Shown in pieces: positions 1 to 36,378 of a stretch of 36,378 nt of DNA (position 1 is the stretch's first letter; every line of letters begins with the position of its first letter). Position numbers and translations under genes: made by a program. Origin of the DNA: a virus; IMG/VR virus record IMGVR_UViG_3300027861_001745, positions 1-36,378 of that record; one strand, written 5' to 3'. Under the pieces are notes generated by a model, which ran no database searches, was not told where the DNA came from, and saw only the letters and a list, made by a program, of their open reading frames with translations.

Positions 1-143
1 CTACCATTGTGTTCTATCTCTATAGTGCGAGGAATTCCGTTCTTACCGAATAGATACTTCTTAGGAACGCCAATGTAGAGGTTGTAGTTCTCCTCACCAA
101 TCTTCCATCCGTTGTAAGTTGTTTTAGCGTGATAGGTAAACAT
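1..143 (-). CDS. Unknown protein, N-terminal 47 codons only (cut by left edge)
   Basis: The reading frame opens at 143 behind a strong ribosome site (AAAGGAG, 6 nt before the ATG) and runs off the left edge without a stop. The visible N-terminus begins MFTYHAKTTYNGWKIGEENY and is rich in Tyr, Lys and Gly. I do not recognise it. It sits directly behind a good promoter (161-190) with a leader of only a few bases, so it probably starts a new transcription unit, separate from the virion genes. The SD and promoter make it a secure gene; its function cannot be judged from 47 residues. Confidence 0.8.
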   Translation of the reverse strand, partial: MFTYHAKTTYNGWKIGEENYNLYIGVPKKYLFGKNGIPRTIEIEHNG

Positions 144-160
144 ATTCTCTCCTTTATCTA

Positions 161-190
161 AGTATACCCATACTGTTTACAATGTGTCAA
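161..190 (-). promoter_or_regulatory. Sigma70/sigmaA-type promoter for the left-edge gene
   Basis: On the minus strand a perfect -35 box TTGACA (185-190) is followed after 18 nt by TATACT (161-166). Transcription would start around 154, just before the AAAGGAG ribosome site of the gene starting at 143. The -35 box lies inside the last codons of the open frame that ends at 177. Unlike the other promoters here, no hairpin lies between it and the gene. Confidence 0.75.
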
Positions 191-381
191 TACTATGTTT
201 ACTTCTCCACGCACGTAGTATGCCTAAAGTAAGCCTTTGGCTATTCCTGGCTAGTCTCCCTTCCTTGTCCTTACCTTTCCTGTATTCCTTTCTTCCTAGG
301 CGAGCAAGCTCGTTTTTTTTTAACTTGCTTACTCTTTCGCCTGAGGTCTCTTAAGAGTTCAATCGTTTCCAAGCCTATCAA
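177..381 (-). pseudogene. Small basic protein split across two frames at an A9 run
   Basis: Two open frames join end to end at a run of nine A on the minus strand (313-321). The first frame is open from a TTG at 381, reads IGLETIELLRDLRRKSKQV, and ends at 271. The second, +1 relative to it, is open from 350 and ends at 177; after the A-run it reads NELARLGRKEYRKGKDKEGR and continues for about 24 residues. Neither has an ATG. Fused at the A-run they give a plausible helical, basic protein of about 66 aa. A small hairpin (CGAG-CUUG-CUCG) directly follows the run. It may be a broken gene, a sequencing slip in a homopolymer, or programmed slippage. The TTG overlaps the stop of the small ORF at 378-434. 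Function unknown. Confidence 0.4.
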
Positions 382-434
382 TCATGTGTTTCGGGAGTTG
401 CTTCTGGGAATCTCTTGCGAGATCGGGTTTTCAT
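378..434 (-). CDS. Possible 18-aa basic peptide
   Basis: An ATG frame of 18 codons begins MKTRSRKRFPEATP. It lies between the 64-aa gene (ends 470) and the TTG of the frameshifted frame, and its TGA stop overlaps that TTG. The frame is open further upstream, to a possible TTG at 452 that has AGGAG 3 nt before it. The ATG itself has no usable ribosome site. Composition is basic, like other tiny ORFs in this window. I see no domain. It could equally be non-coding sequence. Confidence 0.25.
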   Translation of the reverse strand: MKTRSRKRFPEATPETHD

Positions 435-469
435 TCCCTGGTGTGCAACCAACCACTCCTGCCTACTAC

Positions 470-664
470 TTAATACTGTCTATATTGCTTTTCTAGTTCT
501 TCTGATTCTTCTTCTGGTAAGTCAAATTCAAATCCGTTATCCAATAAAAAAACCACACGTTCTTCGTGTGATACATCTTTAATTCTTTTCTGGAAACCCT
601 CATCTTCTGAAAGACTAAGGCACATCTCTAAACAGTCTTCAATGTTTTCTTCTCTTGTTTTCAT
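470..664 (-). CDS. Small acidic protein, 64 aa, unknown
   Basis: A 64-residue, strongly acidic protein (many Glu/Asp, C-terminus LPEEESEELEKQYRQY) predicted mostly helical. No domain is recognised. The start is the only ATG available; it follows directly on a terminator-like hairpin and seven U residues. The ribosome site would be GAGG in the 3' arm of that hairpin, 7-8 nt from the ATG, so folding would hide it. A promoter lies at 741-769. Small acidic phage proteins are sometimes inhibitors of host nucleic-acid enzymes, but nothing here shows that. The unusual leader suggests expression separate from the lysis genes upstream. Confidence 0.7.
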   Translation of the reverse strand: MKTREENIEDCLEMCLSLSEDEGFQKRIKDVSHEERVVFLLDNGFEFDLPEEESEELEKQYRQY

Positions 665-740
665 AAAAAAACCTCTCGGGGATGGTGTCGTGTCGTATTA
701 CCAAAACTACAACACCCCTAAGAGGTCTGAATGGTAATAC
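665..740 (-). promoter_or_regulatory. Hairpin leader abutting the ATG of the 64-aa gene
   Basis: The RNA arms ACCTCT (721-726) and AGAGGT (671-676), with GGGG (715-718) against CCCC (678-681) inside, form a hairpin followed by seven U (665-671) and then the start codon. A second perfect 9-bp inverted repeat, GTATTACCA (732-740) with TGGTAATAC (695-703), interlocks with it: forming one stem places an arm of the other in its loop. Most of 732-740 lies upstream of the likely start site (about 734), so only transcripts reading in from upstream would contain the alternative stem. Confidence 0.6.
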
Positions 741-769
741 ATTATATCCCAATAGTTTTTAACTATCAA
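741..769 (-). promoter_or_regulatory. Sigma70/sigmaA-type promoter
   Basis: Minus strand: TTGATA (764-769), 17-nt spacer, perfect TATAAT (741-746). The start site would be near 734, giving a leader of about 70 nt that contains the hairpin in front of the 64-aa gene. Confidence 0.75.
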
Positions 770-811
770 ATTAACAATAGCACCTAATTAATTATCGTGT
801 CAATAGACAAA

Positions 812-985
812 CTATACCAATTTCTTTTCCTTTAACTTACATGGAGTACAAACTCTTGATATAGGATTCCTATAATCTGTAAACGCAAAAGAGTTAAAGG
901 TTTCATGTGGTCCGTCTAACTCAATCCACATTTGGAATTTAATCTTACACTTTGGGCACCCATAACTCTTGCGTTGGTTTTTCAT
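812..985 (-). CDS. Small zinc-finger-like protein, 57 aa
   Basis: A 57-codon gene reading MKNQRKSYGCPKCKIKFQ at its start. It has two CxxC pairs, C10-P-K-C13 and C46-T-P-C49, the pattern of a zinc ribbon that would bind one zinc ion. The ends are Lys-rich. Its ATG overlaps the TGA of the 85-aa gene (ATGA), so translation is probably coupled. There is no strong ribosome site of its own. Several zinc-ribbon miniproteins occur in this phage (near 24.4, 30.8, 35.7 and 36.2 kb). Role unknown; nucleic-acid or protein binding is the usual one. Confidence 0.75.
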   Translation of the reverse strand: MKNQRKSYGCPKCKIKFQMWIELDGPHETFNSFAFTDYRNPISRVCTPCKLKEKKLV

Positions 986-1239
986 CTTAGTAATGGACTA
1001 TCCTTTTTAATGTAGGTAACTCCATCTGCTTTATCACTCTCTATTATATAGTCATCTTCGTTTTCGCCAACAATCATCGCTTGGATCCAAACACTTCCGT
1101 ACCAAATCATTTCTGTTGGTATCGGAGTGCTATAGATCTCATCCTTACTATGCCAGCAAGAGTCTCTTCCACTCTTACCCTCACAGACTGGACTGTCATC
1201 GTCTATCATCCCACATGAAGGGGGACAATATTCTTTCAT
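982..1239 (-). CDS. Small cysteine-containing protein, 85 aa, unknown
   Basis: An 85-aa protein with four cysteines in the first 28 residues (C5, C9, C19, C28) and an acidic, possibly beta-rich remainder. No known domain is evident. The start overlaps the stop of the putative holin by ATGA, and its own stop overlaps the start of the 57-aa zinc-ribbon gene, so it belongs to the tail of the lysis operon. It has no signal peptide or membrane segment. It could be a small metal-binding or disulfide-stabilised protein; that is inference from cysteine spacing. Confidence 0.75.
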   Translation of the reverse strand: MKEYCPPSCGMIDDDSPVCEGKSGRDSCWHSKDEIYSTPIPTEMIWYGSVWIQAMIVGENEDDYIIESDKADGVTYIKKDSPLLR

Positions 1240-1451
1240 TTCTTCAGTGCTGCTCTAACACCCTCGTTCTTTAGCTCTTTCTCAATGATGTAGATTACAT
1301 AGTTCACCGCAGGGGCGAACACTACAGCCAGTTCAGGCTTTTCAGTGATGAAAGCAACAAATAGTCCTAGACCACCAGAGACTACTAAGTAGCCGATGAT
1401 CTTTAGGTGCTTTTTAGCAACGTCAGAAAGTTGAAGTTTCTTTTTTGCCAT
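1236..1451 (-). CDS. Putative holin, 71 aa, two membrane segments
   Basis: A short protein with a Lys-rich N-terminus, hydrophobic stretches at about 17-36 and 42-56, and a charged C-terminal tail. Two helices, small size and position immediately after the CHAP endolysin gene fit a class II holin, which would form the inner-membrane hole that releases the endolysin. The start has a good AAGGAG site 4 nt upstream. Holins share little sequence, so the call rests on topology and context; the two other small membrane proteins upstream (2400-2905) are rival or partner candidates. Confidence 0.7.
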   Translation of the reverse strand: MAKKKLQLSDVAKKHLKIIGYLVVSGGLGLFVAFITEKPELAVVFAPAVNYVIYIIEKELKNEGVRAALKK

Positions 1452-1452
1452 G

Positions 1453-2403
1453 TTACTCCTTATTAAATATACTTTTTATCTTGGCTACAAGCTCTTTAAA
1501 TAGGTTGAAATCGGCTTTCTCAGCATTGCCTGCGTCAATGTCACTCTCTAAGTTGTTAAGACGGGTGTTAAGTTTATCAATTATGCTTTTAAGCTCGTCA
1601 ATCTCCGTTGTCCACTCAGTTTCCTTTTTAGCAAACTCAGCCTCTTTCTTAGCAATAGTCTTATTAGCGTCTTTTAACTGATCTTCTACTGTTAGTAATC
1701 TCTCAACAGAGCTAATAATGTCTGTTTGATCGCTTGCAGCAGGTAGATAAAGTTTTTTAGCAAGGTCTTCCTTAAACTTCTGAATCTCTTTCTTACGAAG
1801 TTCAGCCTGTGCATAGTTCTCAGCACTCTCTGCTTTAAGTCGTTCAATCTCTTCTCTGAGTCCCTGGTTCTTCTCTCTTTCGCTTTTTAGGAAGCTGAGC
1901 TCTTTGTCCCAGACTTCCATCCCCTCCTTTTCGGTTTTTACTCCCATGTGTTCTAGTAATTTTGTTGGCATAGTTTCATTCGTACTTTGTATTGGGCGTA
2001 GCACCCCATAGACGTTCTTATAGCTATGGTTGACTATCTCACAGTAGGATACTCTAGACCAGTTTTGGTCAAAGCTCTTGAAGTACTGTGTCCCTGTATT
2101 CTCGCCAGTGCAGATGGCTATGTGTCCAAAGCCACCCCCTGCGTTAAAGTTCCAGATCATCACATCGCCTTCCTGCGGGGTGAAGTCTGATGTATTTGAT
2201 ACTTTGGTAAAATTTTCTTTAAGTACAGAATCGCTTTCAAAGTTAGTCCAGAAGTTTGCTGCACCCCAAACCCCTGCTGGTTGGTCAATCTCTAGAACCT
2301 CATCGCAGTAGTAGCGGAAAAGATCCACACACTGACCACCATAATAGTTATCCCAGTCGGCGTTCTTACCGATCCACTTATCTATGAATTGTTGTAGGTT
2401 CAT
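1453..2403 (-). CDS. CHAP-domain endolysin with C-terminal coiled coil
   Basis: A 316-aa cell-wall hydrolase. Residues about 1-140 form a CHAP (NlpC/P60-like) amidase/endopeptidase domain: catalytic Cys25 in GGQCVDLFRYY, His94 in GFGHIAICTG, and a third polar residue in the DQN at 112-114. CHAP enzymes cut peptidoglycan amide or cross-bridge bonds. After a linker, residues about 160-300 are a long charged heptad-like coiled coil in place of a recognisable wall-binding domain. There is no signal peptide, so export would need the holin. The ATG overlaps the stop of the 81-aa membrane gene. The long coiled coil is unusual for an endolysin and may mediate oligomerisation or attachment to a virion part. 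Confidence 0.85.
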   Translation of the reverse strand: MNLQQFIDKWIGKNADWDNYYGGQCVDLFRYYCDEVLEIDQPAGVWGAANFWTNFESDSVLKENFTKVSNTSDFTPQEGDVMIWNFNAGGGFGHIAICTGENTGTQYFKSFDQNWSRVSYCEIVNHSYKNVYGVLRPIQSTNETMPTKLLEHMGVKTEKEGMEVWDKELSFLKSEREKNQGLREEIERLKAESAENYAQAELRKKEIQKFKEDLAKKLYLPAASDQTDIISSVERLLTVEDQLKDANKTIAKKEAEFAKKETEWTTEIDELKSIIDKLNTRLNNLESDIDAGNAEKADFNLFKELVAKIKSIFNKE

Positions 2404-2645
2404 TCAGCTAACCCCCAAACGAAGAGTGCTCCTCCAACTCCCATTAGTATTACTAAGAGAGCTATTACTACTAAAGTTGTATGAATAACATTTAGTTTAT
2501 CGTGAAGCTGGCTTTCTTTATGAGCTTCAAGAGTAGCTTGTTTAAGAAGTTCTGCTAGTTTTTTGTCTGGGTTAAAGGATGAAATCAAAATCTTCAATTC
2601 GTTAATAGTAGCCTCAAACTCGTTGAGTAACTCTTTTTCTTTCAT
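2400..2645 (-). CDS. Small membrane protein, 81 aa, C-terminal anchor
   Basis: Residues 1-50 are charged and helical; residues about 54-77 form one strongly hydrophobic segment (VIHTTLVVIALLVILMGVGG); the tail is four residues. This is a C-tail-anchored protein with a cytoplasmic helical domain. In the lysis cassette, between another C-tail membrane protein and the endolysin, it is likely a holin, antiholin or lysis regulator. It overlaps both neighbours by four bases or so. No family is recognised with confidence. Confidence 0.75.
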   Translation of the reverse strand: MKEKELLNEFEATINELKILISSFNPDKKLAELLKQATLEAHKESQLHDKLNVIHTTLVVIALLVILMGVGGALFVWGLAE

Positions 2646-2905
2646 AGAAAACTCTGAATTAATACTCCGATTATACCAGAACCAACAGTTGCTCCTATTG
2701 TAATCATTAGACCGAGTCTAAGGTTGTTCTTGGTAATAGAGTTCTGGATATGAGGTAGATGATTCTCTAGGATTTGGTCTACCTTAGTATCAATGGCATT
2801 AACTGTTTTAGTAATATGACGATAGTCAGCTTCTAAAGTAGTAATGCGATTTCTATTCTCCCAAATTAGAGAAGTCTCCTTAAGATCTTTTTTTGAGTCT
2901 GACAC
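2642..2905 (-). CDS. Haemolysin-XhlA-like small membrane protein, 87 aa
   Basis: Starts at a GTG with a GGGAG site 3 nt upstream. Residues 15-60 form a heptad-patterned coiled coil (RITTLEADYRHITKTVNAID), and residues about 63-85 a single membrane helix with Gly-rich face. This order, coiled coil then C-terminal membrane helix, is that of XhlA/holin-accessory proteins encoded beside phage endolysins. It probably associates with the inner membrane and helps time lysis. Its first 26 bases overlap the end of a 32-aa basic peptide gene in another frame. Confidence 0.75.
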   Translation of the reverse strand: MSDSKKDLKETSLIWENRNRITTLEADYRHITKTVNAIDTKVDQILENHLPHIQNSITKNNLRLGLMITIGATVGSGIIGVLIQSFL

Positions 2906-2978
2906 GTCTCCCTTTCTTTCTAGATAAAGAGAGTTTTCTCTTTGGATTCCTTTTTAGTTTAAGTTTTCTCTTTGGCAT
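2880..2978 (-). CDS. Tiny very basic peptide, 32 aa
   Basis: An ATG frame begins 1 nt after the stop of the 1141-aa gene with an AGGAG site 5 nt upstream. It starts MPKRKLKLKRNPKRKL and has 18 Lys/Arg in 32 residues, with no acidic residue. The motif PKRKL occurs twice. The end overlaps the GTG start of the next gene by 26 bases. A ribosome site and tight packing argue that it is translated. It could condense DNA, bind RNA or touch membranes, or act only as a coupling leader; no family is recognised. Two more peptides of this kind occur at 7714 and 30923. Confidence 0.6.
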   Translation of the reverse strand: MPKRKLKLKRNPKRKLSLSRKKGRRVRLKKRS

Positions 2979-2979
2979 C

Positions 2980-5900
2980 TTATCTCCTCAGTTTAATTAT
3001 TGCTGCTTCTACTTCTTGGTTAATAATTCCGTATTTCTTATATAGCTCTAATAACTCTTTCTTTTTCTTGGTACTCTGTATGCCAGCCAATCTATCTATG
3101 ATCTTTTGTGCCCTCACCTCGTCTGAGAAAAGAATCATCTGTCTATCAGAAACACCCATTCCATCTTTTTTCAGATCCTTGATCTTGTTTAGTGTACTAA
3201 TCACTGATGGGTCGTCGTATCCCCTATCTACAAACTCTTGCAACTTAGAAGCTCTGGCATCCACATCATCTTTACTAATATTGTTTATTTCCCTAAACAT
3301 AGTTTCGGCAGAATAGAAAGTAGCCTCGCGTGGGTACTGCTTCTTAATCTCATCAAAGCTTTGGGTTTTAATTTGATTCCCGATCTTAGTTGATTGATCC
3401 TCCTCTTTAGACTTCATTACAGTCTCAAAGTAGAACTTAGCCGTCTCTGGTTTATCTAATTTTGCTTTTAATGTTGCTGTTTGTTTATCACTTAAAGAAG
3501 GAAATCCAGCATTAACCCAAGCTCTTGCCTCTGGGCTAGAGTACTGACCAAATAGAACCGCCTTAATCTTGCCACCAGTAGTTGTTGGGGCTATAAACCT
3601 AGCTCTACCACTTGGTGTCTGTGAGAATCCTCGCTGTAGTAATTGTGACCCCTGTATTGTTTTCCTAGCTTGAGTTCCACCAGGAATGAAAGGAACCAAT
3701 GATTTACCAGCTCTCTTAAGTCTTTCTTCTGGGGAAAGTTCCTCTCCGTATTTACCAGGAGTTCCAAGAGCTGCTTTAGTTATTTCAATGGGTGCTTGTA
3801 GTGTGGGTGGTGCTCCAATCCTAAACGATGGGATCATATCCTTGAAGTCCATCCCTATCGCTTGTCCAACGGTTCCTATTAAAGCGATGTTAGCTAAGAT
3901 GTACCTGGTTAAACCAGCAAAGTCTTTCTTAGAAATCTTTTCTCCTAAGAACTCTGATTGTTTGAGTGAGAATGATTGGAACTGAGTAAGCAGTTTTGAG
4001 ATGTCTGATTGTAGAGCTACTGGAGTATCAATAGAGCCAAACGTGAACTGTGTATCTCTAACAACTTTTAAGCCCTGCTCTACAGCCTCTTGCTCACTTG
4101 CACCTTTAGCTAATGTTTTGGCTTTAGCTCCATAGTATGCAGATCCTCGGTTAATCTTTTCTCCTAAATCAAAGAATGAGAATAGAACCTTGTCAAACTT
4201 TTGTAGTGCTTGTTTACCAGACGATAAGGTTCTATCTTGAATTATGTCCTGACCCAACACTCCTTTGTCTTCTAACTCACCCACCCCCTTAGTCAACAAA
4301 TCATAATAGCCCTTAATCGTGTATTTCTCTCCGAGAACAGAGTATGTGTTAGCTCCCTGAGTTAAGTTCTTCAACGCTGTTCCTGGGTTGAGTCCGAGGG
4401 TTCCACGATACACCCACTGTCTACCAGCTCTTGTAAACTTAGCTGTTGGTCTTTGACCAAACCTATATCCAACTCCAGGTAGTTGTTTAATGGTGTTGTC
4501 TACTAAGTTGTCAATCTTAGTTGGTCTTAGGTTAATTCTATCTATATAGCTCTTAATATAATCATACTGTGAGCCCTCTAAGTTCTTTGAAGCAGCCTTA
4601 ACTTGTTTAAGTGCTGGATCCATATTCACCTTACGCACCCCACGCTTAACATAGGCATCTAGGGCTCTCCATGTATCTTCTACATAGCCCCTCTTACCAA
4701 GCCTCTGTTGAGTGAACGGATCATAAACTGAGCCAGGAATCTTGTCAGAGATAATCCTTGCTAAATCAGGATCAAACTCCTTTTGAATGAATCCCTCTTC
4801 AAAAATGTGCGTGATGTAGTTAGTAATTCGTTTTTCTTTTGGAAGGTCTAATCTATCAGCCCACTTAGCTAAGTATCCTTGAACTTCTTTGGCTACTTTA
4901 AGCTCTTGCTTTGTTAACTCTATCCCTTGACCATCTAGGTATTGGAATATTCTTTGACTACTCTCTTTGGGAACCTGTTGGCTCCACTTAGTAATTCTGT
5001 CAATCTCTACTGGAAGTTCTTTAAGATAAGCATTATAGCTTTTACGAAGTACCTTAGCCTCTTCTTTAAGACCAATCTTATTTAACACCCTATCTGGTGT
5101 TCTAAGGTAGTCAAGTAAACCAACCTTTTCTTTAACGTCAATCGGCTGTTGTGATACAATCTCATTTAATGATTTGGATCCTGGCACCGCTGATTGTTTT
5201 AGGTTCGCTTCTTGTAATGGGGATTTGGTTTTTATTTGGTCTGGTGTTCCTAAAGTGGCTGCAAAATCATCCTGAGGAATCTTCTGAGCAGGGAGCTTTG
5301 CTTTTGGTGCTAGTGTTGGTAGTTTTACTTTTCCTTTAACCTCAGCTTCATCGCCTAACCTAGCAAAACCACCCTCTGGTCCCAACCTAGATTTAGCTTT
5401 AGTTCTTAACTCCATTCCCCGACCATCTGCTTTTGGGACTAACACTTTTTGTTTAGGATCATATTTCTCGCCAGTAGCACTTTCAAAAAACTTTGTCTGT
5501 GCATCTTTAACCTTCTTGCTTGCCTTAACCCACTGTTTACTAACGGGGTCAATCATCCTTCCAGCTTTATTGTAGATAAATCCATCTTTATCAACCTTAA
5601 TGTCGCCTCTCTTTAAATCACCTAACGCCTCAAATCCAGCCCCCAACAGCAGTGATTGTAGTGCTTCACCAGCACCAGTCCCTCTTCTCTCAACAAGTTT
5701 GTTGTAAGAAACATCCTCTAATACATTTAGTCCACCCTGTATAGCCATTCTTCCTGGTAAAGTACCAGCTTTAGAGACCAATGGGTTTATAAGCGAGGAT
5801 GTAAGTCTATTTAAACCCGCAAACTTAATTGAACCAAATGCAGACTGTCCCGTTCTAGACAGGGGTTTTCTTCCAGAGATCACATTACCAATAGTGTTAA

Positions 5901-6405
5901 GACCAACATTTAAACCCATGCCTGTTCTTAGTGCTGGAGCACCAGCTATAGGTGCGGCTCCATAAAGAGCTCCTCTTAACATTGATGATGGGGCTGCTTG
6001 TTGAGCTTGAGTTTGTTGTTCTCTAAACCTATTAATAGTGTTCTGAGATCTTTGTTTATAACGATTAGCCAGTGCTGTGCTTCCCCTTCTACGAGCATAG
6101 TCTTCCATGAGTCTGTCTGTTTGTAGGTCTTTTTTAATTCTTCCAGCTTCAAATGGAGCCATTAGTATTTGATTAAATGGTCTTCCAATATCTTGACCAG
6201 TCTTAACAGCACTCCTACCAAAATCCGCAACCTCTCTACCAACTCCAGAAGCAACTCTCTTAAAAGGTTCGTTAAACTGAGCCCTCCTCTGTGAAGCACC
6301 ACTAAAAGATTTTCGTGTTTGCGGAGAGATAAACTGGAATCCAGCCTTCTCCTTATCACGATCCAGCTTTCCAGCTAGTGTTCTGATCCTGTCAAATAGA
6401 CCCAT
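2980..6405 (-). CDS. Large internal virion (ejection) protein, 1141 aa
   Basis: The largest protein here. The N-terminal 130 residues are basic and helical (starts MGLFDRIRTLAGKLDRD), residues about 140-260 are Ala/Gly-rich and amphipathic, and about 420-760 are helical with many Lys/Glu. A hydrophobic stretch (YILANIALIGTVGQAIG) lies near residue 830, and a charged helical C-terminus follows. No lytic transglycosylase motif was seen. Position after the nozzle, fibre and a 432-aa helical protein is where podoviruses encode the proteins stored in the capsid and ejected to make a DNA channel through the cell envelope; that role is inferred from size, order and composition. Strong AGGAGG site, 3 nt before the ATG. 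Confidence 0.6.
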   Translation of the reverse strand: MGLFDRIRTLAGKLDRDKEKAGFQFISPQTRKSFSGASQRRAQFNEPFKRVASGVGREVADFGRSAVKTGQDIGRPFNQILMAPFEAGRIKKDLQTDRLMEDYARRRGSTALANRYKQRSQNTINRFREQQTQAQQAAPSSMLRGALYGAAPIAGAPALRTGMGLNVGLNTIGNVISGRKPLSRTGQSAFGSIKFAGLNRLTSSLINPLVSKAGTLPGRMAIQGGLNVLEDVSYNKLVERRGTGAGEALQSLLLGAGFEALGDLKRGDIKVDKDGFIYNKAGRMIDPVSKQWVKASKKVKDAQTKFFESATGEKYDPKQKVLVPKADGRGMELRTKAKSRLGPEGGFARLGDEAEVKGKVKLPTLAPKAKLPAQKIPQDDFAATLGTPDQIKTKSPLQEANLKQSAVPGSKSLNEIVSQQPIDVKEKVGLLDYLRTPDRVLNKIGLKEEAKVLRKSYNAYLKELPVEIDRITKWSQQVPKESSQRIFQYLDGQGIELTKQELKVAKEVQGYLAKWADRLDLPKEKRITNYITHIFEEGFIQKEFDPDLARIISDKIPGSVYDPFTQQRLGKRGYVEDTWRALDAYVKRGVRKVNMDPALKQVKAASKNLEGSQYDYIKSYIDRINLRPTKIDNLVDNTIKQLPGVGYRFGQRPTAKFTRAGRQWVYRGTLGLNPGTALKNLTQGANTYSVLGEKYTIKGYYDLLTKGVGELEDKGVLGQDIIQDRTLSSGKQALQKFDKVLFSFFDLGEKINRGSAYYGAKAKTLAKGASEQEAVEQGLKVVRDTQFTFGSIDTPVALQSDISKLLTQFQSFSLKQSEFLGEKISKKDFAGLTRYILANIALIGTVGQAIGMDFKDMIPSFRIGAPPTLQAPIEITKAALGTPGKYGEELSPEERLKRAGKSLVPFIPGGTQARKTIQGSQLLQRGFSQTPSGRARFIAPTTTGGKIKAVLFGQYSSPEARAWVNAGFPSLSDKQTATLKAKLDKPETAKFYFETVMKSKEEDQSTKIGNQIKTQSFDEIKKQYPREATFYSAETMFREINNISKDDVDARASKLQEFVDRGYDDPSVISTLNKIKDLKKDGMGVSDRQMILFSDEVRAQKIIDRLAGIQSTKKKKELLELYKKYGIINQEVEAAIIKLRR

Positions 6406-6412
6406 TTACCTC

Positions 6413-7711
6413 CTATGATCCAGTTATAATATTGCCCTTTTCATCAATTCTTAATCCAGTATTTGTTTGTCCTACAGTACCAGATATTTGTCCTACTCTA
6501 CCCTCTTCTTTTAATAGATCATTAATAGTGGAGCCCCGCTTATCAAATGGAATGTTTCCAGCCTGTCCTGATTGAATTACTCCGCTTTCTACGAGGTCAT
6601 TGATTCCACCCACATCAATATATGATTTTGTATCAACGCTATATTTCTCTTGAGCCTTAGCCCTTAGTTGGTCTAGTTCGTTAGCAGCAGCAGTAGCACC
6701 CTGGTAGAGTTGTTGCATGAACTGAGTGTTTCTAGCATTAACATCTGCTAAGGTTTGTTGATACTGTTGTAAGGTTTCAATTCTCTCTCTGCCTTTTTCA
6801 GTCTCTAGACGACCCCTCTCTGCTCCAACAGCAGCTATTGCCCGATCTAACTCAGACCTCAGATTAAGTTTCTGAGTTTGTAGCCATTGATCTGCTTGGG
6901 CTGTAAGATCTGTAACCTTTGTCCTTAGCTCGTTTTCAGCCTGACCTATCTTAGCCATAGTGTTCTGCAAGGACTGTTGAAAGCCCGCTATATTTCTAGT
7001 AGCTTGACTACCCAACTGTTCAGACACAAACCTTCCAGTACCAGTAGTACCCCCATATCGGGCTTGAATACCCTGCATGAGTTCTGCTGCCTGTCTGCGT
7101 GCTGCAGATACTGCTCCTTCAGTTTGTTGTTGAGCTTCTCCTCTTTGTTCACCAAACCTCGCCAACCTTGATGCTTGTTCTGATTGCAGTCCTGCTTTTT
7201 GTGTTGCACTAGAACCCTCTGCTTCTGAAACACCAGTTTCAAAGGCTGATTGAGAAGCAATGTCTTGCTGGTTTAAAGCCTCAAATGCTGGTGCAAACAT
7301 TGCATCATAGTCAATTTGTGGCTCTTGTGGTGCTCCCTCTAACAGTCTCATTTCCTCTAGTTGTGATGGGTTTAAGTAACCCATTTTCCTAAGCATTTCC
7401 AGCCTGGTATCACCTCCGCCACCTCCTCCTCCACTAGTATCGCCAGTTGGTGCTGGCGGTGGTGTGTTTTGTGTAATTTGATTTAAAGATCCAGTTGTTC
7501 CTCCTAAAATAGATGGATCACGAGACTCTGGCTGATATCCAGCAGAAGTAGGCTCTCCAGTATAAAACGCCTGTGTCCGAGACTCATTAGTCGGACCACC
7601 AGCAACCCACTCTGAAAACCCAGTGTCTCTTGCTCCAGGTGCAATAAGCATACTTGCAGCCTCTATTGCATTTCCTGCTCCTTGTCTTATTTGATCCCAA
7701 AATGATGACAT
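6413..7711 (-). CDS. Helical internal virion/ejection protein, 432 aa
   Basis: Residues 1-90 look disordered and end in a Gly run (near residue 95). Residues about 150-350 are Ala/Gln/Glu-rich and strongly helical, with coiled-coil patterning (SAARRQAAELMQGIQARYGG). The C-terminus is Gly/Thr-rich. There is no catalytic motif. It lies directly before the 1141-aa protein, separated by 7 bases, and has an AAAGGAG site that is embedded in the end of the 16-aa peptide gene upstream. By position it is the smaller partner ejection protein. It is not large enough, nor placed correctly, to be a tape measure. Confidence 0.55.
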   Translation of the reverse strand: MSSFWDQIRQGAGNAIEAASMLIAPGARDTGFSEWVAGGPTNESRTQAFYTGEPTSAGYQPESRDPSILGGTTGSLNQITQNTPPPAPTGDTSGGGGGGGDTRLEMLRKMGYLNPSQLEEMRLLEGAPQEPQIDYDAMFAPAFEALNQQDIASQSAFETGVSEAEGSSATQKAGLQSEQASRLARFGEQRGEAQQQTEGAVSAARRQAAELMQGIQARYGGTTGTGRFVSEQLGSQATRNIAGFQQSLQNTMAKIGQAENELRTKVTDLTAQADQWLQTQKLNLRSELDRAIAAVGAERGRLETEKGRERIETLQQYQQTLADVNARNTQFMQQLYQGATAAANELDQLRAKAQEKYSVDTKSYIDVGGINDLVESGVIQSGQAGNIPFDKRGSTINDLLKEEGRVGQISGTVGQTNTGLRIDEKGNIITGS

Positions 7712-7713
7712 AA

Positions 7714-7764
7714 TTATCTCCTTTTTTTAAGTAACTTTTTTAGTTTTTTGATTAGTTTTTTCAT
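7714..7764 (-). CDS. Tiny cationic amphipathic peptide, 16 aa
   Basis: The frame reads MKKLIKKLKKLLKKRR, with ten positive charges and Leu/Ile at i, i+3/i+4 spacing: an ideal cationic amphipathic helix. AAGGA lies 5 nt upstream of its ATG. Its last codons (AAA AGG AGA TAA) are also the ribosome site of the 432-aa ejection gene, whose ATG follows 2 nt after the stop. So it may be an upstream ORF whose translation tunes the next gene, or a real membrane- or nucleic-acid-binding peptide. Too short for homology. Confidence 0.5.
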   Translation of the reverse strand: MKKLIKKLKKLLKKRR

Positions 7765-7789
7765 ATATTCCTTTTTAATTTTCTTATAT

Positions 7790-8884
7790 TTAATTCAATT
7801 TATAAGTTAAATCTGCAAGAACATTATCTGTACTAGCCCAAGTCCAGGGGTTTTGATAATCAATCTCTGTGGCTGAACCATATTCATAAATATTAAAACC
7901 TGTTGACGAATTATCTACTGGAGCTCCAATTTCCCTACTAGTTCCAGCATCTCTCATGTGAGCTATTCCTATAACTTGACCCGCTACAACAGCTTCATTA
8001 GTAACTGGTAAACTAAAAGAAAAAGTACCACTTCCGAAATTAGTTGTTGATCCAAAACTAATTCCAATAATTGCGTGAACAGTTCTACCATTTATAGAAA
8101 AATAACTTGTTTGAGTTAAATTTCCAGCATCAACACCTGTTCCACTAAATACACAAGTGTAATTAAAATAACTAGGAAACCCTATTGGGCTTGTAGCATG
8201 AGAGTAATAATTGGCTGTGATGGCTGCATTAGCAACTGTGTAATCTGTTCCACCTGTAACTGTCAAAACCGTATCAGCAATACTTGTTACATAGAAATAC
8301 TTAACCGTGGTCTGAGTAAGTTTAATCTTATCACCTTTAGCATATTTAGCTGCTGCTCCAGATGGAACGGTAATTGTAGTAGCAGAGGCATAAGTCCAAG
8401 TTTCATTAGCACTTATCCAACCATCATAATTAACAAGTGTTCCAATATTTGCAGTTGTAATAGTCGCACTAGAAATAAAACCACTATTTATATTTGCAGT
8501 TGTAATAGTCGCACTAGAAATAATCGTATGAGTCCCATCAGTGTCATGCTCTGCGTTGATTGCATCTCGTTGATCATTCCACATTCCTACTGTTAGTACA
8601 GGTTCTACTAAAGCTCCGTCGCTGTGAGATCTAGCTGTTGAGCTATCATCACCCCTGGTAACTCCAGTCAAATCACTTCCAGAAATTCCTGTATAACTAA
8701 TTTCCTCTCTTAGAGTAGGAGTATCATTTCCATTAGAATCTTGTCTATCTATTACAAGATACCCTGGAGATTGAAGTCCTGTTACTGAGTTAAGTGTAAA
8801 CGTATCTACACTATCGTTAATTGCTCCGTTCAACGAAGTTGAACTAAAGTTTGATGTGGGAGCTTTAAATAAACCTGCTGACAT
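7790..8884 (-). CDS. Tail fibre/receptor-binding protein, 364 aa
   Basis: Rich in Thr, Ser, Ile and Gly with little Cys, as beta-structured fibres are. Residues 1-100 form a head domain (LQSPGYLVIDRQDSNGNDTP). Residues about 120-150 carry a duplicated repeat, SATITTANI, encoded by a 34-bp direct repeat (8445-8478 and 8490-8523). The C-terminal 130 residues look like a jelly-roll binding domain. It follows the nozzle gene by 2 bases, the usual place for a fibre attached to the tail tip. Receptor binding is inferred. GAAAGGG lies 7 nt before the ATG. Confidence 0.6.
   Translation of the reverse strand: MSAGLFKAPTSNFSSTSLNGAINDSVDTFTLNSVTGLQSPGYLVIDRQDSNGNDTPTLREEISYTGISGSDLTGVTRGDDSSTARSHSDGALVEPVLTVGMWNDQRDAINAEHDTDGTHTIISSATITTANINSGFISSATITTANIGTLVNYDGWISANETWTYASATTITVPSGAAAKYAKGDKIKLTQTTVKYFYVTSIADTVLTVTGGTDYTVANAAITANYYSHATSPIGFPSYFNYTCVFSGTGVDAGNLTQTSYFSINGRTVHAIIGISFGSTTNFGSGTFSFSLPVTNEAVVAGQVIGIAHMRDAGTSREIGAPVDNSSTGFNIYEYGSATEIDYQNPWTWASTDNVLADLTYKLN
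8445..8523 (-). repeat. 34-bp direct repeat inside the fibre gene
   Basis: Two identical 34-bp copies (8445-8478, 8490-8523), separated by 11 bp, encode the repeated SATITTANI element of the fibre stalk. Identity at the DNA level suggests recent duplication; the copy number could change by recombination and alter fibre length. Confidence 0.85.
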
Positions 8885-8886
8885 AA

Positions 8887-10821
8887 TTAAACCCTTTCAC
8901 TTGCTGGCAAGAAACCTAAACCAAGAGGTCTTGCCCTACTATTTAATGATAAAAATTCATAATTATCGTTCCTATTATTAGTGGTGATAATTACTTGCAT
9001 ATTTCTTGCTACTTTATTTAGTTTGGTGTGTCGGTAAATTTCAGTAATATCAGTTGCTCCACCCGTCTCAGGTGAATCAGCCCATTGAGTATTACCCCAA
9101 AGAAAAGATCCCCATCCTGCAGAACCTGCGGTTGGACTAATTGCAAACGATTTAGCTGTTGTTACCTGCCCATTTCTTTCCTGTAATCTAATATCTAAAT
9201 TAACTGTTCCTTGTACGTTTCTAAATAACGTGAATATCTCTTTTATGTTCTTAAACCTCGCCCAATCCCCAAAATCGGCTTTTTGTGTTCTTAGACTTGT
9301 GGCGATAGCTGTTCCATTATCATCTCCATAGGCATCGTCATATTTAATTACATAAGCTGAATCATCTGATCCATAAAGTAAGTGTTCATCACCAGAAGAA
9401 TCATAATAAATATGAAAAATATTAGCATCTTTAGTCCAGGGACCCATCCATGCTAAACGTTCACGATCATAAACCATTGTTTTATTTTTACCTGGGAAAG
9501 AAATCCCATACTTAGAATCTTTATAAAAAGCTACTGCATTCTTCTTTTGTGTAATAGTTAAATTATCAAAGAATGGTCTAATCTTAGCTGAAATTTCATT
9601 AGTTCTTAAAACATCAAAGAAATTAGGTTCTCTTCCCAACGCATAAACTCCTTTACGAGTTAAGAAGAAGACATCATTTTCTACTGCTACGATTGACCGA
9701 GGTGCAATACACCCATGAGAAGCGGTAATCAGTTTCGCTGTTGGTTGTGTAATTGTAAAATTGCCAGCAGCTTGTTGAGCTAAGGTAACTTGCCAAATAG
9801 ATCTCTCTTTAAAGACGATAATCTTATTCTCAAACACTCCAAGTCCTGTGATGTCATCACCAGAATCTTGTTCAATGTTAATACTATTACCACCATAGGA
9901 GATGTCTGTTTTTTCATGTCCAGTTGGTGCTTTTCCTGAAATAACTACCTTAGAGGGATCATTGACAATCCCCGCATAAATTAACCTGTCTTCAAACCTA
10001 ACCACAAACTTAGCATTAACTCCACCAGTTGTATCTGCTGTCTGAGGATAACCAAACTCACTTTGTACTGCTGTACCATCATCAACTAAGGTAGTGGCAG
10101 TTGCATCAGCCCATTTCAGCCATCTCTCATCACCAGCTTTACGCCCATAAATGTTATATCCAGCAAGAACTCCAGACACCGCCGAGACTGCTGTCCAACT
10201 TAACTGAATAGATCCAAATGACGGGTCTGAGGGTTGATTGGCAAGAATAAAAGGATCAGAAGCTAGGGTCTCTCCAACAGTGTTAATTGCTGAAATCCTG
10301 TAAGACATGGTGTGAGTACCAGACACCCCTGAAATGCCTGTAGCAAATAGGTCTGCAGGAATAGCAATCGTTGGATTTGAATATAGGGTTGGATTAGAGT
10401 ATTTTGTTACTTCCCTTTCTCCATTAACGATAAAAATATCATCATTTAATTGAGCCATGTAGGCGTTATATCCAGAAGCCCATGAAGCACCAGTGACTAT
10501 TGAGTAACTAGCGTTTGACTTGGTAGTTAAAACCCCCTGGTCTGTGATAGCCAAGAGTTGATTGGTTCCATCCTTCTGATATAAGCCTTGTATTCCTCGT
10601 ACTGAACCTGTAGCAGCAGACAAAAAGTAATTAGCAGTACCCCACCTCTTAGTGGGGACTCCCTTACCTACTAAACGCAAATTATCTGCTTGCACAAGCT
10701 CACTATCATCTACTTCGTTTTCTTTTAGAAGTAGGTTTAATCCCTTACGGAAATTGTCCCAAGAAAGGTTCTTATCTTTAGCTGGTTTGAAGTCTGGTAG
10801 TTTTGTATTTAATTGAGCCAT
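8887..10821 (-). CDS. Tail nozzle / stabilisation protein (P22 gp10-like beta-propeller), 644 aa
   Basis: A beta-rich protein with repeating blades such as GLYQKDGTNQLLAITDQGVL, NDDIFIVNGERE, ENKIIVFKERSIWQV and NDVFFLTRKGVYALG. This pattern is typical of the propeller nozzle proteins that close the short tail of P22-like and T7-like podoviruses. Residues about 165-265 (TMSYRISAINTVGETLASDP to WADATATTLVDDG) look like an inserted fibronectin-III/Ig-like domain, probably surface exposed. It follows the adaptor gene without a gap (GGGGGAAATAG precedes the ATG). Position between adaptor and fibre supports the assignment. Confidence 0.7.
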   Translation of the reverse strand: MAQLNTKLPDFKPAKDKNLSWDNFRKGLNLLLKENEVDDSELVQADNLRLVGKGVPTKRWGTANYFLSAATGSVRGIQGLYQKDGTNQLLAITDQGVLTTKSNASYSIVTGASWASGYNAYMAQLNDDIFIVNGEREVTKYSNPTLYSNPTIAIPADLFATGISGVSGTHTMSYRISAINTVGETLASDPFILANQPSDPSFGSIQLSWTAVSAVSGVLAGYNIYGRKAGDERWLKWADATATTLVDDGTAVQSEFGYPQTADTTGGVNAKFVVRFEDRLIYAGIVNDPSKVVISGKAPTGHEKTDISYGGNSINIEQDSGDDITGLGVFENKIIVFKERSIWQVTLAQQAAGNFTITQPTAKLITASHGCIAPRSIVAVENDVFFLTRKGVYALGREPNFFDVLRTNEISAKIRPFFDNLTITQKKNAVAFYKDSKYGISFPGKNKTMVYDRERLAWMGPWTKDANIFHIYYDSSGDEHLLYGSDDSAYVIKYDDAYGDDNGTAIATSLRTQKADFGDWARFKNIKEIFTLFRNVQGTVNLDIRLQERNGQVTTAKSFAISPTAGSAGWGSFLWGNTQWADSPETGGATDITEIYRHTKLNKVARNMQVIITTNNRNDNYEFLSLNSRARPLGLGFLPASERV

Positions 10822-11511
10822 CTATTTCCCCCACCTGAAGCCAAAGCTTCTCTCGTCGGTTGTCCTAACCCGACGATCATAAGCAGCTTCCGATGGAGTA
10901 AACTCAAATTCAAGCATATTCTGTAAAATCAAATTAGCTTCCACCTTTGCTGCCTGGAATCTAGCATCTTCTTGTGATTCCCACACATCAGCAATTACTC
11001 CCTGAATAAGATATTCTGGGTTCGGGCAAACCACTACGTTTGCGGGAGAAGCGTGAGATGTGGGCGTTGAAAAGTAGAGAACCTTAATTGAAGCACCACT
11101 TGCAAGTAGTCCGCTAGTTGTAGATGGATTAACCACCATGTTGTATCCCAAGAGGGGATTACCTAGAATCTTTACATACTTGTCTGAAGTGCTGAAATTA
11201 CCCTCGTCTTGAGGTCTTATCTCTGTAAACTGTGCAGTGTTAGATCCGTCATAAGTTATCTTTGGATAAACAGCCAAAGATCTAAAATCGGCAGGCAGAG
11301 AGATAGATGTGTTGCCAGTACTGGTAGAAGCGATTGAATTATACTCCCTTGTAAGAGCATCCCACTTCCCCGTCTCAGCCCACATCCTCTCTCTGCGATT
11401 GATGTAATTTAATCTCAAAGAATAATCAGAGGTAGAAATATTATCAGTATCTTGATCCTGATCTACTACTCCGGCTATTCGTGATTGAATGTTATCAATT
11501 GTTACTGCCAT
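10822..11511 (-). CDS. Head-tail adaptor (P22 gp4 / SU10-adaptor-like), 229 aa
   Basis: Residues 1-60 are helical (DYSLRLNYINRRERMWAETG), the middle is beta-rich, and the C-terminal 60 residues are helical with a repeated Glu/Arg pattern (YLIQGVIADVWESQEDARFQ). This helix-beta-helix layout, with a length of about 230, is that of the adaptor ring that docks on a P22-type portal and carries the nozzle. The gene directly precedes the nozzle gene. AAGGA lies 5 nt before its ATG. Family assignment is by layout and context, not by a single motif. Confidence 0.65.
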   Translation of the reverse strand: MAVTIDNIQSRIAGVVDQDQDTDNISTSDYSLRLNYINRRERMWAETGKWDALTREYNSIASTSTGNTSISLPADFRSLAVYPKITYDGSNTAQFTEIRPQDEGNFSTSDKYVKILGNPLLGYNMVVNPSTTSGLLASGASIKVLYFSTPTSHASPANVVVCPNPEYLIQGVIADVWESQEDARFQAAKVEANLILQNMLEFEFTPSEAAYDRRVRTTDERSFGFRWGK

Positions 11512-11523
11512 AAATTCCTTTTT

Positions 11524-11982
11524 TTAACCACCAACTGCGGTACCTGTTACAGCCGCATCTGGGTAGATTGGAATCCATCCGAATGTTCCATCAGCAACTA
11601 CTACCCTAATTCCATAAGTTCCTGCTGCACCACCTGTGGTTGCAAGAATAGTTGCAAGTCCTTTAGCAGCATCAGTGCTGAAGGTCATACTGGCACCACT
11701 TGCTACTGAAGCACCTCTAATATCAACTGCGGTTACTGTTGCATTAGCTGCAAGAATAGCCCCATCTAAGTCAATGGTTGAAGTTTGTAGTGTGGTAGCA
11801 ACAAAAGCTCCTGCTGCAATATTTGCGTCAGCAATAGTGGCACCAGAAGACACCATTAAGTTGTCTACTGTAAGCCCTGGTCCAGTTGAGCTGTTGCTAA
11901 TATCTAGCACTGGAGTTGCTTCATTACCGATTACGTTTGCACCTGTATCGGCGTCTAGGTTTAAGACTGTTTTAAGAGCCAT
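11524..11982 (-). CDS. Beta-rich virion protein, 152 aa (fibre or decoration)
   Basis: Low in charge, rich in Ala, Thr, Val and Gly. Short repeats such as SGATIADANIAAGAFVATT and GAILAANATVTAVDIRGASV look like rungs of a parallel beta-helix or trimeric fibre. The last 40 residues (YGIRVVVADGTFGWIPIYPD) form a compact beta unit. An AAGGAGG site precedes the ATG. It lies between a 67-aa gene and the adaptor, so it is a structural protein, possibly a head fibre or decoration protein. The precise role is unknown. Confidence 0.6.
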   Translation of the reverse strand: MALKTVLNLDADTGANVIGNEATPVLDISNSSTGPGLTVDNLMVSSGATIADANIAAGAFVATTLQTSTIDLDGAILAANATVTAVDIRGASVASGASMTFSTDAAKGLATILATTGGAAGTYGIRVVVADGTFGWIPIYPDAAVTGTAVGG

Positions 11983-12001
11983 TTCTCCTCCTTATTAATT
12001 A

Positions 12002-12205
12002 TTACAACGCGTCAATCGCGTCATTGTATATTTTTTCGTATGTTTGTCCTGTGTCACCAATCTTTCCTTTAATCTCACTTCTGCGGTTAGTTCCAAACGC
12101 TGCCATGTTCTGATCTGAAAGATAAATAGAAGTATCTGAGTTAGCAGCCTGTAAAACTGTAACCTTCTTCTCGTTTGACCTAGTTTCTGTTGAATAATCC
12201 ACCAT
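12002..12205 (-). CDS. Small protein, 67 aa, first gene of the adaptor/nozzle unit
   Basis: A 67-aa hydrophilic protein beginning MVDYSTETRSNEKKVTVLQA, predicted alpha/beta. No domain is recognised. Its ATG follows the U-tract of a terminator-like hairpin by five bases and there is no Shine-Dalgarno sequence. I preferred this frame to an overlapping 76-aa frame (11995-12225), which starts inside the hairpin and has poor composition. Being the first gene after the best promoter in the window, it may mark the start of the adaptor-nozzle-fibre-ejection transcription unit. Small virion or assembly protein is the best guess. Confidence 0.65.
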   Translation of the reverse strand: MVDYSTETRSNEKKVTVLQAANSDTSIYLSDQNMAAFGTNRRSEIKGKIGDTGQTYEKIYNDAIDAL

Positions 12206-12243
12206 ATATAAAAAAAGAGACCCACTGTTATTAGCGGATCTCT
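12206..12243 (-). promoter_or_regulatory. Terminator-like hairpin abutting an ATG
   Basis: Minus-strand RNA: a 10-bp stem with two G-U pairs (234-243 against 216-225 of the 12.2 kb region), an 8-nt loop, then seven U, AUAU and the AUG at 12205. It has the form of an intrinsic terminator, but the promoter at 12274 lies upstream of it and the gene downstream, so it would have to be read through. GAAAAGG (12245-12251) lies one base before the stem. Confidence 0.7.
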
Positions 12244-12273
12244 GCCTTTTCTGCTAGAAATCTTTATTATTTA

Positions 12274-12302
12274 ATTATAGGTAAGCTACTTACTCTTGTC
12301 AA
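12274..12302 (-). promoter_or_regulatory. Perfect-consensus sigma70/sigmaA promoter
   Basis: Minus strand: TTGACA (12297-12302), 17-nt spacer, TATAAT (12274-12279); both boxes match consensus exactly. The leader of about 62 nt carries GAAAAGG and the hairpin in front of the 67-aa gene. It would drive the adaptor, nozzle, fibre and ejection genes. Confidence 0.85.
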
Positions 12303-12303
12303 G

Positions 12304-12378
12304 CTATTCATAAACTATCGTGACCGCTGCACTATTAGCTATTGTTAGTCTTAATCCATCATTGACATAGCTTCCCTT
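12304..12378 (-). pseudogene. C-terminal remnant of a fibre gene
   Basis: An open frame with no start codon reads SYVNDGLRLTIANSAAVTIV then YE and a stop. It closely parallels the last residues of the 502-aa fibre protein that ends just upstream (FSNGLAIKVSVDVCNVLVIY, E, stop). It therefore looks like the leftover 3' end of an older or duplicated fibre gene, stranded after exchange of the rest. It cannot be expressed as a protein by itself. The identification rests on the shared N-G-L...V.V.YE-stop pattern in the right frame and place. Confidence 0.6.
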
Positions 12379-12382
12379 CTAT

Positions 12383-13891
12383 TTATTCATAAATTACTAA
12401 AACATTACACACATCAACAGAAACCTTTATTGCTAAACCATTACTAAATGGTAAACCAAAGAGGTCTACTGGAAGTGGAGCATAATCTGTTTTAGCTTTT
12501 ATTCCACCACTTGACCAAAGCAATGTATCTGCATCTGAAGTTCCGTCATAAAAATCAATCTCAGTATCATCTGCTACACCACTAATAACAATCCCCTTTA
12601 CCACTCCTGCTCCATATTTACAAATTGTGGTGTTGGCATCTCCAATGATAAACTTACTTGTTTGGTTAGTAGTTAGCTCACCCTCTCTTGCTATATACAT
12701 ACCGACTGATTCAAAAGAAACATCAGTTGCACCAGAAGTATTAAGGTTTTCAATGGTAATAGGTAGAGTCATAAAGTATGACTGATGAGCTCCTGCTTTT
12801 TTATGCAGTAGTTCACCGTTTACATAGAAGAAAACAGCTAGTGGGGTATATTCTATTGAAAGTTTGTAGTATGTATCTGCTGTTGGTGTCCAAATAGCAC
12901 CCATGTTTCCATTAAAAGAACCACTAGCAACTGAACTAACTGTTCCTTCATTGGCTCTTGAGTTCACACTAAATGTAGCGTTACTTAATTCAAAATAGAA
13001 ACCATCAACAGGTGTGTTGACATCAGCGGTCGTGGTATAAGCTCCAACTCGTCTAATGTTGTTTTCTGTATATGCTGTCTTAAAGTTAAACCCACCTTCA
13101 AACATCATAGCTGAACCAGCGACAAACCTTGCTTTTCTTACACTTGTATATTTAGCTGAACTTGCTGCTGTGGTAGTAACGGCATTAGTGTGCAAATCTA
13201 TCTCTCCACCTACTTGAGTAATTGAACCACTAAGCAAACTTCCATCTGTCCAAAAGTTAGGGTCTAAGGTTACTCCATCAAAGTTAGTACCTACCATTCT
13301 GTAAACAGGGCTTACTGCTTGTTCATTGGTTGGGTTTATCCAAGCGTGCCTCTCTGAATTATGTCTACCAGTTAAAGTTGTTTCTGTCTTTAATCTAGCG
13401 TCATCACTTAATGAACTTGGTAGAGGTGTAGCAATAGGGCATAAAACTCCCTGTAGTCTGAATGCTGTAGTAGCAATAGTTCCTTCATTTGTAACTCTAA
13501 TTCTCCAGTATGATTGAGTAGCTTGGACTGTTTCTCCTTGACCACCTTTTGAGGCGATGTAATCATAGTGATAGCTTATATCCCAATTTGTTCCATCAGG
13601 ACTTTGCTCAATATAAACTGTGCAGTTTTGGGTTGTATATAGACTCCACTGCAAGCCTACTACTCCGAGTGTAGATGTTTTTGTACCCTCAAATGTTGCT
13701 CCAGAAGCTAGGTTGGTTGTGCTTGAGTTGTTTGGGTCTGCCGTTACGTTTTGAGTTACGCTGATTGTCTCAAAGTTAACTACATTTCCAGACGAGTCTA
13801 CGTTAAACACCTTCTTACCAGGAACACCGCTTATGTGTGCGTGTTCTTCTAGATCTAGTTGTGGTTGTACGTTTCCTTTGTGGTCTATCAT
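12383..13891 (-). CDS. Fibre/adhesin with lectin-like domain, 502 aa
   Basis: Residues 1-40 (MIDHKGNVQPQLDLEEHAHI) form a short N-terminal attachment segment. About 45-155 is a beta domain (WSLYTTQNCTVYIEQSPDGT), and about 190-410 resembles a concanavalin/laminin-G-type jelly roll (DGFYFELSNATF, YKLSIEYTPLAVFFYVNGEL). The last 90 residues form a compact beta unit ending NVLVIYE. It probably binds a surface glycan. The ATG overlaps the TGA of the 124-aa gene. A stranded copy of its C-terminus lies just downstream (12304-12378), a sign of past exchange in this adhesin. Confidence 0.6.
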   Translation of the reverse strand: MIDHKGNVQPQLDLEEHAHISGVPGKKVFNVDSSGNVVNFETISVTQNVTADPNNSSTTNLASGATFEGTKTSTLGVVGLQWSLYTTQNCTVYIEQSPDGTNWDISYHYDYIASKGGQGETVQATQSYWRIRVTNEGTIATTAFRLQGVLCPIATPLPSSLSDDARLKTETTLTGRHNSERHAWINPTNEQAVSPVYRMVGTNFDGVTLDPNFWTDGSLLSGSITQVGGEIDLHTNAVTTTAASSAKYTSVRKARFVAGSAMMFEGGFNFKTAYTENNIRRVGAYTTTADVNTPVDGFYFELSNATFSVNSRANEGTVSSVASGSFNGNMGAIWTPTADTYYKLSIEYTPLAVFFYVNGELLHKKAGAHQSYFMTLPITIENLNTSGATDVSFESVGMYIAREGELTTNQTSKFIIGDANTTICKYGAGVVKGIVISGVADDTEIDFYDGTSDADTLLWSSGGIKAKTDYAPLPVDLFGLPFSNGLAIKVSVDVCNVLVIYE

Positions 13892-14262
13892 AGAATTAGG
13901 TTCTCCTTCTTCATCTGGAGCTCTGATTGTTTGGTATCTAGATTACTGTACATAACTAATTTTCTTAAAAGACCAGGACCTTTCTCTGTTGATCCCATCA
14001 TTCTTGCTGTTTCCATAATATGTTTTACTACCTTTGGTCCACCTGGCTCACCTGTAAAGTTTTTAGCCCATGCATATATCTTCTCCGCGTTCTCACCATC
14101 TCCATCAAATCCATGTTCAAATCCTAGTATGACTGCAAGTTCTTGTAAGTCTTGCATCTCGTTGATAGGCTTCTCATTACTACTCTGCTCTCGCTTATCT
14201 ATACGAGGTTCTTCCTTGACTTCCTTATCTACTGCTTCCTCTATTGGTACTCTGTCTGTCAT
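13888..14262 (-). CDS. Helical accessory protein, 124 aa, paralogue of the 15.5-16.1 kb gene
   Basis: The first 40 residues are charged and disordered; residues about 45-115 form a helical domain (AEKIYAWAKNFTGEPGGPKV, then ARMMGSTEKGPGLLRKLVMY). The same pattern, Y.W.K..., R..G.T.KG..L, LD, K.KE, occurs in the protein at 15548-16099, so the two share a domain. Both lie beside fibre genes, one at each end of the adhesin block, which suggests a linker or fibre-attachment subunit. Function otherwise unknown. The start overlaps the upstream stop as TAATG. Confidence 0.6.
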   Translation of the reverse strand: MTDRVPIEEAVDKEVKEEPRIDKREQSSNEKPINEMQDLQELAVILGFEHGFDGDGENAEKIYAWAKNFTGEPGGPKVVKHIMETARMMGSTEKGPGLLRKLVMYSNLDTKQSELQMKKENLIL

Positions 14263-14756
14263 TATTCTGTTCTTTTGAACATATAAGTTACAATATAAGG
14301 TTGTAAATTATTATGTGCTGTACCACTTCCAGTATTTTGATTAGTGGCAGTTTTATTAGCAGTTCCACCACTATCTCCGGTATAACCACTTCCATCATTT
14401 CCATAACGCATTGTGTTTGTAGTAGAACCCATATTAGTACCAGGATTTGATACTGTTACATTTTGATAAATAGTTCCCCTAGTATGATTATGAGCATCCT
14501 GAATATGAGTATGCTCTGCCAACTCAGCAGTAGATAAAGCGTGCGTTTTTTCTCCACCAGTTTCTTCAGAAACATCAAAATCAGCATCTCCAGAGTCTAA
14601 ACTGACAAGAGTTTTTCCTGCTCCAAATGTTGCCCAAGTTCCAAAACCAAATAAAGTACCTGGATTAGTAGATGCGGTAGAAATGTAAATAGAACCTATT
14701 GGATAAACTTTTTTTAGAATAGCTGTAACAGATTTTGTTATTGTATTACTTCCCAT
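14262..14756 (-). CDS. Tail-collar / gp10-C-like receptor-binding tip, 164 aa
   Basis: Begins with a short helix, then YPIGSIYISTASTNPGTLFG and FGTWATFGAGKTLVSLDSGD, the signature of the phage tail-collar / baseplate gp10-C-terminal fold. His-containing motifs HTH and HNH (about 82-92) and AHNNLQPYIVTYMFKR at the end are also typical; in T4 gp12, such His residues hold a metal ion on the trimer axis. It probably forms a trimeric tip that meets the cell surface. AAGGT lies 5 nt before the ATG. Confidence 0.75.
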   Translation of the reverse strand: MGSNTITKSVTAILKKVYPIGSIYISTASTNPGTLFGFGTWATFGAGKTLVSLDSGDADFDVSEETGGEKTHALSTAELAEHTHIQDAHNHTRGTIYQNVTVSNPGTNMGSTTNTMRYGNDGSGYTGDSGGTANKTATNQNTGSGTAHNNLQPYIVTYMFKRTE

Positions 14757-14765
14757 ATATTACCT

Positions 14766-15557
14766 TTATGTATAATAAACAAATCTAACACCTTCACCAT
14801 CTTCAGTGGAATCAATGTAGATATCTGATAGATTATCAATTTCAAGAGAATAAGTATCACCAGCATATAGAATTACTCCTGTGCCAGTCGCTTCAGTTGC
14901 ATCTACTCCAGTAAATCCTACTGCTATCAATCCTGTATTGTCTGTTTGTGCCTGAATATCTACCTTCTTACAAGCTGTTGATCCAGCTAAAGCCTCATCT
15001 GTTCCTGCTGTAGTGACTGTTTTAACTCCGTCTCCACCACCAGTTACATCATGTCCCACCCTACCGATAGCTGCTGTTCCTGTATCTAGGGTGATGGTTC
15101 CAGAATCAATAGTTACATTACCCTTCAATGCGATTGGATTTGTCACATCGGTAACTGCTGTGACTGTAGTAATAACACCACTATCTATGGTGACGTTGCC
15201 TTTAGTAGCAACAGCATTAGTAATGTCTGTCACTGAGGTAATTACACCGCTATCTATAGTTACATTACCTACTAATGAAGTTGGTTGTGTGGTTTGCCAG
15301 AACGTGCCTGATACTGGTTGAGTTACCCCAGACCCATCTACTGTTAAGGCAACTCCTCCATCTTCAACAGTTACGTTTCCTGAAAATGAAGTAACCCATG
15401 GGGTAGTCCCTTGCTCTACTGTTACATTTGCATTTGTTACAGCTTGAGTATTTACTATTGCATATATTGTGGCGGTTGATTTAACGATGCTGATGTTTTT
15501 GGCGTTGGCATTACCATCGTGTTCAACCCTGTCATATCCGTCTTTTGCTAATCCCAT
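14766..15557 (-). CDS. Repeat-containing fibre protein, 263 aa
   Basis: Composed of Val/Thr/Gly/Asp-rich beta repeats. The element GNVTIDSGVIT occurs three times (about residues 96-160, spaced 24-30 residues) with a related GNVTVEDG copy before them, and QPVSGTFWQTTQPTSLVGNV in the middle. Such repeats are common in phage fibre stalks. The C-terminal 90 residues form a separate beta domain ending GVRFVYYT. GGAG lies 7 nt before the ATG, which overlaps the preceding gene by 10 bases. Probably a stalk or a side fibre. Confidence 0.65.
   Translation of the reverse strand: MGLAKDGYDRVEHDGNANAKNISIVKSTATIYAIVNTQAVTNANVTVEQGTTPWVTSFSGNVTVEDGGVALTVDGSGVTQPVSGTFWQTTQPTSLVGNVTIDSGVITSVTDITNAVATKGNVTIDSGVITTVTAVTDVTNPIALKGNVTIDSGTITLDTGTAAIGRVGHDVTGGGDGVKTVTTAGTDEALAGSTACKKVDIQAQTDNTGLIAVGFTGVDATEATGTGVILYAGDTYSLEIDNLSDIYIDSTEDGEGVRFVYYT
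15115..15275 (-). repeat. Degenerate tandem repeats encoding GNVTIDSG units
   Basis: Three related units of about 70-90 bp encode GNVTIDSGVIT/GNVTIDSGTIT followed by variable Val/Thr linkers. They are diverged in DNA but conserved in protein, so they are older than the 34-bp repeat in the 7.8-8.9 kb fibre gene. Confidence 0.7.
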
Positions 15558-16099
15558 TTTATCTCCTCTGATTTTGGCTTAGTGGTTACATCTTTAACTT
15601 TGATGTTAGCCTCTTTTTGTAATTTTGATGTTTCTACTTGTTGTTTAGATGATTCTTTTAGTTTGGTGTCTGCTAGAAGATCTGCGTCTTCGCTTATCTT
15701 TTGTTGTTTCTCTTTATCTCCATGCCACTTAGCTGCCTTCTCTGCTATCCTCTCCTGTCTTTCTAAAGCCTTCTTCTGGGCTTCACTCAGTTGTTCTTTG
15801 TGAGCTTCCTTTTGTTTTTTAATCCTAGTGCTGTCATCATCCAACCTAGCCCACTTGTATAGCTCAGTTACAAGCGTCTTTCCTTTAGTAGTTTGTCCAA
15901 TGTCTCTTTTGAATTTAACTGCGGTTCTAAGGACATCTGTAAACTCATCACTACCCGACTTAGCTTTAGACCAGTTGTATAAATACATGACTTTCTTAGC
16001 CACGTCAAAGTCCTCACGAACATACTTATCTAACCCTAGAAAGTCAGCAAACCTATGAAAGCTAGGATCGTATAGAAAATTGTCCCCTAGAATGTCCAT
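15548..16099 (-). CDS. Helical accessory protein with coiled coil, 183 aa
   Basis: I take the start at 16099 (MDILGDNFLYDPSF), right after a terminator-like hairpin; the longer frame to 16120 would begin inside the hairpin. Residues about 25-95 hold the same helical domain as the 124-aa protein at 13.9-14.3 kb (VMYLYNWSKAKSG, IGQTTKGKTLVTELYKWARL). Residues about 100-165 are a Lys/Glu/Gln coiled coil. It has no Shine-Dalgarno site. As first gene of the fibre block, it may be a chaperone or attachment subunit. Function unknown. Confidence 0.6.
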   Translation of the reverse strand: MDILGDNFLYDPSFHRFADFLGLDKYVREDFDVAKKVMYLYNWSKAKSGSDEFTDVLRTAVKFKRDIGQTTKGKTLVTELYKWARLDDDSTRIKKQKEAHKEQLSEAQKKALERQERIAEKAAKWHGDKEKQQKISEDADLLADTKLKESSKQQVETSKLQKEANIKVKDVTTKPKSEEIKWD

Positions 16100-16133
16100 A
16101 TATAAAAACAGCCCGATCAACTATGACCGAGCT
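16100..16133 (-). promoter_or_regulatory. Terminator-like hairpin abutting an ATG
   Basis: Minus-strand RNA: 9-bp stem AGCUCGGUC (16125-16133) with GAUCGGGCU (16110-16118), 6-nt loop, then GUUUUUAUAU and the AUG at 16099. The stop of the glycosyltransferase upstream lies inside the stem loop. GAAAAGG (16137-16143) lies three bases before the stem. Same architecture as at 12.2 and 33.5 kb. Confidence 0.7.
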
Positions 16134-16818
16134 TTTCCTTTTCAGATAAAGATCTTTGTAAGTATTTTAATACAGGATACGCCTTGCTGTCAATCATTTT
16201 CTTCTTATAATCCACCCACTGACCAATCATATTATTCTCGTCCCATCCCTCAGGTCTACCATGCTCTAGCGAGTAGGACTTAATCCCCTGGTCTATCTTG
16301 AAATCATATCCACCCACCATCTCAAGTCTTTCAAACACCCCCCTAGCATCAAACCCATAGCCCTCAAAGTCCATCTCCTCATCAAACCCTCCTACGTCAT
16401 ACATGGCTTGTTTAGGAATTGAGCATAGATTGGCTTCTATATCCCACGGAAAGCATTGATAGAAAGACCCTTGATCGTCTCTCTCTCTAGGATCTTGCCA
16501 GGTCTTAGCAGTCCAGGTGTCGTCTGTGTACTTATTGCCCACCGCAGTTATTAAAGTCTTAGGTTCTGATTGATAATGTAACCAAAACTTTTCTAAACAA
16601 TCTGGATCTGCAAATGTATAGTCTTGCCAACTAACTAGCAGTTCACCCTTTGCTCTGCTAATTAAATCATTATATGCCCGATTAAGTCCCCATACTCCAC
16701 CCTTATAACGCTTGTCATTAATTAACCACTCAAAGTCAGTAGTTGTTTGTCGTCTTAACGCCTTCTCTACAATCTCAAGTCCTTCTAGTCTTACACTTGG
16801 GGTGATGACACTTATCAT
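16117..16818 (-). CDS. Family-2-like glycosyltransferase, 233 aa
   Basis: Starts MISVITPSVRLEGLEIVEKA, the first beta-strand/helix of a GT-A (family 2) glycosyltransferase, followed by ALRRQTTTDFEWLINDKRYK and KGELLVSWQDYTFADPDCLE, where the usual nucleotide-sugar site lies. No clean DxD is present; QDY at the equivalent place may be the variant. The acceptor half has GGFDEEMDFEGYGFDARGVF, a typical GG(F/Y)DE motif. The frame has an ATG five codons earlier, but this ATG overlaps the preceding stop (ATGA) as neighbours do. Last gene of the cargo operon. Likely transfers a sugar onto a glycan. Confidence 0.75.
   Translation of the reverse strand: MISVITPSVRLEGLEIVEKALRRQTTTDFEWLINDKRYKGGVWGLNRAYNDLISRAKGELLVSWQDYTFADPDCLEKFWLHYQSEPKTLITAVGNKYTDDTWTAKTWQDPRERDDQGSFYQCFPWDIEANLCSIPKQAMYDVGGFDEEMDFEGYGFDARGVFERLEMVGGYDFKIDQGIKSYSLEHGRPEGWDENNMIGQWVDYKKKMIDSKAYPVLKYLQRSLSEKEKLGHS
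16164..16193 (-). promoter_or_regulatory. Sigma70/sigmaA promoter inside the end of the glycosyltransferase gene
   Basis: Minus strand: TTGACA (16188-16193), 18-nt spacer, TAAAAT (16164-16169), within the last 25 codons of the glycosyltransferase. The leader of about 58 nt holds AGATCTTTAT (boxA-like), GAAAAGG and the hairpin before the fibre block. Confidence 0.65.
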
Positions 16819-17063
16819 ACTCTCCTTATACATAATATATATTTTCTTCTAAGTTCTTTATGAGCCTGATACCTACATTGTCCATCAAAGATCTGATTAG
16901 AACGATCTATTACTATTGGAGGCATAGCTCCTCTTTTTAAAATCTTCTTATATTTTTCAACCTTATGTTTAAACAAATCATCTTGTTTATCCCAATGTTC
17001 ACCTATTGGTTTAACATTATTTATCTCGTTTATTGGTATTTTTTCTATATTTATTTTTTCCAT
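16815..17063 (-). CDS. ParB/Srx-like domain protein, 82 aa
   Basis: Contains a minimal ParB/sulfiredoxin-like core: EKIPINEINNVKPIGEHW, then AMPPIVIDRSNQIFDGQCRY and a following helix (RYQAHKELRRK). The DGQCR motif is in the place of the DGxHR or GxRR motif that binds nucleotide in ParB-fold CTPases and small-molecule kinases. It lacks the DNA-binding part of plasmid ParB, so partitioning is unlikely. With a second ParB-like protein next door inside a sugar operon, a kinase or nucleotide-binding role in precursor synthesis is possible; that is inference. Confidence 0.6.
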   Translation of the reverse strand: MEKINIEKIPINEINNVKPIGEHWDKQDDLFKHKVEKYKKILKRGAMPPIVIDRSNQIFDGQCRYQAHKELRRKYILCIRRV

Positions 17064-17575
17064 AATACAAAATTCTTTTTATAAATCATTCCACAATTTT
17101 TACAATAATGTAATTTCCCGTTAGGCATCCCTTGAGGAAAAGTAGAAATAGGACTACTTACTCCGTCTTTATAAATCAACAACTCATTACAAATTAAACA
17201 TCTATGACCACTGTATTGAGCAATGTCTTTGTATGGAAAAACAAATTTACCACCAAATTTTCCTTTAACTTTACCAGTTCCTTTTCCTAAACTACGAAGT
17301 ACCTTAACTCTTTTCTTTCCAAGAAACTTATACAGTGCTAGTCTATGTGTTCCATCTCTGAGGTTGTTCTTTTCATCAAGTACAAGCGGTGGGAGTATTA
17401 CTCCACTCTTCATTAACTCAAGATAAACCTCCATTTTTTTATTTGGTGGCTTATTAACTTTTGATAGTTCATACTTAGCACTAAACAATGCAGTATCTTT
17501 AATCTCATCTATGGAGAGAGAAATAACTTCCCAATCTCTATCCTCTCCTTTGATTGATTTAATAAAGTTTTTCAT
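17051..17575 (-). CDS. ParB/Srx-like protein with zinc ribbon, 174 aa
   Basis: Residues 15-100 form a ParB-like domain: EVISLSIDEIKDTALFSAKY, ILPPLVLDEKNNLRDGTHRL, ALYKFLGKKRVKVL. The DGTHR motif (about 69-73) resembles the DGxHR of ParB-fold serine kinases (SerK/SbnI type). Residues about 128-164 carry CLIC and CKNC pairs, a zinc ribbon. It overlaps the 82-aa ParB-like gene by 13 bases and the upstream glycosyltransferase stop as TAATG. Likely nucleotide-binding; whether it phosphorylates a small molecule in glycan assembly is unproven. Confidence 0.6.
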   Translation of the reverse strand: MKNFIKSIKGEDRDWEVISLSIDEIKDTALFSAKYELSKVNKPPNKKMEVYLELMKSGVILPPLVLDEKNNLRDGTHRLALYKFLGKKRVKVLRSLGKGTGKVKGKFGGKFVFPYKDIAQYSGHRCLICNELLIYKDGVSSPISTFPQGMPNGKLHYCKNCGMIYKKNFVLWKK

Positions 17576-18291
17576 TAGAATCCATTATAATAATCTGCTA
17601 CCATTTGTTCTGGATACTTTTTATTCCATATATCTTCTGGATATTCTCCAAATTCTCTTTTAAACTTTTCCCTATTATCATCTATTTTAAACTGAGGAAC
17701 TTTAGATAATGTCCAAGATCCCCAGTGTTGATAAGCCGATTTATTGGTATATGCGGTTATCCATCCGTTTAGATGTCTTACTTGATGCCAAAATTTCCAA
17801 TCGTCATAACCACCCATGCCATAGTTAAGATCATAATTCCCCTCTGGTAAAGCCTCACGCTTAATTAAGAAGAATGATGAAGTACACCATCTTTCTTTAC
17901 CAGTTTTCCACACCTTATCCCCAAACTCAAACGGGTGGTCATAAGGTATCATCTTGTAGTGTACTGAGCCGATTTTGGGGTCTTTAAGGATCTCTAAACC
18001 TACATCAAAGATGTTCTCTGGAACTCTAATGTCGTTGTTACTAATGCACATCACATCACTAGTGGCTAGTGCTAGTCCCTGGTTTACCGCACCTGGGTAT
18101 CCGAGGTTCTCTTGATTCCTTACATAGATGTCAGCAACATCTCTTAGGTATCCTGGTGCAAAGGTAGAGCCATTATCAACGATGATCATTTCTACATCTC
18201 TAGCAGCTTTAATAGTCTCTACACTCATCTGAGTCATCTGGTGGATTTCCTGCTCTGTATTCCAGCAGGGGATTATTACACTAACACGCAT
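17575..18291 (-). CDS. Family-2 glycosyltransferase, 238 aa
   Basis: A clear GT-A fold: MRVSVIIPCWNTEQEIHQMT at the start, VDNGS (38-42), ENLGYPGAVNQGLALATSDV, then SNND (84-87) as the DxD-equivalent that holds the metal and nucleotide sugar. The acceptor half has MGGYDDWKFWHQV. Length is normal for a single-domain family-2 enzyme. It is soluble, with no membrane segment. GAGGAGGG precedes the ATG and it overlaps the upstream GT gene by 11 bases. Probably transfers a hexose; the substrate cannot be read from sequence. Confidence 0.85.
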   Translation of the reverse strand: MRVSVIIPCWNTEQEIHQMTQMSVETIKAARDVEMIIVDNGSTFAPGYLRDVADIYVRNQENLGYPGAVNQGLALATSDVMCISNNDIRVPENIFDVGLEILKDPKIGSVHYKMIPYDHPFEFGDKVWKTGKERWCTSSFFLIKREALPEGNYDLNYGMGGYDDWKFWHQVRHLNGWITAYTNKSAYQHWGSWTLSKVPQFKIDDNREKFKREFGEYPEDIWNKKYPEQMVADYYNGF

Positions 18292-19096
18292 TGAGTCCCT
18301 CCTCTATGTCTTGGGCGTACTTTTTACCTGAGTAGTATTTCTGGATAAAATCTCTGGGTGTTAATTCACCAGACTTCTTAAACTCTTTAATGTAGGAAGC
18401 AGCTCTCTTGTTCTGGGGATTAATTACTTGAGGCAAGATGCTACAACTCATGCTCTCCAACACTGTTCTCTCTGATCCATGTACCGCAGGAATGATTACA
18501 TTCTTAGCTCGGTGGTAGTAGTCTCTAATCTTACTGATCGGGAAGTAGCCCACCTCTACGTTCACTCCCGCATTAACACAGGAATCATACTCACTCTGTC
18601 CGTCGGGTTGAATAGTACCGATACAAGTTAGCCTATTTCCTAGGTGTGCTATGTCTGATTGCATCTTCCATGGGCTAAAGGTGGCTGGATAGAAATACTC
18701 CAGGTTTTTCTCAGTTTCCTTGGGGGCAAAAAACTCATCGTCAGTTCCAAAGGCTCTCTTAGCGTGTATACCCCTCATCCGACACTCGTCATAGATGATC
18801 TGAGTCTCACAAAACACGATGTCAAATCCTAGTAAGTTGTGATAATTAGTGGGGTGAGTAGTTAAGCAGATAGCTCTCTTGGCAGGATACTTGGTGTGAA
18901 ACCTGGAAAAGTTAGAATTGGAATCACACCAAGTGATAATCCAGTCGTAGTCCTTCTTAATCTCTGGGGCTTTGTGTAGATACCAGTCAACTTCGTGCTT
19001 CTCTCCGAGGATCTCCATTGCCTTGCGTAAGCCATCTCTCCATAGGGGGTAGATTTCCTCTGCTCTCTCCCACTCCCATATAAAGGCTATTTGCAT
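18281..19096 (-). CDS. GT-B-type glycosyltransferase (family-4-like), 271 aa
   Basis: I place the start at 19096 (MQIAFIWEWERAEEIYPLWR), which has GGAAGGAAACC before it; twelve further codons upstream lie in the preceding gene. The N-terminal half is a Rossmann-like domain; the C-terminal half has FGTDDEFFAP, the ribbon IRDYYHRAKNVIIPAVHGSE and RTVLESMSCSILPQVINPQN, the E-x7-E type donor-binding region of family-4 enzymes. It is somewhat short for GT-B. Probably a soluble sugar transferase acting with its neighbours. Confidence 0.7.
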   Translation of the reverse strand: MQIAFIWEWERAEEIYPLWRDGLRKAMEILGEKHEVDWYLHKAPEIKKDYDWIITWCDSNSNFSRFHTKYPAKRAICLTTHPTNYHNLLGFDIVFCETQIIYDECRMRGIHAKRAFGTDDEFFAPKETEKNLEYFYPATFSPWKMQSDIAHLGNRLTCIGTIQPDGQSEYDSCVNAGVNVEVGYFPISKIRDYYHRAKNVIIPAVHGSERTVLESMSCSILPQVINPQNKRAASYIKEFKKSGELTPRDFIQKYYSGKKYAQDIEEGLNAC

Positions 19097-19581
19097 GGTT
19101 TCCTTCCCATACAGTATATAGCATCCTCCCATTTATGAAGTGGGTCATCGTACTGAACTTCAAACGAAAACTCCTCATAATCACCCAACATTATCTTGGC
19201 ACTACCTGGCATGAATCGCCAGTAATCACTTGGATGATCATGCTCCTCACAGTTTCTTCCTGGGAATCCTAATACAATCCAACCACCAGGCTTTAAAACC
19301 TTCTTCATCTGATCTAGTGTTACCCAAAAGGCATCATCGTGTTCAAAAGTATCAAAACTGCATACTAAGTCAAACTCTTCCTCTTTGAACTTGGTTAATA
19401 GATCGTGTCCGTTTAAAACCACATCTACATTCCCACCCTTCCTCATATCTACACCAACATACTCATGTTTAAATAATTTCCTAACACTCCCGTTTATATC
19501 AAGTGATCCAATATCTAATACCTTAGTAGGATTAAAAGTATCAAGCAATTTTAATAAATAGTCTGTTGTCTGACCTCTCAT
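19087..19581 (-). CDS. SAM-dependent methyltransferase, 164 aa
   Basis: Class I methyltransferase core: motif I VLDIGSLDING (21-31), acidic end of strand 2 VGVDMRKGGNVD, motif at strand 4 FDLVCSFDTFEHDD, and LKPGGWIVLGFPGRN. This pattern matches the Methyltransf_11 group of small-molecule O-, N- or C-methyltransferases. At 164 aa it is a minimal fold without a cap domain. It overlaps both neighbouring genes by 4-10 bases. Probably methylates a sugar or its lipid or nucleotide carrier. Confidence 0.85.
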   Translation of the reverse strand: MRGQTTDYLLKLLDTFNPTKVLDIGSLDINGSVRKLFKHEYVGVDMRKGGNVDVVLNGHDLLTKFKEEEFDLVCSFDTFEHDDAFWVTLDQMKKVLKPGGWIVLGFPGRNCEEHDHPSDYWRFMPGSAKIMLGDYEEFSFEVQYDDPLHKWEDAIYCMGRKPCK

Positions 19582-20297
19582 AATTTATCCTTTATCCACT
19601 CAGGTATATCTTCAAAAGTTTTATCTTCAACTCCCTTTTTAAATATTCCCTTATTTCCTTTAAACCTACCCCTTGAACAAAATAAATCCCAGTCTATTTT
19701 ACTAATATGAACCATATATATGTCATCTTCTGCTTGACTTAAAATATAATTTGTTAGATCTAGATCATTTATCTCCGCCGCCTTCACCATCTCTTTTATG
19801 TAGTGAAAACCATTCACCCAGTTTAACTCATAATTACCAATAGGTATTTTATATTCGGCAATATGATGCCACCATTTAGTTCTTTGCCTGAGTAGTGGCT
19901 TGTCCCAATCTATCTTTTCCTCATCATCTAGAGTAAGAACTTCTCTTCCCTGGCAAATAATCTGTGGTTTAGTAACCTTTTGTATATACTCTCTTAGGGT
20001 TCCATGTCTCGGGATTACAAACTCATCAGCATCAGCGTATAAAACGTAGTCATATTCTTTTAATAGTTCTGCGTAACACTCTTTAACAGTACTAACTAAT
20101 AGCTCGTGATTCATAGTCCCATCTCCAGGCTTACTGAATCTCCCAAACTTATATTTCCCCTCAAGTTCGTCTATATAGTCAGTTGCTCCAGCATGGTTAC
20201 TGACATAGATGTTATCAAAATGCTTAGAGTAATATTTTAGCCACGTTGGAAGTAGCGGTTGTTCATCTCTTACTTGGGTTAGAGCAGCTACTCGCAT
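19578..20297 (-). CDS. Glycosyltransferase (Glyco_tranf_2_4-like), 239 aa
   Basis: GT-A fold of the kind seen in Glyco_tranf_2_4/GT92: MRVAALTQVRDEQPLLPTWL, KYYSKHFDNIYVSNHAGATD, and DADE at 89-92 (YADADEF) as the metal-binding DxD. Then RQRTKWWHHIAEYKIPIGNY and GFHYIKE in the acceptor half. A paralogue with the same landmarks lies at 21989-22699. No membrane segment. It overlaps the oxidoreductase gene by 10 bases. Probably adds a sugar residue. Confidence 0.85.
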   Translation of the reverse strand: MRVAALTQVRDEQPLLPTWLKYYSKHFDNIYVSNHAGATDYIDELEGKYKFGRFSKPGDGTMNHELLVSTVKECYAELLKEYDYVLYADADEFVIPRHGTLREYIQKVTKPQIICQGREVLTLDDEEKIDWDKPLLRQRTKWWHHIAEYKIPIGNYELNWVNGFHYIKEMVKAAEINDLDLTNYILSQAEDDIYMVHISKIDWDLFCSRGRFKGNKGIFKKGVEDKTFEDIPEWIKDKL

Positions 20298-20902
20298 AGG
20301 ATCTTTGTAATTTTTAATATTGAATCGTGATTTTCTTTAGCTTTTCCAATTAATACATTATAAAAGTAATCCACTGCATACTTTAGGTTATCTTTCTCAT
20401 GGTCAAGATCTATGGTGATAGTTGTTTTTCTAGAATCAGCCATTGAACTTGTTTCAATAGTGTAGTTATCTAGCCCATCAAACATATCTATTATAGATAA
20501 AGCGTGGGGTAATAATCTCCAATCATAGTTGTCATCAGCGTTCTCCCTCAAGGGTCTCTTAAAACAAGCCGCTATCTTCTTTATTCTAGGTGAGAAAGTC
20601 CAGGTTAGATCTACACATAAAACCACACCCTTCTTCTTTGCTAGTGCTATTAACTCCTCAGTTCTCTCAACTGTCTTAGCAATCGGCTTTTCAGTAAACA
20701 CATCACAGCCTTGTTTAAGTGCTGTCTTAATTACTTCATAGTGAGTATCTATGGGTGTAGCCACTACTACCGCCTCTACCTCTGAGTAATCTAAGACAGA
20801 CTTACTATCATAGACCTTAATAACATCAAAGTAATCATTCTCGTTAAAATACTTTAAGAGTTTACTACCCCAATATCCTTTACCCACTAGAGCTATCTTC
20901 AT
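20288..20902 (-). CDS. Gfo/Idh/MocA-type NAD(P)-dependent oxidoreductase, 204 aa
   Basis: Start chosen at 20902 (MKIALVGKGYWGSKLLKYFN) behind GGAGG; 26 upstream codons overlap the radical SAM gene. GKGYWG is the dinucleotide-binding glycine motif; VVVATPIDTHYEV and DVFTEKPIAKTVERTEELIA carry the conserved EKP. A His (LLPHALSIIDMF) fits the catalytic region. At 204 aa it is clearly shorter than the usual 320-380, so most of the C-terminal beta-sheet domain is missing. Such enzymes oxidise or reduce sugar C3/C4 positions or nucleotide-sugars. The shortness may mean a reduced family variant. Confidence 0.8.
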   Translation of the reverse strand: MKIALVGKGYWGSKLLKYFNENDYFDVIKVYDSKSVLDYSEVEAVVVATPIDTHYEVIKTALKQGCDVFTEKPIAKTVERTEELIALAKKKGVVLCVDLTWTFSPRIKKIAACFKRPLRENADDNYDWRLLPHALSIIDMFDGLDNYTIETSSMADSRKTTITIDLDHEKDNLKYAVDYFYNVLIGKAKENHDSILKITKILCE

Positions 20903-21992
20903 AGTCCCTCCAGTAACTATTAAGTTCCAACGCCATTCGGTTACATCTAGCCTTACAATCCCAACAGTTCTTCTGAGCATCCCAATCTTTATTATGGTTA
21001 GCCATCACCATCTCATTGAACTTCTCTAGGTCATCGGTTATCTTTCCTAGTCTATGTCCTTTAAATGATGATGAAGCAGTACATGAGCACTTATACACGT
21101 ACCCATCTGACGCTAGGGTGATCTGGTAGTAAGAGTAGATACATTGTTTGAAGTTCATTTTCTTCACACTCTGAAAACTAGGTGGTAAATAAAATATATG
21201 AGGTTTCTCATTAGAATCCTTAGACATTAAAGGTTTTAATAATTTTTCATACTTAGTGTCTTTTTTATCCTCAATTACTTCCTTGTACTTTTCAACTATT
21301 TTAAAATCTTGTCCATATAGAGCGTAAGGAATAGAAAACCTTAGGGAGTCTACTCCGATATCTTTAGCAATTTTAATAATTCCTTTAATTTCTTCCTCTG
21401 AGTTATTAAGATCACTCATAAGGTAACAAAGTCTTACTGAGAGAGGACCTTTAGCTTTAACCGCTATCTCAGCAGCTTTAATGATATCTGTAAAATAATC
21501 TTCTTTAACACCCTTGACCTTACTATGGCTCTCCGGCGTTCCACCGTCTAAACTAATTGAGAGATAGTCCTTCTTGCTTGTAGATAAGGCGTTTAGCTCT
21601 GTCAAAAACCCCATGTTTTCCTCAAGTGTCTTTAGCATTGATCCATTAGTATGAATCCCGAAACTAGCACCCACATCCTTAGTCTTAGATAGAAAAGCCA
21701 TGAAATAAGGATTAAGAGTTGGCTCAGTATACGCACCACCAAAGATGTAGTAAGGAATCTTTCCTTTGAGTTTATCCATTAAATTAAGAGCCTTCATTTC
21801 CCATCTGTCTAGTGGTTGATTTAGTAATCTACCCTGACAAAAAAAGCACTTAAAATTACACGCCCTATGATGGTCTCCTGGTAAGTGAATTTCAATCTGA
21901 CGGGGATAAATAAGTTCCCCATTAAAAATCTTATTCATTCCTCCAAGATGATCTTTTAGAATCTTTAGATAGTTATAACCCTTTGGTCTCAT
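20880..21992 (-). CDS. Radical SAM enzyme with SPASM-like C-terminus, 370 aa
   Basis: The first domain carries Cx3Cx2C (CNFKCFFC; Cys 49, 53, 56 counted from an ATG four codons further up), which ligates the 4Fe-4S cluster that splits SAM. IPYYIFGGAYTEPTLNPYF and YLSISLDGGTPESHS are typical TIM-barrel strands. The C-terminal third has CIYSYY, YKCSCT and CWDCKARC, a Cys-rich region like SPASM auxiliary-cluster domains. Start at 21992 overlaps the upstream stop (ATGA) and has AAGGTG before it. Role may be a sugar epimerisation, dehydration or peptide modification; context favours a sugar. Confidence 0.8.
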   Translation of the reverse strand: MRPKGYNYLKILKDHLGGMNKIFNGELIYPRQIEIHLPGDHHRACNFKCFFCQGRLLNQPLDRWEMKALNLMDKLKGKIPYYIFGGAYTEPTLNPYFMAFLSKTKDVGASFGIHTNGSMLKTLEENMGFLTELNALSTSKKDYLSISLDGGTPESHSKVKGVKEDYFTDIIKAAEIAVKAKGPLSVRLCYLMSDLNNSEEEIKGIIKIAKDIGVDSLRFSIPYALYGQDFKIVEKYKEVIEDKKDTKYEKLLKPLMSKDSNEKPHIFYLPPSFQSVKKMNFKQCIYSYYQITLASDGYVYKCSCTASSSFKGHRLGKITDDLEKFNEMVMANHNKDWDAQKNCWDCKARCNRMALELNSYWRDYEDSSSG

Positions 21993-22699
21993 ATCACCTT
22001 CCATTTCTCTGGTATCTCAGTAGGATCTTGTGGATTCATTGGCAAATGACTGTTTGGTCTTTTCTTTTCCAATCCTTTTTCTATTGCTTTAAGATGAATT
22101 AAATAAACATCTGGGTCTGCTAAATCCATAATGTGTTGTCCTAGATCAATGTTTTTCTTAGCTGCCATCGCCCTGTCTCTCTCATCATAATGAAATCCAT
22201 TTCCATATTCCATATTTACCCTAGAAATAGCTGGCTTATAGCAAGCTATATGTTTCCACCACTTACTTCGTTGTTTAAGGATTGGCTCTTCCCAAACAAT
22301 ATTAGCTTCCTCAGGCACTATTTCTCTACCAGTACAGTAAACATACTGATCTGTTGCTTGATGCAAGTATTGATCTAGCCCTAAATACCTATCTGGATCA
22401 GCAACAATAAACTCATCGGTGTCAGCAAACACAACATACTTATAATTATTATGATCTGTTAGAAATTGCTCTCTAATTTTCTCTACTCTTTTTAATCTGA
22501 ACTTTAAATATTCTTCTTTAACTGGTGGCTTTATCTTTATTTCTTCAAAGTCGTATTTCTTTTTACACTCCTCAATACTTCCGTCTGTTGTTCTGTCGTT
22601 TATCACCACAATCTTGTCAAAGTATTTAGAGTAATACTCCAACCATATTGGTAAAAACAAATTTTCATTTCTAGCCATTGTCATTGCTATATTCTGCAT
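21989..22699 (-). CDS. Glycosyltransferase, paralogue of the 19.6-20.3 kb gene
   Basis: Same fold as the protein at 19578-20297: NIAMTMARNENLFLPIWLEY, YYSKYFDKIVVINDRTTDGS, DTDE at 93-96 (FADTDEF), KQRSKWWKHIACYKPAISRV, GNGFHYDE. The two align through their whole length and must derive from one duplication. The radical SAM and oxidoreductase genes lie between them. It overlaps the methyltransferase gene by 13 bases. Probably a different donor or acceptor specificity from its paralogue. Confidence 0.85.
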   Translation of the reverse strand: MQNIAMTMARNENLFLPIWLEYYSKYFDKIVVINDRTTDGSIEECKKKYDFEEIKIKPPVKEEYLKFRLKRVEKIREQFLTDHNNYKYVVFADTDEFIVADPDRYLGLDQYLHQATDQYVYCTGREIVPEEANIVWEEPILKQRSKWWKHIACYKPAISRVNMEYGNGFHYDERDRAMAAKKNIDLGQHIMDLADPDVYLIHLKAIEKGLEKKRPNSHLPMNPQDPTEIPEKWKVI

Positions 22700-23190
22700 A
22701 CTGCAAATCCCGCTTCTCTTTTAATACTTTTAAAATAATCCTTTAATTCCTTTACTGCTTTTGCGACTCCAAACTCCTGCACAGTGTAGTCATGTAAAAG
22801 CACAACTCCACTTACATGAGGTACAAACAAACTAATATCACTCTTTACAGCCTCATAGTTATGGTCTCCATCTATATGTAAAAGGTCTATTGGTGTATTC
22901 CAATTCCTACCAACAAACTCTGATGTTTTAGATATTAAAGTAACATTAAGTCCAGAAATTTCTTTCAAACACTTACCTCTAATTTTAAGGGCTTCCCCTA
23001 TGTCTTTATAATGCCAATCAATATATGAATCTATGGTGGTAATATGACTCTTAGGAGATGCTAAAGCTAGCACTCTTGCAGATTTCCCAGCATAAGCACC
23101 TATCTCAACAATCTCTCCACTAACTTTACTAGCGTATTTTCTCAAAACATTATGATCTTCTTCTCCCATTAAATTACGCATATACCCCAC
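22687..23190 (-). CDS. Methyltransferase (Methyltransf_24-like), 167 aa
   Basis: GTG start at 23190 with GAGG 6 nt before it. Motif I EIVEIGAYAGKS (26-37), then ITTIDSYIDWH, and HIDGDHNYEAV (105-115), the hallmark D-G-D-H-x-Y-E of the Methyltransf_24 group. VVLLHDYTV follows. These are class I SAM methyltransferases often found in sugar and cell-wall operons. First of three consecutive relatives (see 23169 and 23750). Likely an O-methyltransferase for a sugar. Confidence 0.8.
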   Translation of the reverse strand: MGYMRNLMGEEDHNVLRKYASKVSGEIVEIGAYAGKSARVLALASPKSHITTIDSYIDWHYKDIGEALKIRGKCLKEISGLNVTLISKTSEFVGRNWNTPIDLLHIDGDHNYEAVKSDISLFVPHVSGVVLLHDYTVQEFGVAKAVKELKDYFKSIKREAGFAVCRI

Positions 23191-23756
23191 CCATTTCCTC
23201 TAAAATCATTTCTAGTGTAATATTTATCACATTTAAACTGATCCCAAACCTCTTTATAGTAAAAAACATCATCAAACATAATCACAGTATCTTTCCAATA
23301 CTGTTGGAATCTCTTAACCTCTTTAAAGACGTGTTCAGCTCCATGATCGCCATCTATATACCAAAGACCTACTTTGCTTAGATCAATCGGGAACTCTACC
23401 TCTATAGAGTTACCAAGTAACTTAACTATCTTTTTGTTATTCTTTGGCACATACTCCCAACCATCACGAATATCTACGCTATAAATCTTCCCATTTACCT
23501 CAGCAGATAACGCCAGTGATCCAACCCCCCTATCACCACCTATTTCAACTACATACTTTGGATTAAGATGTCTAACCATACAGGCTAGATACTCATAAGA
23601 GTAATTGTTTTTTTGCCAATGTGTTTTAAAAATCTCAAAATAGTATTCTGTAATTTTTTTTGCGTTACCTTCCTCAAGTAGTTTATAGAGTCCTTCGGGA
23701 AACTTATACTCCCTTGCCTCTACCACCATCTTCTCATGTAACTCTTTAGCTAACAT
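23169..23756 (-). CDS. Methyltransferase (Methyltransf_24-like), 195 aa
   Basis: About 60 N-terminal helical residues precede motif I VVEIGGDRGVGS (69-80), IYSVDIRDGW, and YIDGDHGAEHV (133-143), followed by VIMFDDVFYYKEVWDQFK. The layout matches its two neighbours in the same family, with more divergence in the last third. It overlaps both neighbours by 7-22 bases. A class I SAM-dependent methyltransferase, probably on a sugar. Confidence 0.8.
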   Translation of the reverse strand: MLAKELHEKMVVEAREYKFPEGLYKLLEEGNAKKITEYYFEIFKTHWQKNNYSYEYLACMVRHLNPKYVVEIGGDRGVGSLALSAEVNGKIYSVDIRDGWEYVPKNNKKIVKLLGNSIEVEFPIDLSKVGLWYIDGDHGAEHVFKEVKRFQQYWKDTVIMFDDVFYYKEVWDQFKCDKYYTRNDFRGNGWGICVI

Positions 23757-24355
23757 GTGAACACTCCAAATCCAGTCTCTTTATATGTATGCCAACTTGG
23801 AAGTTCTAACTTAGGATACTCAATCTCTCTCCACGCTTTACGCATCCCTTCGTTAAGATTGATGTCATCTAAGAAGACTAAACATCCTGGTTTGAAGAAC
23901 TCATCATATAGCTCTAATTCGGCATGGACTTGCTCATACGTGTGATCTGTGTCAAAGAACCAAATGTCCGTTTTTGATAGGTCTAAGTCGCCCCAAACGC
24001 TTAAATCAAGATCGTTTCCTGTAATCAATTTAAGATTATGAAAATCATCTTTAATAAACCTAAACTCTCCCTCTGGTTCTGGGATAGAACAGGCTACTAA
24101 GAGAGAATCTTCAGGCATGTGAGACAACATCATTAAAGCCGACGTGCCCGCAGCACTTCCTAGCTCTATTACCTGCTTGGGCTCAGTCTCAGCAACCACT
24201 AAGGGAAGGTACTTGTAGTAATTAGCATGACCCTGGACTATATCACCCCAACTTCCAGCCTCAACATGCTGTATATATGGCATCACTTGTGCCATGTCTA
24301 TTTTCTTGCCTTCTACTTTTTCTTTGATTTCTTGTAGTCTTTTGAGGCTTGCCAT
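23750..24355 (-). CDS. Methyltransferase (Methyltransf_24-like), 201 aa
   Basis: Motif I QVIELGSAAGTS (61-72) and WFFDTDHTYEQV (132-143), with FLDDINLNEGMRKAWREIEY after. The N-terminal 55 residues resemble a helical cap. AAGGAG lies 9 nt before the start. The start overlaps the end of the 71-aa zinc-ribbon gene by 43 bases in another frame. Third copy of this family in a row; perhaps each methylates a different position of one glycan. Confidence 0.8.
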   Translation of the reverse strand: MASLKRLQEIKEKVEGKKIDMAQVMPYIQHVEAGSWGDIVQGHANYYKYLPLVVAETEPKQVIELGSAAGTSALMMLSHMPEDSLLVACSIPEPEGEFRFIKDDFHNLKLITGNDLDLSVWGDLDLSKTDIWFFDTDHTYEQVHAELELYDEFFKPGCLVFLDDINLNEGMRKAWREIEYPKLELPSWHTYKETGFGVFTC

Positions 24356-24528
24356 ATCCCCATCTCCTTTAGGTCGGGCTTATCACCCATGCTGGTAGAT
24401 TTACTTTTATATGCACTCCAATTAGCCTGACACATTTTCTTATAGCAAGTTGTGGGTACGTTTCTAATGTCTGTATAAAGAATCTCCTCTTTGCAAACTG
24501 GACAGTTCTTCTTTTGTTGGACTATCAT
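24313..24528 (-). CDS. Zinc-ribbon small protein, 71 aa
   Basis: Has KNCPVCKEE (C9, C12) and TTCYKKMCQAN (C28, C33), two Cys pairs typical of a zinc ribbon, and a Lys-rich tail. GGAGGG lies 4 nt before the ATG. The overlap with the next gene is 43 bases, long for this operon. Function unknown; a nucleic-acid or protein-binding accessory is usual. Confidence 0.65.
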   Translation of the reverse strand: MIVQQKKNCPVCKEEILYTDIRNVPTTCYKKMCQANWSAYKSKSTSMGDKPDLKEMGIWQASKDYKKSKKK

Positions 24529-25319
24529 TTTGCCCTCCTATATTTAACGTGTAGTAATTGATCTTCGCCCTCAAGCAGTTCTTTAATCTCCATGCCCTGA
24601 TCTTCTATCATCTTCCTTAATGTGGTAGGAGTAAAGACAACTAGGTGTCCTCTGCGATCAGTTGGACCTCTCCAATCCCAATTAGGTAAATTGCCCTCAC
24701 CATTTCCATAAGGACCATTTGGAGTTGAGACATATACCCACTTGTTAGCTAGGTCTGCTAAATGCTTTAGATAAGCAGCAGGATCTATGACGTGTTCTAG
24801 TACCTCCATTGAGGAGACACAATCTACTATTTCCTTATCAAACTTAGTTACATCTCCCTGGTAGAAAGTGGTATTCTTTAATCCCAGATTTTTAGCCCTT
24901 CTCCTGGCGTGTTCTACAGCTTTCTTAGTCAAATCTACACCCACTCCTCTGATTCCTCTTGAAGCAGCAGTCGTTACCATAGATCCAACATAACAACCCA
25001 TATCAAGGTAAGACTTAGCTTTGTCTTTCTTGAGGTTATCAAGCACCCAAGCATATCTCCAGTATCTCTCCTCTGCGTGTTCTGCATAGTGGGGTGGTTC
25101 TATTATCTCAAAATCATCCTTGTCCATATTCTCGTTGTGAGTAAAGTCTAACTCTTTAGGATCAAAGTAGTGGATAATCATCTTCTTGGTCTTCTCAAGC
25201 TCTGGTAGCTCTATTCCATGCTCCTCTTTAAACCTTAGAAGCATATTGTAAGCCTTGAGTGGTTCATCTTTAATGATGAGTTCTTTTCTTATGATTAGGA
25301 TTGCATCTTCTAATTTCAT
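24525..25319 (-). CDS. SAM-dependent methyltransferase, 264 aa
   Basis: About 95 N-terminal residues (helical) precede motif I LDMGCYVGSM (105-114), then GVDLTKKAVEHARRRAKNLG, DCVSSMEVLEHVIDPAAYLK, and VSTPNGPYGNGEGNL. The EVLEH motif is typical of UbiE/Methyltransf_11-23 enzymes. Sequence ends with LLHVKYRR. It overlaps the glycosyltransferase fragment gene by ATGA. Likely methylates a small molecule; substrate unknown. Confidence 0.85.
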   Translation of the reverse strand: MKLEDAILIIRKELIIKDEPLKAYNMLLRFKEEHGIELPELEKTKKMIIHYFDPKELDFTHNENMDKDDFEIIEPPHYAEHAEERYWRYAWVLDNLKKDKAKSYLDMGCYVGSMVTTAASRGIRGVGVDLTKKAVEHARRRAKNLGLKNTTFYQGDVTKFDKEIVDCVSSMEVLEHVIDPAAYLKHLADLANKWVYVSTPNGPYGNGEGNLPNWDWRGPTDRRGHLVVFTPTTLRKMIEDQGMEIKELLEGEDQLLHVKYRRAK

Positions 25320-26026
25320 ATCGTCTCCTCCATTCCATGCTTCTGTTGCAACTGAACTGGTAAGTACCGAGCCATCTTAGGATCTTTATCTAGTACGATT
25401 CTCATAGCTCCATCAAGCTCGTCATACCTAAACTCCCTACTCCAGTCTATAGCCACATTCTTCCAGTTAAACTTGTTCCTAGCCCATGCCATCATCGGGT
25501 TACGCATCTCGTCTTGTCTCTCGTCAGTGAGTCCTGCAATTAGAGCCTCAGTGTACTTCTTTTGTGTTTCTGGCTCATAGATATCACCCTCAACTGTAAT
25601 GCCCCACTTTACTGTGGTGTTTAGGGCTGCGTAGTTCACAACAACGGGCATAGCACCCCACGCTTGAGCCTTCATAGCGGATATACAGCTAATCTCACCA
25701 AAATGAGTAGGATAAGCCCAGACTCCACACTTCTCAATCCACTTCTTCATCTCTGGTTGTGAGACTCTTCCGTGATGGGTGATTCCTGGTTGATCCATCA
25801 ACTTATCCATTCTATCCTTCCAAGCCATAGAAGCTGGATTGTTATGATAAAACTTAACAAAGAGTTGCCATCCATAGAAGATGTGTAGCTCTGCATCTGG
25901 TACAGCCTTGCGTACATCACCCCATACCTTGAGTAGATGCTCTAAGCCACGATCGTAGGAAGATTGGTAAATACACCAATGCTTATGTCTTACAGTTTTT
26001 GAGATGTTTGAGGTCTCCTTTATCAT
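25316..26026 (-). CDS. Glycosyltransferase family-4 C-terminal half (split gene, 3' piece)
   Basis: Begins in the middle of a GT-B enzyme: YQSSYDRGLEHLLKVWGDVR (20-39) and PDAELHIFYGW, then HHGRVSQPEMKKWIEKC, WAYPTHFGEISCISAMKAQA (with Glu 111) and WGAMPVVVNY, the donor-sugar half of family-4 transferases. The matching N-terminal half ends the 614-aa protein at 26512. An HNH gene sits between them. The start ATG (26026, AAAGG 4 nt upstream) lies inside the HNH gene. Both halves lie in one operon, so they may reassemble as two chains. The first ten residues may be new, gained from the insertion. Confidence 0.8.
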   Translation of the reverse strand: MIKETSNISKTVRHKHWCIYQSSYDRGLEHLLKVWGDVRKAVPDAELHIFYGWQLFVKFYHNNPASMAWKDRMDKLMDQPGITHHGRVSQPEMKKWIEKCGVWAYPTHFGEISCISAMKAQAWGAMPVVVNYAALNTTVKWGITVEGDIYEPETQKKYTEALIAGLTDERQDEMRNPMMAWARNKFNWKNVAIDWSREFRYDELDGAMRIVLDKDPKMARYLPVQLQQKHGMEETI

Positions 26027-26465
26027 AATGACCTTTCATATGTTGTGATGAATCTTGGCATAGGACAAGATTTGAAATCACATTCTGTTGCTTGTTTCCA
26101 TTTTTGTGGTGTACTACTTCCGTTAAAGATAAATATCTTCCCAACGCCTTTTCCATTACTAGACGATGTTCTCTTACATATCCGTGATAATCGCAATGAG
26201 GATGTTTTTTGTTCCATATTAGTATATACCCATCTTTGTCTATTCTTTTACCACCATTCCATCTTGGATTTTTACTCCCTGAAACATCTCTATTGGGACG
26301 TTTAATGAAAGGCATTTTCTTTCCCTTCCAGTATCCCTCAACATTATTCTCTTGCCAAAGTCCTTTGCACTTAAGTGAACAGAATGGTTTTGGAGTTCTT
26401 TTAATCCTACTTGGTGGTAAAGAAAGTTTTTTGTCGCACTCACGACACTTGATGATAATTGGCAT
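25983..26465 (-). CDS. HNH homing-type endonuclease, 160 aa
   Basis: N-terminal zinc knuckle: KCREC (7-10) and FCSLKC (29-33). Then SKNPRWNGGKRIDKDGYILI, a familiar linker of HNH homing enzymes, and the catalytic HNH motif, EHRLVMEKALGRYLSLTEVV, HHKNGNKQQN (119-128), SNLVLC, H142 and H146. The enzyme cuts DNA to drive its own copying. It has no clear ribosome site. It lies in the middle of a glycosyltransferase gene, with no room around it for a group I intron core, so it is a bare insertion. Confidence 0.85.
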   Translation of the reverse strand: MPIIIKCRECDKKLSLPPSRIKRTPKPFCSLKCKGLWQENNVEGYWKGKKMPFIKRPNRDVSGSKNPRWNGGKRIDKDGYILIWNKKHPHCDYHGYVREHRLVMEKALGRYLSLTEVVHHKNGNKQQNVISNLVLCQDSSQHMKGHYDKGDLKHLKNCKT

Positions 26466-26511
26466 AACATAATTATACCACGTCTTATGATTTTATCTCT
26501 ATGTTCTTTTG

Positions 26512-28356
26512 TCATAAGGAAATTCCATTTCCAGAGAGCATAATTTTATTATCGGGTACATCTGGCATATTACTTCTATGCCATGGAGAAAGAACTATTA
26601 TTTTAGTAATTTTTGACAATCGTTCGGGAGTATAGTCTAGTTGGTTAATTATATCGTGACACCAGATATAGGTCTTCTTAGCCTTGAAGTTCTGATCTAC
26701 TAAGTCTGGTCGTCTCCAACTAACCATAATATTAAACTCATCCCTAGTATTAAACTTAAAGTAAGGAAGATACCTAACCCCGTCGTGATCGCCCTCGTCA
26801 CTCGCTGGATCTGCATAGACTGTTACTTTCCACCCCTGCTTCTTGAGCTCTTGGGATAAATACATTACTGCTTCTTCTGATCCGCCTATGAATGAATCTC
26901 CTGGGTTATCTAATATCCTAGGAGACCAGTTAGTGAAAGCAGGACCGCAATAGATAGCTATCTCATCACTACCCCACTTATGAGGAGGATTAATCTGCTT
27001 CTCTAGGTCTACTACAAATGGATTCCCCCTAATGATCTCTGGAGCTGACATCATTAATGGTTTTAACTTATCAAGCTCTTTAGTTTGTTTGAGGTAGGTG
27101 GCTAGTTGTACAAAGACCTTAGTAACATCTCTCTGCTCTCTAAGTTGAGATACAAGTCTATACCTCTCGTTGAAGATCTCTTTGTCTTGGTGTAGCTCTT
27201 TTAGTTTAACCGCAGCAGCAAATGCCTCATCTAACTGAGAGGTTTGTAGTGATGCGTGGTAAACAACCTCAAGTGATCTACCCATTAGGTCTCTAGGAGT
27301 GGTGACTAGGGTGGTGTTTGGTTGTTCCATCTTAGAGAGACGATTAATCCACCATAGAGCCCTACTCCATTCCTTCTTAGCCAAATAACAAAGTGCTAAG
27401 TTAACATAGATAGAGGGGAATCTCTCATCCTCTATCATAGCGTTGTGAGCACACTTAATAGCGTTGTTGATCTCACCCATCTCACGATAAATCTCTACTA
27501 AGTACTCCCAACACTGTGATCTCTCTTCAGCCCACCCAGAGGGGTGTGGACCATTTAAATAAGTCTCAAATAGCTTCTTAGCTGAAGTGACATAAACCTT
27601 CTCCTTTGTGTACATCCATAGGTCATACTGAGCTTTAGCTAGGTAGTAGACTGGTCTGGGGTCTTTACCCTCTTCCCGTGCTACTGAGTACTCTAAAGCC
27701 TTAATGTTTCTAGGAACCGCACTCTGCATCCTCTCTTGTGAGGAGAGGTGTAGTACATCACACCTCTTATCATCTAGTTTGCGGGTTGGCTTCTGTTCTA
27801 TGAGAGTCTCATGTATGGGTGCTACCCACTTATAGATACCAGTGTTCCTGATAATGCGTTCTCTTAAGTGTTCAATGAGGATATTCTTAATCTTACCATC
27901 CACAATCTCTGCCTGGTAGATGTAGTTAAGGAATACCGAGTCTAGTTGTTTCTCCTCTGCGTCTCTAACAATCTCTCTTAGCTGATCTCCTCTAAAGACA
28001 TCATCTGCATCTAACCAGATCATCCACTTGTAAGACTCAGGCACCATCTTCATAGAGTAGTTGCGTGCCTCGTCAAACAAGAAGATCTTATCTCCCTCCT
28101 TAATGTTGGGAGTAAGACCAGAGTCTTTAATAAACTTTACTTCCTTCTCGGTAATGGTGTGGAAGAAGCTGTTGGGCTTATACTTTACAACCGCCCCCAC
28201 ATCCTCAAGAGCTTTCTTGAGTTTTTTACCCTTCATCTTAGAGGTAATTAAAACAAAAGACTTATCAACCTGTCCTTCTACTGACTTAAGACACCTTAAT
28301 ACGTCTTCTGGCTTCTCCTGCCCAGCCACAATCATGTGTAGTGCAATTTTACTCAT
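26512..28356 (-). CDS. GT2-TPR-GT4(N) multidomain glycosyltransferase, 5' piece of split gene, 614 aa
   Basis: Residues 1-200 form a family-2 transferase with DADD at 116-119 (WLDADDV). Residues about 210-450 are TPR-like helical repeats (FPSIYVNLALCYLAKKEWSR). Residues 463-614 are the N-terminal half of a GT-B family-4 domain (IAIYCGPAF, FIGGSEEAVMYLSQELKKQG at 490, WCHDIINQL, IIVLSPWHRSNMPDVPDNKI), ending abruptly at NGISL where homologues continue. The C-terminal half is at 25316-26026. The start overlaps the preceding stop (GCATGA) behind GGAGAAGG. Intact, it would be about 850-900 aa. Confidence 0.85.
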   Translation of the reverse strand: MSKIALHMIVAGQEKPEDVLRCLKSVEGQVDKSFVLITSKMKGKKLKKALEDVGAVVKYKPNSFFHTITEKEVKFIKDSGLTPNIKEGDKIFLFDEARNYSMKMVPESYKWMIWLDADDVFRGDQLREIVRDAEEKQLDSVFLNYIYQAEIVDGKIKNILIEHLRERIIRNTGIYKWVAPIHETLIEQKPTRKLDDKRCDVLHLSSQERMQSAVPRNIKALEYSVAREEGKDPRPVYYLAKAQYDLWMYTKEKVYVTSAKKLFETYLNGPHPSGWAEERSQCWEYLVEIYREMGEINNAIKCAHNAMIEDERFPSIYVNLALCYLAKKEWSRALWWINRLSKMEQPNTTLVTTPRDLMGRSLEVVYHASLQTSQLDEAFAAAVKLKELHQDKEIFNERYRLVSQLREQRDVTKVFVQLATYLKQTKELDKLKPLMMSAPEIIRGNPFVVDLEKQINPPHKWGSDEIAIYCGPAFTNWSPRILDNPGDSFIGGSEEAVMYLSQELKKQGWKVTVYADPASDEGDHDGVRYLPYFKFNTRDEFNIMVSWRRPDLVDQNFKAKKTYIWCHDIINQLDYTPERLSKITKIIVLSPWHRSNMPDVPDNKIMLSGNGISL

Positions 28357-28772
28357 GCCTTCTCCTCTATCCTCATTTTAGGAAATACTTTAGCCCACTT
28401 CGTATAGAAAGCCTTATCCATCTGGAGATCAGGATAGAGTCTGCGGATCATGTAAATTACTTTAACGGGGATATCTAGTTTGTGACGTATCACTCCTCCA
28501 GTGCCTTCTTCTCTCTCATTGCCCTTGTCTATTGAAATCCCTTTAAAGCCATCAGTAATCTTAGCGTTAGCTTTAGTCTCATCTAGGGTAGTAATGAAGG
28601 AATCAAATCTCTTGGGGTTAGTTTCTTGCCATACTCTAACAATGATCTTGAATACCTCCCAGGGGTCTTTGTTGTTCTTCTGCTTAACTATATCAGTAGC
28701 AGCATCAACGACTGAGGCTGGAGCCCATTTCAGGTTGTCGGTATTCCACTTTACGGGATCTGGTTGTGTCAT
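28353..28772 (-). CDS. Unknown protein, 139 aa, first gene of the cargo operon
   Basis: A helical, charged protein starting MTQPDPVKWNTDNLKWAPAS, with RHKLDIPVKVIYMIRRLYPD near the end. I do not recognise a domain. The start has no Shine-Dalgarno site and lies 7 nt after a nested inverted repeat (28780-28832). It overlaps the glycosyltransferase start by ATGA, so both are made together. It might be a virion protein that travels with the capsid gene or the first member of the sugar operon. Confidence 0.65.
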   Translation of the reverse strand: MTQPDPVKWNTDNLKWAPASVVDAATDIVKQKNNKDPWEVFKIIVRVWQETNPKRFDSFITTLDETKANAKITDGFKGISIDKGNEREEGTGGVIRHKLDIPVKVIYMIRRLYPDLQMDKAFYTKWAKVFPKMRIEEKA

Positions 28773-28779
28773 TTATGTT

Positions 28780-28832
28780 GGGCGGTGTGGTACTTAGTGT
28801 ATTATACACTATTTCCACTCAAGCCTCCGCCC
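28780..28832 (-). promoter_or_regulatory. Nested inverted repeat between capsid and cargo operon
   Basis: Outer arms GGGCGG/CCGCCC (28827-28832 with 28780-28785), middle GTGG/CCAC (28815-28818 with 28787-28790), and an inner perfect 17-bp palindrome, TAGTGTATTATACACTA (28795-28811), which includes TATAAT on the minus strand. No -35 box lies at the right distance and no U-tract follows. It may be an operator, an RNA-processing hairpin or a translation control element for the 139-aa gene, whose ATG is 7 nt downstream. Confidence 0.55.
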
Positions 28833-28861
28833 CAGGCATCAGTTATTTTTGTTAACTATAT

Positions 28862-29806
28862 TTATCCACCAGTTGCATAGCCAACTCTGCGAGCAGAGGT
28901 TCGTTCTGCGAGATATTCTAAAGCGAATTCTCCGACGATTTGACCATTTCTGCGGTCACCATCCTTGGCTAGTTCTTCCCTTACAGGGTTACGTAGATAT
29001 GCGAGACGATACTTGTCTTCCTTGATCGCTATGATAGTAGGACCAGGTGTAGCAGCAGCACTTCGTACATCTTTGTGAGCCATGATTTTGTGAACACCAC
29101 CATCAGACTCATAGACTGAGACAGGGCGAGTTAATCGCTTGTCTTCAGCATAAGTGAATTTGGTGTTGCCTGCTGTGAATTGAGAGATCTTCTGTTTCAG
29201 TCCGAAAGGAACTAAAATTAAATCAAAAACATCTCCGCCTCCTACATCATCCCAGACATCTTTCACCATGTTGTTAAACTCGGTTTCAGAGAGTGAACTC
29301 CCTGAGTTACGAGCGGTGAAGTGTGAAGTGATTACACTATCAAGACCAGCCATTTGCCTAGCGACACCTGAGGAACCAGAAGCTAGCGTACCATTGACGA
29401 TAGCGTACTCCTGATTGTTCTTCCAGTTAACTAGAGCTTTGCTTGCCTGATAGTCGTAAGAGCTTCCCATTCCTGCTTGATCGGTAGCAATGTTGGTACC
29501 TGACACTCGGAAGGTTTGGGTAACAATGTTAGTCCAGTTTGCTCTTCGTGAGGGTTGTTCAAGATCAGAATAGGTCGCAGCAGCACCTTCAATAGATTCA
29601 GACACAGAGGTGGGACGACTAATGTAGTCCTCCTGCCATTGATGCAAGGGTTGCGTAGCAGTGGTTCTTGCAAGCATGGTTGAAAGGGGATTTTCATCAG
29701 GACTGACATCAGTAATGATATCAATCAAGTCTTCTCTCATGGACTCATCTACATCAGTAGATAGTCCGCCTGCTCTAGTGGTTTGTGTTAATAGACCATA
29801 AGCCAT
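28862..29806 (-). CDS. Major capsid protein, SU10/DUF5309 type, 314 aa
   Basis: Matches the SU10-like (DUF5309) HK97-fold capsid proteins: N-terminal REDLIDIITDVSPDENPLST, PLHQWQEDYISRPTSVSESI, then NIVTQTFRVSGTNIATDQAG, DVFDLILVPFGLKQKISQFT and a C-terminus rich in GEFALEYLAERTSARRVGYA. It has the customary length of about 310-330. Hundreds of copies would form the icosahedral shell. It lies directly after the scaffold gene, with an AAAGGAG site 9 nt before the ATG. Confidence 0.85.
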   Translation of the reverse strand: MAYGLLTQTTRAGGLSTDVDESMREDLIDIITDVSPDENPLSTMLARTTATQPLHQWQEDYISRPTSVSESIEGAAATYSDLEQPSRRANWTNIVTQTFRVSGTNIATDQAGMGSSYDYQASKALVNWKNNQEYAIVNGTLASGSSGVARQMAGLDSVITSHFTARNSGSSLSETEFNNMVKDVWDDVGGGDVFDLILVPFGLKQKISQFTAGNTKFTYAEDKRLTRPVSVYESDGGVHKIMAHKDVRSAAATPGPTIIAIKEDKYRLAYLRNPVREELAKDGDRRNGQIVGEFALEYLAERTSARRVGYATGG

Positions 29807-29833
29807 ATATTTTTACTCCTTTCCCGTATATGT

Positions 29834-30628
29834 TCAAGCTCCAACGGGAGGGATTTTAGATAATCGTTTCATTATTGCCTCAGATCCTTTTGTTCCACCT
29901 CTTCGGCTTGTAGCTCGTAGAGATGCTAAGTCTTCGGAGGGCAAGCGTCTATCTGACCTCCCTGTTGCCTCCAGAGCAGCCTGCTCCTTTGGTGATATGG
30001 ATTCTAAAGCCTTGCGAGCACCTTCCTTCTCAGCCTTTTTAGCTCTGCGTTCTGCTAAAGCTACGATGTCATCGGCTGCCTGCTTCATTGAGGGGTTGTT
30101 ACCCTCTGCAAATTCTGTAGCCATGTAGGAAATCAGTTGCTTTTGGAATCTGTCATCAAAGTCTCCCGATTTGGGATCAAGTTCAGGGTAAGTGGCGTAA
30201 GCCTCTGCTTCCTGCTTTTCTTCTTCTTTACGAGTAAGACCCGTAAGCTGATTTTCTAATGTGCCAATCTTCTGCTGAAGATTTACCTCTCGCTGTTGTA
30301 GTTTATGTACATCAACAGACTGTGTTTCAGAGTCATACCATTCTGGTGTGCCCTGAGTCTGTGGCTGTGTTTTAGGGGAGAAAGCTCTTTCAAGCCTTGT
30401 CCTTTTTGCCCGTTCCTCTGCCAGTTGAGTTTTTAACTTCTCAAACTGTTCAGTGGTACGCTCCTTAGAGTCCTTGGGTAATTCTAATTCGGTTTCTGCT
30501 ACTTTGGGTTCCCTTGCGGCTGCCTCGGTAGGTTCTACTGATTCAGAAGTTTTTTGTTCTGAGGTAGGCTTTGCCTCCTGCTGAGTTTCTGTCTCAGCTA
30601 CGTTTGTTGCCTGTGGTTGGTCTGTCAT
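29834..30628 (-). CDS. Scaffolding protein, 264 aa
   Basis: I place the start at 30628 (MTDQPQATNVAETETQQEAK), which has AAAAAGGAGG 5 nt upstream; an ATG 15 codons earlier has none. Residues 1-60 are disordered and Glu/Thr-rich, residues about 65-150 form a coiled coil (FEKLKTQLAEERAKRTRLER, LQQREVNLQQKIGTLENQLT), and the C-terminus is basic. This layout, and the place just before the capsid gene, are those of a scaffold that guides procapsid assembly and then leaves. Confidence 0.8.
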   Translation of the reverse strand: MTDQPQATNVAETETQQEAKPTSEQKTSESVEPTEAAAREPKVAETELELPKDSKERTTEQFEKLKTQLAEERAKRTRLERAFSPKTQPQTQGTPEWYDSETQSVDVHKLQQREVNLQQKIGTLENQLTGLTRKEEEKQEAEAYATYPELDPKSGDFDDRFQKQLISYMATEFAEGNNPSMKQAADDIVALAERRAKKAEKEGARKALESISPKEQAALEATGRSDRRLPSEDLASLRATSRRGGTKGSEAIMKRLSKIPPVGA

Positions 30629-30690
30629 ACCAGCCTCCTTTTTATTGCCTTTAACGATAGGCATATCGGACATCCAAGCTAATTGCCTGG

Positions 30691-30710
30691 GATAGAGGTT
30701 AGCCCCTATC
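30691..30710 (-). other. 8-bp hairpin between the 71-aa gene and the scaffold
   Basis: Minus-strand RNA GAUAGGGG (30703-30710) pairs with CCUCUAUC (30691-30698), with a 4-nt loop CUAA. It starts right after the stop of the 71-aa gene and has no U-tract. It may protect or set the 5' end of a processed scaffold-capsid mRNA. Confidence 0.5.
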
Positions 30711-30926
30711 TCAAATAACTAGCGAGCCATGTGCGTAGATGTGTCCCTTCCTCTCTTCCCATCCAGGGGATAGGGTATAGCCTACTCCACACTTACATTC
30801 AACCTGACTCCCCTTAGTGCGTACAAAGTGATGTTCACACTTTGGGGAATCGGTCATCTTCGTTCTGTTAATGTCCGCACTATCCCACATCTTATCATCG
30901 CTTGGTGGTAATGCGTCTAACTTCAT
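30711..30926 (-). CDS. Small zinc-binding-like protein, 71 aa
   Basis: Contains KCEHHFVRTKGSQVECKCGV, a Cys-His/Cys-Cys arrangement (C29, H31/H32, C43, C45), followed by GYTLSPGWEERKGHIYAHGS. This looks like a zinc-binding mini-domain. The start overlaps the stop of the 22-aa basic peptide (ATGA) and has no nearby ribosome site, so it depends on coupling. Short proteins of this type often precede the scaffold in podovirus-like phages. Role unknown. Confidence 0.65.
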   Translation of the reverse strand: MKLDALPPSDDKMWDSADINRTKMTDSPKCEHHFVRTKGSQVECKCGVGYTLSPGWEERKGHIYAHGSLVI

Positions 30927-30991
30927 TTTTTAACTTTTTTTTTCTTCCTCTTACCTCGTGCTGGTTTTCCACTCTTAGTATATATAGCCAT
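30923..30991 (-). CDS. Tiny very basic peptide, 22 aa
   Basis: Begins MAIYTKSGKPARGKRK and ends in a Lys-rich tail; 11 of 22 residues are Lys/Arg and none is acidic. The ATG overlaps the preceding stop (TAATG) and has GGGAGA 5 nt upstream; its TGA overlaps the ATG of the 71-aa gene. This coupling on both sides argues for translation. The sequence suggests DNA or RNA binding, or a role only in coupling. Related in character to the peptides at 2880 and 7714. Confidence 0.6.
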   Translation of the reverse strand: MAIYTKSGKPARGKRKKKKVKK

Positions 30992-31233
30992 TAGGATCTC
31001 CCTTCAATACCTTCTATGTCTGCAATCACTTGTGGTGCTGTAGCTTGTTGGGTGGTCTGTCCCCATTTAACAGTAGCGTTACTTGCTAGAGTTAGATTGT
31101 TGCCCACATCTGGCAAGACATGAGTTTGATTAGCTCCAAAGTTCCATACGTAACCTTCACTGTCCATTACAAATGGTGCTTCTGTCTGATCTTTCCCCTC
31201 TTGGGGTTCTTGTTTGATTCTTAGGTTTCCCAT
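30991..31233 (-). CDS. Unknown small virion-block protein, 80 aa
   Basis: Begins MGNLRIKQEPQEGKDQTEAP, disordered for about 25 residues, then a beta-like part (GYVWNFGANQTHVLPDVGNN, TLASNATVKWGQTT). No domain is recognised. An AAGGAG site lies 7 nt before the ATG. The gene is between the 100-aa and 22-aa genes in the capsid block and may be a small head or decoration protein. Confidence 0.6.
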   Translation of the reverse strand: MGNLRIKQEPQEGKDQTEAPFVMDSEGYVWNFGANQTHVLPDVGNNLTLASNATVKWGQTTQQATAPQVIADIEGIEGRS

Positions 31234-31243
31234 AATTATCTCC

Positions 31244-31546
31244 TTATTTTCCTATTTGGTATTCGTTGTGCTTTTTAAATTTCTTTTTATGTATTGTTTT
31301 ATATGCGTCTATATTACCATCAAAGTACTGCATTATTTCTACTATTACCTTTTTCAAGGCACTGGTTGCTAACGCTGCGTATGTAAACCCCTTCTCATCA
31401 CTGAACTGGCTGGGGTCCGGGAACGCCTGGTTGAGCTTGGTTTCCAGTAGGGGTTTGAGGTAATCCACCCACCCCGGGTGCTCCGAGAGCTCCTTGACCG
31501 CCGATGCCTGGCGGAGTGATTCCTTGTCCTGGTCCGAGAGCTTCAT
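31244..31546 (-). CDS. Unknown head-block protein, 100 aa, overlaps portal by 149 bases
   Basis: Helical and charged: MKLSDQDKESLRQASAVKEL, HPGWVDYLKPLLETKLNQAF, then TYAALATSALKKVIVEIMQY. The ATG has TTGGAGG 6 nt upstream and lies 149 bases inside the portal gene in another frame, opposite the Gly/Pro-rich portal tail. The overlap is GC-rich compared with the surroundings. Position after the portal would suit a small head-completion or portal-associated protein, but no family is clear. Confidence 0.75.
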   Translation of the reverse strand: MKLSDQDKESLRQASAVKELSEHPGWVDYLKPLLETKLNQAFPDPSQFSDEKGFTYAALATSALKKVIVEIMQYFDGNIDAYKTIHKKKFKKHNEYQIGK

Positions 31547-33473
31547 TTTGAGCCTCCAATTTAGAGAAATACTTATCAGCGTCTTTAGTACCTAGTTTTT
31601 CAAAGAAGTCTTCCATAGCTTCCTTGAGCTTGAATTGATAGCCCTCTAAGGCTAGTTGTTGTCGTGTGTTGGGATCAGTGTTTAAGTCTATCATCTGTTT
31701 AGCTGCTGCTATCAACTGTTGGTCATCTGGTACAACCATACTCTCAATGTCTGGGATAAAGTCATACATCCCACCTAGATCATCTGGTTCTAAGATAAGG
31801 TGAGCTAGCTCATCGCCTGGCTCCATAGTCATCTTAGCGAGTCTCTCACCATCTACATCTACTGGATAGGTAGGAGTTGCAAAGTCTTCAGGGTTAATCT
31901 TCCCCTCTGCAATAAGATCCTGCATCTCTAGCTGTACTTCTTCTGGTTGTCCTTCACCATGCATGATAGCTATAGCCTCATCAGTTACTTCCATCTCATC
32001 TAAGCCACGTTGCTTAAAGTAGCGGATAGCATCCTTGCCTACGATTCTAATTACCTTCTGTTGTTCATCTGGGGTAGAAAATAAGAACTGCTTGTTCATC
32101 ATAAACCACATCATCATCTGCTTCTTGAGTGCTTCTGATAAGAACAACTGATTGTAGTTATCCCTAGCATTACGTTGCATAGCACTATCTCTAATCTCAG
32201 TGGCGGTCTTATCTGCTGCTCCTGGGTCTAAACCTGACACTCCCTGTGAACTCTCACCTAATGCCTCTTGCATAGCACCCACCATGAAGCGGTAGGTAGA
32301 GGCAAACTCGGTTACACCAGTTGGTGAAGACTCGTGAGGAGTTACATCATCTGGATTGTTCATTATCCACTTAGCTCCTGGTCCAAACTCAATGGTGTGC
32401 ATCTGTACATTAGCAGCTCTAATCTTTAGAGGCGTGTACAAACTCATGTTTATAGCGTCTAGATACTGGTTAACTAAGGCATTTGTGGCTTTTTGGAGTG
32501 TCTGTACTGGTTCTATCTCACTAAGCCCGTAAAGGTCGTCATCAACCTGATAATACCGAAGCATAACTACAGGTATCTGACCATGTTCCATTGGGTTAGG
32601 AATGTCTCTTAGTACTACACCATGCTTAGGTGCAAAGGTTACCCACCTATCCTCACTGTACTCAGTGACCGTTTCTATAGTTTTGTTGAACTCATCTTTA
32701 CCGAGGAAGTCCTCTAAGCCCTTAATAGACTTGTTCTTGGAAGTCCAGTTGTCATCTCTAGTATCTCCGCCACCCTCACCCTCTTTAGCTAGTGCATCAC
32801 CTAGTATGTCTAGGTTCTTATAGATAGGTTTAGTGCGGGAAGCGTCATTAACTGACTTTAACTCATCTAAGGTTACATACTCACGATACTGGAACCATCC
32901 CTTAACAGTAGAGTATGAAGGATTAGCGAGCACATCTCTGTTTACTAGAGGCTTAAAATCTGGTCCATCGTAAAAGATTTGACTCTTACCAACCATCTTA
33001 CCCTTCTTATTCTTAGCTTTCTTAACTCTTCTCTCAAACCTCCACTTACATAGAGCAAATGATGCTCCATACTTTCTAGTGTTCTGATCCATCATTGCCC
33101 ATTTAGCTAACATTGGCTGACTGTCTACTCTTTCATTCTCATCCCACTGGAAGCTAAGTAACTCGTTGTTAATTCTAGCTCCCAGGGTGTCACCACCCTC
33201 ACGAGGTACCATCCGCCCCCTAGGCTTGTTGGCAAAGAGTCTTGCGGTTTTCTCAAAGATTGCAGTGAATACCCTGGGATCAAATACAACCGCATTGTAG
33301 GGATGATTGGCTTCGTCTATATAAGACCTAAAGAGTTCATCTTTAGTATCCCAATCACCTTTACGCTGATCTAGGTCTTCTGTTGCCATTTCATAATGGC
33401 GAATCATCTTGGAAAATTGTTTACGTTCGTCTGTGGTGCCCCTTGCAGGGACTTGTTCTGTTTGTCTAGCCAT
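31398..33473 (-). CDS. Portal protein, P22-like, 691 aa
   Basis: A P22-type portal: RQFSKMIRHYE-like N-terminus, DQRKGDWDTKDELFRSYIDE, FTAIFEKTARLFANKPRGRM, WMMNKQFLFS, and a wing/stem region with YQVDDDLYGLSEIEPVQTLQ and ALVNQYLDAINMSLYTPLKI. Residues 640-691 are Gly/Pro/Gln-rich and disordered. Twelve copies would form the ring through which DNA enters and leaves. The ATG follows eight U residues of a hairpin and lacks a ribosome site. The C-terminal tail overlaps the 100-aa gene by 149 bases. Confidence 0.85.
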   Translation of the reverse strand: MARQTEQVPARGTTDERKQFSKMIRHYEMATEDLDQRKGDWDTKDELFRSYIDEANHPYNAVVFDPRVFTAIFEKTARLFANKPRGRMVPREGGDTLGARINNELLSFQWDENERVDSQPMLAKWAMMDQNTRKYGASFALCKWRFERRVKKAKNKKGKMVGKSQIFYDGPDFKPLVNRDVLANPSYSTVKGWFQYREYVTLDELKSVNDASRTKPIYKNLDILGDALAKEGEGGGDTRDDNWTSKNKSIKGLEDFLGKDEFNKTIETVTEYSEDRWVTFAPKHGVVLRDIPNPMEHGQIPVVMLRYYQVDDDLYGLSEIEPVQTLQKATNALVNQYLDAINMSLYTPLKIRAANVQMHTIEFGPGAKWIMNNPDDVTPHESSPTGVTEFASTYRFMVGAMQEALGESSQGVSGLDPGAADKTATEIRDSAMQRNARDNYNQLFLSEALKKQMMMWFMMNKQFLFSTPDEQQKVIRIVGKDAIRYFKQRGLDEMEVTDEAIAIMHGEGQPEEVQLEMQDLIAEGKINPEDFATPTYPVDVDGERLAKMTMEPGDELAHLILEPDDLGGMYDFIPDIESMVVPDDQQLIAAAKQMIDLNTDPNTRQQLALEGYQFKLKEAMEDFFEKLGTKDADKYFSKLEAQNEALGPGQGITPPGIGGQGALGAPGVGGLPQTPTGNQAQPGVPGPQPVQ

Positions 33474-33519
33474 AAAAAAAAGACCCTTACGTACCCTCTT
33501 GCGAGGCGAATATGGGTCT
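33474..33519 (-). promoter_or_regulatory. Terminator-like hairpin abutting the portal ATG
   Basis: Minus-strand RNA AGACCC (33514-33519) pairs with GGGUCU (33481-33486); inside, CCUC (33503-33506) pairs with GAGG (33495-33498) around a GCAA tetraloop. Eight U residues follow, then the AUG at 33473. GAAAAG (33525-33530) lies five bases before the stem. Confidence 0.7.
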
Positions 33520-33551
33520 CCTTACTTTTCGTATAAAAGACTTATTCCATA

Positions 33552-33580
33552 ATAATACTAAATCTATTGTTGGTTGTCTA
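33552..33580 (-). promoter_or_regulatory. Sigma70/sigmaA promoter before the portal gene
   Basis: Minus strand: TAGACA (33575-33580), 17-nt spacer, TATTAT (33552-33557). The leader of about 72 nt contains AGTCTTTTAT (boxA-like), GAAAAG and the hairpin. Confidence 0.65.
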
Positions 33581-33773
33581 CTGGTAGGCTACCAGAAACT
33601 ATCGTTTTGTCTTCAAAAGCTACATCCATGGTCTTTGGTAGATTCTTAATCATTGATTTTTCAATAAATCTAGTGAGCGACATATCAGTTGCTGCGCAGT
33701 AGAGTTTAGCACGTTGTAGAACATCTCTGTTTAAATATAGGTTAGTTCTTTTAGTACTTATTTGTTTTTTCAT
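33564..33773 (-). CDS. Ribbon-helix-helix (CopG/Arc-like) protein, 69 aa
   Basis: RTNLYLNRDVLQRAKLYCAA then TDMSLTRFIEKSMIKNL: one beta-strand and two helices, the ribbon-helix-helix fold of small dimeric repressors. The strand would lie in the major groove. It overlaps the 90-aa gene by ATGA, with AAGG before the start. The portal promoter (33552-33580) overlaps its 3' end. It may regulate one of the late promoters, perhaps that one; this is inference. Confidence 0.7.
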   Translation of the reverse strand: MKKQISTKRTNLYLNRDVLQRAKLYCAATDMSLTRFIEKSMIKNLPKTMDVAFEDKTIVSGSLPVDNQQ

Positions 33774-34042
33774 ACAACCTTACTGTCTACGGGCATATTG
33801 AGTACATCACTCTCGTTGCCTTTGATCTGTGTAACCATCCTTGCCTTCATTAGTATTGTGACTTCTCCATAGCCTGAGCCTATGTCTAAGTTGCCTAGCA
33901 TCCTAATTACACGTGGAAGTATTAGTGGATTAACACCTGTTTGCATTAGAGCCACCTTAATCATGTACAACTCAGGGTCAATCTTACGCAACATTGTTAA
34001 GTACTGTTCTTCGTTTGATTGTTGTTCGTTAGGTTGTGTCAT
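33770..34042 (-). CDS. Unknown protein, 90 aa
   Basis: Begins MTQPNEQQSNEEQYLTMLRK, mixed helical and acidic, with YGEVTILMKARMVTQIKGNE later. No domain is recognised. There is no good ribosome site, and a small inverted repeat (GACAA-CTA-TTGTC) lies 24 nt upstream of the start. It sits between TerL and the RHH protein and is overlapped by the latter. Possibly a small head or regulatory protein. Confidence 0.6.
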   Translation of the reverse strand: MTQPNEQQSNEEQYLTMLRKIDPELYMIKVALMQTGVNPLILPRVIRMLGNLDIGSGYGEVTILMKARMVTQIKGNESDVLNMPVDSKVV

Positions 34043-34102
34043 ATTCTGTACTTTGCGGTGACAATAGTTGTCTTTTACTCAAGAGAGTGTTTTATTATAA
34101 GA

Positions 34103-35338
34103 CTATTTCCCTATCCTCCATCTCTTAGTGTTGTATTGTACATCATATCTCTCTTGCTTCATGTAGTTCATGCAGAAGTATCTAATGGTGTCCATAGCAT
34201 CATCCTCATGTTTAAGCGGAGCTTCCTTCACTATTCCCTGTGCTTTGTTCTCCATCCAGTGATATCTTTCAAACTCGTGAGCAATCCATTCTAAAGAGGT
34301 ATCAAACATCAGGGTTGGTTTTCCAGTGTCTTTTCTGACCTTTAAGAGGCTCGCTACCTTCTGGATTCCCATCTTTACACTGTCAGGACCCTTTTCAACT
34401 GGTTCAAAGTGTATCCCTCTTACATCTAGCTCATGTAGGTTAAGCGGAGCTGCTGAGTCTCCAACGGGGTTAGTCATCATCTTAGCTCCGTCTTTAATCT
34501 TAATTGCATCAGCCATTTCATCAAATCCCATACCTGATTGGTACACACCATCGTAAGCATAGATCTCACTACCATTATGGTTGATAGCAAACCAGATGAT
34601 TGCTGTCTTGTGTCCGAATCCAAAGTCAATAGCCCTGGTGGTAGTCCATCCTTCTACATAAGGCACATCTACCATGTGAGTCTTTCTATCAAAGTCCTTG
34701 TAGATCAGACCACTCATCTTCCTAAACTCACCCATGATCTCTTGAGCAAAGGAATCTTCATCCATCTCAGCTTTAGTAGCGTCTATTTCTTCATCGGGAA
34801 TGTGAGGATTATCGTATGTGGTGTAATGGAAGTATGTCCAATCAGGGTGAACCTTCTCTGTCATCTCTTTGAAGTGATTGAATCCATTAGGAGTAGAGAT
34901 AAACCAGACATCAGCTACAGAGTCCATGAGTGTAGGACGCATTACCTTCCATACCTCATCCCACCTAGTCATAAAGGCAACCTCATCAAATACAGCGAGG
35001 TCTATTCTCACACCTCTTAGGGAGTCAGGGTTGTCTGCACCCTTCAGTAGTAATTGTGATCCGTTCTTGAATAGGATTAATAGTTCTGTTTCATTCTTCT
35101 TGCTTACACTCCAGTCAGGAATGAAGTCTACCAACATAGCCCACATGATTTGCTTTGCCTGTCTATAGGTTGGAGCCACATACCATACGATAGAGTTCTT
35201 ATTGTTGTTGCAGTAGTCCACCATCTTTAAAGCAGTAAGATAACTCTTCCCTGCTCGTCTACCACAATTAATAACCTTATACCTATGGGGGTCTTTCCAC
35301 ACCTTAGCTTGCCACTTAGACAGTTTTGCTTCGTTCAT
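34103..35338 (-). CDS. terL: Terminase large subunit, 411 aa
   Basis: ATPase domain: Walker A GRRAGKS (26-32), Walker B LAVFDE (114-119) with catalytic Glu119, and the coupling STP at 148-150. Nuclease domain (RNase H fold) with acidic residues D238 (RAIDFGFGHK), D294 (VGDSAAP) and D380/D383 (HEDDAMDTIRY). It is a Terminase_6-type packaging motor that cuts concatemers and pumps DNA through the portal. The ATG overlaps the TerS stop (ATGA). Length is normal to slightly short. Confidence 0.95.
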   Translation of the reverse strand: MNEAKLSKWQAKVWKDPHRYKVINCGRRAGKSYLTALKMVDYCNNNKNSIVWYVAPTYRQAKQIMWAMLVDFIPDWSVSKKNETELLILFKNGSQLLLKGADNPDSLRGVRIDLAVFDEVAFMTRWDEVWKVMRPTLMDSVADVWFISTPNGFNHFKEMTEKVHPDWTYFHYTTYDNPHIPDEEIDATKAEMDEDSFAQEIMGEFRKMSGLIYKDFDRKTHMVDVPYVEGWTTTRAIDFGFGHKTAIIWFAINHNGSEIYAYDGVYQSGMGFDEMADAIKIKDGAKMMTNPVGDSAAPLNLHELDVRGIHFEPVEKGPDSVKMGIQKVASLLKVRKDTGKPTLMFDTSLEWIAHEFERYHWMENKAQGIVKEAPLKHEDDAMDTIRYFCMNYMKQERYDVQYNTKRWRIGK

Positions 35339-35592
35339 TTTTCAATGACTATTGTGAAGGGGAGTTTTTCTCCGTCTTTACCTGATAGTTCTTGTGATTT
35401 AAGATCGGGAACGCATTTATTAAGTAGTGCTCTAGCTGCACCTGTTCTAGCGTTAGAGTTGTCTCCGTGTTGCATTTCTCTTACTAATACTTCTATAGCT
35501 TCTAGTGCGTGTGAGGATGCCTTAGAATATAAGGCTTGTTTACTTACGGGTTTAGTCCCCTTTTTCTCTGGTAAGTTGTCTCTTTTGGACAT
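35335..35592 (-). CDS. terS: Probable terminase small subunit, 85 aa
   Basis: A compact helical protein: KQALYSKASSHALEAIEVLV, REMQHGDNSNARTGAARALL, NKCVPDLKSQEL, then a beta end (EKLPFTIVIEK). The pattern of two helices with a small Ala-rich core is typical of short terminase small subunits in this phage group. It is directly before terL with an ATGA overlap. It would bind the packaging site and hand DNA to TerL. No clear Shine-Dalgarno site is visible. It is shorter than many TerS proteins. Confidence 0.7.
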   Translation of the reverse strand: MSKRDNLPEKKGTKPVSKQALYSKASSHALEAIEVLVREMQHGDNSNARTGAARALLNKCVPDLKSQELSGKDGEKLPFTIVIEK

Positions 35593-35610
35593 GCGACCAA
35601 TATACCATTA

Positions 35611-35820
35611 TTATACTACTTTGTCTTCTTTTCTCATCGTTTCTTTTAACATCATAAAGAATGTTTGTGGATCATATCCATGAGTTTCCTTGAGGTGGAA
35701 TAGGTATTCTGCATTCCATTGATTGTCGTATAAAATCTCTTTAAACTTCCTCTTACACATGAAACATTTATTAGAGTAGAGTACTGGCATTACTTTTCTC
35801 ATTCCTTTTGTTATTTTCAT
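35611..35820 (-). CDS. Small C2H2-like zinc-finger protein, 69 aa
   Basis: SNKCFMCKRKF (C19, C22) and FHLKETHG (His-x4-His) form a C2H2-type metal site. The rest is Lys/Met-rich. AAAGGAC lies 5 nt before the ATG; the start lies 50 bases inside the previous gene in another frame. Small zinc fingers near the terminase genes may help DNA binding during packaging, but this is not shown. Confidence 0.65.
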   Translation of the reverse strand: MKITKGMRKVMPVLYSNKCFMCKRKFKEILYDNQWNAEYLFHLKETHGYDPQTFFMMLKETMRKEDKVV

Positions 35821-35962
35821 CTATTGTCCTTTTGTACTCTTCTACGCTTAGATTGCTTGAATAGATTAAGTCTTGGCACTCGTAACAGTACTTACCTACA
35901 CCTAAGAAGTTCTCTCCGCATCTACATACTCTTTGTGGTTTACCCTTCTTCTTATATGCCAT
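35771..35962 (-). CDS. Zinc-ribbon protein, 63 aa
   Basis: VCRCGENF (C13, C15) and YCYECQDL (C26, C29) make a four-Cys zinc ribbon near the N-terminus; the rest is a charged helix ending in KSNASTLL. AAGGAAGAAG precedes the ATG. It overlaps the next gene by 50 bases. Function unknown. Confidence 0.65.
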   Translation of the reverse strand: MAYKKKGKPQRVCRCGENFLGVGKYCYECQDLIYSSNLSVEEYKRTIDENNKRNEKSNASTLL

Positions 35963-35977
35963 TCTTCTTCCTTATCA

Positions 35978-36067
35978 TTACCATGGCGCTACCCCTCCTC
36001 TCAACATAGCATCAAGCCATAGTATAGCTATTGATGTCAGTAGAGCTATTATTAGCCATTTAATCAT
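35978..36067 (-). CDS. Tiny membrane protein, 29 aa
   Basis: Reads MIKWLIIALLTSIAILWLDA followed by a short Gly/Arg tail; residues 3-18 form one hydrophobic helix with N-terminal Lys. The start overlaps the stop of the 101-aa gene by 8 bases, so it may be coupled; no strong ribosome site is seen. It could be a small holin-like or membrane-regulating peptide, but here it lies far from the lysis cassette. Confidence 0.5.
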   Translation of the reverse strand: MIKWLIIALLTSIAILWLDAMLRGGVAPW

Positions 36068-36365
36068 TTGTGCCATTATTACTTTCAAAAAAATCATTAA
36101 CCAGCCTTACATGATCTTCGTGTATTTTTTTAAGTCCAAGCAGAAACTCCATTCTCCACCTCCTACTCTCATCATCCCTACCTGCATACTTATCCATAGC
36201 TTCTCCTATGTCTGAGTTGCATTGACTACATCTTGAGTCAGTGTTTACTTTGTGGTCGCAGTGGGTTGGTATTTCTTCAACCATTTTATTTAAACTTTCT
36301 TCAGTAACCTCACACTCTGATTCATCAAGATTTCTACCGCATACTGGACATATACTTTCATTCAC
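36060..36365 (-). CDS. Zinc-binding protein, 101 aa
   Basis: Two Cys pairs, ICPVCGRN (C6, C9) and RCSQCNSD (C46, C49), with further Cys and His (THCDHK) between, suggest one or two zinc sites. The C-terminal 50 residues are charged and helical. The start is near the right edge; no clear ribosome site is visible. Function unknown. Confidence 0.6.
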   Translation of the reverse strand: MNESICPVCGRNLDESECEVTEESLNKMVEEIPTHCDHKVNTDSRCSQCNSDIGEAMDKYAGRDDESRRWRMEFLLGLKKIHEDHVRLVNDFFESNNGTND

Positions 36366-36378
36366 AATTACTTTATCA

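Follow-up and report, generated by a model that had tools for sequence, protein, structure and literature searches.

Mutually exclusive hairpins between promoter and virion operons in a group of related phages suggest a set of local transcription attenuators

Phages are known to switch to late gene expression by means of new sigma factors, phage polymerases or processive antitermination. The nut sites of phage lambda act processively, together with Nus factors, on distant terminators, and they do not overlap a terminator. In the RAT systems of bacterial sugar operons, a protein of the BglG-SacY-LicT type stabilises a leader hairpin that overlaps the foot of a terminator, which leads to read-through (PMC9981650). 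ANTAR proteins (EutV, NasR, AmiR) read the loop of a hairpin that competes with a terminator, and in their targets the loop bases are conserved while the stems vary (PMC8934654). Q proteins bind promoter DNA and do not require an RNA antiterminator (PMC6606751), and the late genes of SU10 and phiEco32 depend on a phage-encoded sigma factor and tAATGTATA promoters (PMC4281155, PMC4331800). The modules described below are closest in architecture to RAT/BglG-LicT, and the recognition of their loops would be reminiscent of ANTAR or lambda boxB.

The whole stretch of DNA analysed (the window) is an IMG/VR virus record of 36,378 bases whose main genes lie on the minus strand. Among its products are a terminase large subunit (34103-35338), a portal protein with SU10-like matches (31398..33473, minus strand), a likely major capsid protein inferred from gene order and sequence (28862-29806) and, among tail-type genes, an SU10_adaptor protein (10822-11511). 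The Pfam matches of the portal and adaptor proteins to SU10 families indicate a distant podovirus kinship. The window also carries a glycosyltransferase-rich stretch besides its tail-type genes, and a tRNA search of it found none. In the 50,697 phage records of INPHARED, a distant nucleotide search found no match to the DNA at 12000-16400, tblastn found no match to the portal protein, and no isolate relative of these uncultured phages was found. One distant portal relative that lacks a module (L111) sits in a MAG from groundwater, about 1.2 Mb in size, which would fit Patescibacteria (members of its phylum are listed at 0.5-2 Mb) without proof of such a host, because the L111 contig may be mis-binned. 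A covariance-model search of 145 genomes of that phylum found no module, a result that is not informative since no positive control exists.

Three genes of the window are preceded by the same series of elements. The sequence-only reading had placed a promoter, GAAAAG, a stem, a U-run and an ATG before the genes at 12205, 16099 and 33473, without a Shine-Dalgarno site; all of these elements are present on the minus strand as placed, and there is no Shine-Dalgarno sequence within 18 nt of any of the three starts. The portal gene, the first behind its module, follows the promoter TAGACA-17-TATTAT (10/12; 33552..33580), an antiterminator hairpin GUCUU-uua-UAC-GAAAA-GUA-ag-GAGAC (33516..33541) that was included in the swap test below, and a terminator (33480-33520, -17.7 kcal/mol) whose U-run extends up to the ATG (33474..33520 in all). 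The second module, serving a 183-aa gene of unknown function (15548..16099), consists of the promoter TTGACA-18-TAAAAT (11/12; 16164..16193), an antiterminator hairpin with loop GAAAA and one outer-stem mismatch (16129..16154), and a terminator (stem 16110-16133; 16104..16133 with its U-run). The third stands before a 67-aa gene that heads the next gene block (12002..12205), with the promoter TTGACA-17-TATAAT (12/12; 12274..12302), the antiterminator hairpin GAUUUCU-a-GCA-GAAAA-GGC-AGAGAUC (12237..12262), in which the A-G beside the loop is a mismatch, and a terminator (stem 12216-12243; 12210..12243 with its U-run). All of these elements, and the three genes behind them, lie on the minus strand.

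Spacing is nearly constant among the three copies. From the -10 box, GAAAAG is reached after 22 nt before gene 12205, 20 nt before gene 16099 and 21 nt before gene 33473; the stem then leads, respectively, to a U-run, AUAU and ATG, to G, U5, AUAU and ATG, and to a U-run and ATG. In their 20-kb scan, the 12205 and 16099 promoters were the two top promoter matches and the two stems the top terminators. A fourth hairpin-U7-ATG unit, upstream of gene 664, is built differently, with 13 nt rather than about 30 between promoter and stem and without the upstream hairpin.

That upstream hairpin, of about 26-30 nt, lies between promoter and terminator and starts near the transcription start. It comprises an outer stem of 4-7 bp, a small internal loop, an inner stem of 3-4 bp and an A-rich pentaloop, and the conspicuous GAAAAG consists of the apical GAAAA loop and the base that follows. 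Its 3' arm is the 5' arm of the terminator, the base of which is contained in the outer stem; the antiterminator and terminator hairpins are therefore mutually exclusive. This overlap was found in all three window copies and in dozens of relatives. In locus L110, for example, the antiterminator reads GGUUGA-aaa-GGUA-aacaa-UACC-au-UUAACC, and the UUAACC leads on to AACCGACC, which forms the 5' arm of the terminator. When leaders were folded over the stretch that runs from the -10 box to their own terminator 5' arm, nearly all gave the second hairpin. Among 66 modules, a few of which score weakly and may be false, the median distance from the -10 box to the start of its 5' arm is 10 nt, which places that arm close to +1, and the terminator is the more stable of the two structures in 66/66 (mean -16.8 versus -6.4 kcal/mol).

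Relatives were collected from IMG/VR by portal and capsid searches, which gave first 6 and 14 loci, and then by alignment, which gave 80 portal loci. Inspection of the 150 nt upstream of the portal gene showed promoter, leader, terminator, U-run and start codon in most loci, while the hairpin sequences had little in common. By the sequence-only reading, a shared device would be contradicted if the leaders of these genes had unrelated sequences in relatives. The sequences are indeed unrelated, yet the structure persists, a point in favour of function, and the GAAAAG common to the window's three copies gives way across the family to its hairpin as the conserved feature. Phage leaders can evidently retain a structure that is invisible to sequence comparison. 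On a tree of 68 portal proteins, 53 phages have the portal module; they fall on either side of the midpoint root, and the module's state changes 10 times. In L081 and L098 (compared with L082) and in L052 (compared with L054 and L056), the promoter and start codon are kept and the hairpin pair is gone. Because promoter and gene persist without the hairpins, the promoter is that of the gene behind it, and the hairpins add a further level of regulation. The module sites that recur are those of the portal gene, the 16099-type gene (the window, G001 and G017) and the 12205-type gene (the window, G009, G001 and G013); homologues of the 16099-type gene were found in 12 of the 14 contigs compared, some of them behind a module.

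The pairing of the antiterminator arms was supported by several tests. In a swap test of 59 leaders, which took as input the terminator position only and no fitted antiterminator, pairing with a leader's own arm averaged -4.89 kcal/mol versus a permuted mean of -3.13 (z = -7.9; 0 of 100,000 permutations), a significance that is somewhat overstated, as are those of the other tests, by the relatedness of the rows. This was stronger than an earlier duplex test with shuffled leaders, which was moderately significant (combined p = 5e-5). A covariance model built from six leaders (R1) ranked leaders from other phages highest in a search over 741 kb; in its alignment, 94% of cells are paired, both stems covary and 10/10 pairs have double changes, counts from a model-fitted alignment that lean to the model, and the signal was lost when partners were slid by 1-3 columns. 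A refined model (R2) found modules ahead of other genes as well. Finally, a composite scanner (promoter, antiterminator, terminator and start codon) applied to 1.01 Mb of related DNA gave 46 hits on the plus and 7 on the minus strand, 48 of them followed within 30 nt by a start codon; six dinucleotide-shuffled versions gave 4-9 hits each and one start codon in total, so the module is not a product of chance.

The larger contigs among the relatives carry several modules each. We found seven in G022 (60 of 100 kb read), three in G021 (74 kb), three in G019 and up to three in G020, some of these multi-module calls being weak in score. In a hand-curated list of modules, the pentaloop is more alike within than between genomes (identity 0.72 versus 0.51; permutation p < 1e-4), whereas the neighbouring stem pairs are not significantly so (0.30 versus 0.25); A occupies loop position 4 in 29/29 and a purine position 2 in 28/29. 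The loops outside the window include AACAC, AGCAC and UAGAA, among others, compared with GAAAA in the window. Retention of the pentaloop but not the stems within a genome is the expected imprint of a specific RNA-binding factor, and suggests that one reads these leaders.

With two exclusive hairpins behind a promoter, the second an intrinsic terminator, the modules fall within the general class of attenuators. We consider it probable that each is a transcription attenuator, used phage-wide, in which a factor bound to the pentaloop hairpin lets transcription through. At the near-consensus sigma70-type promoter, transcription would be initiated by the host RNA polymerase carrying its main sigma factor, and the first 26-30 nt or so of RNA could fold as the antiterminator. 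As the RNA alone favours the terminator, transcription would by default yield a short RNA that terminates in the U-run. Binding of a factor, probably an RNA-binding protein of phage or host, would keep the pentaloop hairpin in place and prevent the final pairs of the terminator from closing, so that polymerase would continue into the virion operon. The opened terminator would also free the U-rich stretch before the AUG, such that ribosome access may be coupled to read-through. Since the loop is common to all modules of one genome, one factor could switch several operons together. Sequence comparison gives good support to the predicted anatomy of the switch: a promoter and two exclusive hairpins that coevolve, lie at the 5' end of the RNA and recur within a genome with a conserved loop. 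We infer that a factor operates it, that its default state is off, that it acts late and that it affects translation. The single device that the sequence-only reading proposed, through "attenuation, antitermination or U-tract-driven initiation", is supported for the first two by the covarying antiterminator that overlaps the terminator, while U-tract-driven initiation is not needed.

Three observations count against the attenuator reading: (i) about 15 of the 68 relatives have no module at the portal gene, (ii) a folding scan did not return the canonical overlap for L064, L042, L053, L109 and the portal leader of L076, and (iii) the phage contigs yielded no domain of the three regulator families sought. 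CAT_RBD (PF03123) was found in 0/16 phage records in a search of phage, not host, proteins for which the control genomes were positive; ANTAR (PF03861) in 0/16, where no control genome passed the family cut-off either; and Phage_antitermQ (PF06530) in 0/13. In a shared-gene search of 14 contigs, no non-virion gene common to the module-bearing genomes stood out. The genes that are shared are mainly of virion and glycosyltransferase type, and occur also in G014, in which no convincing module was found. Pfam and PHROGs scans of the non-structural ORFs of G021, G001 and G017 returned replication, nuclease and lysis-type genes and no convincing antiterminator, along with a weak Anti-TRAP zinc-finger match (E = 0.0018).

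This failure of domain and shared-gene searches to find a phage factor would fit a different account, in which the nascent 5' hairpin acts alone, either kinetically, by folding first and delaying the terminator, or by binding polymerase in the manner of HK022 put, with read-through fixed or growth-dependent. Also in agreement is the position of the hairpin at the very start of the transcript, which lets it form before the terminator has been transcribed. We nevertheless regard action without a factor as unlikely: the terminator is always far more stable, and the retention of the pentaloop without its stems suggests specific recognition. The modules do share with put the character of a phage nascent-RNA element near a promoter that would suppress termination, but they have a single 26-30-nt hairpin placed before a terminator, whereas put RNA is about 70 nt long, with two stem-loops and without terminator overlap (PMC9378689).

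The start codons could suggest instead that hairpin and U-run form a 5' UTR element that provides ribosome standby or binds S1, replacing the Shine-Dalgarno site and having no part in termination. Shine-Dalgarno-like sites are indeed depleted at module starts, with 7/66 compared with 22/47 other genes of the window (Fisher p = 2e-5) and 194/630 ORFs of the same loci (p = 3e-4), and the AUG often abuts the U-run. Yet the rule that ATG directly follows the U-run or AUAU, which holds for the window's three copies, does not extend to relatives, in which the gap from stem to start codon ranges over 3-39 nt (66 modules), and some module starts, such as that of L005, have a Shine-Dalgarno site. What is conserved is a G+C stem with a U-run, as in a terminator, overlapping an upstream arm, and a purely translational device is in our estimation very improbable. 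Equally improbable is that the hairpin-U unit is an insulator which merely ends upstream transcription and lies behind the next promoter by chance, the upstream hairpin having no role: such terminators also close the preceding gene blocks and would stop read-through from upstream, but an insulator downstream of a promoter would stop its own operon too, and gives no reason for a coevolving antiterminator arm, a fixed promoter distance or recurrence before different genes.

The attenuator reading invites comparison with the described systems. Like RAT, the modules have one small imperfect hairpin overlapping the terminator foot; unlike RAT, which has a common consensus, their loops and stems vary between phages, and they precede virion operons in several copies per genome. 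ANTAR targets have dual hexaloops with conserved positions 1 and 4, a pattern that the modules, with a single hairpin, an internal loop and mostly 5-nt loops, do not share. They resemble lambda N/boxB in the small hairpin and the A-rich pentaloop that varies between phages, and GAAAA of the window equals a lambda boxB loop, although AACAC, AGCAC, UAGAA and other loops elsewhere do not clearly conform to the GNRA-like pentaloop of boxB; their 5'-terminal position and terminator overlap point to local antitermination, unlike nut. The likeness to lambda-type Q is that a terminator in need of read-through stands immediately behind the promoter of a late operon. SU10 and phiEco32 differ in their late control from the window's family, which has sigma70-type promoters and attenuators. 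No Rfam 15 family scored above its gathering threshold for the module RNA, two leaders searched at E <= 1 giving sub-threshold matches only, and literature searches, with subscription papers outside their scope, found no description of phage late genes under local antiterminator hairpins. The terminator/antiterminator attenuator class is already known; a phage set placed before virion operons is what was not found in the literature searched.

We hold it an evenly balanced proposition that an uncharacterised RNA-binding regulator reads the pentaloop hairpin at the 5' end of several virion operons and turns these on jointly by blocking the attached terminators, which would make these phages carriers of a new antitermination class. 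If so, an RNA-level regulon would replace the late sigma factor or Q/N antitermination, and loop and regulator would coevolve between phages. Local terminator/antiterminator switches distributed over a whole genome would be another way for phages to achieve late control, and the outcome is a concrete RNA family, with covariance models, together with the testable idea of a coevolving RNA-binding regulator.

In three related phage loci (L081, L098 and L052), the hairpin pair, comprising the mutually exclusive antiterminator and terminator, has been cleanly lost, while the promoter and the portal start are kept. The module is absent from two distant portal relatives, L111 and L112. Binning placed the contig of L111 with a groundwater bacterium that has a small genome, and that of L112 in a Micrarchaeota MAG; these assignments represent either host leads or mis-binned viral contigs.

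Directly upstream of the portal promoter, window positions 33564-33773 encode a 69-aa protein resembling DNA binders of the ribbon-helix-helix type, and the end of its gene overlaps the promoter. Ahead of a 64-aa gene (470-664) lies a fourth unit (665-769), arranged as promoter-hairpin-U7-ATG, with a long terminator (-27 kcal/mol) and a possible competing pairing, of GUAUUACC with GGUAAUAC, that differs from that of the other modules. A further strong terminator-like hairpin with U7 (552-572, minus strand) falls within reading frame 470-664.

The capsid and tail blocks of the window are separated by approximately 12 kb of successive, often overlapping genes (16117-28356), several of which are glycosyltransferase-like. 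In G021, a 74-kb relative carrying three modules, the Acb2/Tad1 hairpin domain weakly matched L133:16365-16604, suggesting that this product is possibly an anti-CBASS protein.
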